Source of the DNA: Rhodoferax sediminis
Lineage (GTDB): Bacteria; Pseudomonadota; Gammaproteobacteria; Burkholderiales; Burkholderiaceae_C
DNA: 64,000 bases
Direction of reading: 5' to 3'
Assembly: GCF_006970865.1 (NCBI RefSeq)
Contig: NZ_CP035503.1
Coordinates: 2,555,001 to 2,619,000 of the forward strand
In this document: piece after piece, positions 1 through 64,000 of the stretch
Numbering within the stretch: position 1 is the stretch's first letter
How the letters are laid out: the number at the start of each line of letters is the position of its first letter
Position numbers and translations under genes: made by a program
Notes under the pieces: model-generated
The model's input: only the letters and a program-made list of their open reading frames with translations
The model's database searches: none
Told to the model about the DNA's origin: nothing

Positions 1-315
1 CGCGCGCGCACCGGCAACCGGGCTGTCCTCGAGCTTCCTCAAAGGCACGATCTCGCGCGTGCCAAACACCTCCTGCGAATAGGTCTTGCGGCAGATCGCG
101 CGCAGGTCGTCGGCGGGAATGTCGTCGATGTACAGCGACAGCACCTCGAACGCCAGATCGGCATAGGGCAGCGGGCGCCACTTTGCCAGCGTGGGGGCGT
201 CCACCTGCGGGTAGTGCTCGGGCAGGTACAGCCCGCCATCGGGCGCCAGGCCTTCGAGCAGAATTTCACAGAACTTGCGCGGCGTGGCATCGCCGCGGGT
301 CGAAAGGTAATGCAT
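1..315 (-). CDS. thrC: Threonine synthase, N-terminal part (cut by window edge)
   Basis: Threonine synthase converts O-phosphohomoserine to threonine with PLP in the cytoplasm. Translating the minus strand from 315 gives MHYLSTRGDATPRKF and then GLAPDGGLYLPEHYPQV, the typical N-terminus of the family; about 105 residues are visible before the window ends. A second ATG lies directly upstream at 318, but the M-H-Y-L-S-T-R-G form fits the family best. The gene follows hom on the same strand after about 80 bp, so the two probably form a threonine operon. The PLP lysine lies outside the window. Confidence 0.9.
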   Translation of the reverse strand, partial: MHYLSTRGDATPRKFCEILLEGLAPDGGLYLPEHYPQVDAPTLAKWRPLPYADLAFEVLSLYIDDIPADDLRAICRKTYSQEVFGTREIVPLRKLEDSPVAGARA

Positions 316-318
316 CAT

Positions 319-397
319 TGCCCGCCCGGCCGCCCGAAGGGCAATGAACGCCCCCGCGGGGGGCAGAGAACGAAGTGAACGTGGGGGCTCTTCATGT
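319..397 (-). repeat. REP-like GC-rich intergenic repeat between hom and thrC
   Basis: The gap between the hom stop and the thrC start carries a self-complementary GC block (GCCCCCGCGGGGGGC, 349-363). It is flanked by GCCCCCACGTTCACTTCG on the minus strand. I recall very similar blocks scattered between genes of Comamonadaceae genomes, but only one copy is in this window. It would form a strong hairpin in the hom-thrC mRNA. Confidence 0.45.
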
Positions 398-1747
398 TCA
401 GGCCAGCTCTTCCTTGCGGATGCGCGTGATCGGTGCCAGCACGCTGGGCAGCGCCTGCATGCGCGCGATGGCCGCGTTCATGGTGCCTTCGCGGGTGTCG
501 TGCGTGAGGATGATCAGGTCGGTTTGCGGCACGCCTTGTGTGCCCTCCGTTGCACCACCTTCGCCACCCACTTCGTCGGCCTCGCGCTGCAGCACCGCGT
601 CGATGCTGATGCCGGCGTCGGCCACGATGCCGGTCACCTGGGCCAGCACGCCCGCCTCGTCGGCCACGCGCAGGCGCAGGTAGTAGCTGGTCACCACCTC
701 GCTCATGGGCAGCACGCGCAGGTCGCTCATGGCATCGGGGTGGAACGCGAGGTGCGGCACGCGCTGCGCGGCATCGGCCGTGTGCAGCCGCGTGATGTCG
801 ACCAGGTCGGCAATCACGGCGCTGGCGGTCGGCTCGGCGCCCGCGCCCTTGCCGTAGTACAGCGTGGTGCCCACGGCGTCGCCGTTGACCATCACCGCGT
901 TCATGGCGCCTTCGACGTTGGCGATCAGGCGCTTGGCCGGTACCAGGCTGGGGTGCACGCGCAGCTCGATGCCCTGCGGCGTGCGCTTGGTGATGCCCAG
1001 CAGCTTGATGCGGTAGCCGAGTTGCTCGGCGTATTTGATATCGGTCGCGGCCAGTTGGGTGATGCCCTCCACATGGGCCTTGTCGAACTGCACCGGGATG
1101 CCGAACGCGATGGCCGACATGAGCGTCGCCTTGTGCGCCGCGTCCACGCCTTCGATGTCGAACGTGGGGTCGGCCTCGGCATAGCCCAGGCGCTGCGCGT
1201 CCTTCAAGGCCACACCAAAGTCCAGGCCCTTGTCGCGCATCTCGGAGAGGATGAAGTTGGTGGTGCCGTTGATGATGCCGGCAATCCACTGGATGCTGTT
1301 GGCCGCCAGGCCCTCGCGCAGCGCCTTGATGATCGGAATGCCGCCCGCCACCGCCGCCTCGAAGGCCACCATCACGCCTCTAGCGTGCGCGGCCGCGAAA
1401 ATCTCGGTGCCATGCACCGCCAGCAGCGCCTTGTTGGCGGTGACCACGTGCTTGCCCGCCGCGATCGCTTCAAGCACCAGTTGCCGGGCGATGCCGTAGC
1501 CGCCAATGAGTTCGACCACGATGTCGATCTCGGGGTTGGCGATCACGGCGCGCGCGTCGGCCACCACCGTCACGCCCGCGCCGACGACCGCCTGCGCACG
1601 CGCCACGTCCAGATCGGCCACCATGGTGATCGCGATGCCGCGGCCGGCGCGGCTCTTGATCTCGTTCTGGTTGCGTGCCAGCACCTTGAACGTACCGCTG
1701 CCCACGGTGCCGACGCCCAGCAGGCCTACTTGAATGGGTTTCATCAT
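398..1747 (-). CDS. hom: Homoserine dehydrogenase
   Basis: This 449-residue protein reduces aspartate semialdehyde to homoserine, the branch point to threonine and methionine. The N-terminus carries the nucleotide-binding motif GLLGVGTVGSG at about residues 8-18. The catalytic domain follows (AGIINGTTNFIL near 165, GYAEADPTFDIEG near 205). A C-terminal ACT domain from about 350 probably senses threonine. The start is a double ATG at 1747. The ACT domain contains an odd Gly/Glu-rich insert (about residues 393-408, EVGGEGGATEGTQGVP) before the TDLIILTH strand. The gene is followed by thrC on the same strand. Confidence 0.95.
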   Translation of the reverse strand: MMKPIQVGLLGVGTVGSGTFKVLARNQNEIKSRAGRGIAITMVADLDVARAQAVVGAGVTVVADARAVIANPEIDIVVELIGGYGIARQLVLEAIAAGKHVVTANKALLAVHGTEIFAAAHARGVMVAFEAAVAGGIPIIKALREGLAANSIQWIAGIINGTTNFILSEMRDKGLDFGVALKDAQRLGYAEADPTFDIEGVDAAHKATLMSAIAFGIPVQFDKAHVEGITQLAATDIKYAEQLGYRIKLLGITKRTPQGIELRVHPSLVPAKRLIANVEGAMNAVMVNGDAVGTTLYYGKGAGAEPTASAVIADLVDITRLHTADAAQRVPHLAFHPDAMSDLRVLPMSEVVTSYYLRLRVADEAGVLAQVTGIVADAGISIDAVLQREADEVGGEGGATEGTQGVPQTDLIILTHDTREGTMNAAIARMQALPSVLAPITRIRKEELA

Positions 1748-1769
1748 TGGTTATGGGTAAAAAGTGCTC

Positions 1770-3014
1770 TCAGGCCACGCTGAGTATTGGCTTGGCGCTA
1801 CGCTTTCGATAGCTTTCCAGGAATTTGGCGATGCGGCCGACGGCCTCGCGCAAATCGTCTTCGTGCGGCAGGAAGACGATGCGGAAATGGTCCGGCGTGG
1901 CCCAGTTGAAGCCCGTGCCCTGCACCAGCATGACGCGGGTTTCCTGCAGCAGTTCCAGAAAGAACTGCCGGTCGTCCGCAATCGGGTAGACCTTCGGATC
2001 GAGCCGGGGAAACATGTACAGCGCCGCACTCGGCTTGACGCAGCTCACGCCCGGAATGGCCGTGATCAGCTCGTACGCCAGGTCGCGTTGGCGGCGCAGG
2101 CGCCCACCCTCGCCCACCAGGTCGTTGATGCTCTGGTAACCGCCGAGCGCGGTCTGGATCGCCCACTGGCCCGGCACGTTCGAGCACAGACGCATGTTGG
2201 AGAGCATGTTCAGGCCCTCGATGTAGTCGCCGGCCGAGCGCTTGTCGCCCGACACCACGAGCCAGCCCGCGCGGTAGCCGCAGGAGCGGTAGCTTTTGGA
2301 CAACGAGTTGAAGGTCAGGGTGAGCACGTCGTCGCTCAGGCTGGCGATGGCCGTATGGCGCACGCCGTCGTACAGCACCTTGTCGTACACCTCATCGGCA
2401 AAGATGACCAGGCCATGCGTGCGCGCGATGTCCACGATGCCGCGCAGCAGCTCGTCCGAATACAGCGCGCCGGTCGGGTTGTTCGGGTTGATGATCACGA
2501 TGCCCTTGGTACGCGGCGTGATCCTGGCGCGGATGTCGCCCAAGTCCGGCATCCAGCCGTTGGCCTCGTCGCACAGGTAGTGCACCGGTGTTCCGCCCGA
2601 CAGGCTGGCCGCGGCCGTCCACAGCGGGTAGTCGGGCGCGGGAAGCAGCAACTCGTCGCCATCATTGAGCAGCGCATTGGTCGCCATCACGATCAGTTCG
2701 CTGGCGCCATTGCCCAGGTAGATGTCGTCCAGCGTGACGCCCTTGACACCCTGCTTCTGGGTCTCGTGCATCACCGCCTTGCGCGCCGCGAAGATGCCCT
2801 TGCTGTCGGAGTAGCCGGCCGAGGCCGGCAGGTTGCGAATCATGTCCTGCTGGATCTCTTCGGGCGAATCGAAGCCGAACAGGGCCAGGTTGCCGATGTT
2901 GAGCTTGATGAGCTTTTGGCCCTCTTCCTCCATCTGCCGCGCGCGGTCCATGATGGGGCCGCGGATGTCGTAGCAGACGTTGGCCAGCTTGGCCGATTTT
3001 TGAATCGTTTTCAA
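1770..3014 (-). CDS. alaA: AlaA-like pyridoxal phosphate aminotransferase
   Basis: A class I/II aminotransferase of 414 residues, closest in feel to AlaA/YfbQ, which makes alanine from pyruvate with glutamate as donor. Visible hallmarks are the NPNNPTG motif at residues 176-182, ADEVYDK near 206 and the PLP lysine K240 in SLSKSYR. It lies 22 bp upstream of hom on the same strand, so it may be cotranscribed with hom-thrC. In Comamonadaceae this position next to hom is common. The substrate is assigned from family resemblance only; other small amino acids are possible. Confidence 0.88.
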   Translation of the reverse strand: MKTIQKSAKLANVCYDIRGPIMDRARQMEEEGQKLIKLNIGNLALFGFDSPEEIQQDMIRNLPASAGYSDSKGIFAARKAVMHETQKQGVKGVTLDDIYLGNGASELIVMATNALLNDGDELLLPAPDYPLWTAAASLSGGTPVHYLCDEANGWMPDLGDIRARITPRTKGIVIINPNNPTGALYSDELLRGIVDIARTHGLVIFADEVYDKVLYDGVRHTAIASLSDDVLTLTFNSLSKSYRSCGYRAGWLVVSGDKRSAGDYIEGLNMLSNMRLCSNVPGQWAIQTALGGYQSINDLVGEGGRLRRQRDLAYELITAIPGVSCVKPSAALYMFPRLDPKVYPIADDRQFFLELLQETRVMLVQGTGFNWATPDHFRIVFLPHEDDLREAVGRIAKFLESYRKRSAKPILSVA

Positions 3015-3077
3015 TGTCCCTCCGGAGGGCGTCTAAAGGATGAAAACCTATAATTTGACCACAGTTACCAAAACACC

Positions 3078-3458
3078 ATGAAGCTGCAACCCGACAAGTT
3101 CGACGTTCAATCCATCAGCGCTTACGGCCCCGGCTGGGTCGCGCTGGACAGTGAAAAAATCACCTCCAGCCTCATCATCAGCTCGCAGGGCCAGCGCCTG
3201 GACTGGCCCTGCCGCAGTTTTTCCGACCTGACGCCGGCGCATTTCGAGCAGATTGCCACGCTCGATGCCGAGCTCGTCATCTTCGGCAGCGGCGAGCGCA
3301 TCCGCTTTCCGCAGCCGGTGTGGCTCAGGCCCCTGATGGCCAAACGCATTGGCGTGGAGACCATGGACACGCAGGCCGCCTGCCGCACCTACAACATTCT
3401 CGCGGGCGAAGGCCGGCACGTGGTAGCGGCCCTGCTGCTGGAGGTGCCGGGCAGCTAG
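3078..3458 (+). CDS. Mth938-like domain protein
   Basis: A small protein of 126 residues of the Mth938/NDUFAF3-like fold (DUF498), whose bacterial role is not settled. The motifs ELVIFGSGER (about residues 66-75) and GVETMDTQAACRTYNIL (about 95-111) are typical. It is transcribed away from the alaA-hom-thrC operon with about 60 bp between the starts, so this gap must hold both promoters. It precedes bcp on the same strand by 109 bp. Confidence 0.85.
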   Translation: MKLQPDKFDVQSISAYGPGWVALDSEKITSSLIISSQGQRLDWPCRSFSDLTPAHFEQIATLDAELVIFGSGERIRFPQPVWLRPLMAKRIGVETMDTQAACRTYNILAGEGRHVVAALLLEVPGS

Positions 3459-3567
3459 GCGTGTGCCTTTAGGGTAAAATTGAATGGTTCAGTGGTGGGC
3501 GCTGTCGTGGAGCAGCTCCCGCGCATCCCATCAACGACCACATCCTGTCACACGAGATTGAAGTTTT

Positions 3568-4044
3568 ATGGCGATCGTTGTTAACAAACCCCTTCCGGAA
3601 TTTGAATCGAATGCCACCGGCGGCATCAAAGTATCCAATACATCACATCTAGGGCACGTCCTCGTGCTGTACTTCTACCCGAAGGACAACACCCCGGGCT
3701 GCACCACCGAAGCCATGCAGTTCCGCGACAAGTTCAAGGACTTCGTGAAGGCCGGCGCCACCGTGTTCGGCGTGTCGCGCGACAACATGAAGTCGCACGA
3801 CGAGTTCAAGGCCAAGCTGGAGCTGCCCTTCGAGCTGATCGCCGACACCGAAGAAAAAATGTGTCACATGTTCGGCGTCGTCAAGAACAAGATCATGTAC
3901 GGCAAAAAAGTCAAGGGCATCGAGCGCAGCACCTTCCTGATTGGTGCCGATGGTCTGCTGAAAAATGAATGGCGCGGCCTGAAGGTTCCGGGCCATGTGG
4001 ACGAAGTCCTGAAGGCCGTCAAGGCCTTGAAAAAGGCCGCTTGA
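3568..4044 (+). CDS. bcp: Thioredoxin-dependent peroxiredoxin Bcp/PrxQ
   Basis: This 158-residue peroxiredoxin reduces hydrogen and organic peroxides in the cytoplasm. The peroxidatic cysteine is C45 in NTPGCTTEA. The usual resolving cysteine of the E. coli type, five residues later, is a methionine here (M50). A second cysteine lies in EEKMCHMFG, near residue 100. The upstream region has a plausible -10 (TAAAAT, about 3474). A strong terminator follows at 4133-4161. Confidence 0.93.
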   Translation: MAIVVNKPLPEFESNATGGIKVSNTSHLGHVLVLYFYPKDNTPGCTTEAMQFRDKFKDFVKAGATVFGVSRDNMKSHDEFKAKLELPFELIADTEEKMCHMFGVVKNKIMYGKKVKGIERSTFLIGADGLLKNEWRGLKVPGHVDEVLKAVKALKKAA

Positions 4045-4132
4045 CGTCTCAAAGCAACAGGAGGATTGCAAGCCACGGCGCTCATGCATAATGAGTCCAT
4101 GCCGTTGGAACTTGCAACCGCTCCCCTACCAA

Positions 4133-4161
4133 AGCCGCCTTGGCCTCCAGGCGGCTTTTTC
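4133..4161 (+). terminator. Rho-independent terminator after bcp
   Basis: The stem AGCCGCCT (4133-4140) pairs with AGGCGGCT (4149-4156) across an 8-nt loop, followed by a T run. It separates bcp from the phoH-like gene. Confidence 0.85.
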
Positions 4162-4227
4162 GCTTTTTGAACACCCCTTATACACCCCGTTTCCCACTCC
4201 CCACCTTCTGCGAGCACACTGCCCCTT

Positions 4228-5940
4228 ATGCCATTGCCACCCGCCCCCACCAAGCGCGCCGCCCTGCTGGCGCCCGAAGCGTACGACGCGCCGGCCAGAA
4301 CTTCCGCCCGCGCATCGCGGAAACCACAGGCCGACGACGAGGGCGCGCGGGGGGACGGCAACGCGCAGATACTGGCAACGGCCGAGCGCATGCCCGGCAG
4401 CGGCACAGCGGCGGAGCATCCGGCCGCCTTCCAGCCGAAGTTTCGCACTGAAACGGCCAGACGCCCTGAACAGCCAAGCGCACCCAGCTACAAAAAAAGT
4501 AGCGCCGCAGTGCCTCAAGCGGACGTCAAGCCGAGAAAGACAAAGGCTACCGGGCCAAGCAAGCTGTTTGTGCTGGACACCAACGTGCTGCTGCACGACC
4601 CGATGTGCCTGTTCCGTTTCGAAGAGCACGACCTCTTCCTGCCGATGATCGTGCTGGAGGAACTCGACGGCCACAAGAAGGGCATGACCGAGGTGGCGCG
4701 CAACGCGCGCCAGACCAGCCGCTCGCTCGACGCGCTGGCCGGCACGCAGGGAGCCGATTTCGGCAACGGCCTGAAGCTCGACGCCACGGGCCACCGCGAA
4801 GCCGGCGGCAAGCTGTTCTTCCAGACCCAGACGCTGGACTACACCCTGCCCATCAGCCTGCCCCAAGGCAAGGCCGACAACCAGATCCTGGGGGTGGTGG
4901 AGGCCTTGCGAAAGCAGTATGCGCCGCGCGAGGTCGTGCTGGTCTCCAAGGACATCAACATGCGGGTCAAGGCGCGCGCGCTGGGCCTGCCGACCGACGA
5001 CTACCAGAACGACAAGACACTGGATGACAGCGACCTGCTGTACTCCGGCTCACTGGCGCTGCCGCTGGATTTCTGGGCCAAGCATGGCAAGACCATGGAG
5101 AGCTGGCAAAGCGGCAGCTATACGTTCTACCGCATCAGCGGACCGATCGTGCCGAACCTGCTGATCAACCAGTTCGTCTACTTCGAGGCGCCGGGCGAGC
5201 CCAGCCTGTACGCCCGTGTCACCGAGATCCGCGCCAAGACGGCGGTGCTCAAGACGCTGAAGGATTACAACCACCTGAAAAATGCGGTCTGGGGCGTGAC
5301 CACACGCAACCGCGAGCAGAACTTCGCGATGAACGTGCTGATGGACCCGGAAGTGGACTTTGTGACGCTCACGGGGAACGCCGGCACCGGCAAGACGCTG
5401 ATGGCACTGGCCTCGGGCCTGACCCAGGTGCTGGACGACCGCCGCTATACGGAGATCATCATGACCCGCGCGACCGTGAGCGTGGGCGAGGACATTGGCT
5501 TCCTGCCGGGCACCGAAGAGGAAAAGATGGGCCCGTGGATGGGCGCGCTGGACGACAACCTGGAAGTGCTGGCCAAGACCGAGACCACCTCGGGCGAATG
5601 GGGCCGCGCCGCCACCAACGAGCTGATCCGCTCGCGCATCAAGATCAAGAGCATGAACTTCATGCGCGGGCGCACCTTCTTGAACAAGTACGTCATCATC
5701 GACGAGGCGCAGAACCTGACGCCCAAACAGATGAAGACGCTGATCACCCGCGCCGGCCCCGGCACCAAGATCATCTGCATGGGCAACCTGGCGCAGATCG
5801 ACACACCGTACCTGACCGAGGGCTCCTCGGGGCTGACGTTTGCCGTCGACAAGTTCAAGGGCTGGCCGCACGGCGGGCACATCACGCTGGCGCGCGGCGA
5901 GCGCTCGCGGCTGGCCGACTTTGCCAGCGAAGTGCTATAG
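4228..5940 (+). CDS. PIN domain / PhoH-type ATPase
   Basis: A protein of 570 residues with a PIN nuclease-like domain (FVLDTNVLLHDP from about 113) followed by a PhoH ATPase domain. The latter has Walker A GNAGTGKT near 382-389 and Walker B VIIDEAQN near 488. This PhoH2/YlaK-like architecture is linked to RNA metabolism; the substrate is unknown. The first roughly 110 residues are a low-complexity, charged tail. That tail contains a copy of the dispersed repeat (4455-4499) coding for residues 76-91. The start at 4228 is the first in-frame ATG after the bcp terminator. A later start cannot be excluded because the tail is not conserved. Confidence 0.9.
   Translation: MPLPPAPTKRAALLAPEAYDAPARTSARASRKPQADDEGARGDGNAQILATAERMPGSGTAAEHPAAFQPKFRTETARRPEQPSAPSYKKSSAAVPQADVKPRKTKATGPSKLFVLDTNVLLHDPMCLFRFEEHDLFLPMIVLEELDGHKKGMTEVARNARQTSRSLDALAGTQGADFGNGLKLDATGHREAGGKLFFQTQTLDYTLPISLPQGKADNQILGVVEALRKQYAPREVVLVSKDINMRVKARALGLPTDDYQNDKTLDDSDLLYSGSLALPLDFWAKHGKTMESWQSGSYTFYRISGPIVPNLLINQFVYFEAPGEPSLYARVTEIRAKTAVLKTLKDYNHLKNAVWGVTTRNREQNFAMNVLMDPEVDFVTLTGNAGTGKTLMALASGLTQVLDDRRYTEIIMTRATVSVGEDIGFLPGTEEEKMGPWMGALDDNLEVLAKTETTSGEWGRAATNELIRSRIKIKSMNFMRGRTFLNKYVIIDEAQNLTPKQMKTLITRAGPGTKIICMGNLAQIDTPYLTEGSSGLTFAVDKFKGWPHGGHITLARGERSRLADFASEVL
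4455..4499 (-). repeat. Dispersed 25-nt-spaced repeat, copy 1 (inside phoH-like gene)
   Basis: On the minus strand this reads GTAGC, then exactly 20 nt, then GGGCGTCTGGCC, preceded by a T run. It matches the skeleton shared by eight other copies in the window. It sits in the variable N-terminal linker of the PIN-PhoH protein and does not disturb the frame. Confidence 0.65.
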
Positions 5941-5998
5941 GAACAGTAGCTTGTTGCGAAGAACGGGCGCCGGCTACAGGCACTTTTCTCTTAAAAAT
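5941..5998 (+). repeat. Dispersed repeat, copy 2 (intergenic, phoH-dnaB)
   Basis: GTAGC at 5946-5950, 20 nt, then CGGCTACAGGC from 5971, then a T-rich and A-rich tail. This is the only strong copy that is not inside a gene. It lies between the convergent phoH-like gene and dnaB, a gap of only 50 bp that it fills. Confidence 0.65.
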
Positions 5999-7397
5999 CG
6001 CTGCTACCTGAAGCCAGGCTCTCGAACCGGGTGAGCTCTTTCAGGAAGGCCAGCTTGACGGTCCCGGTGGGCCCGTTGCGCTGCTTGCTGATGATGATCT
6101 CGGCAACGCCCGGCTCCTTCGACTCCTTGTTGTAGTAGTCGTCGCGGTAGATGAACATGATCACGTCCGCGTCCTGCTCGATGGCGCCGGACTCGCGCAG
6201 GTCGCTCATCATGGGACGCTTGTCGGTGCGCGATTCCACGCCGCGCGAGAGCTGCGACAACGCCATCACCGGACAGCCGAGCTCCTTCGCGAGCATCTTC
6301 AGGCCGCGCGAGATTTCGCCCACCGCGGTCGCGCGGTTCTCGTCGCTCATGCTGCTCGACACGCTCATCAGCTGCAGATAGTCCACCACGATCATGCCGA
6401 GCTTGCCGCCGCACTGTCGGGCCAAGCGCCGGGCGTTGGCGCGCAGCTCGCTGACGGTCAGGCCCGGCGTCTCGTCGATATGCAGCGAAATATTGCGCAG
6501 CTTCTCGATCGCCTCGGTCAGGCGCGGCCACTCGGCGTCGGTCAGCTTGCCGGTGCGCAGGTGCATCTGGTCGATGCGCCCGATCGAGCCGACGATACGC
6601 ACCGCCAGCTGGCTGGCGCCCATTTCCATCGAGAACACCGCCACCGGCAGTTCCTCGTGCAGCGCCACGTGCTCGGCGATGTTGATGGCCAGCGCGGTCT
6701 TGCCCATGGACGGGCGCGCCGCCAGCACGATCATGTCACCGGCCTGGAAGCCCGAGGTCATGCGGTCGAGGTCATAAAAGCCGGTCGGCACCCCGGTGAT
6801 GTCGTTCGGGTTGTCGGCCATCTCCTGCACGCGGTCCAGCAGCTGAACCACCAGGGAGTCCATGCCCTGAAAGCCCTGCTTCATGCGCGAGCCTTCTTCC
6901 CCGATGTTGAAGATTTTCTGCTCGGCCTCGTCCAGGATCTTGTCGACGGCCTTGCCCTGGGTGTTGAACGCGTTGGTGGCAATTTCGTCGCTCGCGCGCA
7001 CCAGCTTGCGCAGGATGGAGCGCTCGCGCACGATCTCGGCGTAGCGACGGATGTTGCTGGCGCTCGGCACGTACTGGGCCAACGAGTTGAGGTAACCCAG
7101 GCCGCCGATTTCCTCGGCCTTGCCCAGGTTCTGCAGCTGCTCGTAGACCGTGATCACGTCGGCTGGCCGGGTCGCGTTGATCAGGCCGCCGACGGCCGCG
7201 TAGATCAGCCGGTGTTCGTAGCGGTAGAAGTCGCCATCGGTCAGCAGGTCGCCAACACGGTCCCAGGCGCTGTTGTCCAGCAGCAGGCCACCCAGCACGC
7301 TCGATTCCGCCTCGATGGAGTGCGGCGGGATGCGCAGCTGGGCGACCTGGCGATCGACAGGATACTCATCGTCAACGGCGCTGAAAACTGCAGACAT
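5991..7397 (-). CDS. dnaB: Replicative DNA helicase DnaB
   Basis: This 468-residue hexameric helicase unwinds DNA ahead of the replication fork. The N-terminal helicase-loader/primase-binding domain (RIPPHSIEAESSVLGGLLLD) spans roughly residues 20-125. The RecA-like domain carries Walker A ARPSMGKTALA near 225 and the DnaB motif DYLQLM further on. No intein interrupts it. It lies downstream of the rpsF-priB-rpsR-rplI operon on the same strand but after a terminator, so it probably has its own promoter. Confidence 0.97.
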   Translation of the reverse strand: MSAVFSAVDDEYPVDRQVAQLRIPPHSIEAESSVLGGLLLDNSAWDRVGDLLTDGDFYRYEHRLIYAAVGGLINATRPADVITVYEQLQNLGKAEEIGGLGYLNSLAQYVPSASNIRRYAEIVRERSILRKLVRASDEIATNAFNTQGKAVDKILDEAEQKIFNIGEEGSRMKQGFQGMDSLVVQLLDRVQEMADNPNDITGVPTGFYDLDRMTSGFQAGDMIVLAARPSMGKTALAINIAEHVALHEELPVAVFSMEMGASQLAVRIVGSIGRIDQMHLRTGKLTDAEWPRLTEAIEKLRNISLHIDETPGLTVSELRANARRLARQCGGKLGMIVVDYLQLMSVSSSMSDENRATAVGEISRGLKMLAKELGCPVMALSQLSRGVESRTDKRPMMSDLRESGAIEQDADVIMFIYRDDYYNKESKEPGVAEIIISKQRNGPTGTVKLAFLKELTRFESLASGSSDF

Positions 7398-7428
7398 CAG
7401 GTGGGGGGTTCCTAGAAAACGGCATGTT

Positions 7429-7449
7429 ACGTCCGCCCATGACGGACGT
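7429..7449 (-). other. Perfect inverted repeat in dnaB leader
   Basis: ACGTCCG (7429-7435) and CGGACGT (7443-7449) form a 7-bp perfect inverted repeat with a 7-nt loop, about 30 bp upstream of the dnaB start. There is no T run, so it may be an operator or a 5' UTR hairpin. The function is unknown. Confidence 0.4.
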
Positions 7450-7520
7450 CAAAACGGGCCGTGTACAAAGCTGTGGGGGGTCGGTGAATAAACGGTGACT
7501 ATCCCTGTAAAACAACAGGC

Positions 7521-7558
7521 AAAAAAAGAAAAGCCACCCGAAGGCGGCCTTCCTTCGG
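7521..7558 (-). terminator. Terminator of the rpsF-rplI operon
   Basis: On the minus strand CCGAAGG and CCTTCGG (7552-7558 and 7538-7544) form a 7-bp stem with a 7-nt loop. They are followed after a few bases by a TTTTCTTTTTTT tract. It lies just past the rplI stop. Confidence 0.8.
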
Positions 7559-7570
7559 ATAGGCAGACGG

Positions 7571-8023
7571 TCAAGCCGATTCGCCGTACACCGTGACCGT
7601 GATGTCCACCACCACGTCGGTGTGCAGAGCCACGCTGACCGTGCTGTCGCCCACCACCTTGATGGGGCCGCCCGGCATGCGCACCTGGGACTTGACGACC
7701 TTGTAGCCTTGCTTGTTCAATTCTTCGGCGATATCGAAGTTCGTCACCGAGCCAAACAGGCGGCCGTCCACGCCGGCCTTTTGCGTTAGCTTGACCGCCG
7801 TGCCGCCCAGCTTTTCGCCTTGCGCCTGCGATTCGGCCAGCTTGGCGGCGGCGGCTTTTTCGAGCTCGGCGCGCTTGATTTCGAACTCTTTCTTGGCGGC
7901 TTCCGTGGCGCGCCGGGCGCGGCCGCTCGGGATCAGGAAGTTGCGGGCGTAGCCGTCCTTGACCTTGACGATTTCGCCCAGGTTGCCGAGGTTCACCACT
8001 TTGTCGAGCAGAATGATTTGCAT
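7571..8023 (-). CDS. rplI: 50S ribosomal protein L9
   Basis: A 150-residue protein with the L9 signature at the N-terminus ([17 protein letters not shown], then [13 protein letters not shown]). A long central helix rich in Ala/Lys/Glu (about 42-75) follows, then the C-terminal RNA-binding domain. The start at 8023 is chosen because the family begins with this sequence and GGGAG lies just upstream; a longer in-frame extension lacks homology. It is last in the operon rpsF-priB-rpsR-rplI, 13 bp after rpsR. Confidence 0.97.
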
Positions 8024-8036
8024 GGTCGTGGCTCCC

Positions 8037-8318
8037 TTAGATGCGGTGCTGGTCGCTGTACGGCAGCATGGCAAGGAAGCGCGCGCGCTTGATGGCCGTG
8101 TTGAGCTGACGCTGGAAAATTGCGCGCGTGCCGGTCAGGCGGGCCGGAATGATCTTGCCGTTTTCGGCGATGAAGTCACGCAGCGTGTCGATGTCTTTGT
8201 AGTCGATCTGCTTGACACCGGTCACGGTGAAGCGGCAAAAGCGCTTGCGCTTGAACAGCAGGGACTGGGTATTGCGCTTGGGGCGCTTGTCTTTGTTGAA
8301 ACGTTTTGGTCCGGGCAT
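8037..8318 (-). CDS. rpsR: 30S ribosomal protein S18
   Basis: A basic protein of 93 residues with KRKRFCRFT near residue 23, [16 protein letters not shown] near 49 and the C-terminal [14 protein letters not shown]. The start at 8318 has the strong ribosome-binding site AAGGAGT. It lies between priB and rplI in the standard order. Confidence 0.97.
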
Positions 8319-8349
8319 GATGGACTCCTTGGAAAAGGTTATGAATTCG

Positions 8350-8637
8350 TTAATCTTGCTGAAAATCCAGCACGTGAAGCACGATGTGTTTGCCGCCCCG
8401 CGCGTTGGCCAAGAAGCCGGTGAACTTCCAGGCACTGCCGATGATTTGTTGACCGATTCTCTCGGCCATCGCACCAAAGGCCACCGCCTTGATTGCCATC
8501 TTGACTTGCCTCATTTGACCGGCCTCTTCGATGCTGGACTCGTGTTCGAGTCTCATGTCCAGGGCGGGCAATCCGGCGGGCGTGTGGCGCAGGGCATTCA
8601 CCTCTGCGATACAGGCCGTCAAAACAACGTGGTTCAC
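8350..8637 (-). CDS. priB: Primosomal replication protein N (PriB)
   Basis: PriB is a single-stranded-DNA-binding OB-fold protein that helps PriA reload DnaB at stalled forks. The 95-residue product begins [21 protein letters not shown] and ends in an OB strand pattern ([14 protein letters not shown]). The start codon is GTG at 8637. The Shine-Dalgarno sequence GAGGAG runs into the start codon, so translation may rely on coupling to rpsF, which ends 22 bp upstream. Its place between rpsF and rpsR is the classical one. Confidence 0.92.
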
Positions 8638-8659
8638 TCCTCGCTAGCAGCAAACGCGC

Positions 8660-9037
8660 TTAATGCGCTGCGTGCGCCGCGTACTCCGCCTGTTGGGTTT
8701 TGCGGGCTTCTTCGCGCTCGACGGTTTTCATCATCGAGGACGGGCCGGTTTCCGCCTTGTCCATCTGCACCGTCAGGTGGCGCAACACGGCATCGTTGAA
8801 CTTGAACGCGTGTTCCAGCTCAGCCATCACGGGCTGGTCGGCTTCGATGTTGACACACAGGTAGTGGGCCTTGGCGAGCTTGTTGATCATGTAGGTCAGC
8901 TGACGGCGACCCCAGTCTTCAACACGATGCACTTTGCCGCCACCGGCGGTGATCATGCCCTTGTAACGCTCCAGCATGGCCGGAACCTGCTCACTTTGAT
9001 CCGGATGGATCATCAAGATGATTTCATAATGACGCAT
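8660..9037 (-). CDS. rpsF: 30S ribosomal protein S6
   Basis: A protein of 125 residues beginning [18 protein letters not shown], with the S6 motifs [20 protein letters not shown] (about 34-53) and YLCVNIEAD. The C-terminal tail after about residue 100 is charged and Ala/His-rich, as in many betaproteobacteria. It is first in the operon; the promoter should lie in 9038-9102. Confidence 0.97.
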
Positions 9038-9102
9038 AAATTCTCCTTAAGGGATAAGCCACCCACTGCGTCGGTAGCGGTGTGGCAAGGCAAAGCCTAA
9101 CA

Positions 9103-11439
9103 TTATAAACGATCAGGGGCTGCCGGACTTGGGCGCTGCGCGGGCCTGGCAAGCAGGCTGACCGCCCAAGTCACGGCGGCCCCCACCGGCACGCCAAATA
9201 CGCCGGCCGAAATGGGCTGGATGCTGAACCACAGGCCGTCACCCTGCAGTCCGAGTGCCGCTCTGGCGGCCGGCAGGTTAATGGCCATGTAGTACATCGT
9301 CAGGCCGAGGCCCGACAGCATGCCGGCAACGGCACCCTGGCGGGTTGTGCGGCGCCAGAAAATCCCGAGGACCATCGCCGGAACAAAGGCGGCCGCAGCC
9401 AGCGAGAACGACGCCGACACCAGATACAGGATATCGGCCGGTTTCTGCGCTGCCGCATAGGCGGCCGCCAGCGCCACCAGCAGCAACGCAAATTTGGACA
9501 GCATGACACGCTGCATGGCGCCCCTGTGGTCCTTCACACGGCCCACATAGGTGTCGTGCGCCAGGGCGTTGCCAATGGTCAGCAGCAAACCGTCCGCAGT
9601 CGACAGCGCCGCCGCCAGCCCGCCGGCAGCGACCAGGCCTGAAATGACATACGGCAAACCTCCGAGCTCGGGCATGGCCAGCATCACCATGTCGGCACCC
9701 AGCTTGAGCTCGCCAAACTGAAGGATGTGGTCGCCGTTGACATCGCTGACCGACAGCAGGGCCGGGTCCACCCGGGTCCATTGCGCCATCCAGGTGGGCA
9801 GGGTATCGAAGGGGTGCCCCACCAGGTTGCTCAACACCTCGAACTTGACCAACACGGCCAGCGCTGGCATGGCCACATACACCAGGGCAATAAACAGCAG
9901 CGACCATGCCACCGAGGTCCGCGTCTCGGCCACCGAGGGCGTCGTGTAATAGCGGGTCAGCAGGTGCGGCAAGCCGGCCGTGCCGACCATCAGGCAGAAC
10001 ATCAACGCCAGAAAATTCAGGCGTGAGACCTGGAAGGCATGTTTCTGCGCTGGCGTGCCGTCTGGATCCCCGGCAAAAGCCTGGGCATGCGGTGGCAGGC
10101 CGCCCAGCGGTTGGGCACGCGCCAGATTCTCCTGCATGGCCCGGGTCCACAGCTCCCGCGCTGCCGCGGCATCCCTCGGCAAGGCCGAAAGCTCGCGACT
10201 GGCGGTAAAAATCAGCGAGGCGTCGGTTTTCTGATCGTGCAGCAACTGCAGCCTGGCGTGCAATGCTTCGCGCTCGCGCGTCAGGGTCGCTTGCACATCC
10301 TGCAATTTGAGTTCATACACCCGGGCGCGGCGCGCGTATTCGGCCATCACGGCCATCTCGGCGGGAGACCTGGCAAGCTGGTGCTCCAGCGCCGTGATTT
10401 TTTCAAGCTGCTGACCGTAGACCAGCGGCGCCAGCGGATTACCCAGCTGTTTGTAGGCCAGCCAGGACACCGGGATCAAAAAAGCCAGCATCAAAATCAC
10501 GTATTGCGACACCTGTGTCCAGGTCACCGCGCGCATGCCGCCCAGGAACGAGCACACCAGCACGCCGCCCAGTCCCAGCAGGATCCCGATCTCGAACTGC
10601 ACCCCGGTCAGGCGCGACGTGATCAGCCCGACACCGTAAATCTGCGCCACCACGTACGTAAACGAACAAAGGACGGCGGCAAAGGCCGCGATCAGGCGCG
10701 GCCAGCGGCCGCCAAAGCGCACGCGAAAATAGTCCGGGACGGTATAGAGTTCCAGCTTGCGCAAATGCGGCGCGATCAGCAGGCCGACCAGGCAGAACCC
10801 GCCGGTCCACCCCAGGATGTAGGCCAGGCCTCCGGGCTGGGTTTCGGTGCCCGAGAACCCTTGCAGGTAGAGACCGCCCGCGAGACTGATGAATGAAGCC
10901 GCGCTCATCCAGTCGGCGGCCGTGGCCATGCCGTTGTACATGGCAGGGACATGCCGGCCGGCCACGTAATATTCGTCCGCGTCGGCGGTGCGGCAGTAGA
11001 TGCCAATGGCCGCATAAAACAGGACCGTGGCCAGCAGAAAAATGGCGCCAATCCACGCCTTTGACAGGCCGGCCTTTTCGGCCAGTGCCATCACCAGCAA
11101 AAACGCGAGAAAACACGCCACATACGTGGCCAGAATCCGGTGCAGCCGGCGCTTGTAGTCCCTGTAGGCAGCGCCGTCGGTCATGACACTGGCGGGATCG
11201 CCGCCCTGCCGGTTGCGTACCCAGGCGTAGCAGGCCAGGATCGCAATAAAAACCAGTATGGCGCCTTGGGCGGAGAACCAGAAGTTGAACGGCCAGCCGG
11301 CTACAACGGCCTGCAGGTCGCGCGCAAAAAAGACAATCCCGAACGACGCCACGCCCCAGACCAGCAACAAGGCGGTGCGCAGCCTGCCAAAGCCCGCCGT
11401 GACGGGTCCTGCGGGGCTTGGCGGAGTCTGGTTTGGCAT
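9103..11439 (-). CDS. Sodium:solute symporter fused to a DUF4212-like small subunit
   Basis: A membrane protein of 778 residues. Residues about 18-80 hold two membrane segments with the pattern of the small DUF4212 partner protein (WPFNFWFSAQG, then YAWVRNR). The rest, from about 110, is a VC_2705/ActP-type sodium:solute symporter (ATAADWMSAASFISLAGG; GGMRAVTWTQV; STADGLLLTIGNALAHD). In most genomes the small subunit is a separate gene just upstream. Residues about 345-415 form a charged, probably coiled-coil insert. Residues about 563-575 (DVNGDHILQFGEL) match a calcium-binding EF-hand loop. Acetate or a similar organic acid is the likely substrate by family only. Confidence 0.85.
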   Translation of the reverse strand: MPNQTPPSPAGPVTAGFGRLRTALLLVWGVASFGIVFFARDLQAVVAGWPFNFWFSAQGAILVFIAILACYAWVRNRQGGDPASVMTDGAAYRDYKRRLHRILATYVACFLAFLLVMALAEKAGLSKAWIGAIFLLATVLFYAAIGIYCRTADADEYYVAGRHVPAMYNGMATAADWMSAASFISLAGGLYLQGFSGTETQPGGLAYILGWTGGFCLVGLLIAPHLRKLELYTVPDYFRVRFGGRWPRLIAAFAAVLCSFTYVVAQIYGVGLITSRLTGVQFEIGILLGLGGVLVCSFLGGMRAVTWTQVSQYVILMLAFLIPVSWLAYKQLGNPLAPLVYGQQLEKITALEHQLARSPAEMAVMAEYARRARVYELKLQDVQATLTREREALHARLQLLHDQKTDASLIFTASRELSALPRDAAAARELWTRAMQENLARAQPLGGLPPHAQAFAGDPDGTPAQKHAFQVSRLNFLALMFCLMVGTAGLPHLLTRYYTTPSVAETRTSVAWSLLFIALVYVAMPALAVLVKFEVLSNLVGHPFDTLPTWMAQWTRVDPALLSVSDVNGDHILQFGELKLGADMVMLAMPELGGLPYVISGLVAAGGLAAALSTADGLLLTIGNALAHDTYVGRVKDHRGAMQRVMLSKFALLLVALAAAYAAAQKPADILYLVSASFSLAAAAFVPAMVLGIFWRRTTRQGAVAGMLSGLGLTMYYMAINLPAARAALGLQGDGLWFSIQPISAGVFGVPVGAAVTWAVSLLARPAQRPSPAAPDRL

Positions 11440-11487
11440 GCGCCTTGATCATGCCATCGGGGCCGGCCGGGACACTCAGGGTATTTG

Positions 11488-13902
11488 CTACAACCCGGCC
11501 AGCTGCTTCCAGGTGGCGATCACGCTGTCCGGATTGAGCGAGATGGACGCGATGCCTTGATCGGCCAGCCATCTGGCCAGGTCAGGATGGTCACTGGGCC
11601 CCTGGCCACAAATCCCGATGTACTTGCCTTGCGCCTTGCAGGCCGCAATCGCACGAACGAGCAGCGCCTTGACGGCGGGGTCGCGTTCGTCGAAATCGGC
11701 CGCCAGCAACTCCAGGCCCGAGTCACGGTCCAGCCCCAGCGTGAGCTGGGTCAGGTCGTTCGAGCCAATCGAGAAACCATCGAAATACTGCAAAAATTCG
11801 TCGGCCAGGATGGCGTTGCTGGGCACCTCGCACATCATGATGACCTTGAGCGCTGCCTCCCCCGATTCACCCCGCTTGAGTCCGTGCTGGGCCAACAGTG
11901 TGGTCACCTTCTCGGCCTGGCCCAGCGTGCGTACAAACGGCACCATGACCTGCACATTGGTCAGGCCCATGTCGTTGCGTACGCGCTGCAAGGCCTCGCA
12001 CTCCATGGCAAACGCCTCGCGAAAATCATCACTGATGTAACGCGCCGCGCCGCGAAAACCGAGCATGGGGTTTTCCTCTTCGGGCTCGTAGCGTGAGCCG
12101 CCGATCAGCTTGCGGTACTCGTTGCTCTTGAAGTCCGACAGGCGCACGATCACCGGTTTGGGCCAGAACGCCGCCGCGATGGTGGCCACGCCTTCGGTCA
12201 CCTTGTCCACGTAGAAGGCCCGCGGTGAGGCGTGGCCGCGCGCCACCGATTCCACGGCCTTCTTCAGGTCGGCGTCGACGTTCGGGTAGTCCAGAATCGC
12301 TTTGGGGTGCACGCCAATGTTGTTGTTGATGATGAATTCGAGCCGCGCCAGCCCCACGCCATGATTCGGCAACTGGCAGAAATCGAACGCCAGCTGCGGG
12401 TTGCCGACGTTCATCATGATCTTGGTCTTGATCTCGGGCATGGTGCCGCGCTGCACCTCGGTCACCTCGGTCTCCAGCAGGCCGTCGTAAATAAAACCGG
12501 TATCGCCCTCGGCGCAGCTCACGGTCACCAGCGTGCCGCCCTTGAGCAAATCCGTGGCGTCGCCACAGCCGACCACGGCCGGAATGCCCAGTTCGCGCGC
12601 AATGATGGCCGCGTGGCAGGTGCGCCCGCCGCGATTCGTCACGATGGCGCTGGCGCGCTTCATCACGGGCTCCCAATTCGGGTCAGTCATATCGGTGACG
12701 AGGATGTCGCCGGCCTGCACCTGGTCCATCTCGCTGATGCCATGCACCAGCCGGACCCGGCCCGTACCGATTTTCTGGCCGATGGCGCGCCCCTCGGCCA
12801 GAACGGTGCGGCCTTGCCCCTGCTGACCCTTGAGCTTGTAGCGCAACTCGGCCTTGTCGCCCTGCTGGCTTTTCACGGTCTCGGGCCGCGCCTGCAGGAT
12901 GTAGAGCTGGCCGTCGGTTCCGTCCTTGCCCCACTCGATATCCATGGGCCGGCCGTAGTGCTGCTCGATCACCAGCGCGTAATGCGCCAGCTGCTGCACG
13001 TCGGCATCGCTCAAAGAATAGCGGTTGCGCTGCTCGGCGGGCACGTCAACCGTCTTGATGAGCTTGCCCGTAGCCGCCTTTTCCTCGGGCGTGGCAAACA
13101 CCATCTGGATCAACTTGGAGCCCAAGGCGCGGCGGATCACGGCTTGCTTGCCGGTCCGCAGCATGGGTTTGTGCACATAGAACTCGTCCGGGTTCACGGC
13201 GCCCTGCACCACGGTCTCACCCAGGCCATAACTGGAAGTGATGAACACCACGTCCTCGAAACCGGATTCGGTATCGAGGGTGAACATCACACCGGCCGCG
13301 CCCAGATCGGAGCGCACCATGCGCTGCACGCCGGCGGAAAGCGCCACGTCGGCGTGGGCAAATCCCTTGTGCACGCGATAGCTGATGGCGCGATCGTTGT
13401 AGAGCGAGGCGAACACCTCGCGCATCCTGTGCAGCACGTCGTCGATGCCCACCACGTTGAGGAAGGTCTCCTGCTGTCCGGCAAAGGATGCGTCAGGCAG
13501 GTCTTCGGCGGTGGCCGACGAGCGCACCGCAAACGAAGCGGCCGGGTTGCCGGCGCTCAAGGCTGCGAACGCATCGCGGATGGCTTTTTCCAGGTCGGCC
13601 GGGAACGGCTGGGCCTCGATCATGGCGCGAATCCCGGCGCCGGCGGCGGCCAGCGCGCGAACGTCTTCCGTGTCCAGCGTGGCCAGTTGCGCGCTGATGC
13701 GTTCGGCCAGTCCGTCAAATTGCAGAAACTCGCGAAACGCATGCGCGGTGGTGGCAAACCCGGTGGGGACGCGCACGCCGCTGGGCAGTTGCGAGATCAT
13801 TTCGCCGAGGCTGGCGTTTTTGCCGCCAACCGCCTCGACGTCGGTCATTCTCAAGTTTTCAAACGGTACGACCAGGGCGGTCTTATCGAAAAGCGCAGAC
13901 AT
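11488..13902 (-). CDS. ppsA: Phosphoenolpyruvate synthase
   Basis: An 804-residue enzyme that makes PEP from pyruvate and ATP for gluconeogenesis. It shows the N-terminal ATP-grasp domain ([11 protein letters not shown] near 25; [21 protein letters not shown] near 125). The swivelling domain carries the phospho-histidine in [21 protein letters not shown]. The C-terminal PEP-binding barrel ends with [11 protein letters not shown], where the catalytic cysteine lies. The start at 13902 gives [14 protein letters not shown], the usual N-terminus; the open frame extends further but without homology. ppsR is divergent, 207 bp away. Confidence 0.96.
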
Positions 13903-14109
13903 GGGAAAGCTCCAGAAGTTAAAACCGGGTCTGCGTGACGCGTTGCGCGCACAAGCGCCCCCGCGACGCTCATGCGAACAGCGCGACTTTGCTTTTCTTG
14001 TAGTGGGTCGGCGCGGTGCATGGGAGAATTCAAATAATTGGCGCCATTGTAGGCGCCGGCCTGCCCCATCAGGCGCCCCCCATCGCCAACCGCTGAAAGC
14101 CCAAAATCC

Positions 14110-14940
14110 GTGTCGACCATGCCCACCCGCACTGTTTTTTTTATCTCCGATGGCACGGGCATCACGGCGGAGACCTTCGGCAACGCCATCCTGGCGCAGT
14201 TCGAGATGAAACCGCGGCATGTGCGCCTGCCCTTCACCGACACGGTGGACAAGGCGCACCAGGCGGTGCGCCAGATCAACCACACGACGGAAGTCGAGGG
14301 CCAAAAGCCCATTGTGTTCACGACGCTGGTGAGCATGGAAGTGCTCAGTGTGATCCAGCAGGGTTGCCAGGGCATGCTGCTGGACATGTTTGGCACTTTT
14401 GTGCGCCCGCTGGAGGTCGAACTGGGCCTCAAATCCAACCACCGCATTGGCCGCTTCAGCGACGTTAGCCAGAGCAAGGCCTATCACGACCGCATTGAAG
14501 CCATCAACTTCAGCCTGGCGCACGACGACGGGCAGTCGAACCGCGACCTGGAACAGTCCGATGTGATCCTGGTCGGCGTGAGCCGCAGCGGCAAGACGCC
14601 AACCTCGCTGTACCTGTCCATGCAATACGGACTCAAGGCGTCCAACTACCCGCTGATCCCGGAGGACTTCGAGCGCCGCCAGCTGCCGCCTGCGCTGATG
14701 CCGCACCGCAAGAAGATTTTCGGCCTGAGCATCCAGCCCGAACGACTGAGCGAGATCCGCAACGAACGCCGCCCTAATTCGCGCTACGCCTCGATCGAGA
14801 ACTGCCGCATGGAGGTCAGCGAAGCCGAAGCCATGATGCGGCGCGCCGGCATCCGCTGGCTGTCCACCACCACCAAGTCGATCGAAGAAATCGCCACGAC
14901 CATCCTGCAGGAACTCCAGCCGGAGCGGCTGACGTATTGA
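14110..14940 (+). CDS. ppsR: PEP synthase regulatory protein (bifunctional kinase / pyrophosphorylase)
   Basis: A protein of up to 276 residues (DUF299/PSRP family) that inactivates PEP synthase by ADP-dependent phosphorylation and reactivates it by phosphorolysis. Hallmarks are [19 protein letters not shown] at the N-terminus and the P-loop-like [17 protein letters not shown] near 155. The start is either GTG at 14110 or ATG at 14119; the latter gives MPTRTVFF. It is divergent from its target gene ppsA, as expected. The 207-bp gap contains GGCGCC repeated six bases apart (14040-14057). Confidence 0.94.
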
Positions 14941-15008
14941 ACCTGGCCTCGTCCGGCGGCCGTCACGCACGCTGGCCTGAGACGAATTAAAGTTCAACAC
15001 TTGCTAAC

Positions 15009-15033
15009 GCAAATACAACTCGTTATCATTTGC
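15009..15033. promoter_or_regulatory. Probable Fur box upstream of the porin operon
   Basis: The site has perfect 6-bp arms, GCAAAT and ATTTGC, separated by 13 nt. The minus-strand half-site AATGATAA resembles the Fur consensus. It sits about 135 bp before the porin start, in the only long gap upstream of the porin-FMN-ApbE operon. Confidence 0.6.
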
Positions 15034-15167
15034 GGGCGCAATTAAAAGCGCCCGCCGCGACCAGAAGTCGCCCAAGGCCGCCGGATTCCGATTCTTTCCA
15101 GCCAAAGTGCTCGCACGACGAGCGCTTCCAGCCATCAGTTCAATAGCAAAAACACGCCTTTCTTTTC

Positions 15168-16502
15168 ATGCAAAAAAAATTCAAACTGATCCCGCTGTGC
15201 GCGGCACTAACGCTCCTGGGCCTGCACGGCGCGGCTTCGGCCCAGACCAGCACCCAGCAAGCGCTGATGCAAAAACTGGAACAAATGAGCGCCGAGATCG
15301 ACAAGCTCAAGGCCGAGGTGACGCAGCTCAAGTCGGCGCAGAACCAAACCGACGCCACGGCCCAGCGGGCCAGCCAGACCGCCGCACAGGCGCAGACCGA
15401 AGCCCAGAGCGCGGCGGCCAGCGTGGCCGGCACTGGCCTGAGAGCGCCGGGCGAGCCCGCCACGGTCCTCACCGGCTACGGCGAGATCAACTACAACCAC
15501 CCGACGAAAAACGCGTCGGCCACCCAGGCCGACCTGCGCCGTGCCGTCATCGGCATCCAGCACCGCTTTGACGACAAGACCAAGTTCGTCGGCGAGTTCG
15601 AGTGGGAGCATGCCGTGACCTCGGCCAGCGACCGTGGCGAGACCGAAGTGGAGCAGGCCTACATCGAACACCAGCTGCACCCCACGCTGGCGGTGCGCGG
15701 CGGGCTGTTCCTGGTGCCACTGGGTCTGCTCAACGAAAACCACGAGCCCACCGCCTACTACGGCGTGGAGCGCAATTTCGTCGAAACCGCCATCATTCCC
15801 AGCACCTGGCGCGAAGGCGGCGCCATGCTGATCGGCACCACCGAGCAGGGCCTGACCTGGAAGGCCGGCGTGTCCACCGGCTTCGACCTGAACAAATGGG
15901 ACGCCACCTCACCCGACGGCAAGGCGTCGCCCCTGGGCAGCGTGCACCAGGAACTGCAACTGGCGAAGGCGCGCAACCTGAGCCTGTTCGGCGCACTCGA
16001 CTGGCGCGGCGTGCCCGGCCTGCTGGTCGGCGGCGGACTGTTTAGCGGCAAGGCCGGCCAGGGCCTGGCCGCCAACAATCCGACCGTTACCGTGTGGGAC
16101 CTGCACACGCGCTGGACGCCGGGCAAGTGGGACCTGGCCGCGGTCTACGCCAGCGGCTCGATCAGCGGCGCCGGACCGCTCAACGCGGCCTTTGCGGCGA
16201 CCGACCCGACCCCGATTCCCTCGAAGTTCGACGGCATGTACGTGCAGGCCGCCTACACGCTGTGGAGCAGCGGCGACTACCAGCTCAAGCCGTTTGCGCG
16301 CTACGAGCGCTTCAACACTGCCAAGGCCTTTGCTGCCTTCCCGCTCGGGCTGGAGCGCCCGGCCGACCCCTACGAGCGGGTCGCCACGCTCGGCGCCAGC
16401 TTCTACCTGTCGCCCTCGGTGGTCATCAAGGCCGACTACCAGCGCTTTGCGGTGAACAGCCTGAACAACCGCTTCAATCTCGGCCTGGGCTGGTCGTTCT
16501 GA
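15168..16502 (+). CDS. Outer-membrane porin with N-terminal coiled coil
   Basis: A 444-residue outer-membrane protein with a signal peptide (cleavage near ASAQ, residue 24-26). A Gln/Ala-rich coiled coil follows (about 28-85), then a beta-barrel of alternating strands ending in GLGWSF with the terminal Phe typical of porins. It resembles phosphate-selective porin O/P-type channels, but the substrate is unknown. A Fur-like box upstream and the overlap with the FMN-binding gene (TGATG) suggest a role in iron-responsive envelope function. The coiled coil may form a trimer or bind peptidoglycan. Confidence 0.8.
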   Translation: MQKKFKLIPLCAALTLLGLHGAASAQTSTQQALMQKLEQMSAEIDKLKAEVTQLKSAQNQTDATAQRASQTAAQAQTEAQSAAASVAGTGLRAPGEPATVLTGYGEINYNHPTKNASATQADLRRAVIGIQHRFDDKTKFVGEFEWEHAVTSASDRGETEVEQAYIEHQLHPTLAVRGGLFLVPLGLLNENHEPTAYYGVERNFVETAIIPSTWREGGAMLIGTTEQGLTWKAGVSTGFDLNKWDATSPDGKASPLGSVHQELQLAKARNLSLFGALDWRGVPGLLVGGGLFSGKAGQGLAANNPTVTVWDLHTRWTPGKWDLAAVYASGSISGAGPLNAAFAATDPTPIPSKFDGMYVQAAYTLWSSGDYQLKPFARYERFNTAKAFAAFPLGLERPADPYERVATLGASFYLSPSVVIKADYQRFAVNSLNNRFNLGLGWSF

Positions 16503-17083
16503 TGCAAAAGAACGTCTTAGCCCTTGCCCCGCATGCACTGACAGCTACGCTTTTGATAGTTGGTCTGGGCGCCTCCGGGTCCGCCTTCGCGGTCGACTAC
16601 CTGACGGCGGCGCAGGCCCGTCAGCTCCTGTTCCCGGCTGCCACGCAGTGGCAGGACAAGGACTACGCGCTCAGCGCCGAGCAGTTGCAGGCCGTGGCCC
16701 GCGCCGGCCACGTGGCGGCGCGCTCGGCCGGCTGGCATCTGGTTCATGCCTTCGATGCCCAGCACAAATACCTGGGCAGCATGGTGGTCGACCACGTAGT
16801 GGGCAAGTTCGAGCTCATCAGCTACGCCGTCGGGGTGGACGCCGCCGGCGCGATCGCCGGGGTGGAGGTGCTGAGCTACCGCGAGAGCCACGGCTCGGAA
16901 ATCCGGCTGCCGGCCTGGCGTCGCCAGTTCGCCGGCAAGACCGTGGCCCAGCCGATCGAGATCGGCGACGACATCGCGCTGATCAGCGGCGCCACGCTGT
17001 CGTGCACCCATGTGACCGACGGCGTGCGGCGCATCGTGGCCGTGCTGTCGGTGTTGCGCGAGGGCGGCTTACTGCCCGCCTGA
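16502..17083 (+). CDS. Periplasmic FMN-binding (flavinylated) protein
   Basis: A 193-residue protein with a signal peptide (hydrophobic core ALTATLLIVGLG, cleavage near AFA, residue 30). It is followed by one FMN-binding domain of the NqrC/RnfG type. The flavinylation motif is DDIALISGATLS with SGAT at residues 162-165, so Thr165 should carry FMN through a phosphoester bond. The gene starts one base into the porin stop codon and is followed 20 bp later by apbE, the enzyme that would attach the flavin. The signal-peptide core overlaps a dispersed repeat (16511-16560). Likely role: periplasmic electron transfer, perhaps iron reduction (inference). Confidence 0.85.
   Translation: MQKNVLALAPHALTATLLIVGLGASGSAFAVDYLTAAQARQLLFPAATQWQDKDYALSAEQLQAVARAGHVAARSAGWHLVHAFDAQHKYLGSMVVDHVVGKFELISYAVGVDAAGAIAGVEVLSYRESHGSEIRLPAWRRQFAGKTVAQPIEIGDDIALISGATLSCTHVTDGVRRIVAVLSVLREGGLLPA
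16511..16560 (-). repeat. Dispersed repeat, copy 3 (in the signal peptide of the FMN-binding protein)
   Basis: On the minus strand: GTAGC (16548-16544), 20 nt, then GGGCTAAGACG from 16523, with CTATCAAAA upstream. It codes for about residues 4-19, the hydrophobic core of the signal peptide. Confidence 0.6.
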
Positions 17084-17102
17084 ATCAAGGGCTCCTTATC
17101 CC

Positions 17103-17885
17103 ATGCTGCGCCGCGCCAAACCCCTGCTGGGCACTCTGGTCGAGGTGGCCTGCGAGGCCGCGGATGAGGCCACGGCCCTGCAGGCCAGCCAGGCCGCCTT
17201 TGCGGCCGTCGCGCAGGTGCACCGGTGCATGAGCCGGCACGAGGCCGGCAGCGATCTGGGCCGATTGAACGCGGCCGCGCCCGGTGCCTGGCTGACCATT
17301 GACACAGAAACCGTCGCCGTGCTGGCCCTCGCCCTGGCGCTGAGCCGCCAGACCGGTGGCGTGTTCGACGTCTGCGCGAGCAGCGCGCAGGGCAGCTGGC
17401 GCGAGCTGGAACTGGACGCGGCGAACCGGCGCGTGCGCAAGCACGCGCCGGCGCAGGCCGACCTGGGCGGCATCGCCAAGGGCCATGCGGTGGACCTGGC
17501 CGTGGCCGCCCTGCGCGCCGCCGGGGCCGACCGCGGTTGGGTGAATGCCGGCGGCGACGTGCGCGTGTTCGGCGCGCTGGCCCTACCGCTGCGGGTGCGC
17601 GCGCCGTGGAATCTTTCGCAGACCCTGCCCTGCACCATTCTTCGCAACCAGGCCGCCGCGACCTCGGCCTCGTACCTGCTGGAGGCCCCGGCGCTGCGCC
17701 ATGGCATTACAAAGAAAACGGTGGATGCCCATACCAGCTGGACCGTCACCGCTCCTGAATGCATAGCAGCCGACGCCCTCACCAAACTCGTGGCAGCGAG
17801 CGGCGACGCACGACACCCGGTGCTGACGCGGCACGGCGCCTGCGCGTGGGTCTACCATGACAGCCCGCCGCTCGAGGCAGCCTGA
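17103..17885 (+). CDS. apbE: FAD:protein FMN transferase
   Basis: ApbE splits FAD and attaches FMN covalently to Thr/Ser in SGAT motifs of exported proteins. This copy has 260 residues, shorter than most. It carries the family motifs DLGGIAKGHAVD (120-131) and NAGGDVRVFG (from about 148) and a metal-site region AADALTKL near 221. It starts MLRRAKPLLGTLVEV with no signal peptide or lipobox, although many ApbE proteins are periplasmic lipoproteins. The substrate is probably the FMN-binding protein encoded just upstream. Residues near 216-222 overlap a half copy of the dispersed repeat. Confidence 0.9.
   Translation: MLRRAKPLLGTLVEVACEAADEATALQASQAAFAAVAQVHRCMSRHEAGSDLGRLNAAAPGAWLTIDTETVAVLALALALSRQTGGVFDVCASSAQGSWRELELDAANRRVRKHAPAQADLGGIAKGHAVDLAVAALRAAGADRGWVNAGGDVRVFGALALPLRVRAPWNLSQTLPCTILRNQAAATSASYLLEAPALRHGITKKTVDAHTSWTVTAPECIAADALTKLVAASGDARHPVLTRHGACAWVYHDSPPLEAA
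17747..17773 (+). repeat. Half copy of the dispersed repeat in apbE
   Basis: The left flank GCTCCTGAATGCATAGC matches the left flanks of the copies in rpoS and earP. The GGGCT part expected 25 nt further on is missing. It could be a decayed copy or chance. Confidence 0.3.
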
Positions 17886-17920
17886 GCCCACCAACACCTG
17901 ATCGTCCGCCCCCTTCTTCC

Positions 17921-18379
17921 ATGCGCCACCCCCACCGTCACCGGTCACACGGACCCATCCTGCTGCCACGCTGGCAGCGCTGGCTGGTCTGGGGCTCGAT
18001 GGGGCTGCTGACGCTCAGCGGGATGGCCTGGCTCGGCCTGCACTGGGCCGGCTCGCCCGGCGCCGACGAACTGCCCAGCGGCACCAGCGGCCAGCTCTGG
18101 TGCATCCGCGTGCACGCGGCGGCGGCCCTGCTGGCCTTGCTGGCGCTGGGCAGCCTGCTGCCGCTGCACATGCGCGCGGCCTGGCGCGCGCGCCGCAACC
18201 GGGTGAGCGGCGTGCTCAACCTGGTCACGCTGGCGCTGCTGGTGATCACCGGCTACGCGCTGTGGTACGCCAGCGAAGGCGCTTTCCGGCAGGGCTCGGC
18301 GTGGCTGCACTGGGGCCTGGGTTGCGCCGTGCCGCTGGCCCTGCTGGTGCATGTGCTGTTCGGGCGACACACACGCTGA
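17921..18379 (+). CDS. Small membrane protein with intramembrane histidines (b-cytochrome-like)
   Basis: A protein of 152 residues with about four membrane segments (roughly 22-42, 62-86, 98-115, 125-146). Histidines sit in or next to them in the contexts RVHAA, LLPLHMR, WLHWG and LVHVLFG, a pattern that suggests bound b haem. It resembles DUF4405-type membrane proteins, but I cannot assign a family with certainty. It is last in the porin-FMN-ApbE operon, 35 bp after apbE. It could feed electrons from the quinone pool to the flavinylated protein (inference). Confidence 0.7.
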   Translation: MRHPHRHRSHGPILLPRWQRWLVWGSMGLLTLSGMAWLGLHWAGSPGADELPSGTSGQLWCIRVHAAAALLALLALGSLLPLHMRAAWRARRNRVSGVLNLVTLALLVITGYALWYASEGAFRQGSAWLHWGLGCAVPLALLVHVLFGRHTR

Positions 18380-18474
18380 TCAGCGTGCTGCACGTGGCAC
18401 ATGGGTTGTGCAAGTGCGGTCGGCACAGCACAATCCGACCCATACCCATTTCTCAACCCTTAGAGGAGAACGCC

Positions 18475-18951
18475 ATGAAGGGCGACGCCAAAGTCATCGA
18501 ATATCTGCAAGCGCAGCTGAAAAACGAACTCACGGCCATCAACCAGTACTTCCTGCACTACCGCATGCTCAAGCACTGGGGGCTGGACAAGCTGGCGAAG
18601 AAGGAATACGAGGAATCGATGGGTGAGATGAAGCACGCCGACCGGTTGATGGACCGCATCTTCGTGCTCGACGGCCTGCCGAATCTGCAGGACCTGGCCA
18701 AGCTGCTGGTGGGCGAGGACGTGCCCGAAATCCTGGCCTGCGACCTGCAATCCGAACAGGGCGCGCAAGCCACCGTCAAGGCCGGCATGGCGCATTGCGA
18801 AAGCGTGCGGGACTATGTCTCGCGCGACCTGCTGCAGGACATTCTGGACGATACCGAGGAGCACATCGATTACTTGGAAACCCAGATTGAACTGCTCGGC
18901 AAGGTCGGGCTGCAAAACTACCTGCAATCGCAGATGGGCGAGCCCGGCTGA
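18475..18951 (+). CDS. bfr: Bacterioferritin
   Basis: A 158-residue haem-containing ferritin that oxidises Fe(II) and stores iron as a mineral in a 24-mer shell. The ferroxidase ligands are in place: E18 (KNELTAINQYF), E51 and H54 (GEMKHAD), E94 and the E-E-H cluster near 127-130 (DDTEEHIDYLE). M52 is the haem ligand. The start at 18475 has GAGGAG nearby. No Fur-like site is obvious upstream. Bfd, which releases the iron, is encoded 4 kb further on. Confidence 0.96.
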   Translation: MKGDAKVIEYLQAQLKNELTAINQYFLHYRMLKHWGLDKLAKKEYEESMGEMKHADRLMDRIFVLDGLPNLQDLAKLLVGEDVPEILACDLQSEQGAQATVKAGMAHCESVRDYVSRDLLQDILDDTEEHIDYLETQIELLGKVGLQNYLQSQMGEPG

Positions 18952-19446
18952 GGCGCCCCGCCTGTCGAAGCGCTTGACCGCCCCACGAGCAGCGGGGTGC
19001 TCCCGGCCTGAATCCCCGGCGACATCGCGCGCCGCTCCAAGTCTGTGCGCCGCCACCTCACAACCGGGCTCTTTCCTGACCCCGCCATCCTGCGGGTCTG
19101 CCGGTATCCGAAGCAAACTCACTGAAAAACAATGAGATTGATTCGCATTTATGATATAGTTTTACCGGAATTTACCGGCCAGCCATCTTTCGCACACTTC
19201 TGTGCATAGCCAGCCTCTTGCTTGAAACCCGGCCCTCCCTTGCGGTGGGTCACTTTTCTGGAGGCCATCTTGGCAAAAAAACCGCTTTTCAATTCCCCGC
19301 GTCACTACGGCAAAGAGCCCCGTTCCCTGGCCGGCCAGCATCGGCCTGACTTCGACCTGCCACAACCTGCTGTGCCTGTGGCTCGACGTTTGACGTCGCA
19401 ACCTCCGCAGCAGGCCATTGCATCAACCATCAACGAAAGGCATCCC
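18952..19446 (+). other. 495-bp gap: Fur box and a cryptic open frame
   Basis: No convincing gene. From 19222 an open frame runs without stop into the PepSY gene. A TTG at 19270 would give a basic N-terminus (LAKKPLFNSPRHYGKEPRSL) that looks like neither PepSY nor a known domain. Because a Fur box lies just before it, this might be the relic of an outer-membrane receptor N-terminus, or simply leader sequence. Confidence 0.4.
19130..19152. promoter_or_regulatory. Probable Fur box upstream of the PepSY-cytochrome pair
   Basis: AATGAGATTGATTCGCATTT (19131-19150) is close to the Fur consensus, with the halves AATGAGA and CGCATTT facing each other. A -10-like TATAGT follows at 19154-19159. Confidence 0.65.
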
Positions 19447-19731
19447 ATGAAACAGACATCCCTCCTGTGCGCCGCTGTGCTGACTCTCACAATGGCCGGC
19501 ACCGCCTTGGCCCATGGCGGCTTCAAGTGCGACGCACCCAAAGCCGAATGGAAGCCGCAAATGGAGTTGCAGCGCCAGCTCCTGGCCGACGGCTGGAAGA
19601 AGGTTCGCCAGATCAAGATTGAGAACGGCTGCTACGAGGCCTACGGCTTCAATGAACAGGGCAAGCGCGTCGAGGTCTTCTTCAACCCCAAGACCTTCGA
19701 GAAGGTCGGCGAAGTCAAGAAGCCGTCGTAA
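19447..19731 (+). CDS. Small exported PepSY-like protein
   Basis: A 94-residue periplasmic protein with a signal peptide (MKQTSLLCAAVLTLTMAGTALA, cleavage about residue 22). One PepSY-like module follows, with the usual pattern of a helix, then KKVRQIKIENGCYEAYGFNE and KRVEVFFNPKT. The two cysteines of the mature part (FKCDAP and NGCYE) may form a disulphide. Such proteins are often found with b-type cytochromes in iron-regulated loci; the exact role is unknown. The cytochrome gene starts 16 bp downstream. Confidence 0.82.
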   Translation: MKQTSLLCAAVLTLTMAGTALAHGGFKCDAPKAEWKPQMELQRQLLADGWKKVRQIKIENGCYEAYGFNEQGKRVEVFFNPKTFEKVGEVKKPS

Positions 19732-19747
19732 CCGGTCGGCGCTGCCC

Positions 19748-20299
19748 GTGAAGCGTGGCCCCGTATCGCTGCTGTTGGTCTGGGACCTGCCGGTGCGACT
19801 GCTGCACTGGGTGCTGGCGGTGGCCGTTGCCGTTGCCTGGCTCAGCACGCTGGGCTGGTTCCGCGCTCACGAGCCGGCCGGCTACGTGGCCCTGGGCGCC
19901 GTGGCGGCGCGGCTGGCGTGGGGCTTTACGGGCGGGCGCTACGCACGCTTTTCCCAATTCGTGCGCGGACCCGGTGCCACGCTTGAGTACATGCGCAGCC
20001 TTTGGGCGGGACGCGAGTCGCGCTACCTCGGTCACAACCCGCTGGGCGGCTGGATGGCGCTGGCGCTGCTGGGCTGCGTGGCCGCTCTGGGCATCACCGG
20101 CTGGCTCTACACCACCGACGCGTTCTGGGGCATGGCCTGGCTCGACCGGCTGCACGCGGCGCTGGCGTGGCTGCTGCTGGGGCTGGCCGCGACGCATCTG
20201 GCCGGCGTCGTCTTCACCAGCCGGCGCCAGCGTGAAAACCTGGTGCGCGCGATGTTGGGCGGCAACAAGGCGGCGCCTCGCCCGGGCGACGTTGACTGA
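19748..20299 (+). CDS. Cytochrome b561-type membrane protein
   Basis: A 183-residue protein with four membrane segments and haem-ligand histidines in LLHWVLAV, AHEPAGY, DRLHAAL and THLAGVVF. These are typical of the di-haem cytochrome b561 / hydrogenase b-subunit family. The chosen start is GTG at 19748, because MKRGPVSLLLVWDLPVRLLHW is the usual N-terminus; no good ribosome-binding site is seen and coupling to the PepSY gene is likely. It could pass quinol electrons to periplasmic partners. A Fur box separates it from feoAB. Confidence 0.85.
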   Translation: MKRGPVSLLLVWDLPVRLLHWVLAVAVAVAWLSTLGWFRAHEPAGYVALGAVAARLAWGFTGGRYARFSQFVRGPGATLEYMRSLWAGRESRYLGHNPLGGWMALALLGCVAALGITGWLYTTDAFWGMAWLDRLHAALAWLLLGLAATHLAGVVFTSRRQRENLVRAMLGGNKAAPRPGDVD

Positions 20300-20313
20300 G
20301 CTACAATAAAACT

Positions 20314-20334
20314 GAATAATAACGATTCTCATAC
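20314..20334. promoter_or_regulatory. Probable Fur box upstream of feoA
   Basis: The stretch ATAATAACGATTCTCATA keeps the Fur hexamer pattern (ATAATAACGATTCTCAT). It lies about 40 bp before the feoA start. Confidence 0.65.
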
Positions 20335-20369
20335 TCAACAACCTGTCCGCGGCGGGTAGAAGCCACCTC

Positions 20370-20702
20370 ATGTATCGCGCAGCAGTTTCAGATTTAGCCG
20401 CTCCTTGCGTCGCGTCCCCGCTTGTACCCCAGCTTGCGGCGGGCTTGGACACCCTGTCGGTTGCCGACCTGGCGGCTCATCTCGTCGCCACCATCACGGG
20501 GCTGGCAGAGCCCGATGGCCGGGGCAAGTCCACCGGCGTCGCGGCGCGGCTGGCGGAGCTGGGTTTTATCGTGGGCGAGACCGTCCGCGTGCTGCATCGC
20601 GGGCCCGGTGGACGCGAACCGATCGCCGTCCAGGTGGGTGACACGGTGTTTGCGCTGCGCCGCTTCGAGGCCAGTTGCATCAGGGTCAGGCCGTCTGCAT
20701 GA
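20370..20702 (+). CDS. feoA: Ferrous iron transport protein A
   Basis: A 110-residue protein with a C-terminal SH3-like FeoA domain (LAELGFIVGETVRVLHRGPGG, then PIAVQVGDTVFALRR and the last strand CIRVRPS). It is about 30 residues longer than usual because of an N-terminal extension. FeoA assists FeoB in the cytoplasm. Its stop codon overlaps the feoB start (ATGA), so translation is coupled. Confidence 0.9.
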   Translation: MYRAAVSDLAAPCVASPLVPQLAAGLDTLSVADLAAHLVATITGLAEPDGRGKSTGVAARLAELGFIVGETVRVLHRGPGGREPIAVQVGDTVFALRRFEASCIRVRPSA

Positions 20703-22654
20703 ACACCGCCGCTCATGTGTCACCAGGCATCGCCCTGCGTATCGCCCTGGTCGGCAATCCGAACTGCGGCAAGACAGCGCTGTTCAATCTGCTGACCGGC
20801 GCGCGCCAGAAAGTCGCCAACTACGCGGGTGTGACGATCGAGCGCAAAGAGGGGTTTACGCGTCTGCCCGACGGCCGCGAAGTCTCCATCCTGGATCTGC
20901 CCGGCGCCTACAGCCTGAACCCGGCCAGCACCGACGAGGCCGTGACGCACGACGTGGTGATGGGCCGGCGCGCCGGAGAGACCCGGCCCGATGGCATCAT
21001 CGCCGTGGTGGACGCCACCAATCTGCGCATGAACCTGCGCCTGGTGCTGCAGTTGCGCGCGCTGGGCCGCCCCATGGTGCTGGCGCTGAACATGATCGAC
21101 GTGGCACGCGCGCAGGGCCTGCAGATCGACGTCGCCCGGCTATCAAGCGAACTGGGCATGCCCGTGGTGGAGACGGTGGCGGTCAAGGCCAACTGGATCA
21201 GCAACTGGCTGGGCCGCTCCCGTGACAATGGCCGCGAAGCCCTGCTGCAAGCGGCGCAGGCCGCATTCCTGACCGACGTTCACGATAGTTTAAGGCCTCA
21301 AGCCCATGCCCAGCCTGCGCAAGTAGCTATTAAAAATGCAGCACACCCGCCTTTGACACCGGCGGCGCTGCAAGCCCAGGTCAGGTCGATTCTGGCGGCT
21401 GCGGTGCCCAATGCCGGCCAGATCAAGCGCTTCAACCACGGCATTGATTCGGTCGTGATGCACCCGGTGCTGGGCCTGCTCCTGCTGGGCGTGGTGCTGT
21501 TCCTGATCTTCCAGGCGGTGTTTTCCTGGGCCAATATGCCGATGGAGCTGATCCAGAGCGGGGTCACCGGCGTGGGCACCCTGATCCAGCGGCACATGCC
21601 GCCCGGCATGCTGCAGAGCCTGCTGGTGGACGGTGTGGTGGCGGGCGTGGGCAGCGTGCTGGTATTTTTGCCGCAGATCCTGATTCTGTTCTTCTTCATC
21701 CTGCTGCTCGAAGACTCGGGCTACCTGCCGCGCGCGGCCTTCCTGCTGGACAACCTGATGGGCAAGGTCGGCCTGTCGGGCCGCGCCTTCATCCCCCTTC
21801 TGTCGAGCTTCGCCTGCGCCATTCCGGGCATCATGGCCACGCGCACCATCCCCAACTGGCGCGACCGGCTGTCCACCATCATGATTGCGCCCTTGATGAC
21901 CTGCTCGGCGCGCCTGCCGCTGTACGCGCTCTTGATCAGCGCCTTTGTGCCAAAACGCGAGGTCGGCGGGTTCAACCTGCAGGGCATCACCCTGTTCGTG
22001 CTCTATGCCGCCGGCATCGTGTCGGCCATGGGCGTCGCCTGGGTCTTCAAGCGCATCTGGCTCAAGAGCAACTACCAGCCGCTAATGCTCGAGTTGCCGC
22101 CGTACCGCTTGCCCAACCTGCGCAATCTGGTGCTGGGCCTGTGGCAGCGCGCGCAAATCTTCCTGCAGCGTGTCGGGACCATCATTTTCTCGCTGATGGT
22201 GGTGCTGTGGTTTCTGTCGACCTTCCCCAGCCCGCCCGCGGGCGTGACGGGCCCGGCCATCCAGTACAGCTTTGCCGGCATGATTGGCCGGGCGCTGGAG
22301 GTGGTGTTTGCGCCGATCGGTTTCAACTGGCAGATTTCCATCGCGCTGGTGCCGGGCATGGCGGCGCGCGAAGTGGCGGTGGGCGCGCTCGGCACGGTGT
22401 ACGCGCTGTCCGCCACCGGCGAAGAGACGGCCAAGGCGCTGGTGCCGCTGATCGTGCAGAGCTGGTCGCTGGCCACGGCGTACTCGCTGCTGGCCTGGTA
22501 CGTGTTTGCGCCGCAGTGCATTTCGACACTGGCCGTGGTCAAGCGTGAAACCAACTCATGGCGCTACCCGCTCTTGATGGCCGGGTATCTGTTTGCGCTG
22601 GCTTATGCGGCCTCGTTTATCACCTACCGCGTCGCGCTGGCGCTGACCTCATGA
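20699..22654 (+). CDS. feoB: Ferrous iron transporter B
   Basis: A 651-residue inner-membrane Fe(II) importer with an N-terminal G domain: G1 GNPNCGKT (about 18-25), the G2 region NYAGVTIE, G3 DLPGAYSL and G4 NMID. It is followed by a membrane domain with two Gate motifs (ARLPLYALLISAF; CISTLAVVKRE). The start at 20699 overlaps the feoA stop; an earlier in-frame ATG at 20675 lies inside feoA. The cytoplasmic linker at residues about 196-214 is coded by a copy of the dispersed repeat. It is shorter than the E. coli protein, as in many betaproteobacteria. Confidence 0.96.
   Translation: MNTAAHVSPGIALRIALVGNPNCGKTALFNLLTGARQKVANYAGVTIERKEGFTRLPDGREVSILDLPGAYSLNPASTDEAVTHDVVMGRRAGETRPDGIIAVVDATNLRMNLRLVLQLRALGRPMVLALNMIDVARAQGLQIDVARLSSELGMPVVETVAVKANWISNWLGRSRDNGREALLQAAQAAFLTDVHDSLRPQAHAQPAQVAIKNAAHPPLTPAALQAQVRSILAAAVPNAGQIKRFNHGIDSVVMHPVLGLLLLGVVLFLIFQAVFSWANMPMELIQSGVTGVGTLIQRHMPPGMLQSLLVDGVVAGVGSVLVFLPQILILFFFILLLEDSGYLPRAAFLLDNLMGKVGLSGRAFIPLLSSFACAIPGIMATRTIPNWRDRLSTIMIAPLMTCSARLPLYALLISAFVPKREVGGFNLQGITLFVLYAAGIVSAMGVAWVFKRIWLKSNYQPLMLELPPYRLPNLRNLVLGLWQRAQIFLQRVGTIIFSLMVVLWFLSTFPSPPAGVTGPAIQYSFAGMIGRALEVVFAPIGFNWQISIALVPGMAAREVAVGALGTVYALSATGEETAKALVPLIVQSWSLATAYSLLAWYVFAPQCISTLAVVKRETNSWRYPLLMAGYLFALAYAASFITYRVALALTS
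21285..21340 (-). repeat. Dispersed repeat, copy 4 (inside feoB)
   Basis: On the minus strand: TTTTTAATAGC, 20 nt, then GGGCTTGAGGCC (21305-21294). It falls in the linker between the G domain and the membrane domain and keeps the frame. It is one of the two best-conserved copies. Confidence 0.75.
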
Positions 22655-22926
22655 TGGGCACCGTTTTGCAGTCGCTGCTGGTCTATGCCGTGGTGGCGTG
22701 TTGCACCGTTTACGCCGCATGGACCTTGGCGCCCGCCAGCTTGAAGCGGCGTTTCGCCACCGCCTTGATGGCCATGTCGCCCCACTTGCGTTCGTCGCGC
22801 CGGCTGCAGGGCTGGGCGCAGCAAAAAGGCGGCTGCGGCTCCGGTTGCAGCGGCTGCAGTAGCGGGGCAGCGCCGACCGCCGCCACAACAAAACCAGTCA
22901 GAATCAGGTTCATCAAGCACCGGTGA
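22651..22926 (+). CDS. Small FeoB-associated Cys-rich membrane protein
   Basis: A 91-residue protein with one N-terminal membrane segment (about 5-25), a basic middle and a Gly/Cys-rich cluster GGCGSGCSGCSSG near residue 66. It starts with the ATG that overlaps the feoB stop (ATGA), so it belongs to the feo operon. Such short proteins (DUF6587-like) take the place of FeoC in many betaproteobacteria. A metal or redox role of the cysteines is inference. Confidence 0.8.
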   Translation: MMGTVLQSLLVYAVVACCTVYAAWTLAPASLKRRFATALMAMSPHLRSSRRLQGWAQQKGGCGSGCSGCSSGAAPTAATTKPVRIRFIKHR

Positions 22927-22994
22927 CATCACCCGCACGGATGACGAGGGCCCCGTTTCCAGAGTTTGCAATACGCCTTTACATTTTCGTCGTT

Positions 22995-23020
22995 GCAAAT
23001 GAGACAGATTCGTATTTATA
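22995..23020. promoter_or_regulatory. Probable Fur box upstream of bfd
   Basis: GCAAATGAGACAGATTCGTA followed by TTTATA shows the two facing half-sites of a Fur box (AAATGAGA and TCGTATTT). It lies about 45 bp before the bfd start. Confidence 0.65.
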
Positions 23021-23061
23021 ATCACTCATCTTCAACCGTCAGCCACTGACCGCCTGTCGCC

Positions 23062-23295
23062 ATGATTGTTTGTGTATGCCACCGGATCTCGGACCGCGAA
23101 ATCGCCCGCTACGCGCGGGCCGGAATGGGTTTTGACGAGATTCAACTCGAACTCGGTGTGGCCACCCAGTGCGGCCAGTGCGAAGGTTGCGCCCGCGACG
23201 TGGTGGCGCAGTGCAACGCCTCGCACCCCGTTGCAGCATTGAGCCGCGACGACTGCGGCGCGCCAGCCGGCACGCGAGCCCCCGCAAGCCTTTGA
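23062..23295 (+). CDS. bfd: Bacterioferritin-associated ferredoxin
   Basis: A 77-residue [2Fe-2S] protein that reduces bacterioferritin and so releases stored iron. The four cluster cysteines are C4, C6, C37 and C40 (CVCHRIS and TQCGQC). The C-terminal 20 residues are not conserved. A Fur-like box immediately upstream fits induction under iron shortage. It may be read together with the downstream tonB-exbB-exbD-hemP genes. Confidence 0.93.
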   Translation: MIVCVCHRISDREIARYARAGMGFDEIQLELGVATQCGQCEGCARDVVAQCNASHPVAALSRDDCGAPAGTRAPASL

Positions 23296-23303
23296 GGCAG
23301 CGC

Positions 23304-23378
23304 ATGGAATTCCTCGCAACGCTCGGCGCCAGCCTGATTCTGGTTGTCGGCTCGGTCTGGTGGGTTTTGCGCAAGTAG
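23304..23378 (+). CDS. Possible 24-residue single-span membrane peptide
   Basis: A short frame that starts with ATG nine bases after the bfd stop and codes for MEFLATLGASLILVVGSV followed by WWVLRK. It would be one membrane helix with a basic C-terminus. The upstream GAGGCAG could serve as a weak ribosome-binding site. There is no homology to call on; it may be a real small protein of the iron operon or chance. Confidence 0.35.
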   Translation: MEFLATLGASLILVVGSVWWVLRK

Positions 23379-23435
23379 CGACAACGCCCGGCCCGGCGAA
23401 ACTTTGCAGCCGGGAACCCGTCCAACCCGTCCACC

Positions 23436-24134
23436 ATGGCCCTGTCTGTCACACGCCCTTTTGCTGCCGGTCTGAGTCGTAACACCATCATTGTCGCCAG
23501 CGTGGTGCTGTTCCACCTTGCGGCGCTGTGGGCGCTGCAAGCCGGCCTGTTGCACCGGGCTGCAGAGATCGTGGTGCCGGTTGAAATGCTGTCCCAGCTG
23601 ATCGAACCTCCCGCGCCAAAAGTTGATCCTCCCAAACCGGTCGTACTGCCTGCCCCGCCCCCCGTAAAGCAGCCGGTTGCCAAACCCGTGGTGCGGGTGC
23701 GGCCACGCCCGGCGCCACAACCCGTCGCCATCGCCGACTCCACACCGGCGCCAGCGGCGCCCATCGGGGTGACCACCCCCCAGCCGCCGGCACCGCCAGC
23801 GCCGGTCATGGAAGCCCCTGCCGCGCCCGTCGCGCCGCCGGCACCGGCCAAGGTCGAACTCCCATCCAGCAACGCCGACTACCTGCAAAACCCCAAACCA
23901 CCCTACCCGCCCATCAGCAAACGCCTGGGCGAACAGGGCAAGGTCATCGTGCGGGTGCTGATCGGCGTGGACGGGCTGGCGCAAAAAGCCGAACTGAAAC
24001 AGTCCAGCGGCTTCGACCGGCTCGATCGCGTGGCACTGGACACGGTGCTGAAGTGGCGCTATGTCCCCGGCAAACGCGGTGGCGTCGCCGAAGCCATGTG
24101 GTTCAACGTGCCGATCAATTTTGTTCTCGAATAA
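23436..24134 (+). CDS. tonB: Energy transducer TonB
   Basis: A 232-residue protein with one N-terminal membrane anchor (about 17-38) and a long Pro/Ala/Val-rich periplasmic spacer (about 52-145). The C-terminal TonB domain follows (PPISKRLGEQGKVIVRVLIG, then LDTVLKWRYVPGK). It transmits the proton motive force to outer-membrane receptors. exbB and exbD follow at 15 and 41 bp. No TonB-dependent receptor lies within the window. Confidence 0.94.
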   Translation: MALSVTRPFAAGLSRNTIIVASVVLFHLAALWALQAGLLHRAAEIVVPVEMLSQLIEPPAPKVDPPKPVVLPAPPPVKQPVAKPVVRVRPRPAPQPVAIADSTPAPAAPIGVTTPQPPAPPAPVMEAPAAPVAPPAPAKVELPSSNADYLQNPKPPYPPISKRLGEQGKVIVRVLIGVDGLAQKAELKQSSGFDRLDRVALDTVLKWRYVPGKRGGVAEAMWFNVPINFVLE

Positions 24135-24149
24135 ATTTCTGGAGTTGTT

Positions 24150-24863
24150 ATGGAATCGCAATTCGGCCTTGCCCACATCTGGACCCAGGGCGACCTCGTC
24201 ATCAAGGCCACCGCCGTGTTGCTGCTGGTCATGTCGCTGGCGTCCTGGATCGTCATCATCATCAAGGCGCTGGACGTCATCAAGTACAAGAAACTCGCCA
24301 TCAAGGCGGCCGATTTCTGGCACAGCGAAGACTTTGCGGCGGGTTTGACCAAACTGGGCGCCGATGCCGACAACCCTTTCCGCCAACTCGCCCTGGAAGG
24401 CCGCGAGGCCACTGCGCACCACCGCAACACCAAGGCCCATCTGCATGACACGCTGGATGTGAGCGACTGGGTATCGCGCTGCCTGCGCAACACGATCGAT
24501 GAATTCTCCGCCAAGCTGCAATCGGGACTGGCCGTTCTGGCGTCAGTCGGCTCCACCGCCCCGTTTGTGGGCCTGTTTGGCACGGTCTGGGGCATCTACC
24601 ACGCCCTGCTCAGCATCGGTTCGGCCGGCCAGGCCAGTATTGACCAGGTCGCGGGCCCGGTGGGCGAGTCGCTGATCATGACGGCGCTCGGACTGGCCGT
24701 CGCGATTCCGGCGGTGCTGGGCTACAACGCCCTGGTGCGCGGCAACAAATTCATCCTGATCAAGCTCAGCAGCTTCACGCACGACCTGCACGCCTACTTT
24801 GTGACGGGCGCGCGGGTTTCCAGCAGCAGCGACAGCAACATCGTTGTGATGAAAAAAGCCTGA
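24150..24863 (+). CDS. exbB: Biopolymer transport protein ExbB
   Basis: A 237-residue inner-membrane protein of the TonB motor with three membrane segments (about 20-42, 130-155, 170-195). It has the family stretch VGSTAPFVGLFGTVWGIYHA followed by ALGLAVAIPAVLGYNALVR. It forms the pentameric proton channel around ExbD. The order tonB-exbB-exbD is standard. Confidence 0.96.
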   Translation: MESQFGLAHIWTQGDLVIKATAVLLLVMSLASWIVIIIKALDVIKYKKLAIKAADFWHSEDFAAGLTKLGADADNPFRQLALEGREATAHHRNTKAHLHDTLDVSDWVSRCLRNTIDEFSAKLQSGLAVLASVGSTAPFVGLFGTVWGIYHALLSIGSAGQASIDQVAGPVGESLIMTALGLAVAIPAVLGYNALVRGNKFILIKLSSFTHDLHAYFVTGARVSSSSDSNIVVMKKA

Positions 24864-24904
24864 GGGCTGCCTGCACGTTTTGCGCATTCACAAGGAATTG
24901 ACCC

Positions 24905-25321
24905 ATGGCCTTCGGAACCCAGGATGACACCGACGAGGTGATGAACGAGATCAATGTGACACCGATGGTCGATGTGATGCTGGTGCTGCTGATCATCTTC
25001 ATCATCACCGTGCCGGTAATGAAGAACTCGGTCAATATTGACTTGCCGCGCGCCAGCAGCCAGCGGCTGGACCCCAAGCCCGAGACCGTGCGCCTGAGCG
25101 TGGATGCGCAAGGTGACTACTTCTGGAACAACAGCCCCACGGACGACAAGAACCTGGCCGTGCTGCTCAGGACGGCGGCTCTCAAGACGCCGCAGCCGGA
25201 GTTGCATATCAGCGGTGACAAGGCCGTGCGCTACGAGCGCGTGGCACAGGCGATGGCAGCGGCCCAACAGGCAGGCATCAAGAAGATCGGGTTCATTACC
25301 GAGCCGCCCAAGCAGCCGTGA
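24905..25321 (+). CDS. exbD: Biopolymer transport protein ExbD
   Basis: A 138-residue protein with one membrane segment that carries the motif EINVTPMVDVMLVLLIIF. The aspartate in VDVML is the proton-relay residue. A periplasmic domain follows. The last gene of the transcription unit, hemP, starts 12 bp after its stop. Confidence 0.96.
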   Translation: MAFGTQDDTDEVMNEINVTPMVDVMLVLLIIFIITVPVMKNSVNIDLPRASSQRLDPKPETVRLSVDAQGDYFWNNSPTDDKNLAVLLRTAALKTPQPELHISGDKAVRYERVAQAMAAAQQAGIKKIGFITEPPKQP

Positions 25322-25332
25322 GCTTATCCGCC

Positions 25333-25554
25333 ATGCCCCACGCGCCCATCGACGAACCCGACTCCGGCCAGGCGCTCCGTTTACATGCTGGCGCGCCTGC
25401 GCAAGAGGCCGAAGGAGCCGCCCGCAGGCGAGCGCCACATGCCATGGAGAGCGCCGACCTGTTCAAGGGTGAAAAAACCGTGGAGATCAGCCACAACGGC
25501 GTGATCTATCGGCTGCAGGCCACCCGGCTGGGCAAGCTGATCCTGACCAAATAG
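25333..25554 (+). CDS. hemP: Haemin uptake protein HemP
   Basis: A 73-residue protein whose last 36 residues are the HemP domain (VEISHNGVIYRLQATR, then LGKLILTK). The first half is not conserved, and a shorter form starting at 25444 is possible. In relatives HemP promotes expression of the haem receptor gene that usually follows. Here the next genes are the convergent suf operon, so hemP has no visible target. Confidence 0.85.
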   Translation: MPHAPIDEPDSGQALRLHAGAPAQEAEGAARRRAPHAMESADLFKGEKTVEISHNGVIYRLQATRLGKLILTK

Positions 25555-25573
25555 GTTCTTCGATCCGGTTTTG

Positions 25574-26119
25574 CTACAGCCCGAGACTCAATTCCGCGGC
25601 CTCGGACATCATCGAACGCGACCACGGCGGATCGAAGACAACCTCGACATCGACCTCCTCCACGCGCGGCAGCCGCAGCAGCTTCTGGCGTACTTCCTGG
25701 GCGATGCTCTCGCCCATGCCGCAGCCGGGTGCCGTCAACGTCATCTTGATCGAGACCCGTAGCTGGTCGTCATGCAGCGGCAGCACGTCGCAGACGTAGA
25801 CCAGCCCCAACTCGACGATGTCGACCGGAATCTCGGGGTCATAGCAGGTCTTGAGGGTTTCCCAGACCAGTGCGCGCACGTCGTCGGTGCTGGCGTCGGC
25901 CGCGAGCGACGGGGCCACCGGCGGTGTCTTGCCAATGGCATCGGCATCGTCTCCTTGCAGCCGCACCAGACGTCCTTCGACATACAGCGTGATCGAGGAG
26001 CCGAGCGCCTGCGTGATCTCGGCCATGGTATCTGGCATCAGCTCGAACCGGGTGCCATCGGGAATCAGCTCGACCCAGACCGGGCGCCGGATCAGCACGG
26101 TTTCGCGGTTACGCCTCAT
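25574..26119 (-). CDS. sufT: Fe-S assembly protein SufT (DUF59/MIP18 type)
   Basis: A 181-residue protein with an N-terminal part typical of SufT (RETVLIRRPVWVELIPDG) and a DUF59/MIP18 domain (CYDPEIPVDIVELGLVYV, then TLTAPGCGMGESIAQEVR). It helps Fe-S cluster maturation, especially under high demand. The ATG at 26119 overlaps the sufU stop. It is the last gene of the suf operon and converges on hemP with a 19-bp gap. Confidence 0.88.
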   Translation of the reverse strand: MRRNRETVLIRRPVWVELIPDGTRFELMPDTMAEITQALGSSITLYVEGRLVRLQGDDADAIGKTPPVAPSLAADASTDDVRALVWETLKTCYDPEIPVDIVELGLVYVCDVLPLHDDQLRVSIKMTLTAPGCGMGESIAQEVRQKLLRLPRVEEVDVEVVFDPPWSRSMMSEAAELSLGL

Positions 26120-26607
26120 TGCGGCACCTTTGTTTGCGGCGCACTGTCCAACTCGGGCTGCTCGGGCTCGTCGCCGCTTTGGGAGGTATCGCCCAGCGCG
26201 TGCGCTAGCGCGTGCCAGCCGAGCAGTGCGCACTTGATGCGGCTCGGATAGCGCCGCACCGCGGCCAGGCTGATCAGTTTGCCAAGGTAGGCGTCATCGG
26301 GCTCCTGCTGCCCTGTCATCACGGCGCGGAACCGCTGCTGCAGCTGCTGCGCGGCATCCACGCTGCCGCCCCGCACCGCCTCGGTCATCATCGACGCAGA
26401 TGCAATACAAATGGCACAGCCCTGTCCATGGAATCGGATGTCGCGAATCTGGTCCTGCTCGACCTGCAACTGGACGCTGAGGTCATCGCCGCACTGCGGG
26501 TTCCTGCCGCGGGCCTGATGCGTCCACGTGGCAAGCAGGCCGAAGTTGCGCGGCGAGCGTTTGTGCTCGACCACGACCTCCTGGTACAGATCGGTGTCGG
26601 CGCTCAT
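26116..26607 (-). CDS. sufU: SufU-type scaffold / sulfur-transfer protein
   Basis: A 163-residue IscU-fold protein with the three conserved cysteines in NPQCGDDL, GQGCAICIASAS and RIKCALLGW and the SufU-specific insertion. This marks it as SufU, the zinc-dependent sulfur acceptor of SufS, and not as IscU. It overlaps sufS by 4 bp. The C-terminal 20 residues are an acidic tail. A SufU/SufT pair is more typical of Gram-positive SUF systems than of the enterobacterial SufA/SufE type. Confidence 0.9.
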   Translation of the reverse strand: MSADTDLYQEVVVEHKRSPRNFGLLATWTHQARGRNPQCGDDLSVQLQVEQDQIRDIRFHGQGCAICIASASMMTEAVRGGSVDAAQQLQQRFRAVMTGQQEPDDAYLGKLISLAAVRRYPSRIKCALLGWHALAHALGDTSQSGDEPEQPELDSAPQTKVPQ

Positions 26608-27860
26608 CGAAACACCTTCAGTGCGCGCGAGACGCCGGCCAGCAAACGCTCCACCTCGTCGTGGGTGTTGTACACAGCAAACGAGGCCCGCGTGGTCGGC
26701 CCGACCCCCAGGTGGTCGAGCAATGGCTGGGCGCAGTGGTGGCCGGTGCGCACCGCAATGCCGTCTTCATCGAGCAAGGTGCCGATGTCGTGCGGATGCA
26801 CATCACTGGCCACGAACGAAACAATGGCCGATGACTCGGCATCGGGTGAGAGCACCCGGATACCGTCTATGCGCTGCAGGCCTTTTGCAGCATGTTCGCG
26901 CAATGCGCCCAGGTGCTGCTCCAACCGGTCGTGCCCGACGGCCGTGATGAACGTCGCTGCCGCGGCCATGCCGACGGTGCCGGCAACGTGCGGCGTGCCG
27001 CCTTCGAGCCTCGCGGGCAAGCCGGTAAACCCGGCGCCCTCCAACGTGACCCAGTCCACCATGTCGCCGCCAAAGCGCAGCGGCACCAGCCGCTCCAGCG
27101 TGGCGCGGCGCCCGACCAGCGCGCCCATGCCCATGGGGCCGTACATTTTGTGCGCCGAAAACGCCATGAAGTCGCATGCCAGCGTGCCCAACTGGAGCGC
27201 GCTGTGGCCCACGGCTTGCGCCGCGTCGAGCACGGTCAACGCACCGGCGTCGGCGGCCAGCGCCAGCAAGTCTTCATAGGGCGGGCGGTAGCCCGTGGCG
27301 TTGGAGCACGCGGTGAGCGCGAACACGCGGGTGCGCGGCGACAGCAGGCGTTTCAAATCATCGATATGAACGCTCCCCTGGACATCGGGCATCACGATGC
27401 GCAAGGTAGCGCCGCTGCGGCGTGCCGCCTGCTGCCACGGCACGAGGTTGGCGTGGTGCTCGAGGCCGCTCACAATGATCTCGTCGCCGGGGCGTATCAC
27501 CGCCGGCGCTTCGCCGCTCACCGACAGCCCCTGCGCCACCATATTCAGCGCCTCGGTGGTGCCGGACGTAAAGACCAATTCGTGCGAAGCATCCGCACCG
27601 ACGAAGCGCTTGACGCCGGCCCGGGCGCGCTCGTATGCATCGGTCGCGCGCTGGCTGAGCGTGTGGACACCGCGATGGATGTTGGCCCGGTCATGCTGCT
27701 CAAAACCGTTCATTGCAGCGAGCACTGATTGCGGCACCTGAGTCGTCGCCGCATTGTCGAGATAGGCCAGCGGCGCATCATGAATACGCTGCGCCAGCAC
27801 GGGGAATTGTGCACGCAGGCGCTCCAGTTCGCCCTCCTGCAGGATGGATGACTCACTCAT
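26604..27860 (-). CDS. sufS: Cysteine desulfurase SufS
   Basis: A 418-residue PLP enzyme that takes sulfur from cysteine for Fe-S clusters. Visible motifs are YLDNAATTQVPQ near residue 34, the PLP lysine in FSAHKMYGPMG near 225 and the active-site cysteine in RTGHHCAQPL near 365. The start at 27860 overlaps the sufD stop by 8 bp. An upstream in-frame extension has no homology. Confidence 0.95.
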   Translation of the reverse strand: MSESSILQEGELERLRAQFPVLAQRIHDAPLAYLDNAATTQVPQSVLAAMNGFEQHDRANIHRGVHTLSQRATDAYERARAGVKRFVGADASHELVFTSGTTEALNMVAQGLSVSGEAPAVIRPGDEIIVSGLEHHANLVPWQQAARRSGATLRIVMPDVQGSVHIDDLKRLLSPRTRVFALTACSNATGYRPPYEDLLALAADAGALTVLDAAQAVGHSALQLGTLACDFMAFSAHKMYGPMGMGALVGRRATLERLVPLRFGGDMVDWVTLEGAGFTGLPARLEGGTPHVAGTVGMAAAATFITAVGHDRLEQHLGALREHAAKGLQRIDGIRVLSPDAESSAIVSFVASDVHPHDIGTLLDEDGIAVRTGHHCAQPLLDHLGVGPTTRASFAVYNTHDEVERLLAGVSRALKVFR

Positions 27861-29103
27861 GCGACAACCCCTTGCCTGCGGCCAGATAGCGGGCCACCGC
27901 GTTGCCCAGCAGCGCATGCACGCCCAGTGTCTCCAGCACAGCGGGATCGCTCAGGCTGCGTTCGAGCAGCGCCGTCAGCAACCCTTCAATGATCAAGGCG
28001 CGCGCACTGCTCTCATTCAGGCCGCGCTGGCGGGCGTAGAACAGCGCATCCTCGGGCAGCGCACCCCAGGTCGCGCCATGCACCGCCTGCACCTTGTCGT
28101 GGTTGATTTCGAGATGCGGACGCAGCACCAGCCGGGGCTGGCCGTCCGTGGGGATTCCGCTGAGCCGCTGCCGTATGGACGCCTCGTCCGCGCCGGCCGC
28201 AATGCGGCTGTAGGCGTTCACGACGCCGCGTGCCTTGCCGCTGGCCAGCACAAGGGCCTCGACGTCGCTGGTCGTGTCCGCGCCGCGATGCAGCACCTCG
28301 ACCTGCTGTTCCAGCGCCGTGCCCGCCGCGAAGAGCGCGGCACCAGTGCGCGCCGAGCCCTGCGCGGCATGCAGATCGAGTTCGGTGCGCTGCAGGTGGT
28401 AGTTGCTGCCGCAGGCGATGAGCGCCTGATCGTAGCGGGCGCCGCGGCCCAGGCGGGCATGCACGCGATGCGCGATACGGTCATCCCGCCCCGGCGTGGC
28501 CACGCGCAGATGCTGCAAGCTGGCACCCGCGCCCAGCGTGATGTGAACATCAAGGTTCTGCACGACGGCCTCCATGGACGCCCCACGTTCATGCGTCTCG
28601 AGCAGCACGCAGTGCATGCCAGGCAGCACGTCGATCACCAGCGTGGGTGCTTCGAGCGCTGCTTGCGCCTGGCGTCGCAGCACCAACGAGACGGTCTCGC
28701 CTGGTTCACCTCCCGCACTCGCCTTTGCACCGCCGCCAATGCGCAGGCGCAGCCCGCGGCGGCACATGGCCTGATGCGCCCATGCGAAGCGATCGGCGTC
28801 GCTGTCGCCCGGCGCGGCAATCCCCGCAAACAGCCGGCTGCGCTGCGTGGCATCCGCCGCATCGAGCCATTGGGCCTCGACAAGGCCCTGACGTGCGGTA
28901 CCGAGCAACTCCAGCGCCCAGCCGGCGCCGGCAGAAGATTCGTGCACCACGGGTTCAGCTGCGGGCATCTCGTTGCCGTCGCCCAGCCACACCTCCATGC
29001 CGGGCGGCGGCAAATGGCGAAAATATTCGGACCGGCCCGGAATCCAGCCGATCGAAGCCAGTCGCTCCCTGGCGGTCAAACCTTCAGCGCGCGCTTGATT
29101 CAT
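27853..29103 (-). CDS. sufD: Fe-S assembly scaffold subunit SufD
   Basis: A 416-residue protein with the beta-helix core typical of SufB/SufD (LVIDVLPGMHCVLLETHERG; NLDVHITLGAGASLQHLRV; RLVLRPHLEINHDKVQAVHGA). It ends in the family signature ALPEDALFYARQRGLNESSA. The start at 29103 lies 4 bp after the sufC stop. It forms the SufBC2D complex that builds clusters. Confidence 0.94.
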   Translation of the reverse strand: MNQARAEGLTARERLASIGWIPGRSEYFRHLPPPGMEVWLGDGNEMPAAEPVVHESSAGAGWALELLGTARQGLVEAQWLDAADATQRSRLFAGIAAPGDSDADRFAWAHQAMCRRGLRLRIGGGAKASAGGEPGETVSLVLRRQAQAALEAPTLVIDVLPGMHCVLLETHERGASMEAVVQNLDVHITLGAGASLQHLRVATPGRDDRIAHRVHARLGRGARYDQALIACGSNYHLQRTELDLHAAQGSARTGAALFAAGTALEQQVEVLHRGADTTSDVEALVLASGKARGVVNAYSRIAAGADEASIRQRLSGIPTDGQPRLVLRPHLEINHDKVQAVHGATWGALPEDALFYARQRGLNESSARALIIEGLLTALLERSLSDPAVLETLGVHALLGNAVARYLAAGKGLSHE

Positions 29104-29107
29104 GCGT

Positions 29108-29881
29108 TCATGCCTCCGCCAACGCCGGCGCCCGTACAAAGCCGGTACGCGCGATGTCGCGCGCCAGCGCCAGTCCACCGTCCTCGACGATGGCACCCTG
29201 ATCGAGCCGATGCACCGAATCGGGCTCCAGCGACTCGATCAACTGCAGATAGTGCGAGACCACGACAAAGGCGGTGCCCTGCGCGCGCAGCGACTGCACC
29301 AGCTTGACCACGGCACGCACGCCGTCGACGTCCATGCCCGAATCGATCTCGTCGAGCAGCGCCAGCCGGGGCTTGAGCAGCGCCAACTGCAGTAGTTCAT
29401 TGCGCTTGCGCTCGCCGCCCGAGAAGCCATCGTTGACGGGCCGGTTCAGCATGGCATCGGGCAGGCCAAGCTCCGCAGCCGCGGTGCGGGCGCTCGCCAG
29501 AAAGTCGAACGCATCGAGCGGCGACTCGCTGCGTGATTCGCGCACAGCGTTGAGCGCGCTGCGGATGAACAGCCCGTTCTTCACGCCCGGAATATCGGGC
29601 GGCGCCTGAAACGACACAAACAGGCCGGCACGCGCGCGCGCCTCTGGGCTTAGCGGCAGCAGATCCTGCCCGCCAAAGCGCGCCTCGCCCGACATCACCT
29701 TGTAGCGCGGATGGCCCGCCAGTGTCAGGCCGAGCGTGCTCTTGCCGCTGCCGTTGGCGCCCATCAGCACCGCCAGCGCGCCAGCCGGCACGGCCAACGA
29801 CACCGACTTGAGGACGTTTTGCTCGCCCACATCGACGCGCAGATCACGCACCTCCAGCAGTGGTTCCGATGGTTTCTTCAT
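29108..29881 (-). CDS. sufC: Fe-S assembly ATPase SufC
   Basis: A 257-residue ABC-type ATPase with Walker A GANGSGKST (about 40-48), signature FSGGERKRNE and Walker B LALLDEIDSGMDVDG. The chosen start at 29881 has AAGGA in good position and gives MKKPSEPLLEVRDLRV. A longer frame reaches into sufB without homology. It drives SufBC2D conformational changes. Confidence 0.95.
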   Translation of the reverse strand: MKKPSEPLLEVRDLRVDVGEQNVLKSVSLAVPAGALAVLMGANGSGKSTLGLTLAGHPRYKVMSGEARFGGQDLLPLSPEARARAGLFVSFQAPPDIPGVKNGLFIRSALNAVRESRSESPLDAFDFLASARTAAAELGLPDAMLNRPVNDGFSGGERKRNELLQLALLKPRLALLDEIDSGMDVDGVRAVVKLVQSLRAQGTAFVVVSHYLQLIESLEPDSVHRLDQGAIVEDGGLALARDIARTGFVRAPALAEA

Positions 29882-29901
29882 GGTTTTCCTTGGTTCATTC
29901 A

Positions 29902-31356
<1,455 letters not shown>

Positions 31357-31577
31357 TCATTACCTCCAAACCATACACATTGCGGCTAAAACTCCGGCAA
31401 CCCAGTATTACAGTACCCCGAGCCCCACCCTGCGCGAATGATGGGCATTTTGTAGATTCATATTTTATGCATCTTAATGCTCGCCAACAAGCCGAGCGAC
31501 ATTGTCAGCGAGTGGATCAGGGGCTTTGCCGGCCGCCGCAGCAGGCAAACTCCGCAACCGTCTCCGGCCAGACAGAT

Positions 31578-31985
31578 TTACAGGCCGATGGCCGCGAGAC
31601 CGGCCCGCGCAACCTGCACATCCTCACTGGACTTGACGCCACTGACCCCGACAGCGCCCATGCACTGTCCATCTTTCATGGCCGGCACGCCGCCTTCGAG
31701 CAGGCCCTGCAGCCCGGGCACGCTCAGGAACGATGCACGTCCGCCATTGATCATGTCTTCGTAGACCTTGCTGTCACGGCGCCCCAGCGCCGCGGTATGC
31801 GCCTTGGCCGGCGCAATATGAGCGGAAATGGGCGCCGCGCCATCCAGCCGCTGCAGCCACAGCAAGTGGCCACCGTCATCCACGATCGCAATGCTCACGG
31901 CCCAGTTGTTTCGCAGCGCTTCGGCTTCCGCGGCGGCGGCGATTTTCTTGATGTCGGCGAGTTCCAGAACAGGTTTGTTTTTCAT
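31578..31985 (-). CDS. HbpS/GlcG-like (DUF336) protein
   Basis: A 135-residue protein of the heme-degrading/GlcG family (Pfam DUF336), with the pattern AVSIAIVDDGGHLLWLQRLD near 30 and GGVPAMKDGQCMGAVGVSG near 97. Members bind haem or act in small-molecule sensing; the role here is unknown. The start at 31985 gives MKNKPVLELADIKKI. It lies on the minus strand, transcribed toward the suf promoter region. Confidence 0.85.
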   Translation of the reverse strand: MKNKPVLELADIKKIAAAAEAEALRNNWAVSIAIVDDGGHLLWLQRLDGAAPISAHIAPAKAHTAALGRRDSKVYEDMINGGRASFLSVPGLQGLLEGGVPAMKDGQCMGAVGVSGVKSSEDVQVARAGLAAIGL

Positions 31986-32168
31986 GATTACACAGGTAAC
32001 AGTGACTAGACTTCCAAGCATAACGGCTGCGCTCTGGTTTGGCATACCAGCGCGGCACAAGGTAACCTTACAAAAAATAGGAAGCGTTGCGCGCGGCATT
32101 CCCGGCGAGCCCTTGAATCGCCCTAGAATGCCCCTAGCTGTATGTACAGTGTTGAAGGAGTCGAAACC

Positions 32169-32870
32169 ATGATTGATCAAGTGCAACCCATTGGACAGGG
32201 CGCGGGCTATGGCTATGCCCTCTCGCAGGAACAGCGCAACAAGGTGATGCGCAACACCTACTGGCTGCTGGCATTGAGTCTGGTCCCGACCGTGCTGGGC
32301 GCCTGGCTCGGTGTCGCCACCGGCATCACCCGCTCGCTGACCGGCGGCATGGGCCTGATGGTGTTCATGGTCGGCGCCTTCGGCCTGATGTTCGCCGTCG
32401 AGAAGACCAAAAACTCGGCGGCCGGCGTGCCGATTTTGCTGGGTTTTACCTTCTTCATGGGCCTGATGCTGTCGCGCATGATTGCGGCCATTCTGGGTTT
32501 CAAGAACGGCCCCGAGCTGATCATGACAGCCTTTGGCGGCACGGCCGGCGTGTTTTTCGTGATGGCCAGCCTGGCCAGCGTCATCAAGCGCGACCTGTCC
32601 GGACTGGGCAAATGGCTGTTCGTCGGTGCCGTGGTGCTGATGATCGGCGCTGTCATCAACATCTTTGTCGGCTCCACGGCCGGCATGATGGCCGTCTCGG
32701 TGGCCGCCATCGGGATCTTCAGCGCCTTCATGCTGTACGACCTCAAGCGCATCCTCGATGGTGGCGAGACCAACTACATCAGCGCCACGCTGGCGTTGTA
32801 CCTGGACCTGTTCAACGTGTTCCAGAGCCTGCTGGCGCTGTTGGGCATCTTTGGCGGCCAGCGCGACTGA
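32169..32870 (+). CDS. Bax inhibitor-1 / YccA family membrane protein
   Basis: A 233-residue protein with seven membrane segments, typical of the TMBIM/YccA family, which modulates FtsH proteolysis in E. coli. The C-terminal motif AIGIFSAFMLYDLKRILDGG and the end segment NYISATLALYLDLFNVFQSL are characteristic. The start at 32169 has GAAGGAG about 8 bp upstream. A terminator follows immediately. Confidence 0.92.
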   Translation: MIDQVQPIGQGAGYGYALSQEQRNKVMRNTYWLLALSLVPTVLGAWLGVATGITRSLTGGMGLMVFMVGAFGLMFAVEKTKNSAAGVPILLGFTFFMGLMLSRMIAAILGFKNGPELIMTAFGGTAGVFFVMASLASVIKRDLSGLGKWLFVGAVVLMIGAVINIFVGSTAGMMAVSVAAIGIFSAFMLYDLKRILDGGETNYISATLALYLDLFNVFQSLLALLGIFGGQRD

Positions 32871-32896
32871 AACGCTCCTCCTGCCACTTCAAAATG

Positions 32897-32921
32897 GGGC
32901 TGCTTGCGCAGCCCTTTTTTT
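32897..32921. terminator. Terminator between the YccA-like gene and rlmD
   Basis: GGGCTGC (32897-32903), loop TTGC, GCAGCCC (32908-32914), then seven T. It serves the plus-strand gene and overlaps the last codons of rlmD by two bases. Confidence 0.9.
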
Positions 32922-34341
32922 ATGCCAGTTCGAACACCGCCATGCTCTCCACATGCGCCGTATGCGGGAACATGTTCACCACCCCCGCCGCCGCACAGCG
33001 ATACCCGGCCAGGTGCACCAGCACGTTGGCGTCGCGCGCCAGCGTGGCCGGGTTGCAGCTGACATAGACAATGCGCGTAGGCGGCGTCCATCTGCCGCGC
33101 AGTTCGGGCTGCTGCTGCAAATCGGCCAGCGCCTTGAACAGTGCAAACGCGCCTTCACGCGGGGGGTCCACCAGCCACTTGTCGGCCGCGCCATCCGCCA
33201 TGAGCAGCGCCGGCGTCATCCCGAACAGGTTGCGCGCTACAAATTCAGTAGCTGATAGCGAAGAGCCTTCAAGGGCCGCAGCCCGATTTAGCTCAAAATT
33301 TTGACAGGCGCGCGCCACCAGGGTTTCGCTGCCCTCGACGCCCAATACCGCGCCGGCCTGGGTCGCCAGCGGCAGCGAGAAATTGCCCAGCCCGCAAAAC
33401 CAGTCGATCACGCGCTCGTGCCTTTGCGCATCCAGCAGTCGCAGCGCACGGCTCACCAGCACGCGGTTGATGGCCGGATTGACCTGCGTGAAGTCGGTCG
33501 GCTTGAACGGCATGGTGATGCCGAACTCGGGCAACGTGTAGGCCAGTTGGGCGCCCCCCTCCTGCAGCAAATGTGCCGTTTGCGGGCCGCCGGGCTGCAG
33601 CCACCACTGCACGCCCCGATGGGCGCTCGCAAAGGCTTGCAGCAGGTCGATATCCGCGGTGCCCAGCGGCTCCAGGTGCCGCAGCACCAGCGCAATCACG
33701 TCGTCATCGTCGCCGCCCCTATCGCCCATCGCCAGTTCAATTTGCGGGCAGGCCTCGCGCGCCTGCATCGCGCCAATCAGCCCGCGCAGCGGCAGCAGCA
33801 GCGCGCTGACCTTTGGCGGCAGGACGTGGCACTCCAGCATGTCGGCCACGTAGCGGCTCTTGCGCTCATGAAACCCCACCAGCACGGCGTCTTTCTTGCG
33901 AACATGGCGCACCGAGAGCCGCGCCCGGTAGCGATAGCCCCAGGCCGGCCCCTCGATCGGGCGCAGGATGTTGTCGGGCTTGACCTTGCCAAGGTGCCAC
34001 AGGTTGTCTTCCAGCACGCGCTGCTTGACGGCCACCTGCGCACCGATATGCAGATGCTGCATCTTGCAGCCGCCGCAGGCGCCTTCATGCAAGCCAAAAT
34101 GAGGGCAGACAGGCTTGACGCGCTGCGATGATTCGCGGTGAGTGGCCGCGACCGTGGCCTGCTCGAAGCTGCTCTTCTTGCGGTTGACGTTGGCTGTCAC
34201 CAGTTCGAACGGCAGCGCCCCTTCGATGAACACGACCTTGCCGTCGGGCTTGTGGGCCACGCCTTGGGCCTCCATGTCGAGCGATTCGACCAGCAGCCAG
34301 TCGGCGGGATGGTTTGATTTTTTGTCGGTGAAATCGGTCAT
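32920..34341 (-). CDS. rlmD: 23S rRNA (uracil-1939-C5)-methyltransferase RlmD
   Basis: A 473-residue SAM-dependent enzyme with an N-terminal TRAM-like part. The [4Fe-4S] site CPHFG...CGGCKMQH is near residues 79-94. SAM motif I is [14 protein letters not shown] near 315, and the catalytic cysteine lies in [13 protein letters not shown] near 430. Residues about 347-368 (around [12 protein letters not shown]) are coded by a copy of the dispersed repeat, an insertion relative to what I expect for the family. It lies downstream of rpoS on the same strand. Confidence 0.94.
33236..33303 (+). repeat. Dispersed repeat, copy 5 (inside rlmD)
   Basis: AAATTCAGTAGC, 20 nt, then GGGCCGCAGCCC from 33273, then TTTAGCTCAAAATTTT. 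It lies antisense to the rlmD reading direction and keeps its frame. Confidence 0.7.
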
Positions 34342-34382
34342 GCCTGATTGTCTCAGGCCCGCGCAGCCAAATTCAGTACACG

Positions 34383-35396
34383 CTACAGAAACGCCTCTTT
34401 GCCGATTCCGCTGCGGTTCAACTGCCGCTTGAGCTTGAGCAGGGCTTCGTTCTGGATCTGGCGCACGCGCTCGCGCGTCAGGCCCAGGCGGTCGCTCAGC
34501 ACTTCGAGGGTTTCGGGTTCGCGGTCATGCAGGCCAAAGCGACCTTCCAGCACTTCTTTCTCGCGGTGCGTCAGCGCATCGATCCAGCCGCCCACCAAAC
34601 GTTCCACCTGATGCGTCTGGGCCGTATCGGTCGGGTCCACGGCAAGATCGTCGGGCATGGTGTCGCCCAGCGAGTGGTCGTCTTCGGATTTGTCCATGGC
34701 GGCGTCCAGCGAGCGCGGCGATTCCGCCAGCGACAGCAAATCAGCCACCTCGCGCACGTCGCGCCCCAGCAAGGCGGCGACGTCCTCCACGCGCACGCCG
34801 TCGGGCCGCGTGGCGACAAAAATCTCGTCGTTTTCAAGCGTGCGGCGCGCGCGCAGCACCTGCTGCAGTTCGCGAATCACATGCACCGGCAGCCGGATAA
34901 CCCGCCCCTGGTTCATCACGGCGCGCTCGACCGACTGACGAATCCACCAGGTCGCGTAGGTGGAAAAACGGAAGCCCCGATCGGGCTCGAACTTGTCGAT
35001 GGCGTGCATCAGGCCCAGGTTGCCTTCCTCGATCAGGTCCGACAGCGGCACACCGCGCCCCAGATAGCGCTTGGCGATGCTCACCACGAGGCGCAGGTTG
35101 TGCTCGATCATCGACTGGCGCGCCACGAAGTCGCCCGCGCGCGCGCGCGTCGCGATGGCAAACTCTTCTTCGGGGCTGAACAGCTCGGTGCGCCGCACGT
35201 CGCGCAGGTACAGGGTGAGCGCGTCGCTGGACTCGCCGGGAAATTCGGCAGGGACATCCCGGGCCAGCTCGTTTGCTCCTGAATCAATAGCAGAGCTTGC
35301 CCGTTCGTCATGGGCTGGCGGCATTTTGCTCGCGAGCGTGCCGCCGTCAAGCGCATTCGGGCCATCGGTGTTGATGAGTCCGCTGCGCTTTTTCAT
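34383..35396 (-). CDS. rpoS: RNA polymerase sigma factor RpoS
   Basis: A 337-residue stationary-phase sigma factor. Region 2 has [19 protein letters not shown] and the -10 recognition stretch [18 protein letters not shown]. Region 4 ends with [20 protein letters not shown]. The non-conserved N-terminal 60 residues include a copy of the dispersed repeat (residues about 22-42). It lies directly downstream of nlpD, as in many proteobacteria, so part of its expression probably comes from within nlpD. Confidence 0.97.
35272..35330 (+). repeat. Dispersed repeat, copy 6 (inside rpoS)
   Basis: GCTCCTGAATCAATAGC, 20 nt, then GGGCTGGCGGCATTTTG from 35312. It sits in the variable N-terminus of RpoS, antisense to it, and in frame. 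Confidence 0.65.
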
Positions 35397-35401
35397 GGAA
35401 G

Positions 35402-36292
35402 CTACCTTGGTGGAAGATACTTGGTCGGATCGACTGGCTTGCCCTGGCGTCTGATTTCGAAATGCAGCTTCACGCGGTCTGCATCACTGCTCCCCATCTC
35501 GGCAATTTTCTGGCCCTTGCGCACGGTCTGGTCTTCCTTGACCAGCAGTGTCTGGTTGTGCGCGTACGCGGTCAGATACGTGTTGTTGTGCTTGAGGATA
35601 ACCAGATTGCCGTAGCCGCGCAATCCCGCACCCGCGTACACCACACGCCCGTCGGCGGCGGCCAATACCGGCTCTCCGGCCTTGCCGCCAATATCCACGC
35701 CCTTGTTTTTGGCATCGTCAAAACCTGCCAGCAAGGGCCCGCCGTGGGTCGGCCAGATCCAGGCGATATCGTCATCGCTGCCCGGCGCAGGCGCGGGAGT
35801 CGGCGCAGGCGGGGGAACGGGGGTCGGCGCGATGGAAGCAACGACCGGCGGTGGCGATTTGGCCGCGCTGGCCGCCGCTGCGGCTGACGCGGCCGTGACC
35901 GGCGTCACGGAAGACGAGGGCACGGGCTTGGCCACGGCAACCGACTCACCCACGGGCGGCACGACGCGCAGCACCTGCCCGACTTCGATCACGTTGGGAT
36001 TGTCCAGATTGTTCCAGCGCGCCAGATCACGCCAGGCCTGCCCGGTGTCCAGGCCGATGCGCATGATGGTGTCGCCGGGGCGCACCGTGTAGTAGCCGGG
36101 TTTGCCGGCATTTTCACTGCCCGGTAGCGGTTTGACGGCACTGCTGGCGTCCGCGGCGGAGGCCCCGACGGTGCCGGCGCTGCGATCCGAAACAGGCGCC
36201 CAATTGGGACTTTTCGAGGCGCATCCGACCAGGCTCAGCCCGATCGCCAGCACCACAGCAAACATCCACCCCTGTCGTCGAATCCCCAACAT
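35402..36292 (-). CDS. nlpD: LysM / LytM (M23-like) lipoprotein NlpD
   Basis: A 296-residue lipoprotein: signal peptide with lipobox LVGC (Cys at about residue 24), a LysM domain (YYTVRPGDTIMRIGLDTGQA near 71) and a long Ala/Pro linker. The C-terminal LytM domain follows (GVDIGGKAGEPVLAAADGRV; YGNLVILKHNNTYLTAYAHN). It probably activates cell-wall amidases at division. The start at 36292 has AAGGGA upstream. It is in the cluster surE-pcm-nlpD-rpoS. Confidence 0.94.
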   Translation of the reverse strand: MLGIRRQGWMFAVVLAIGLSLVGCASKSPNWAPVSDRSAGTVGASAADASSAVKPLPGSENAGKPGYYTVRPGDTIMRIGLDTGQAWRDLARWNNLDNPNVIEVGQVLRVVPPVGESVAVAKPVPSSSVTPVTAASAAAAASAAKSPPPVVASIAPTPVPPPAPTPAPAPGSDDDIAWIWPTHGGPLLAGFDDAKNKGVDIGGKAGEPVLAAADGRVVYAGAGLRGYGNLVILKHNNTYLTAYAHNQTLLVKEDQTVRKGQKIAEMGSSDADRVKLHFEIRRQGKPVDPTKYLPPR

Positions 36293-36303
36293 ATGCAATC
36301 CCT

Positions 36304-37101
36304 TCAAGCGATACCCGATTTTAAGGGGACAAAATGGACCGCCTCAAGAACACTGTGCTTCAAACCGCGTTCGAGCTTGTCCACGACGACCAGCGCCTGC
36401 TGCCCCGCGGCCGTCTCCATGGGCGCCACGATACGCCCGCCGACCGCAAGCTGGTCGATCCAGGCCTGCGGGATCGCACTGCCGCCCGCCGCGGCAATGA
36501 TGCCGGCATACGGCGCCCCTTTGGCGTATCCCTGCATGCCATCGCCAAACAGCAGATGCACGTTGGCCAGCCGAAAGGGCCGCAGGTTCCCGCGCGCCTT
36601 GTCGTGCAGGCCGCGCAGCCGCTCGATGCTGTAGACCTCGCGGGCGAGCCGGCCCAGCACGGCCGCCTGGTAGCCGCAGCCGGTGCCCACCTCCAGCACG
36701 CGGCCCATTTTGATGGCCCCCTCGCCCTGCAGCAGCAGCTCGATCATGCGCGCGACCACATTGGGCTTGGAAATCGTCTGGCCCAGACCAATCGGCAGGC
36801 TGGTGTCCTCATAGGCCTGGTTCACCAGCGCGCTATCGACGAACCGGTGGCGCTCGATGGCGCCCATCGCCGCCAGCAGATCAGGATGAGTGATGCCCTG
36901 ATGCGCCAGTTTTTTCACCATCCGCTCGCGCACCATCTGCGAATCCAGACCATGACCCTGCGCCGCCGGTGTCAATCCGGATTTGGCATCATTCTGGCCT
37001 CTAGCCCTTGTATGGACTGCACTATTGGCTATATTTTTGGGAGCAACTGCAGCGCGGGACGACAAATCCATGCGGGCCGGAAAGCTCGGACGCTGCGCCA
37101 T
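36304..37101 (-). CDS. pcm: Protein-L-isoaspartate O-methyltransferase
   Basis: A 265-residue repair enzyme that methylates isoaspartyl residues of aged proteins. Motifs are SLPIGLGQTISKPNVVARM (about 101-119) and the SAM-binding RVLEVGTGCGYQAAVL (about 134-149). The N-terminal 50 residues are an unconserved extension that contains a copy of the dispersed repeat (residues about 20-37). The start ATG at 37101 overlaps the surE stop (TGATG). A shorter form starting at a later Met cannot be excluded. Confidence 0.93.
   Translation of the reverse strand: MAQRPSFPARMDLSSRAAVAPKNIANSAVHTRARGQNDAKSGLTPAAQGHGLDSQMVRERMVKKLAHQGITHPDLLAAMGAIERHRFVDSALVNQAYEDTSLPIGLGQTISKPNVVARMIELLLQGEGAIKMGRVLEVGTGCGYQAAVLGRLAREVYSIERLRGLHDKARGNLRPFRLANVHLLFGDGMQGYAKGAPYAGIIAAAGGSAIPQAWIDQLAVGGRIVAPMETAAGQQALVVVDKLERGLKHSVLEAVHFVPLKSGIA
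36990..37041 (-). repeat. Dispersed repeat, copy 7 (inside pcm)
   Basis: On the minus strand: CAAAAATATAGC, 20 nt, then GGGCTAGAGGCC (37007-36996). This copy has the cleanest right end and is in sense orientation within the N-terminal extension of Pcm. Confidence 0.75.
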
Positions 37102-37889
37102 CAGGAGGCCCCGTCGCGGCGGTCGGACAGCCGGGCGGCCGTTTGCGCCCAGTAGCGCAAGTTATCATGATCGGTCAGGTCCACCTTCAGCGGCGTCACC
37201 GTGACGTGCCCCTGCAGCGCCGCGTGAAAGTCCGTGCCCTCGGCATCGTCCTTGGCCGGCCCGGCACCGCCAATCCAGTACATGGTCTCACCACGCGGGC
37301 TGTCCTGCATGATCACCCGCTCGGCGGAATGCCGACGCCCCAGGCGGCATATCTTCAATGGTTTGAGCTGGTCCAGCGGCAGGTTGGGAATATTGATATT
37401 GAGCAGCCAGGGCTCGGCATTTGGCGCCAGGCCCAGCAGGCTGCCGCGAATCATTTGCAGCACCAGTTCGCGCGCTTTTTGCGTTGCGGCGTCCAGCTCG
37501 CGCCAGCCCTTTTCGACTTGCGAAATGGCAATCGCCGGAATGCCGAACAGGTAGCCTTCCATTGCCGCGCCCACGGTGCCTGAGTAAATCGTGTCGTCCC
37601 CCATGTTCGCGCCGTTGTTGATGCCAGAGATCACCAGATCCGGCCGATAGCCGAGCAGGCCGGTCAGCGCGATGTGCACGCAGTCGGCGGGAGTGCCGTT
37701 GACGTAGCGAAAACCGTTCGCCGCCTGGCTCACGTACAGCGGAGAGTGCAGCGTGAGCGCGTTGGATTTGGCACTGTTATTCTGCTCGGGCGCCACCACC
37801 TCGACGTCGGCCACGTCTTTGAGGGCCTCGTACAGCGTCACGATGCCGGACGCCTGGTAGCCGTCGTCATTGGAGATCAGGATTTTCAT
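37101..37889 (-). CDS. surE: 5'/3'-nucleotidase SurE
   Basis: A 262-residue metal-dependent phosphatase acting on nucleoside monophosphates. The metal-binding Asp pair is D8-D9 in MKILISNDDGYQASG. NSAKSNALTLHSPLYV, GTPADCVHIALTG and SGINNGANMGDDTIYSGTVG follow. The start at 37889 is chosen because the family begins with MKIL. It is the first gene of the surE-pcm-nlpD-rpoS cluster. Confidence 0.96.
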   Translation of the reverse strand: MKILISNDDGYQASGIVTLYEALKDVADVEVVAPEQNNSAKSNALTLHSPLYVSQAANGFRYVNGTPADCVHIALTGLLGYRPDLVISGINNGANMGDDTIYSGTVGAAMEGYLFGIPAIAISQVEKGWRELDAATQKARELVLQMIRGSLLGLAPNAEPWLLNINIPNLPLDQLKPLKICRLGRRHSAERVIMQDSPRGETMYWIGGAGPAKDDAEGTDFHAALQGHVTVTPLKVDLTDHDNLRYWAQTAARLSDRRDGAS

Positions 37890-38020
37890 AGTCGATTTGG
37901 AGTGCAACCGATTGTAGGTGGCACGCCGCCTCCAGGCGGGCCGCTGCGTTGGTCGCTCGTGGGACATTCGGGCCCCGGGCCAGGCTCTATCATCCGGGCA
38001 GTTTCATTGGAGAATTTTTC

Positions 38021-38995
38021 ATGCATGCATGGCTTTGCGAAAACCCCGTCGGCGTCGATGCGCTGACCTGGAAAGAACTGCCCACCCCGACCCCGAAAGC
38101 GGGCGAGGTGCTGATTGAAATCAAGGCCGCCAGCCTGAATTTCCCGGACCTGCTGATCGTGCAGAACAAGTACCAGATCAAGCCACCCCTGCCCTTCGTG
38201 CCCGGCTCCGAATACGCCGGCGTGGTGCAGGCCGTCGGCGATGGCGTCACGCATTTCAAGGTGGGCCAGAGCGTGGCCTGCCTGTCGGGCACCGGCGGCT
38301 TCGGCACCCACACCATTGCAACCGCCGCGCAGTGCATGCCGCTGCCGGAGGGTTTTCCGCATGTGGATGCGGCCGCCTTCATCATGATTTACGCCACCTC
38401 GCACCACGCGCTGGTGGACCGGGCCCAACTCAAGGCCGGCGAAACCGTGCTGGTGCTGGGCGCAGCCGGTGGCGTCGGCACCTCGGCCATCCAGATTGCC
38501 AAGGTGATGGGCGCCAAGGTGATCGCCGCCGCGTCCACCGACGAAAAATGCGCACTGTGCAAATCCATTGGCGCCGACGCCACCATCAACTACACCACCG
38601 AGAATCTGCGCGAGGCCATCAAGACACTGACCGGCGGCAAAGGCCCGGACGTGATTTACGACCCGGTCGGCGGCGACTTCGCCGAGCCCGCGTTCCGCTC
38701 CATCGCCTGGCGCGGCCGCTACCTGGTGGTGGGTTTTGCGTCAGGGCCGATTCCTTCGCTGCCGCTGAACCTGCCCCTGCTCAAGGGCGCCTCCATCGTC
38801 GGCGTGTTCTGGGGCGGCTTCGCCCAGCAGGAACCCAAGGCCAGCGCGGCCGCCATGGCCGAGTTGGCCCAGTGGTATGCCCAGGGCAAGATCAAGCCCG
38901 TGATCGACCGCACCATGCCCATGACCGAGCTCAAGGCCGCTTACGCGCACATGGGCTCGCGCGGCGTGAAGGGCAAGCTGGTGATGGTGAACTGA
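38021..38995 (+). CDS. NADPH:quinone reductase-like MDR oxidoreductase
   Basis: A 324-residue zinc-free medium-chain dehydrogenase/reductase of the quinone oxidoreductase type. It has a GroES-like N-terminus (ASLNFPDLLIVQNKYQIKP; FVPGSEYAGVV) and the nucleotide-binding motif VLGAAGGVGTSAIQIAKVMG near residue 145. The start at 38021 follows GGAGAA. The physiological substrate is unknown; enone or acyl-CoA reductase activity is equally possible. A terminator follows. Confidence 0.88.
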   Translation: MHAWLCENPVGVDALTWKELPTPTPKAGEVLIEIKAASLNFPDLLIVQNKYQIKPPLPFVPGSEYAGVVQAVGDGVTHFKVGQSVACLSGTGGFGTHTIATAAQCMPLPEGFPHVDAAAFIMIYATSHHALVDRAQLKAGETVLVLGAAGGVGTSAIQIAKVMGAKVIAAASTDEKCALCKSIGADATINYTTENLREAIKTLTGGKGPDVIYDPVGGDFAEPAFRSIAWRGRYLVVGFASGPIPSLPLNLPLLKGASIVGVFWGGFAQQEPKASAAAMAELAQWYAQGKIKPVIDRTMPMTELKAAYAHMGSRGVKGKLVMVN

Positions 38996-39033
38996 CCTGC
39001 GCGCCAAAAACGGTGTTGGCCACACGAAAGAAA

Positions 39034-39067
39034 GTCCGCTATCTTTTCGATAGCGGGCTTTTCTTTA
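39034..39067 (+). terminator. Terminator after the quinone reductase gene
   Basis: CCGCTATC (39036-39043) pairs with GATAGCGG (39049-39056) across a 5-nt loop and is followed by a T-rich tract. Confidence 0.85.
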
Positions 39068-39175
39068 TTTACCTGGGGCGGCTGATAGGGAGCCACCGCC
39101 CATAACGCAAACCCAGTATCCATGCGGGCTTCAAGAGGTTGTTTCTAGCGGCGAAATGCTCCGCAATCCATGGCT

Positions 39176-39682
39176 TCAGTCCCCCGGCTGCTTGCGCCTG
39201 CGGCTGAGCCAGTGCCAGGGTGGTATCCGAACCGCATCGCGCCATACACGCGCCCGAGCAGCGCGCGACCGCTTCAACCCGGGGATAAACCTGTCTGTCC
39301 TCGGCAGGCTGCTCTCGTTCGTAGGCTTTGAAGTGCCACGCAAAGCCTGCCTTGACCTGCTCAAGATTGGCGTCAAACCCATTGACCATCACCTTGCCGA
39401 GCGTACGCCCATAGCGGTCCAGCTTGTCCGTTTCGACCAGCACCTTCTTACCAAATACCCATATCGACAAATTCTGCTTGGCGCGCTGGCCGAACGGTTC
39501 CGCCTTCTCGGGGGCGTCAATGCCCGTCAGGCGGATTTTGTGCTGCACCTTGCCTGCATCCAGCACGGTCACGGTGCCGCCATCGGTCACTCCAACGAGA
39601 CCCGCCCCTCAATGGTTGCGGCGACCGTCAGCCCGGCACTTAGGCAAAGCGCCATGGCCAGCAATACGGTAGCGGCATGCAC
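39176..39682 (-). pseudogene. Thermonuclease-family (SNase-like) pseudogene with two frameshifts
   Basis: Three minus-strand frames together give one staphylococcal-nuclease-like protein. Frame one, from GTG 39682, codes a signal peptide and the first strand (TVAATIEGRV). Frame two continues (DGGTVTVLDAGK; RLTGIDAPEKAEPFGQRAKQ; DRYGRTLGKVMVNG; LEQVKAGFAWHFKAYEREQ) after a shift near 39600. Frame three gives the C-terminus (RVWRDAVRIPPWHWLSRRRK) after a shift near 39275. A single lost base at each point would explain the breaks. The active-site region DGDTV reads DGGTV. The gene is almost certainly dead, unless the breaks are sequencing errors. Confidence 0.75.
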
Positions 39683-39919
39683 CGCGTCACATCGCTCACA
39701 GCCGAAGAACGGCATGCCGTCGTCTCCGGAAAACGTGTCTTCTACCTTGGCCGCGTCATTCGGGACATTGAGCGCAAGATGCAAAGCGAGGACACGCGGA
39801 CCGAGCGCTTGGACAAGTTGCTGGAGATCGCAGCGCACATCCACAGCCAGCCCAGAACGCGCAGCCAGGGCGATCCACCCAAGCTGTACAGCGGTAGCCG
39901 GCTGGCTATCCCATCTTGA
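39677..39919 (+). CDS. Hypothetical protein (weak)
   Basis: An 80-residue frame with a protein-like middle (KRVFYLGRVIRDIERKMQSE, then RTERLDKLLEIAAHIHS), largely charged helix. No ribosome-binding site is evident and I do not recognise the family. It lies between two gene relics and may itself be a fragment. Confidence 0.3.
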   Translation: MHRVTSLTAEERHAVVSGKRVFYLGRVIRDIERKMQSEDTRTERLDKLLEIAAHIHSQPRTRSQGDPPKLYSGSRLAIPS

Positions 39920-39963
39920 ATAGAGGCTGTCTGGGCCCGAACTGTCGCGGGCCGTGCATCTGC

Positions 39964-40173
39964 CTACCGTTTGCCGGGCAACTGAATGACTTGGGATTGA
40001 CCCGGGTGGGGGTCGGACTCAGCGACGATCACCCTACTGAGGAACACGGGCGCCACATTCCATTGATGCTTGTCATCCGTGATCACGGTGACTGTCTTGC
40101 GATTGCACTTGATGACGATACCCGTCTTGGGATCGTGCCCAGGCGCATGGAAGGAGAAACGATACCTTCGACG
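39964..40173 (-). pseudogene. 5'-truncated gene relic (short conserved hypothetical)
   Basis: The minus strand is open from 40173 to a TAG at 39964 and reads as a convincing protein (HAPGHDPKTGIVIKCNRKTV, then TVITDDKHQWNVAPVFLSRV, ending VIQLPGKR). There is no start codon in the open part and two stops (at 40174 and 40180) lie just upstream, so the N-terminus is missing. The pattern recalls small proteins with an SH3-like strand order, but I cannot name the family. A plus-strand frame over the same bases looks random by comparison. Confidence 0.5.
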
Positions 40174-40218
40174 TTAGACTTATCCACATCCGAGCAGCCC
40201 GGCTACTTCACCAAGGGT

Positions 40219-40267
40219 GGGGCAAAATTAGATGAAAAACCGGGGCCAAGATTCAGTGAAAATCAAT
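40219..40267. repeat. Two imperfect 23-bp direct repeats, possible IS21-like terminus
   Basis: GGGGCAAAATTAGATGAAAA (from 40219) and GGGGCCAAGATTCAGTGAAAA (from 40243) repeat each other. Multiple terminal repeats of this form (GGCC-AATT-CA-TGAAAAT) are typical of IS21-family ends. No transposase gene is present, so this would be a solo end. It sits 10 bp from the nadA stop. Confidence 0.35.
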
Positions 40268-40277
40268 ACTGATAGAC

Positions 40278-41387
40278 CTACACCGCCCCGAGGTCGGGAA
40301 TCATGGCGCCTGCAGGGAACCCGGGCTTATTCTTCGCTGTGAATGCCAACATACGGTCAATCGGCACTTGGGCACGACGGCTCAATTCCAAATCCACGTG
40401 TACCTCGTTGCTGGTAGTTTCCAACACGTGAGCCAGACCCGCAAGGCTGTTCATGGCCATCCAGGGACACTGCGCACAACTCTTGCAGGTAGCACTTTGA
40501 CCCGAAGTGGGCGCTTCGATGAATATCTTCCCGGGATTGAGCGAGCGCAGCCTGTGCATCATGCCGTTGTCAGTGGCAACGATGAAGGTGACGGCAGACA
40601 TTTCGTGCGCGGCTTTCAATAGCGCAGACGTAGAGCCCACTGAATCAGCAAGGGCGACCACGTCGGGAGGGGACTCGGGGTGGACCAGTACCTTTGCATT
40701 GGGGTGATCCGCCTTCAGCGCTTGCAGCTCAAAAGCTTTGAACTCGTCATGCACTATACAACTGCCTTGCCAAAACAACATGTCAGCCCCCGTCTGACGT
40801 TGTACGTAATCACCCAGGTGCTTGTCGGGCGCCCACAAAATCTTGCGCCCTTGCTCCTTGAGGGCCTGTACGACATCCACGGCGCAACTCGACGTCACTA
40901 CCCAATCCGCCCGAGCCTTCACGGCTGCGCTGGTGTTGGCATAAACAACGACGGTGCGCTCAGGATGTGAATCACAGAAAGCACTGAACTCATTCACCGG
41001 ACAGCCCAGATCCAGCGAACAGGTCGCGTCCAGATCTGGCATCAGCACCCGCTTCTCGGGCGAGAGAATCTTGGCGGTCTCACCCATAAAGCGGACACCG
41101 GAGACCACCAGCGTTTGTGCCGCATGATTGCGGCCAAAGCGAGCCATTTCCAGGGAGTCGCTGACCAATCCACCAGTCTCCTCGGCCAGGTCTTGCAAAT
41201 CAGGATGAACGTAGAAGTGCGACACCATCACGGCGTTGCGCACTTTGAGCAAATGGCGGATTTTGTGTTTAAGCGCAGTCCGCTCGGATTGCGAAGGCTC
41301 CACTGGAATTCGGGCCCACGCGCGCCGCGTGTCACAGGCAGGTTGCTCGTACTCGACGTCTACCAGCGAAGTCAGGGCTTCAGGCAT
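40278..41387 (-). CDS. nadA: Quinolinate synthase A
   Basis: A 369-residue [4Fe-4S] enzyme that condenses iminoaspartate with dihydroxyacetone phosphate to quinolinate. The three cluster cysteines are in the contexts [22 protein letters not shown] and [33 protein letters not shown] lies near residue 55. It overlaps the end of nadC by 16 bp, so both are one unit. Its base composition looks less GC-rich than that of its neighbours (judged by eye). Confidence 0.96.
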
Positions 41388-42274
41388 AACGGACTCTCAA
41401 ATCGTACAGAAAAGTCAATGGCTTTGACGTCTTTTGTCAAAGCCCCAACTGAGATACGGTCAACCCCGGTCTGCGCCAGCGCGCGTACGCTCTCCAGCAT
41501 CACGCCGCCCGAGATTTCAAGAACGGCACGCCCGACTCCTTTGGCCGCACTCATGGCTTCGTTAAGGCGCACAGCTTCTTGAACCATTAGTGCATCCATG
41601 TTGTCAAGCAGCACCATCGCGGCACCGGCGTTCAAGGCCTCCTTCAACTGCTCCAATGTTTCCACTTCGATTTCAATAAAGCTCGCCTGTGCCGCGACCG
41701 TTGCGGCGCGTGCCAGCACAGGAGCGATGCCGCCAGCGGCAGCAATGTGGTTCTCCTTGATCAGCACGGCGTCGAACAGGCCTATCCGGTGGTTAAGACC
41801 GCCACCCGTTCGGACCGCGTACTTTTGCGCCAGTCTCAGGCCCGGTAGCGTTTTGCGGGTGTCTACGATGCGGGCTCCAGTACCCCGAACCATCGCTACG
41901 TACAAAGCCGTCTTGCTGGCGACGGCGCTCAGCATCTGTAAAAAATTCAATGCGGTACGCTCGACGCTCAGGAGCGCCTGAGCCTGACCCTCAATATCAA
42001 GCACGACCTGGTTTGCCACACAGGACTCTCCCTCTTGCACGTGCCAGGTTAAGCGGGCTTGTGGATCCAGCGCCCGCACGGCGGCTTCTACCCACGGGGC
42101 ACCGCACAGCACTGCCGGCTCACGGACCAACACACGAGCGCGGGCGCGGCGGTCAGTTTGAATCAAGCCAGCTGTAAGGTCACCAGAGCCGATGTCTTCT
42201 GCCAAAGCACGGGCCACGTCATCTCGGGCCAATGCCCGGATTGCATCAGCCGAGAAGTCAAATAATGGGGTCAT
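41372..42274 (-). CDS. nadC: Nicotinate-nucleotide pyrophosphorylase (carboxylating)
   Basis: A 300-residue enzyme that turns quinolinate and PRPP into nicotinate mononucleotide. Visible stretches are [16 protein letters not shown] near 22, [15 protein letters not shown] near 104, [20 protein letters not shown] near 135 and [20 protein letters not shown]. It starts 60 bp from the divergent nadB, so the gap must hold both promoters. Confidence 0.96.
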
Positions 42275-42334
42275 GTTGTAAGAATGAAGTCAGGAAATAG
42301 GTAAACTGCCGGCATTTTGTCACATTGGCGGCAC

Positions 42335-43981
42335 ATGAATTTATTGCAAAGAAGACCCGTGCGGTCATTCGATTTGGTCATCGTGGGGAGCGGCTTGGCG
42401 GGCCTCGCCACCGCCTTGTTGGCCTCACCGGACAAGCAGGTCGCCATTGTCACCAAGCAACAATTAAGCGACGGTGCCAGTGCTTGGGCACAAGGGGGAA
42501 TTGCGGCCGTACTGGCAGAGGGAGATTCCTTCGATGAGCATGTGCAAGACACCCTCACTGCGGGCACCGGGCTGTGCGACCCGGACGCAACCCGTTTTGT
42601 AGTAGAAAATGCTCCCGCAGCCATCGCCTGGCTGCGTCAGTTGGGTGTCGCGTTCACACTGGAAGAAGGCACCACGGATCAGCTTCACCTGACGCGCGAA
42701 GGCGGACACAGCCAGCGCCGCATCGTGCATATGACTGACGCCACCGGCGCAGCCGTACAGCGCACCTTGATGGAGCAAGTGCGTGGGCGAACCAATATCA
42801 GCCTGTTTGAGCACCACACCTTGGTGGACGTGATCACCAGCCATAAACTGAACCCGTCTTCCACGGAAACGAACCGCTGCCTGGGCTTGTACGTCTTTGA
42901 CGAAGGTCGTGGAGAAGTTGTCACGTTGGGGGCAACGCACACGGTGCTGGCGACTGGCGGTGCAGGCAAGGTATACCTGTACACCACCAACCCGGATACC
43001 GCTACTGGCGACGGCATTGCGGCAGCCTGGCGCGCTGGCTGCGCGGTGAGTAATCTTGAGTTCATCCAGTTTCATCCCACCTGCCTTTATCACCCGGACG
43101 CCAGGTCGTTTCTAATCTCTGAAGCGGTGCGCGGAGAAGGCGGGCGGCTGGTCCTGCCTGATGGCACACGCTTCATGGCGGCGCATGACGAACGTCTGGA
43201 GCTGGCTCCGCGTGATGTGGTGGCGCGCGCCATTGATTTTGAGATGAAAAAGCATGGGCTGGATTGCGTCTATTTGGACATCGCTCACCAAAGCCCGGAA
43301 TTCTTGCAAACGCACTTCCCCACCATCTTGGCACGTTGCCTGGAATTCGGAATTGACATCAGGCGTCAACCCATTCCCGTGGTGCCCGCCGCCCACTACA
43401 CCTGCGGCGGTGTGCAAACCGACCTGCACGGGCGCACCGACCTTGCCGGGCTCTATGCGATCGGAGAGGCGGCTTGTACAGGACTGCACGGCGCCAACCG
43501 GCTGGCAAGCAACTCTCTGCTTGAATGCATGGTTTTTGCACGTGCAGCGGTGCAGACCATGGGCGGCGAAGCTGCGCCATCCGTTACGGCACTGCCCATC
43601 TGGGACGATAGTCTGGTCTCGGATCCAGACGAATGCGTGGTCATTTCCCACAACTGGGAGGAGTTGCGTCGCTTCATGTGGGACTACGTCGGCATTGTGC
43701 GCACCAACAAACGCCTGGAGCGGGCTGCCAATCGCATCGCACTGTTGCAGGCGGAGATTGAAGAGTTTTACTCTCATTTTGCGGTTACCCGCGATTTGCT
43801 GGAACTGCGCAATCTGGTACAGGTGGCGGACCTGATCGTTCGCAGCGCACAAAGTCGCCATGAAAGCCGCGGCCTGCATTTCAGTCGGGATTACCCGCAC
43901 ACGGAGGCGCTGGCTTTACCGACGGTGCTGTGGCCAGGCTCTGACGCGAGAGCGTCGAGCAAAAATGCCCCTTGTCATTGA
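42335..43981 (+). CDS. nadB: L-aspartate oxidase
   Basis: A 548-residue flavoprotein that oxidises aspartate to iminoaspartate, the first step of NAD synthesis. It shows the FAD motif DLVIVGSGLAGLATALLA (about 14-31). GGAGKVYLYTTNPDTATGDG, EFIQFHPTCLYH, SEAVRGEGG and HGANRLASNSLLECMVFA follow, plus the C-terminal helical domain. ATG at 42335 gives MNLLQRRPVRSFDLVIVG; an upstream TTG at 42317 is less likely. With nadC-nadA it completes the de novo pathway to NaMN. Confidence 0.96.
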   Translation: MNLLQRRPVRSFDLVIVGSGLAGLATALLASPDKQVAIVTKQQLSDGASAWAQGGIAAVLAEGDSFDEHVQDTLTAGTGLCDPDATRFVVENAPAAIAWLRQLGVAFTLEEGTTDQLHLTREGGHSQRRIVHMTDATGAAVQRTLMEQVRGRTNISLFEHHTLVDVITSHKLNPSSTETNRCLGLYVFDEGRGEVVTLGATHTVLATGGAGKVYLYTTNPDTATGDGIAAAWRAGCAVSNLEFIQFHPTCLYHPDARSFLISEAVRGEGGRLVLPDGTRFMAAHDERLELAPRDVVARAIDFEMKKHGLDCVYLDIAHQSPEFLQTHFPTILARCLEFGIDIRRQPIPVVPAAHYTCGGVQTDLHGRTDLAGLYAIGEAACTGLHGANRLASNSLLECMVFARAAVQTMGGEAAPSVTALPIWDDSLVSDPDECVVISHNWEELRRFMWDYVGIVRTNKRLERAANRIALLQAEIEEFYSHFAVTRDLLELRNLVQVADLIVRSAQSRHESRGLHFSRDYPHTEALALPTVLWPGSDARASSKNAPCH

Positions 43982-44034
43982 CATCGGCGCGCCTGAATTG
44001 ACGTGTTGTGACCCGTGAAGGATGCAGGCGCACC

Positions 44035-45795
44035 GTGCAAACGCTGATCGATTTTGTCGCCACCCGAGGCGATCGGGGCTCGGCGCTGCGCGCGGCATTC
44101 GGCGCGCCACGCGAGGTGCTGGCCGCACACACCGTGGCCCAGGTGGTGCCGGTGCTGCAGGCCGTGGACGCCATGGCCCGGCAGGGCCGCTGGTGCGTCG
44201 GGTACCTGCGCTACGAGGCCGCCCCCGCCTTCGACACCGCGCTTGCGGTGCATGGCGGCAGCGATGGCCCGCTGGCGTGGTTCGGGGTACACGATGCCGC
44301 TCAGCCGTGGCCGCCCATGGACATCGGCGCCGGCGCGCCCGGCGCCGAGTGGCAGAGCGACTTGCCGCGCACCACGTTCGAGCAGCGCATGGCGGAGATT
44401 CACCAGGCCATCGCTGCAGGCCAGCTGTACCAGGTCAACTACACCGCGCCGCTGCAGGCCGAGTTTCGGGGCGATGCGCGGGCCTGGTTCATGAGGCTGC
44501 GCCAAGCGCAGCCCCATGGGTATGCCGCGTTCATCGACAGCGGAACAGAGCAGGTGTTGTCCGTGTCGCCGGAACTGTTCTTTGACTGGCGCGATGGCCG
44601 CATCCTGGCGCGACCCATGAAGGGCACGGCACCGCGCGGCGCCACCGCGGCAGATGACGAAGCGCTGGCGGCTCGACTTGCCGCGTCGCCGAAGGAGCGC
44701 GCCGAGAACGTCATGATTGTCGACCTGATCCGCAACGACCTGTCGCGCATTGCCAAGCCTTTTTCCGTTCGCGTGCCCCGGCTGTTCCACCTTGAGGCGC
44801 TGCCCACGGTGTGGCAGATGACTTCCGATGTCGAGGCGCTCACCCGGGACGGGACCACACTGGCCAACGTGTTCACGGCCTTATTTCCTTGCGGCTCGAT
44901 CACCGGTGCACCCAAGGTGCAGGCCATGCGCATGATCTGCGATCTGGAGCCGCAACCGCGCGGCGTGTATTGCGGCGCGGTGGGCGTTGTCCGCCCGGGC
45001 GGGCATGCGACGTTCAACGTGGCGATCCGCACCGTGACCCTGCGCGGCACGGCGGCGAGCTGCGGTATCGGCAGCGGTATCACGGCCGATGCGCAGGCCG
45101 AGGGCGAATGGCAGGAGTGGCGCCACAAGCGTGCCTTTCTCGAACGCGCAAGCCAGCCGTTCGAATTGCTCGAAACCCTGGCACTGGAGGGCGGTGCCCT
45201 GCGCGACGCGCCGGCCCATCTGGCGCGCATGGCGGATGCGGCCGCGCATTTTGCCTACCCATGGGACGCAGCGCATGTCGCGGGCCGCTTGCGGCAACTG
45301 GTCGATGCGCACCTCCAAGGGCGCTGGCGGGTGCGCCTGCGGCTCGATGCCGGCGGACAGGTCCAGGCCGAGGCCTACGCGCTGGACCTGACGCCGACCC
45401 CAGTTCGCTTAAGACTGGCCACGAGCGCGCTCGAAGAGGCGGACAGTGAGTTCGTGCGCTTCAAGACCACGCGGCGTGCGCATTACGACGCGTTTGCCCC
45501 CAGCGAGCCTGACGTCTTCGACACCCTGCTGTGGAACCGGCGTGGAGAGATCACCGAGTGCACCCGCGGCAACGTGGCCCTGCTGCTGGATGGACGCTGG
45601 GTCACACCGGCGCTGCACTGCGGCCTGCTGGGCGGGATCGGGCGGGCCCGCTGGCTGCGCGAAGGGCGGTTGGCCGAAGCCGTGGTGCGGGTAGACGAGC
45701 TGCAGCGCGTGCAGGCGCTGGCCTTCGTGAACAGCCTGCGCGGATGGGTGGATGCCGTACTCGATGAACACCCACCGTCCGGTCGGAGAGCCTGA
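44035..45795 (+). CDS. pabB: Aminodeoxychorismate synthase component I fused to 4-amino-4-deoxychorismate lyase
   Basis: A fusion of about 586 residues for p-aminobenzoate (folate) synthesis. Residues 1-370 are PabB: QLYQVNYTAPLQAEF, PMKGTAPRG, RAENVMIVDLIRNDLSRIA and GSITGAPKVQAMRMICDLE. From about 380 a class IV aminotransferase fold (PabC-like) follows, with the likely PLP lysine in FVRFKTTRRAHYDAF and RGEITECTRGNVALLLDGRW. The usual EGxxxN motif of PabC reads ECTRGN here. The start is taken as GTG at 44035 (MQTLIDFV); another GTG at 44008 is possible. Confidence 0.9.
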   Translation: MQTLIDFVATRGDRGSALRAAFGAPREVLAAHTVAQVVPVLQAVDAMARQGRWCVGYLRYEAAPAFDTALAVHGGSDGPLAWFGVHDAAQPWPPMDIGAGAPGAEWQSDLPRTTFEQRMAEIHQAIAAGQLYQVNYTAPLQAEFRGDARAWFMRLRQAQPHGYAAFIDSGTEQVLSVSPELFFDWRDGRILARPMKGTAPRGATAADDEALAARLAASPKERAENVMIVDLIRNDLSRIAKPFSVRVPRLFHLEALPTVWQMTSDVEALTRDGTTLANVFTALFPCGSITGAPKVQAMRMICDLEPQPRGVYCGAVGVVRPGGHATFNVAIRTVTLRGTAASCGIGSGITADAQAEGEWQEWRHKRAFLERASQPFELLETLALEGGALRDAPAHLARMADAAAHFAYPWDAAHVAGRLRQLVDAHLQGRWRVRLRLDAGGQVQAEAYALDLTPTPVRLRLATSALEEADSEFVRFKTTRRAHYDAFAPSEPDVFDTLLWNRRGEITECTRGNVALLLDGRWVTPALHCGLLGGIGRARWLREGRLAEAVVRVDELQRVQALAFVNSLRGWVDAVLDEHPPSGRRA

Positions 45796-45812
45796 ACAGG
45801 CTGATTGAATCC

Positions 45813-46553
45813 ATGGGACTGGCTTATCGAAGCGGCCTGCGCCGTTGGCTGAAGGTGCCCGGCAGTCTGAGCCAGCACCTGGCCCGGCTCGGCCAGCGCT
45901 TCGAGGTGCAGGTGCTGAGTCAGCGTGTTGCGCCCCTGCGCCGGCATGAACAACAGGCGCTGGGCCTGCCGCGGAGCGGACTGACGGTGGTGCGCGAGGT
46001 CCTGTTGCGGGTCGATGGCGAACCGTTGGTATGGGCCCGCTCGGCCCTGCACCAGTCGGCCCTGGCCGGTCCCTGGAAAGCCTTGAAGGGTCTGGGCAGC
46101 CGCCCGCTGGCGCATTTGCTCTATGACGACCCCCGCATCCGGCGTAGCACCCTGCAGCCGCGTCGCCTGTCCCGCCATGGTCATACCCGACGGCACCTGC
46201 AGCGCCAGTGGCGCCAGGCCACCGGGTCGGATCCCTCGGCGCAGATGCTCTGGTCGCGCAATTCGATATTCAGTCGCCAGGGCGCCTTGCTGCGGGTGAT
46301 GGAGACGTTCGTGCCGCATATGAAGGCGCTGGCGCGGCCCGGAGCCGGGGATTGCCCGCCACAAGGCGGGCAGCAATTGCAACCAAATAGACTCTCTAAA
46401 TGTCCCCAATGTGACACGATTCGTAGTATGCTGCGCCGCAACATAACCGGCCAGAGGAAACCCCGTGTTCCGTACCCTGCTGAAATCCAAGATCCACCGG
46501 GTCGCCGTGACCCATTGCGAATTGCATTACGAAGGCTCGTGCGCCATCGATGA
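45813..46553 (+). CDS. ubiC: Chorismate lyase UbiC-like with aberrant C-terminal tail
   Basis: The first roughly 180 residues fit UbiC, which makes 4-hydroxybenzoate for ubiquinone: [20 protein letters not shown], then [30 protein letters not shown] and [20 protein letters not shown]. The family normally ends near residue 180. Here no stop occurs until 46553, so about 65 unrelated residues follow and the frame overlaps panD by 89 bp. The original stop is probably lost. A hairpin (46354-46371) lies where the gene should end. It follows pabB by 17 bp; both enzymes use chorismate. Confidence 0.8.
46354..46371 (+). other. Hairpin between the ubiC core and panD
   Basis: GCCCGCC (46354-46360), loop ACAA, GGCGGGC (46365-46371): a perfect 7-bp stem without a T run. 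It may be an old terminator or a regulatory hairpin upstream of panD. Confidence 0.45.
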
Positions 46554-46845
46554 GAACCTGCTCGAGGCGGCCAACATCGCCGAGAACGAACAAATCCATA
46601 TCTGGAACATCAACAACGGCGAGCGTTTCGTCACCTACGCCATCAAGGGCCAGCGCGGCACCGGCATGATCTCGGTCAACGGCTCGGCGGCGCGCCGCGC
46701 CGCCATGGGCGACTTGATCATCATCGCCTCGTTCGCCCAGGTGCACGAAGACCAGATGGCCACGCACAAGCCGCAACTGGTGTTTGTGGACGAGGCCAAC
46801 CGCCAGATCGGCGCGCGCCAACACGTTCCAACGCAGCAGCTTTGA
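46465..46845 (+). CDS. panD: Aspartate 1-decarboxylase
   Basis: A 126-residue pyruvoyl enzyme that makes beta-alanine for pantothenate. The self-cleavage site is G24-S25 in [28 protein letters not shown] and [19 protein letters not shown] follow. The start codon is GTG at 46465 with AGAGGAA upstream. A promoter-like TAGTAT lies at 46425-46430. It is followed by bioA after one base and so heads the biotin-pantothenate run. Confidence 0.95.
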
Positions 46846-46846
46846 G

Positions 46847-48172
46847 ATGAATGCTTCCCTGGCCGCGCGCAGTCTGCGCAGCGTGTGGCACCCCTGCACG
46901 CAGATGAAGCTGCACGAGGCGCAGCCGCCGATCGCGATCGCGCACGCCTCGGGACCCTGGCTGCACGACGTGGACGGCCGGCGCTACCTTGACGGCATCA
47001 GTTCCTGGTGGGTCAACCTGTTCGGCCATAGCCATCCGCACATCCAGGCCGCACTGGCCGACCAGTTGGAGCGGCTCGACCATGTGATGCTCGCCGGCTT
47101 CACCCATGCACCGGTGGTGGAACTGTCCGAGCGCCTGGCCGCGCTGACCGGCCTGGGCCACGCGTTTTATGGCAGCGACGGCGCCTCGGCCACCGAGATC
47201 GCACTCAAGATGAGCGCGCATTTCTGGCGCAACAGCGGCCGGCCGGCCAAGAACCGCTTCATTGGGTTGGCCGGTGGCTACCACGGTGAAACCGTGGGTG
47301 CGCTGGCCGTGACCGACATCGCGATCTTTCGCGAAGCCTATGCGCCGCTGGTGCGCCTGGCCGCTACCGTGCCCAGCCCCGACGCGCGCGGCGCGCGTCT
47401 CGGCGAGAGCGCGTTTGAGGTGGCCCGGCGCAGCGCCGCGGCGCTGCAGGCCTGGCTGGCCGAGCACCACGAAGAGACCGCGGCGCTGATCGTCGAGCCC
47501 CTGGTGCAGTGCGCGGCCGGCATGGCCATGCATGACCCTGAGTACCTGCGCCTGGCGCGCGCGCTGTGCGACCGCTACGAGGTGCATCTGGTGGTGGACG
47601 AAATCGCCACCGGCTTCGGGCGCACCGGCACGATGTTCGCGCACCAGCAGGCCGGCATCCGGCCCGACCTCATCTGCCTGTCCAAGGGACTGACCGGCGG
47701 CACTTTGCCGCTGTCGGCCGTGCTGACCACCGACGCGGTCTACGAGGCCTTTTACGACGACCAGCTGGCGCGCGGCTTCCTGCATTCGCACTCGTACACC
47801 GGCAACCCGCTAGCTTGCCGCGCTGCGCTGGCCACGCTCGAGATCTTTGAACAGCAAGACGTGCTGGCGCGCAACGCGGTGCTGGCGCGTGCGCTCGATG
47901 AAGCGTTCGCACCGCTGACGAGTCATCCTCGCGTGCGCCATGCGCGCCACCTCGGCATGATCTGGGCCTGGGATGTAGAAACCGCCCTGCCCGATTTCGC
48001 GAGCCGATACCACCGGCACGCGCTGGCGCACGGCCTGCTGCTGCGCCCGATCGGCCGCACGATCTACGCCATGCCGCCCTATGTGCTGGATGCCGAGGCC
48101 GTGCAATGCCTCGCGCAAGGCGCGCTGGCCGCGCTTGAAGCTACCCTGGCTGAAGAGACGCCCGCATCATGA
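46847..48172 (+). CDS. bioA: Adenosylmethionine-8-amino-7-oxononanoate aminotransferase
   Basis: A 441-residue PLP enzyme that aminates KAPA to DAPA with SAM as amino donor. Motifs are RYLDGISSWWVNLFGHSHP near residue 45, GFYG-like AFYGSDGASATEIALKM near 106, VVDEIATGFGRTGTMFAHQQ and the PLP lysine in ICLSKGLTGGTLPLSAV. The start at 46847 is two bases after the panD stop. Its end overlaps bioD (ATGA). Confidence 0.95.
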   Translation: MNASLAARSLRSVWHPCTQMKLHEAQPPIAIAHASGPWLHDVDGRRYLDGISSWWVNLFGHSHPHIQAALADQLERLDHVMLAGFTHAPVVELSERLAALTGLGHAFYGSDGASATEIALKMSAHFWRNSGRPAKNRFIGLAGGYHGETVGALAVTDIAIFREAYAPLVRLAATVPSPDARGARLGESAFEVARRSAAALQAWLAEHHEETAALIVEPLVQCAAGMAMHDPEYLRLARALCDRYEVHLVVDEIATGFGRTGTMFAHQQAGIRPDLICLSKGLTGGTLPLSAVLTTDAVYEAFYDDQLARGFLHSHSYTGNPLACRAALATLEIFEQQDVLARNAVLARALDEAFAPLTSHPRVRHARHLGMIWAWDVETALPDFASRYHRHALAHGLLLRPIGRTIYAMPPYVLDAEAVQCLAQGALAALEATLAEETPAS

Positions 48173-48828
48173 ATTCCTACTTCATTACCGGCACCGACAC
48201 CGGCGTCGGCAAGACCCTGGTGTCGGCCGCGCTGCTGCACACGCTGGCCAGGCGCCACCCGCGCGTGGTCGGCATGAAGCCCGTGGCCGCCGGCAGGGTG
48301 CGCCATGGCGATGGCTGGGCCAGCGAAGACGCGCTGGCGCTGCGCGCAGCCTCCACTGTCGAAGTACCGCCCGAACTGGACAACCCCGTCCTGCTGCCCG
48401 ACCCGCTGTCGCCGCACATCGCGGCCGAACGCGCCGGTGTGCGCATCGACATCGAGCATCTGGTGTCCTGCTACCGCGAGCTCGCACGCCGCGCCGATGC
48501 CGTGGTGGTGGAAGGCGCGGGCGGTTTCCACGTGCCGCTGTCGGACAGCAGCACCGGCGCCGATCTTGCGCAGGCGCTGGCCCTGCCCGTGGTGCTGGTG
48601 GTGGGCCTGCGCCTGGGTTGCCTGAATCACGCCCTGCTGACTGCCGAAGCCATCCGCGCGCGCGGCCTCCTGCTCGCCGGCTGGGTGGCCAACCGCATCG
48701 ACCCTGCAATGCAGGCGCAAGAAGAGAATATCGCCTGGCTGCAGCGCCAACTCGCCGCGCCGCTGCTGGCCGACATCGCCTATCAGGACGCCCCTGACCC
48801 GCGGGCCATCGCCCTCCACCTGCCATGA
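48169..48828 (+). CDS. bioD: Dethiobiotin synthetase
   Basis: A 219-residue ATP-dependent enzyme that closes the ureido ring of dethiobiotin. The P-loop is [15 protein letters not shown] at the N-terminus. KPVAAG and [13 protein letters not shown] follow. It overlaps bioA by 4 bp and bioF by 4 bp, so translation of the bioADF part is coupled. Confidence 0.95.
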
Positions 48829-50072
48829 CCCTGAACACCCACCCTTCCTGGATCGACGAATTCCCGGCGCGCATCGCCGAGCTGGACCGCGCCCACCTGC
48901 GCCGCCGCCGCCGCGTGGTCGTGCCCGAAAGCGGGGCCCGCCTGCAGGTCGATGGCCAGTCCATGCTCGCGTTTTGCAGCAACGATTACCTGGGCCTGGC
49001 CAGCCATCCCGCGCTGGTGCAGGCCGCCTGTGCCGGCGCCCACGAGTTCGGCGTGGGCGCCGGCGCCTCGCCGCTGGTCAGCGGCCACAGCGCGGCCAAC
49101 GAGGCGCTCGAGCAGGCGCTGGCCCGCTTTGCCGAACTGCCGCGTGCCCTGTATTTTTACGCCGGCTACGCCACCAACATCGGCATCGTGCCTGCGCTGG
49201 TCGCCGAAGGCGACGCGCTGTTCTCCGACGCGCTGAATCACGCCTGCCTGATCGACGGCGCCCGCTTGTCGCGCGCGCACATCCACCGCTATGCGCATGC
49301 CGACCTGGGCGCGCTGGACGCGGCACTCAGCCAAAGTCCGGCGCGGCGCAAGCTCGTGATCAGCGACGCCGTGTTCAGCATGGACGGCGACATCGCCGAC
49401 ATTCCCGCGCTGCTGGCGCTGTGCGAGCGGCACGACGCGCTGCTGCTGCTCGACGATGCGCACGGTTTCGGCGTGCTGGGTCCCGAAGGCCGCGGCAGCC
49501 TCGCGAAGTTTGGCCTGACCGGGGCCCGGGCCTCGCGCCGCGTGCTCTACATGGCCACGCTGGGCAAGGCCGCCGGTGTGGCGGGCGCCTTTGTGGCCGG
49601 TGACGATGCGCTGGTCGAATGGCTGCTGCAAAAAACCCGCAGCTACATCTTTGCCACGGCCGCGCCGGCGCTGCTGGCCAGCGCCCTGCGCGCAAGCCTG
49701 CGCCTGATCGAAACCGAACAGTGGCGCCGCGACCACCTGAGCCGGCTGATCGCACGGCTGCGCGACGGCCTGCAGCCGATCCTGCGCGGCACGCCCTGGC
49801 GGCTCGGCGATTCCGTCACCGCCATCCAGGCGCTGGTGATCGGCCCCAACGATGAGGCCCTGGCCGTAATGGAAGGCCTGCGCGAGCGCGGCCTGTGGGT
49901 GCCGGCGATCCGCCCGCCCACCGTGCCCGAGGGCACGGCCCGGCTGCGCATTGCCCTGTCGGCCGCCCACAGCGAGGACGACGTGGACCGCCTGATCCAG
50001 GGACTCGCCGGGCTGGCGCCGAAATCGCAGCTTGAGCGCCCGTCCGCAGCGCTCGAACCCACCCTTGCCTGA
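48825..50072 (+). CDS. bioF: 8-amino-7-oxononanoate synthase
   Basis: A 415-residue PLP enzyme that condenses pimeloyl-ACP or -CoA with alanine. Visible are [15 protein letters not shown] near 50, [20 protein letters not shown] near 75, [20 protein letters not shown] and the PLP lysine in [15 protein letters not shown]. It is slightly longer than usual through its C-terminal tail. No bioC or bioH for pimeloyl supply is in the window. Confidence 0.95.
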
Positions 50073-50100
50073 GAATAATCCCACTTAACTGGAGACCACA

Positions 50101-51129
50101 ATGCCCGCCACCCTTGAACACCCCGTGACCCTGCACCGCCCGCCGCGCCCCCCGGTTGATCCCGTCGCACCGGCTACTCCACGCTGGCGCGTGGAGGACG
50201 TGCAGGCGCTGTTCGAGCTGCCGTTCCCGGAGTTGCTGCACCGCGCGCAGACGATTCACCGTGCGAACTTCGACCCGACGCTCGTCGAGTTCGCGACGCT
50301 GTTGTCGGTCAAGACCGGCGGCTGCCCCGAGGACTGCGGCTACTGCCCGCAGGCGGCCCGTTACGACACCGGGGTGCAAGCCTCCAAGCTGATGGAGCCG
50401 GCCGAGGTGCTTGTCGCCGCGCAGCGCGCCAAGGACGCCGGCGCCACGCGCTTTTGCATGGGCGCGGCCTGGCGCGCGCCGAAGGATCGCGATATCGAGA
50501 AAGTGGCCGAACTGGTGGCCACCGTGAAGGCGCTGGGCCTGGAGACCTGCGCCACGCTGGGCATGCTCGAAGACGGCCACGCCGAGACGCTGCGCGATGC
50601 GGGACTGGACTACTACAACCACAACCTCGACAGTGCGCCCGACTTCTACGGCGACATCATCAGCACGCGTGACTACCAGGACCGGCTCGACACCCTGGGC
50701 CGCGTGCGCGGCGCGGGCGTGAAGGTCTGCTGCGGGGGCATCGTGGGCATGGGCGAATCGCACACCCAGCGCGCCGGCCTGATCGCACAGCTGGCCAACC
50801 TCGCGCCCTACCCCGAGTCGGTGCCCATCAACCACCTGGTGCGCGTGCAGGGCACGCCGCTGGCCGAGCAGGCGCCGCTGGATCCGTTCGAGTTCGTGCG
50901 CACGATTGCGGTGGCGCGCATCACCATGCCGCTGGCGCGCGTGCGCCTGTCCGCCGGGCGCCAGCAGATGGGCGACGCCATCCAGGCCCTGTGCTTCCTG
51001 GCCGGCGCCAATTCCATCTTCTACGGCGACAAGCTGCTGACCACCGGCAACCCCGACACCCAGGCCGACCTGGATCTGCTGCAACGCCTGGGCTTGAAGC
51101 AGGGCCAGCCCGTTCCCCTGAGCCAGTAA
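50101..51129 (+). CDS. bioB: Biotin synthase
   Basis: A 342-residue radical-SAM enzyme that inserts sulfur into dethiobiotin. The CxxxCxxC motif is in [19 protein letters not shown] near residue 75. [29 protein letters not shown] and ICAGG-type [12 protein letters not shown] follow. A ribosome-binding site (GGAG) precedes 50101. The first 35 residues are a Pro-rich extension. Confidence 0.96.
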
Positions 51130-51137
51130 GCCCTCGC

Positions 51138-52828
<1,691 letters not shown>

Positions 52829-52835
52829 TTGGGAA

Positions 52836-53072
52836 ATGACGTGGAACGACGCCCGACGGCAAGCCGCTGAAGACGACGCAGACTGGACCCCAGAGGAGGA
52901 GGAAAAGCGTATAGAAAAGATGACCGCCGCCCTTCGGAAGGCCCTTGGAGACATGGCAGACCGCCAGCCGGACATTTTCAGGCAGGCCCTTGAGCGGTTC
53001 AGTCCGCAACTTGCCGAGGCTCTGGGAGAGGGCTACGTGGAGGAGTACAGAGAGGCCCATGAGGATTCCTGA
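52836..53072 (+). CDS. Small acidic hypothetical protein
   Basis: A 78-residue protein rich in Glu/Asp/Arg, probably all helical (DWTPEEEEKRIEKMTAALRK, then PDIFRQALERFSPQLAEALG). It begins eight bases after panC, but its composition and codon use look unlike the biosynthetic genes. I do not recognise a family. It may be accessory, together with the next gene. Confidence 0.5.
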   Translation: MTWNDARRQAAEDDADWTPEEEEKRIEKMTAALRKALGDMADRQPDIFRQALERFSPQLAEALGEGYVEEYREAHEDS

Positions 53073-53137
53073 AGGCCCCGCCATCCAATCCTTAGGGGTG
53101 CATTTGCACAGGCTCGCCGAGGTTCGCCCGGAATCCC

Positions 53138-53926
53138 CTACTCCTTGCCCACCGTAAATCGCCGGAGAACTTCGTTGACTTTACCTCCAACGTGGTCCAC
53201 TTTCTCACCTTTAGCGAAAGTGACCGCCATCGTGGTCATCATGAAGATCGTTGCATTCATCATCACGATGACCTCAAGGTCTTCTTCGCAAGCCTTCAAG
53301 GCTTCCGGCTGCGAGTACTCGAACATCTCCAAGTCCGTGTATGGACCGCCATGAACGAAAGAGGAATAGAGCGCGTAGGCGGGCACGATTGCCGACAAGA
53401 AAGGCGTTTTCCCAGATACAAAACGGAGGCCCTCTCCCGCCAGATAGCGAAGAATGTCTCGGTACTTGAACTTCCCGGAAAAATCCTTGAGTTGCTTTTT
53501 GCTCAAGTGCGCGGCCTCGGGATAGAGCTTCTCTACCGCATCCGCATAGTTCATGACGCCATCATTTCCCACCAAAGCATCTGCGAGTTTCAAAGCACCA
53601 AGGTACTCCATTGCCTCAACTGCGCCGCAATAGCTGTAGTACTCAGTGCCCGCCTCATCAGTTTTGTCTTTTGTCATCCGCGCCCAGAGGTACGTGAAGC
53701 GCAGATAGTGCTCGCAGAATGAGCGGTACAACACCCGGAAGGCATAGGGATTGTTGCTGTCCACCGTGTCAAACATCCCGGTTTTGAGCGAGTTCCCCTT
53801 TGCACAGAACATTGCCATAGCCCGGAGCGTCTGTGGGTACGCGGTCTGCAACCCGTCACGGAAAACCTCTGGGCCGTGTTTTTCAACAATGGCGAAAATC
53901 TGATCGTCTGCGTCGCGGTAGTCCAT
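53138..53926 (-). CDS. Hypothetical protein, DUF5677-like
   Basis: A 262-residue, mostly helical protein with VLYRSFCEHYLRFTYLWARM near residue 66 and YALYSSFVHGGPYTDLEMFE near 190. Conserved His/Arg/Ser in such helices recall DUF5677-type proteins found in defence-like and accessory loci. The assignment is tentative. The gene is clearly less GC-rich than its surroundings and lies between panC and tRNA-His, which suggests horizontal gain. Confidence 0.6.
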   Translation of the reverse strand: MDYRDADDQIFAIVEKHGPEVFRDGLQTAYPQTLRAMAMFCAKGNSLKTGMFDTVDSNNPYAFRVLYRSFCEHYLRFTYLWARMTKDKTDEAGTEYYSYCGAVEAMEYLGALKLADALVGNDGVMNYADAVEKLYPEAAHLSKKQLKDFSGKFKYRDILRYLAGEGLRFVSGKTPFLSAIVPAYALYSSFVHGGPYTDLEMFEYSQPEALKACEEDLEVIVMMNATIFMMTTMAVTFAKGEKVDHVGGKVNEVLRRFTVGKE

Positions 53927-53962
53927 AACAAACCTTGGTCAGACCGCCCCGGTGCGGAGGCG

Positions 53963-53984
53963 AAAAAAAAGCCCTCGAAAGGAC
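53963..53984 (-). terminator. Terminator downstream of tRNA-His
   Basis: On the minus strand GTCCT, loop TTCG, AGGGC form a short stem (53984-53971), followed by eight T. It ends the ppiD-tRNA-His transcript before the accessory gene. Confidence 0.7.
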
Positions 53985-54021
53985 CTTTTCATGCACTCCC
54001 ACCGACTGGAAAGCCGCATGG

Positions 54022-54045
54022 ATACTGGGGTTTGAATACTGGGGT
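54022..54045. repeat. Short direct repeat at the 3' end of tRNA-His
   Basis: ATACTGGGGT occurs at 54022-54031 and again at 54036-54045, the second copy overlapping the CCA end of tRNA-His. It could be a small integration scar or tandem duplication. Confidence 0.4.
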
Positions 54046-54116
54046 GGCTGATGGGGCTCGAACCCACGACAACAGGAATCACAATCCTGGACTCTACCAA
54101 CTGAGCTACAGCCACC
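54040..54116 (-). tRNA. tRNA-His (GTG)
   Basis: The minus strand folds as a tRNA: acceptor GTGGCTG / CAGCCAC with the extra G at -1 (54116) opposite C73, as required for tRNA-His. The D arm is AGCTCAGTTGGTAGAG, the anticodon loop is ATTGTGAT with GTG, and the T loop is GGTTCGAGCC. The CCA is encoded. It lies 27 bp after the ppiD stop. Confidence 0.96.
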
Positions 54117-54143
54117 GTTTGAGCATGATTATAGCGGGGCCGG

Positions 54144-56081
54144 CTACTGCGTTGCCGCCTGCGACAACTCTTCTGCGGTCTTCGCCACGGGCTTGGGAAC
54201 CTTGATGGTCGCCTTGAAGCGCTCTTTCAGGAGGTCGTAGTAGGCCAGGGCCTCGGCCGACGCGACCCATTGCGTGAATTGGGCGCGCTCCTGCGCGGCA
54301 GCGGCGTCCGTGGACGGCTCACGTGGAATGATCTTGTTGATTTTGGCGACGGCATAGCCCTGCGCGCCCAGGTCCACGCCGATAAACGACGGCAGGTGGG
54401 TGCTGTCGGCCCGCAAAATGGCCTCGACGACGGGTCCGGGCTGGTTTTGCGCCTGGTCCCGCGAAACCACCACGGCTGGCGGCAACACGGCCGCAGCCGG
54501 GTTCGCTTTCCACGCCGCCAGTCTGGCCATGCCTTCGGTCCTGGCCAGCGCTGCGCCTCGCACGGCCAGCAGGCGCTGGCGCACGTTGTCCTTGACCTCT
54601 GCAAACGGCAGGATGCGGCTCGGCGTGTAGCGGGTCACACGTCCGGAGACCAGCTGGTTGGGGGCCGTTTCCACCGCCTCGGTGTTGCGTTTCTTGTCGA
54701 TCGAGTCGGGGGCAAACAGCGCCTCCAGAAATTTGGCATTGGCCAGCACGCCGGTCACACCGGGCGCCGGTTTGCGCGTCACATTGGCCGCCGTCTGGAT
54801 TTGCAGCTTGAGTTTGTCGGCCACAGGCTTGAGACTGTCCGCCTGCTCGTACACGCCATTTGTGAAGGCATCTGCCGTTTCGGCGAATTTGCGCTGGGCC
54901 TGCTGATTTTTAAGATCGGCCTCGATCTCGGGCTTCATTTCCTCAAAACTGCGCTGCTTCGGTACCTTGATGTCGGTCAGCTTGATGATGTGGTAGCCGT
55001 ATTCGGTTTCCACCACGTCGCTGATATCGCCCTTCTTCATCGCAAAAACCGCATCGGCAAAAGGCTTCACCATCGCGTCGCGGGTGAAGAAGTCGAGGTC
55101 GCCCCCTTTGGCCGCCGAGCCGGGATCCTGGGAATCTTTTCGGGCCACCTCGGCAAAACTGTCGGGCGCTTTTTTGACCATTGCCAGCAGCTCTTGCGCG
55201 TGAGCCTTGGCCTTCTCGCGCTCTGCCGCCGATGCCCCCTTGGGCACGGCAATCAGGATGTGGCTGGCGCGCCGCTCCTCCTGGCCGCTCAGGCGCGCGG
55301 CATTTTGGTCGTAATAGGTTTTGACATCCTGCGGATTCAGCGTGATTGAATTCTTGACAGTGTCCAGATCGAGCACCACATATTCGATGCTGGCCTGCTC
55401 GGGCGCCTGGAACAGGGCCTGGTTGCTCTTGTAGAAGGCCTCCAGGTCGGCATCGGTCAGCGTCACCTTGCTCGCGAAATCGGCGGTGTTGAAACGTGCG
55501 ACCTGAACCTCGCGCTTCTCGAGAAAGGCATTCAGCGCCACATCGGCCTGCGCAGACGTGGCAAAGCTGGTTCCGGCCAGGCCCACCATGACCTGGCGCG
55601 CGGACAGGTCGCGGCGCACGCCGGCCTCGAACATCTCGGGCGTCATCCCCTGGGCGCCAACCAGTTGCCGGTAGCGGTCCATATCCAGCGAACCATCGGG
55701 CTTGCGCAGCGAGGCAATGGTCGGGTTTTCCTGTAGTGACTGTGCGAGCCGCTGGTCGCTCGTGACGAGCCTGGATTTGCTGGCCGCCGCGGCCAGCACG
55801 TGGTCGCGCACGACCCTCTCCAGCGACGCATAACGCGCCTGCGGCGAATCGAGCAGTTTGGCGTCCAGCGTCGGCGTGGAGGCGCGCAGGCGATCGACTT
55901 CGTTCTTGTGCGCGTTGTCCCACTCGTTTTGCGTGATGTCCTGGCCGTCCACCGTCGCCACGACTTGAGCACTCTCGTTGTTGCGGTTGCGCTCGATGCC
56001 GAACAGCACAAAGGACGGAATGATCAACAAGAACAACAAACCCAGGACGATTTTGGAGTGCTTGCGGATAGCTTCAAACAT
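54144..56081 (-). CDS. ppiD: Periplasmic peptidyl-prolyl isomerase/chaperone PpiD (SurA-like)
   Basis: A 645-residue protein with one N-terminal membrane anchor (IVLGLLFLLIIPSFVLFGI, about 11-29) and an N-terminal SurA-like chaperone region. A parvulin domain follows near residues 270-370 (ASHILIAVPKGASAAEREKA; FAEVARKDSQDPGSAAKGGD; YGYHIIKLTDIK), then a second C-terminal chaperone region. It assists folding of exported proteins at the inner membrane. The start at 56081 gives MFEAIRKHSKIVLG, the usual N-terminus. Confidence 0.93.
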   Translation of the reverse strand: MFEAIRKHSKIVLGLLFLLIIPSFVLFGIERNRNNESAQVVATVDGQDITQNEWDNAHKNEVDRLRASTPTLDAKLLDSPQARYASLERVVRDHVLAAAASKSRLVTSDQRLAQSLQENPTIASLRKPDGSLDMDRYRQLVGAQGMTPEMFEAGVRRDLSARQVMVGLAGTSFATSAQADVALNAFLEKREVQVARFNTADFASKVTLTDADLEAFYKSNQALFQAPEQASIEYVVLDLDTVKNSITLNPQDVKTYYDQNAARLSGQEERRASHILIAVPKGASAAEREKAKAHAQELLAMVKKAPDSFAEVARKDSQDPGSAAKGGDLDFFTRDAMVKPFADAVFAMKKGDISDVVETEYGYHIIKLTDIKVPKQRSFEEMKPEIEADLKNQQAQRKFAETADAFTNGVYEQADSLKPVADKLKLQIQTAANVTRKPAPGVTGVLANAKFLEALFAPDSIDKKRNTEAVETAPNQLVSGRVTRYTPSRILPFAEVKDNVRQRLLAVRGAALARTEGMARLAAWKANPAAAVLPPAVVVSRDQAQNQPGPVVEAILRADSTHLPSFIGVDLGAQGYAVAKINKIIPREPSTDAAAAQERAQFTQWVASAEALAYYDLLKERFKATIKVPKPVAKTAEELSQAATQ

Positions 56082-56100
56082 GCTCAATCTTTCAAAGACA

Positions 56101-56130
56101 AAAAAAGAAAAGGCGAACAAGCCGTTCGCC
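56101..56130 (-). terminator. Terminator after tRNA-Val
   Basis: On the minus strand GGCGAAC, loop GGCTT, GTTCGCC is followed by TTTTCTTTTTT. It separates hupB-tRNA-Val from ppiD. Confidence 0.88.
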
Positions 56131-56140
56131 TTTGCATCGG

Positions 56141-56216
56141 TGGTGGGTGCTGACGGGCTCGAACCGCCGACCTACGCCTTGTAAGGGCGCCGCTCTACCA
56201 GCTGAGCTAAGCACCC
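56141..56216 (-). tRNA. tRNA-Val (TAC)
   Basis: A canonical 76-nt tRNA on the minus strand: acceptor GGGTGCT / AGCACCC, D arm TAGCTCAGCTGGTAGAGC, anticodon stem-loop CCCTTACAAGG with TAC, T arm GGCGGTTCGAGCCCGTC, CCA encoded. It lies 15 bp downstream of hupB. Confidence 0.97.
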
Positions 56217-56231
56217 CACCTTAACGGGTTC

Positions 56232-56504
56232 TCAGTTCAACGCATCCTTCAATGCCTTGCCTGGACGGAACTTTGGCACCTTGGCTGCCTTGATTTTAAT
56301 CGCAGCGCCGGTCCGCGGGTTGCGCCCACTGCGCGCCGCGCGTTTACCCACCGCAAAAGTGCCAAAACCCACCAGCGACACCGAGCCGCCTTTTTTCAAG
56401 GTCGTCTTGACAGCGCCAATGGTGGACTCCAGTGCGCGTGTGGCCGCGGCCTTGGAGATGTCTGCATGCTTTGCAATGTGCTCAATGAGTTCTGTCTTAT
56501 TCAC
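56232..56504 (-). CDS. hupB: DNA-binding protein HU-beta
   Basis: A 90-residue nucleoid protein. It starts [20 protein letters not shown] and has the beta-arm motif [20 protein letters not shown] followed by [20 protein letters not shown], the HU/IHF signature. In this order, ppiD downstream of hupB is common in proteobacteria. Here tRNA-Val and a terminator lie in between. The 289-bp region upstream (56505-56793) shows no gene and should hold the promoter. Confidence 0.97.
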
Positions 56505-56793
56505 AAGGGGCCCCTCGTTTGAAAAAAGTTGATCTGGATGTGTTTCAAAAAAATCTCCCGAGGCTTGAGACTTCGATCTGTTGATTCTCTCAAACCTTCA
56601 GGGAGTTTTTGGTGGCAGCGCCCGCTGCTGCGTCAGATTAGAGCCATGGACTGCCATGGTGTCAATACAGCTCGCAGCATTACAACGGCGCAAGCGGCGA
56701 TTTTAGACAGATTTACGCCGCGCCTTGACGCCTGGCGTGCCGATTCGCCACAGTCGCTTGCAAATCTTGCGGATTGACAAGTCTCGAACACTG

Positions 56794-57879
56794 CTACAAA
56801 ACGCCCGCGATGGCCTGGCCGAGATCGGCCGTGCCCGCGTTGCCGCCGATATCCGGCGTGCGCGGCGCACCGCTTTGGGGGTCCAGTACTTTCTCGATGG
56901 CGGCCAGCACGGCATCGTGGGCCTGCCGGTACCCCAGGAAGTCCAGCATCAGGGCGCCGCACCAGATCTGGCCAATCGGGTTCGCCAGATTTTTGCCCGC
57001 AATGTCGGGGGCCGAGCCATGCACGGGTTCGAACAGCGACGGAAATTTTTTGTCGGGATTGAGGTTGGCGCTCGGTGCGATGCCGATGGTGCCGGTGCAG
57101 GCCGGGCCCAGGTCGCTCAGGATGTCGCCGAACAGATTGCTGGCCACAACGACGTCGAAGAAATCGGGGCGCTGCACGAAGTGCGCGGTCAGGATATCGA
57201 TGTGGAACTTGTCGACGCTGACTGCCGGATAGGCTCTCGCCATCTCGGCCACGCGCTCGTCCCAGTACGGCATGGTGATCGCGATGCCGTTCGACTTGGT
57301 CGCGCTGGTCAAGTGCTTCTTGGGGCGCGATTGCGCCAGCTCGAAGGCGAATTTCAGCACGCGGTCGACGCCAATGCGCGACATCACCGTCTCCTGCATC
57401 ACGATCTCGCGCTCGGTGCCGGCGTACATGCGCCCGCCAATGCTGGAGTACTCGCCTTCGGTGTTCTCGCGCACGATGACCATGTCGATCTCGCCGGGCG
57501 CACGCGGGCTGCCGTCGCGCCGCACCACGGGCGCGATGATGCCGGGCATCAGGCGCGCGGGCCGCAGGTTGACGTACTGGTCGAACTCGCGGCGAAACAG
57601 CAGCAGCGAGCCCCACAGCGACACGTGGTCGGCGATTTTCTCGGGCCAGCCGACGGCCCCGAAGTAGATCGCGTCGTGGCCGCCGATCTGCGCCTTCCAA
57701 TCGTCGGGAAGCATCTTGCCGTGGCGCTCAAAGTAGTCCCAGCTCGAAAAATCGAAGTGATCGAACTGCAGATCGATGCCGAACTTGCGCGCGGCGGCGT
57801 CCATCACCCGGATACCCTCGGGCATCACTTCCTTGCCGATACCGTCGCCGGCGATGACCGCGATTCGCTTCCTGCTCAT
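56794..57879 (-). CDS. ttuC: Tartrate/D-malate dehydrogenase (isocitrate/isopropylmalate dehydrogenase family)
   Basis: A 361-residue NAD-dependent oxidative decarboxylase. The N-terminus is RIAVIAGDGIGKEVMPEGIR. VIVRENTEGEYSSIGGRMY, the KSNGI helix and the C-terminal EPVHGSAPDIAGKNLANPIG mark the beta-decarboxylating family. The subgroup is TtuC/DmlA (tartrate dehydrogenase/decarboxylase or D-malate dehydrogenase) because of the DHVSLWGSLLLFRREFDQYV stretch, which leucine enzymes lack. The exact substrate is uncertain. An EamA transporter gene lies upstream on the same strand. Confidence 0.88.
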   Translation of the reverse strand: MSRKRIAVIAGDGIGKEVMPEGIRVMDAAARKFGIDLQFDHFDFSSWDYFERHGKMLPDDWKAQIGGHDAIYFGAVGWPEKIADHVSLWGSLLLFRREFDQYVNLRPARLMPGIIAPVVRRDGSPRAPGEIDMVIVRENTEGEYSSIGGRMYAGTEREIVMQETVMSRIGVDRVLKFAFELAQSRPKKHLTSATKSNGIAITMPYWDERVAEMARAYPAVSVDKFHIDILTAHFVQRPDFFDVVVASNLFGDILSDLGPACTGTIGIAPSANLNPDKKFPSLFEPVHGSAPDIAGKNLANPIGQIWCGALMLDFLGYRQAHDAVLAAIEKVLDPQSGAPRTPDIGGNAGTADLGQAIAGVL

Positions 57880-57918
57880 GTTCCATGCTCCTTGACTGTC
57901 GCCACAAATTGGCCCGGC

Positions 57919-58800
57919 TCAGCGCCTCGTTCGCACTACCAGGCTGACACCGATCGCCGTCAGCGCCGTGCCGATCACGGTCACCAGCGTGATCGGCTCG
58001 GAAAACAGCAGCCAGGCCATCAGTGCCGTAGCGGGCGGCACGAGGTACATCAGGCTGGTGACCGACGCCACCGCGCCGCGCTGGATCAGCAGGTACAACA
58101 GCGAACTGCCGCCCAGCGTCAACGCCAGTACCGACCAGGCCATGGCCCCGGCCAACTCGGCGTTCCATTGCATGACCTCCTGCTCCAGCAGCGCAAATGG
58201 CAGCGTGACCAGCAAGGCCGCGCCCAGCAGCACGGCATTGGCCGAGCGCACGTCGCAGGGCGCCACAAACCGCTTCTGGTACAGCGTGCCGGCCGTGATG
58301 CTGAACAGCGCCATGGTAGCCAGAGAGAGGTTGAACCAGTCGGCCTCGCCGCCCTGCCCCAGCCTGCGCGACACCACCAGCGCCAGCCCGGCAAAGCCCA
58401 GCGTCAAGCCGGCCCACTGGCGACGCGTCACGTGCCCGCCCGTGCCCGAGAGCCAGACGGCGGTCAGCACCGGCTGCAGGCCCACGATCAATGACGACAG
58501 GCCCGAGCCCATGCCGGCCTTGACGGCGGCCCAGACACCGCCCAGATACCCGCCGTTCATCAACACGCCGGTGACGGCCAGGTGCAGCCACTGCGCGCGC
58601 GTTTTCGGCCAGGCCACGCGCGCCAGCACGATCCAGGGCAGAAAACACAGAATGGACAGCGCATAGCGCAGCGCCAGAAACTTCATCGGCGGGGCATATG
58701 GCATGCCGTAGCGCGCCACGATGAAGCCGGTGCTCCAGATCACGACAAACACCGCAGGCATGGCCCGCGTGAAGGCGTCGTCGCGGGCCGCCGACGTCAT
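57919..58800 (-). CDS. EamA/DMT-type transporter
   Basis: A 293-residue inner-membrane protein with ten membrane segments in two EamA repeats (FVVIWSTGFIVARYGMPYAP in the first, GSSLLYLLIQRGAVASVTSL in the second). The substrate is unknown; family members export metabolites. It lies 39 bp upstream of the tartrate/malate dehydrogenase gene and 10 bp after pgsA, so cotranscription is likely. Confidence 0.88.
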   Translation of the reverse strand: MTSAARDDAFTRAMPAVFVVIWSTGFIVARYGMPYAPPMKFLALRYALSILCFLPWIVLARVAWPKTRAQWLHLAVTGVLMNGGYLGGVWAAVKAGMGSGLSSLIVGLQPVLTAVWLSGTGGHVTRRQWAGLTLGFAGLALVVSRRLGQGGEADWFNLSLATMALFSITAGTLYQKRFVAPCDVRSANAVLLGAALLVTLPFALLEQEVMQWNAELAGAMAWSVLALTLGGSSLLYLLIQRGAVASVTSLMYLVPPATALMAWLLFSEPITLVTVIGTALTAIGVSLVVRTRR

Positions 58801-58810
58801 GGCTGCAACG

Positions 58811-59377
58811 TCACTTCACGCGCGCCCGGATTTCGGGCAGCGCTTTTTGCAGGTAATACACCATGGACCAGACCGTGAGGATGGCCGCAATCCAGATCAG
58901 CCAGGTGCCCCACAGGTGCGTGTCGATGCGCCCGAACAGGCGGCCGTCGAACAGCAGGAACGGAATGGCCACCATCTGCGCCACCGTCTTGAGCTTGCCG
59001 ATCATGTGCACTGCCACGCTCTTGGACGCGCCGATCTGGGCCATCCATTCGCGCAGCGCCGAGATCGCAATCTCGCGGCCGATGATGATGAGCGCCACGA
59101 ACACGTCGACCCGCTGCAAATACACCAGCACCAGCACGCAGGCGCAGACCAGGAACTTGTCGGCCACCGGGTCGAGGAAGGCGCCGAACGAAGAGGCCTG
59201 GTTCAGCTTGCGCGCCAGGTAGCCGTCGAGCCAGTCGGTGGCGGCGAACAGCATGAACATCACCGTGGCCACCAGGTTGCGGCTGGGCTCGCTGATGGGC
59301 AGGTAGAACACGCCGACAATTAACGGGATCGCGACGATGCGCGTCCAGGTCATGATGGTCGGGATGGTCAGAAACAT
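58811..59377 (-). CDS. pgsA: CDP-diacylglycerol-glycerol-3-phosphate 3-phosphatidyltransferase
   Basis: A 188-residue membrane enzyme for phosphatidylglycerol synthesis. The CDP-alcohol phosphotransferase motif is complete: DWLDGYLAR (about 48-56) followed by GAFLDPVADK. There are about four membrane helices. It follows uvrC by about 50 bp, the order uvrC-pgsA being common in betaproteobacteria. Confidence 0.94.
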   Translation of the reverse strand: MFLTIPTIMTWTRIVAIPLIVGVFYLPISEPSRNLVATVMFMLFAATDWLDGYLARKLNQASSFGAFLDPVADKFLVCACVLVLVYLQRVDVFVALIIIGREIAISALREWMAQIGASKSVAVHMIGKLKTVAQMVAIPFLLFDGRLFGRIDTHLWGTWLIWIAAILTVWSMVYYLQKALPEIRARVK

Positions 59378-59428
59378 GGGTGCGATTGTGTCATGGCCGG
59401 CGATCGCCGACGGGCCGGCCCGCGAGCC

Positions 59429-61432
59429 TCATCGCAGCGCCCGGTAGATTTCCGCGGCCAGCTCCTTCGAGATGCCCTCTACCGTGGCAATTTCCTCCGC
59501 GCTGGCACCGGCCACACCCCGAATCCCGCCAAAGCGCTGCAGCAGCCGGGCGCGCCGTTTCGGACCGATGCCCGGGATTTCCTCCAGCTTGCTGCCACCC
59601 ACGCGCACCCGGGCCCGCTGGGCGCGCATGCCGGTGATGGCAAAGCGGTGCGCCTCGTCGCGGATCTGCGCCACCAGCATCAGGGCGGCGGAATCCTTGC
59701 CCAGGTACACCTTGGGGCGGCCATCGGCGAACACCAGCTCTTCCAGACCCACCTTGCGGCCCTCGCCCTTTTCTACACCCACGATCAGGCCGAGGTCAAT
59801 GCCCAGTTCGGCGAACACCTCGCGCGCCATGCTGACCTGGCCCTTGCCACCGTCCACCAGCACCAGGTCGGGCAAGCGCACGGTGCTGACGGGCGGCGCC
59901 GCGGCGGCGTCATCGCCGGATCCCTCAGCGGCTGCGCCCAAAGGGCCCGGGCCCGCGTTTTCGGCTTGCCGGATAACCTCCACCATTTTGCTGTAGCGCC
60001 GCGTCAGCACCTGGCGCATGGCGGCGTAGTCGTCGCCCGGCGTGATGTTGTCGATCGAGTAGCGGCGGTACTCGGCGCTTTGCATCTTGTGGCCCTGAAA
60101 CACCACGCACGAGGCCTGCGTGGCCTCCCCCGCGGTGTGGGAAATGTCGAAGCATTCGATGCGAAAGGCATCGAGCTGGTCCGGCACCAGCCCCAGCGCA
60201 TCGACCAGCGCGCGCGTGCGGGCCTGCTGCGAGCCCTCCTCGGCCAGCAAACGGGCCAGCGCGATGCCGGCGTCTTTCTGCGCCATCTCGAGCCAGATGC
60301 GGCGCTGCTCGCGCGGCTGGTGCACGGCGCTGATCCGCACGCCGGTCTGCAGCGACAGCGCCTCGATCAGGGCGTTGCTCACCGGCTCGCTGGTGATCAG
60401 CGTGGGCGGCACCGGCACGTCGATATAGTGCTGCGCGATAAAGGCTTCGAGCACCTGCACCTCGACCGACAGATTGACCGGCGGCAACTCATCGTCCACG
60501 TCCGCCTGGTACACGCCCGTGGCATCTTCCACCTGCGCCGGAAAGTAGGGCCGGTCGCCCAGATGCCGGCCGCCGCGCACCATGGCCAGGTTGACGCAGG
60601 CCCGGCCCCCGTGCACCTGCACCGCGAGGATATCCACGTCCTTGTCCGACACGTTGTACACGGCCTGCTGCAGCAACACGGTCGACAGCGCCGACATCTG
60701 GTTGCGCAGCTCGGCCGCCTGCTCGAACTCCAGCCGCTCGGCATGCGCCATCATGCGGGCCTGCAGCGCATCGAGTACCTGCTGGGTCTCGCCCTGCAGG
60801 AATTTTTCGGCATCCTGCACATCCTGCGCATACGCCTCGGGCGAGATGTAATTGACGCAGGGCGCCGAACAGCGCTTGATCTGGTACAGCAGGCAGGGCC
60901 GCGTGCGGTTGTTGAACACCGTGTCCTCGCAGGTGCGCAGGCGGAACACCTTTTGCAGCAGCAGGATCGACTCCTTCACGGCCCAGCCGTTGGGGAACGG
61001 GCCGAAGTAGCGGTTCTTCTTGTCGACCGCACCGCGGTAATAGGCGACGCGCGGGAAACTGGCCGCTGACGGCGCCCCCGCCCCGGCCTTGTCGCGCGGG
61101 CCGGTGATCTTCAGATAGGGGTAGCTCTTGTCGTCCCGGAACAGGATGTTGTACTTCGGGTTCAAGACCTTGATCAGGTTGTTTTCCAGCAGCAGCGCCT
61201 CGGCCTCGGAGCGCACCACCGTGGTCTCCATGCGCACGATCTTGCTCACCATGTGGCCGATGCGCGTGCCGCCATGGTCTTTGTGGAAATAGCTCGAAAC
61301 CCGTTTTTTCAGGTTGATCGCCTTGCCGACATACAGCAGTTGGCCGTCGGCGTCGAAGTAACGGTACACGCCGGGCAGCGCCGGCAGCGCCGCGACCTCG
61401 CTCAGCAGTTGTTCGGAATGCGTGTCTGACAT
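59429..61432 (-). CDS. uvrC: Excinuclease ABC subunit C
   Basis: A 667-residue nucleotide-excision-repair nuclease. The N-terminal GIY-YIG domain ([20 protein letters not shown], residues about 18-37) makes the 3' incision. A Cys-containing segment ([18 protein letters not shown]) and a UVR domain follow. The RNase H-like domain ([22 protein letters not shown]) and the C-terminal helix-hairpin-helix ([18 protein letters not shown]) complete it. An Ala/Gly-rich insert near 505-525 is unusual. The start at 61432 gives [17 protein letters not shown]; a longer frame lacks homology. Confidence 0.95.
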
Positions 61433-61507
61433 ACCACCGTATTGTCGTTCCTGCAGCCAGGCTGACACAGCGCCGGGGCTGGAATAGGCCGGGTCACAAT
61501 CGCCCCC

Positions 61508-62590
61508 ATGCTGTGGGACATCTTCTGCAAGGTCATCGACAACTTTGGCGACATCGGCGCGTGCTGGCGGCTCAGCGCCGACCTGGCCGCACGCGGCGAA
61601 CAGGTGCGGCTGTGGGTGGATGACGCCTCGGCCCTGCGCTGGATGGCACCGGGCGGCTGCCCGGGCGTCACGGTGCTGCCCTGGGCGCAGTCGCTTCAGC
61701 CCACCGGGCGGCCACCGGCCGACGTGCTGGTGGAGGCCTTCGGCTGCGAGATCGCTCCTGAGTTCATAGCTGCATGCGTAGATGGGGTAAGGGCTACAGG
61801 CCGAAAACCCGTATGGATCAACCTCGAATACCTGTCCGCGGAGAGCTTCGTCGAGCGCGCCCACGGCCTGCCCTCGCCGGTTATGAGCGGTCCGGGCGCG
61901 GGCCTGACCAAGTATTTTTTCTACCCCGGCTTCACGGCGCACACCGGCGGGCTGCTGCGCGAACCTGGCCTGGCCCACCGCCAGCTTGAATTCAACCGCG
62001 CCACATGGCTGGCGCGACTGGGCGTCGACCCTCAAGGCGAGCGGCTGGTGTCACTGTTTTGTTACGAACCCCCGGCCCTGGAGGGCCTGCTCGATCAACT
62101 GGCAGACGGCGCGCAGCCCACCCGGCTGCTGGTCACGCCGGGACGCGCGGCAGCGGCAACGAGGGCCGCGATTGAGCATAAAAACAGGCTTCAGCCCTTA
62201 TGGAACAAGCGCAAGCAGCTATCAATTTCGTATTTACCGGCCCTCAGTCAGGTTGACTTCGACCACCTGCTGTGGGCCTGCGACCTCAACTTTGTGCGCG
62301 GCGAGGATTCGCTGGTACGCGCCCTGTGGGCCGGCAAGCCCTTCATCTGGCAGATCTACCCGCAGGACGACGCGGTCCACCACGGCAAGCTGGAGGCATT
62401 TCTGGATTGGCTGCAGGCACCCGCGTCGCTGCGGCAATTCCACCAGGTCTGGAACGGCGCCAGCGCCGCCGGCCTGCCACCCATCGACGGCGCCGCCTGG
62501 GGCCCGATGGCAGTGGCGGCACGTGAGCGGCTGCTGGCGCAGGACGACCTGACCCACCAGTTGCAGCAGTTCGTCCTGAAAAACCGTTAA
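61508..62590 (+). CDS. earP: EF-P arginine rhamnosyltransferase EarP
   Basis: A 360-residue GT-B glycosyltransferase that uses dTDP-rhamnose to modify Arg32 of EF-P. The N-terminus is [20 protein letters not shown] with the catalytic Asp residues D11 and D15. [16 protein letters not shown] lies near 101, and [20 protein letters not shown], followed by [14 protein letters not shown], forms the dTDP-binding part. Two copies of the dispersed repeat lie inside it in frame: residues about 83-101 and 223-241. efp follows 108 bp downstream. Confidence 0.94.
61754..61810 (+). repeat. Dispersed repeat, copy 8 (first in earP)
   Basis: GCTCCTGAGTTCATAGC, 20 nt, then GGGCTACAGGCC from 61791, then GAAAA. 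It is in sense orientation within earP, just before the conserved PVWINLEYL strand. Confidence 0.75.
62176..62230 (-). repeat. Dispersed repeat, copy 9 (second in earP)
   Basis: On the minus strand: CGAAATTGATAGC, 20 nt, then GGGCTGAAGCCTG (62197-62185), then TTTTTAT. It is in the opposite orientation to copy 8, about 400 bp away in the same gene, and one of the best-conserved copies. Confidence 0.75.
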
Positions 62591-62698
62591 AATTGAAAGC
62601 TCAGTGGAATCGACATGCCGGTTGGGCAGGAAACGCTTCCTGCCACCAGGGCGGCCCCACCTCCTGACACGTTTCTCAAGACCTCCTCTCAAGACCCT

Positions 62699-63253
62699 AT
62701 GAAAATCGCTCAAGAAATCCGCGCCGGCAACGTCATCATGCACGGCAAAGACCCGATGGTTGTGCTCAAGACCGAATACAGCCGCGGCGGCCGCAACTCG
62801 GCCACCGTACGCATGAAGCTCAAGAGCCTGATCGCCAACTTCAACACCGAAGTCGTGTTCAAGGCCGACGACAAGATCGATCAGGTCATCCTCGACAAGA
62901 AGGATTGCACCTACTCGTACTTTGCCGAACCGATGTACGTCTGCATGGATGAAGAATTCAACCAGTACGAAGTCGAAGCCGAGAATATGGGCGACACCCT
63001 GAACTACCTGGAAGACGGCATGCCGCTGGAAGTGGTGTTCTACGACGGCAAGGCCATCTCGGTGGAGCTGCCGACCAGCGTCGAGCGCGAGATCACCTGG
63101 ACTGAGCCCGCCGTCAAGGGCGACACGTCCGGCAAGGTGCTCAAGCCCGCCAAGATCGCCACCGGCTTCGAGATCGGCGTGCCGATTTTCGTGGCCCAGG
63201 GCGACCGGGTCGAAATCGATACGCGCACCGGCGAGTACCGCAAGCGCGTCTGA
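62699..63253 (+). CDS. efp: Elongation factor P
   Basis: A 184-residue factor that relieves ribosome stalling at proline stretches. [20 protein letters not shown] starts the protein and Arg32 lies in [11 protein letters not shown], the residue modified by EarP. The C-terminal signature [20 protein letters not shown] is complete. The start at 62699 matches the family; the frame extends further upstream without homology. A terminator follows. Confidence 0.97.
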
Positions 63254-63277
63254 GGCATTGCAGTCCCCGCTGCACGC

Positions 63278-63307
63278 AAAAGGCTTGCCGCGATGCAAGC
63301 CTTTTTT
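63278..63307 (+). terminator. Terminator after efp
   Basis: GGCTTGC (63282-63288), loop of 6 nt, GCAAGCC (63295-63301), flanked by AAAA and six T. Confidence 0.9.
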
Positions 63308-63375
63308 GATTGAACGCTGAATTTGTCGCCGCCGGCCACGCTAACCGCAGCGCAAATTCAGTGTAGGCTATCCTG

Positions 63376-64000
63376 ATGAACAAAGTGACTGCCGAACCGT
63401 CCGCTGCCTGCCCGGTGCCAGACAGCAGTCCCGTCGGCCCGGCCCGACTTTCGCTGCGCCGGGTGCTGATCGACACCTACCCCGAAAATGTGGCCTACCT
63501 GCACCGCGACTGCGAGATTTATCGAGCCGAAGGCTTCCAGGCGCTCTCGAAGGTGGAAGTCCGGGCCAACGGACACCGCATTCTGGCCACCCTGAACGTG
63601 GTGGATGACGAGAACATCGTGTCGTGCGGCGAACTCGGCCTTTCCATGGCCGCTTATGCCCAGATGGAAGTGACGGGCAGCCAGAGCGTCACGGTATCGC
63701 AGGCGGAGCCGCCCGAGTCGATCGGCGCACTGCACCGCAAACTCGGCGGGGAACGCCTTGGGCTGGAAGATTTACGCGGCATCATGCGCGACGTCGCGGA
63801 GCACCACTACTCCAAAATCGAGTTGACAGCCTTCGTGGTGGCGACCCACCGCGATGACCTGGACCGCGAGGAGGTGCACTTTCTGACAGAGGCCATGATC
63901 GAGGCCGGACGCCGGCTGGACTGGCACGAGGCGCTGGTGGTGGACAAGCACTGCATCGGCGGCATCCCCGGCAACCGCACCTCCATGCTGATCGTGCCCA
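63376..64000 (+). CDS. Thymidine/AMP phosphorylase family protein (cut by window edge)
   Basis: The visible 208 residues have the N-terminal extension and helical domain of the long (about 500-residue) thymidine/AMP phosphorylase branch. It carries [37 protein letters not shown] and, at the edge, [20 protein letters not shown], the family phosphate-binding signature. The enzyme phosphorolyses nucleosides or AMP; the substrate of this bacterial branch is not certain. The start at 63376 is the first ATG after the efp terminator. Confidence 0.88.

Follow-up and report, generated by a model that had tools for sequence, protein, structure and literature searches.

The window analysed here, a stretch of 64 kb from Rhodoferax sediminis, carries nine clear copies of a dispersed repeat and a weak tenth one. 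An earlier note on this DNA had described the repeat as (A/G)TAGC with GGGC, or a close variant of it, a fixed distance further on, in both orientations, and all nine of its core coordinates are exact (4491-4467, 5946-5970, 16548-16524, 21330-21306, 33248-33272, 35287-35311, 37032-37008, 61766-61790 and 62222-62198). The copies and the features around them are as follows.

1749..1815, minus strand: weak tenth copy (core 1801, score 15.0), straddling the end of the 344-1783 gene and the spacer that follows
4439..4505, minus strand: copy in the N-terminal part of a phoH-like/PIN gene (PF02562, PF13638)
5932..5998, plus strand: copy taking up the 50-bp spacer where the phoH-like gene and dnaB converge
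16496..16562, minus strand: copy at a gene junction, within a 3.4-kb segment
21278..21344, minus strand: copy in feoB, between the GTPase and Gate domains
33234..33300, plus strand: copy in rlmD, antisense
35273..35339, plus strand: copy in rpoS, antisense, in the N-terminal part ahead of region 1.2
36980..37046, minus strand: copy at the 5' end of pcm, coding only with the upstream ORF start
39667..54039, no strand: motif-free segment reaching up to tRNA-His (54040-54115), with no alignment to the compared stretches of G002 and G004
61508..62590, plus strand: earP (PF10093, E 1e-121), host of two copies
61752..61818, plus strand: EarP site 1, codons 82-104, sense
62170..62236, minus strand: EarP site 2, codons 221-243, antisense

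Our gene calls place six of the nine copies inside coding sequences, not eight as had been counted; those at 5946, 16548 and 37032 lie in or at spacers. The in-gene copies do use several reading frames, as the note had said. Individual sites differ in how widely they are shared among related genomes (G001 to G006, and G020 from another genus). The tenth copy and the phoH-like/dnaB spacer copy are each found at the same place in G002, G004 and G001, and the copy in the phoH-like gene is present in G002 and G004 and absent from G001. The feoB copy occurs in G002, G004, G006 and G001 and is decayed in G005, while the pcm copy occurs in G002, G004, G006, G005, G003 and G001 and is lacking in G020. 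The rpoS copy is present in G002 and G004, weak in G020 and absent from G001, G003, G005 and G006. At the rlmD site G020 scores 52.2. The 3.4-kb segment around 16496..16562 has no alignment to the compared G002 and G004 stretches.

A position matrix trained on 27 copies, all of them outside the window, recovers all nine sites with scores of 21.1-63.6, compared with 0.92 for the best of 30 dinucleotide shuffles and -8.3 for the reversed window. A sequence-only covariance model gives E = 6e-8 or better for the nine sites, all of which belong to its own training set, and E >= 0.17 for everything else. The shuffled and reversed controls rule out a chance origin of the family. The conserved unit is longer than the roughly 50 bp first proposed, although the family itself is real: it covers positions -14 to +52 around (A/G)TAGC, about 66 bp (66-67 bp), and aligns without gaps in 36 copies. 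Information is spread across these ~66 positions, with no short core of 9-12 nt, and the contact patches along the unit are, in order, GCTAY, an A/T tract, RTAGC, GYGC, AAGGGCT, AGGCC, a second A/T tract and AAA. Copies labelled Rhodoferax and Polaromonas differ slightly (e.g. TT versus AG at positions 14-15); this contrast involves only 13-27 non-redundant copies per group, and dialects are therefore not pressed.

Across the genome, for which the note had suggested a profile scan, the motif is far commoner than in backward or reversed controls. A simple pattern has 46 matches in the genome and none when written backward, and the genome holds at least 150 copies, a lower bound since model R1 was applied to 150 of 2114 candidates and matched all 150. 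The full complement is probably 400-700 copies. In the 300 kb around the window there are 47 copies, versus none in the reversed sequence, and their spacing is random (CV 0.95, expected 0.97). The 150 top hits have no strand bias (73 plus, 77 minus; replichore test p = 0.34). Genes are avoided: 19 of the 47 copies in the 300 kb lie fully inside genes and 28 do not, whereas 84% of random places would and 16% would not, so the statement that copies are mostly inside genes fails outside the window. Copy density is highest in convergent spacers (8 copies in 3.7 kb), with 16 copies in 21.0 kb of tandem spacers, and divergent spacers are avoided (2 in 8.3 kb). Both orientations relative to genes are used: in tandem spacers 8 copies point the same way as the genes and 8 the opposite way, and within genes the counts are 8 and 11.

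Acquired DNA is avoided as well. A 200-kb acquired region at 3.19-3.39 Mb has no copy; the matches of its middle 20 kb in seven relatives are all short and 63-81% identical. Four unaligned segments hold one copy in 33 kb, against 28 copies in some 121 kb of the collinear span they belong to, and the last 180 kb of the compared G002 contig, beyond its collinearity with the window, has one copy.

The note had also read the repeat as a mobile or recombining element tolerated as a coding insertion. The insertion part of this reading finds no support; spread by recombination of homologous DNA may occur and belongs to our preferred reading. In G002 and G004, which are 92-95% identical to our genome, 27 of the 47 copies in 300 kb were testable (both flanks present in one or both neighbours), and 25 of these sites were occupied, 23 of them with a flank-to-flank distance of exactly 67 bases in G002, G004 or both. 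The two exceptions are 2552194, which could not be aligned, and 2634441, which has a weak match (10.4) and different spacing; no clear recent gain of a site was seen among the 27. Host proteins were also compared with their homologues for a clean in-frame insertion. At the six in-gene sites alignable to solved homologues, the length differences are about +4, 0, +8, -2, 0 and +4 residues (E. coli RumA, for instance, is 8 residues shorter at the rlmD site), and none of the six has a 22-residue insertion. For FeoB the match to a solved structure stops before the motif site, and for one further host protein no solved homologue was found. At these six sites the copies thus look overprinted on an existing protein code and not inserted.

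These results bear on an ancient MITE-, REP- or RPE-like element that would have inserted in the family ancestor and since been kept or decayed. Such an element would account for a copy number in the hundreds with both orientations in use, for copies that fill an entire spacer, and for information beyond the need of a binding site. Rickettsia palindromic elements are inserted in frame inside protein genes, and REP elements with their RAYT transposases occur as many short copies, often at gene 3' ends. The present motif shares with the former its in-frame, gene-internal copies, but is non-palindromic and not inserted at the tested sites; with the latter it has in common many short copies, often at gene 3' ends, and it differs in having gene-internal copies and no palindrome. 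The matrix compared with its own reverse complement is negative at all offsets from -40 to 40, which reveals no palindrome or terminal inverted repeats, and self-comparison for two-fold symmetry or an internal repeat was likewise negative at every offset tried. Nor does a transposase follow the repeat, since Y1_Tnp is found in 24 of 26 bearers and 20 of 26 non-bearers, where non-bearer, here and in the comparisons below, means that none of the 17 best candidates matched at E <= 1e-5. Long-range linkage marking subfamilies was absent from 133 non-redundant copies. Together with the lack of copies in 200 kb of acquired DNA and the constraint in EarP described below, this makes an ancient mobile element improbable; orthologous sites and, for in-gene copies, solved homologues disfavour insertion.

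In EarP, the constraint acts on the DNA itself, and the motif dictates the choice of synonymous codons. Isoleucines within the motif are encoded by ATA in 55 of 57 cases, versus 6% elsewhere, in proteins about 60% identical. In a synonymous resampling of this one gene, with 43 loci chosen for holding a copy elsewhere and 100 resamplings per site, 42 of the 43 loci beat all 100 resamplings at each of the two sites, and the mean motif scores were 43.5 versus -0.5 and 44.5 versus 5.8. The note had proposed that residues shared with distant orthologs would mark the family as chance. This rule is inapplicable here, because the EarP residues are homologous and yet their codons are constrained at the DNA level. 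G001 lacks site 2 with no change in length. In EarPs that have no motif, the corresponding position scores in the top 2% of the gene in 17 of 20 cases for site 2 and 10 of 20 for site 1, which protein homology alone could explain.

A structured RNA or transcription element is very improbable. By eye, single copies might fold GCTAY...RTAGC into a small hairpin, but RNAalifold gives only two base pairs (energy -0.29), the 133 non-redundant copies contain no covarying base pairs, and there is no strand preference relative to genes. Rfam has no match to the motif copies; its sole hits in the window are two tRNAs. RNA structure was rejected on the absence of covariation.

The main rival to our preferred reading is a binding site for a nucleoid-associated or chromosome-organising complex, which would wrap about 66 bp at hundreds of places and be kept by selection on chromosome structure. 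We consider it a serious but less likely possibility. The length and the repeated contact patches agree with it, and so does a base-dependency scan of the 133 non-redundant copies, in which all 17 pairs exceeding the shuffled maximum are at most four bases apart and linked positions alternate between AAA and TTT, as in shape-read protein sites (indirect readout). The 150 top hits show no significant unevenness along the chromosome (chi-square p = 0.11), the sites are static in the neighbours, and loss of the protein would account for motif-free genera. Against this, a genome can do without individual sites (three of the nine testable window sites are missing from G001) and spacing is random, so that, over hundreds of sites, each base would be under very weak selection. 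The motif also carries 45-51 bits, a value somewhat inflated because copies were picked by score, whereas 13.6-14.4 bits suffice to tell 690-400 sites from the remaining genome; we would expect such an excess where sequences are copied or driven.

In an order-wide sample every motif match fell within the family, in line with the earlier expectation of a dispersed family in Comamonadaceae. The motif is carried by 102 of 299 sampled genomes of the family; bearers include many relatives of Rhodoferax and Polaromonas, and whole genera lack it, with Variovorax, Ramlibacter and Caenimonas among the motif-free Comamonadaceae.

We tentatively favour, with a probability of about 0.4, a distributed self-DNA signal of ~66 bp that biased DNA transfer, most likely transformational uptake, holds in place; the overprinting on genes makes the motif resemble such a recognition signal. 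In favour of this reading are the DNA-level constraint in EarP, the overprinting at six in-gene sites, the short-range base dependencies, the lack of strand bias, the avoidance of genes, divergent spacers and acquired DNA, the information excess, and the absence of single sites from some relatives and of the motif from whole genera. The motif would mark the lineage's own chromosome, and fragments bearing it would be taken up or retained better during natural transformation. Recombination of homologous DNA could then spread it, rewriting it site by site over alleles that lack it or have lost it. We infer that a transfer step reads the motif and that the reader belongs to the type IV pilus or is some other protein of DNA uptake. 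Counted against uptake are a motif far longer than known uptake sequences, sites that are very static between genomes 92-95% identical, competence genes that fail to tell bearers from non-bearers, and, among close relatives, only a modest extra conservation of the informative positions (divergence 6.4% versus 16.4% in G004 and 5.9% versus 7.6% in G002, with no such excess at two sites in G006). ComEC occurs in 30 of 30 bearers and in 27 of 30 non-bearers, so the competence machinery is present but not discriminating, and GspH-type pilins do not separate the groups either (26/26 and 23/26). Presence and absence thus single out no reader among ComEC, GspH pilins and Y1 transposases.

A different drive based on transfer or repair, such as a packaging signal of a gene transfer agent, a mobilisation signal or a gene-converted recombination or repair hotspot, would leave the same population-genetic signature as uptake (overprinting, core-genome bias and information excess). 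It seems rather unlikely: Chi-type sites are orientation-biased and the motif is not, and viral contigs are nearly motif-free, with two hits of an exact 21-base pattern that also misses most chromosomal copies.

The uptake reading gains from comparison with known systems. The DUS of Neisseriaceae occur in very many copies, most often at permissive places of the core genome, are absent from recently acquired genes and are conserved (PMC2397512), and they lack a general orientation bias (PMC2346458). In H. influenzae, 65% of USS lie in ORFs versus ~86% coding sequence (PMC2346458), and the 17-mer eUSS has a core followed by A/T-rich positions (PMC12616744). Likewise, the Rhodoferax motif is dispersed in hundreds of copies without orientation bias, located in the core genome and under-represented in genes, and like USS it has copies inside genes and A/T-rich positions after a core. 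It differs in size: known uptake sequences have about 9-12 nt, extended to 17, and the motif is around four times longer than USS (9-17 nt) and carries 45-51 bits. DUS have 10-12 nt, compared with 66 bp for the motif, and a known receptor, ComP. Recent, singly occurring DUS have been reported, unlike the static sites here.

Should the uptake reading be right, for which the odds are no better than stated above, this would be the third natural bacterial system of self-DNA marking, outside Neisseriaceae and Pasteurellaceae, with a 66-bp multi-contact site in place of a short word. It would form a genome-wide second code overprinted on proteins, probably old in Comamonadaceae and missing from whole genera. 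Judged by titles and abstract openings, open-licence PMC papers offer no description of the motif, though one may exist elsewhere; their sole exact 14-mer match was in a paper on human PAD4. A signal of this size kept across large distances within the family needs either strong drive through transfer or a large complex that reads DNA, and we know of neither in these bacteria. The motif distorts protein sequence and codon choice in the genes that host it, a point to consider in annotation and in studies of dN/dS and codon usage. It can also serve as a marker of core versus acquired DNA and as a direct bait for pulling down the reader.

The earlier note had placed nine sites in the window, and all nine proved correctly located. 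Gapless alignment of copies shows that the shared unit runs from -14 to +52 relative to (A/G)TAGC, roughly TNGCTAYNAAATTNATAGCTRNNTGYGCAGANNNGGYAAGGGCTACAGGCCNATTTGNYTCAAAAN. A matrix built from 27 copies outside the window recovered all nine together with a tenth at 1801, and nothing near the nine copies' scores appeared in 30 shuffles or in the reversed window. That the repeat is a genome-wide family rather than chance was borne out by a 37-base pattern, which has 46 matches in the 4.39-Mb genome (backward pattern, 0). The motif model R1 matched all 150 candidates that it scored out of 2114, giving at least 150 copies in this genome, and the matrix found 47 copies in the 300 kb around the window (reversed control, 0) and 18 and 0 in two further 200-kb stretches selected for scarcity of top hits. 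From these densities and the pattern and R1 counts, we estimate 400-700 copies genome-wide.

The description of the copies as lying mostly inside genes applies to the window and does not extend to the 300 kb, where 19 of the 47 are inside predicted genes, 14 partly so and 14 between genes (84%, 9% and 7% expected at random). The 26 spacer-centred copies comprise 8 in convergent (3.7 kb in total length), 16 in tandem (21.0 kb) and 2 in divergent spacers (8.3 kb); the tandem ones are oriented 8 with and 8 against gene direction. Spacer copies also score higher (median 44 versus 32, p = 0.024).

Clean in-frame insertion into host genes, another suggestion of the earlier note, found no support, as alignable in-gene copies show no 22-residue difference (the length expected from a 66-bp insertion) from solved homologues. 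Pseudomonas aeruginosa EarP is gapless through the second of the two EarP sites and 4 residues shorter at the first, Escherichia coli RumA is 8 residues shorter at the motif site, an acetolactate-synthase-like homologue has a 4-residue and a 6-residue gap that largely offset each other, leaving it some 2 residues shorter, the LivF-like ATPase aligns without gaps, and the DnaG homologue is 4 residues longer within a poorly conserved linker. The FeoB match ends ahead of the motif site, and the solved-structure search returned no homologue for one host protein. Both flanks of 27 of the 47 copies lie in fetched stretches of G002 or G004, relatives 92-95% identical to this genome; the motif is present at 25 of these sites, and at 23 of them the flanks are separated by exactly 67 bases in one or both genomes. 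The other two are 2552194, which is not alignable, and 2634441, with a weak match only and different spacing. Site occupancy varies in more distant relatives: of the 9 window sites that can be tested in the relative G001, it retains 6, and its homologous coding segment at EarP site 2 is of equal length with the motif absent. By these alignments, the in-gene copies that could be aligned do not look inserted.

In EarP the motif is constrained as DNA, and it forces rare synonymous codons. Among bearers (score above 12), ATA codes 55 of 57 isoleucines at one motif column (elsewhere in the gene, 6%), CCT 52 of 55 prolines (11%), CTA 46 of 57 leucines (3%) and AGG 29 of 31 arginines (4%). Each EarP site beats all 100 synonymous resamplings in 42 of 43 loci, picked independently by having a copy elsewhere; the score was taken at the gene's best-scoring place, which was the expected one in 43 of 43. 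Between genomes the effect is weaker at short evolutionary distances, and the identities below are biased toward constraint because own-genome copies were selected by score.

Identity at informative/uninformative motif positions between this genome and six relatives
G002: 0.941/0.924, 17 sites
G004: 0.936/0.836, 21 sites
G001: 0.723/0.550, 5 sites
G005: 0.644/0.475, 4 sites
G020: 0.923/0.550, 1 site
G006: 0.788/0.800, 2 sites

In the motif-free species of loci L202, L204, L201 and L161, the best-scoring earP place is the orthologous motif site; such places are possibly decayed relics, a reading confounded by protein homology.

Among 133 non-redundant copies, 17 position pairs exceed the maximum of three shuffles, all at most 4 bases apart and none a long-range base pair. 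AAA alternates with TTT both at 39-41 and near -5 to -3, and positions 14-15 read AG, AT, TT or CC. RNAalifold gives two pairs, and matrix self-comparison found no self-complementarity. This pattern of linkage and folding fits a protein site with several contacts that is read by DNA shape better than it fits either an RNA or copies that fall into subfamilies. The motif holds 45-51 bits, and 13.6-14.4 bits suffice to address 690-400 sites.

Profile comparison found the motif in 16 of 40 relatives: 7/7 in the genus (own genome included), 9/17 in the rest of the family and 0/16 in other families. A survey with stricter filters, in which no genome had more than 17 candidates scored, matched 102 of 299 family genomes (57 of 141 genera), and an order-wide sample matched 5 of 300, every one within the family. 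Among named loci in the best 80 of 376 EarP loci, those with copies are labelled Rhodoferax, Polaromonas, Simplicispira, Hylemonella and Comamonas; none was found in the loci of Variovorax (7), Ramlibacter (4) and Caenimonas (1), some of which are short, and Ottowia has a single weak match (13.7) outside earP. Two of the six peptide patterns used to find these loci lie partly on the motif, which enriches the set for bearers. On an EarP tree computed without motif columns, at least 5 changes in motif presence are required, only 1 of them forced by well-supported branches; an old origin followed by several losses would be one simple reading. Two viral contigs matched an exact 21-base pattern, whose strictness means that the majority of copies would escape it.

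Acquired DNA is without the motif. The matrix scan found no copy in 200 kb at 3.19-3.39 Mb (G000:C1:3190001-3390000, L235-L244), and when the middle 20 kb of this stretch was compared with seven relatives, it gave only short matches of 63-81% identity. Pfam matches in 6 of 10 proteins scanned there include a serine recombinase, a large one (L242:13598-15673), and catabolic enzymes; genes for AMP-binding, GMC oxidoreductase and aldehyde dehydrogenase proteins also lie in the stretch, which is probably a large acquired catabolic island. The window also holds a motif-free segment:
39667-54039: motif-free 14.4-kb segment, ending at tRNA-His (54040-54115), unalignable to the fetched G002/G004 stretches; probable genomic island
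Past the same tRNA-His junction, about 180 kb of the fetched G002 contig contain a single copy.

The motif's overprinting on genes, the dispensability of its single sites, its excess of information and its bias towards the core genome resemble what is reported for uptake sequences, which are thought to be maintained by mutation-selection balance or molecular drive (PMC2397512, PMC2346458, PMC12616744). Because of this resemblance we tentatively favour, with a probability of about 0.4, biased transfer of self DNA; DNA bearing the motif would be preferentially transferred, most likely during uptake. A chromosome-organising complex that reads the motif is the main rival and only somewhat less probable; it keeps this weight because of the motif's length, its static sites and the comparison of bearer with non-bearer genomes, in which none of ComEC, GspH and Y1_Tnp follows motif presence. 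Under biased transfer, the motif may work like an uptake sequence, but it is a candidate at most and is not classed as one because, unlike those, it has no short core.

As for Y1_Tnp itself, one such RAYT-like protein (G000:C1:803619-803945) is present in 44 of 52 family genomes tested, motif-bearing or not. It is mostly single-copy, its open frame spans about 230-300 aa, and it has no evident partner repeat. The relative G021 has 20 Y1_Tnp matches, several equal in score and some in pieces, which resembles the outcome of a recent burst of an IS200/IS605-type element in that one relative.
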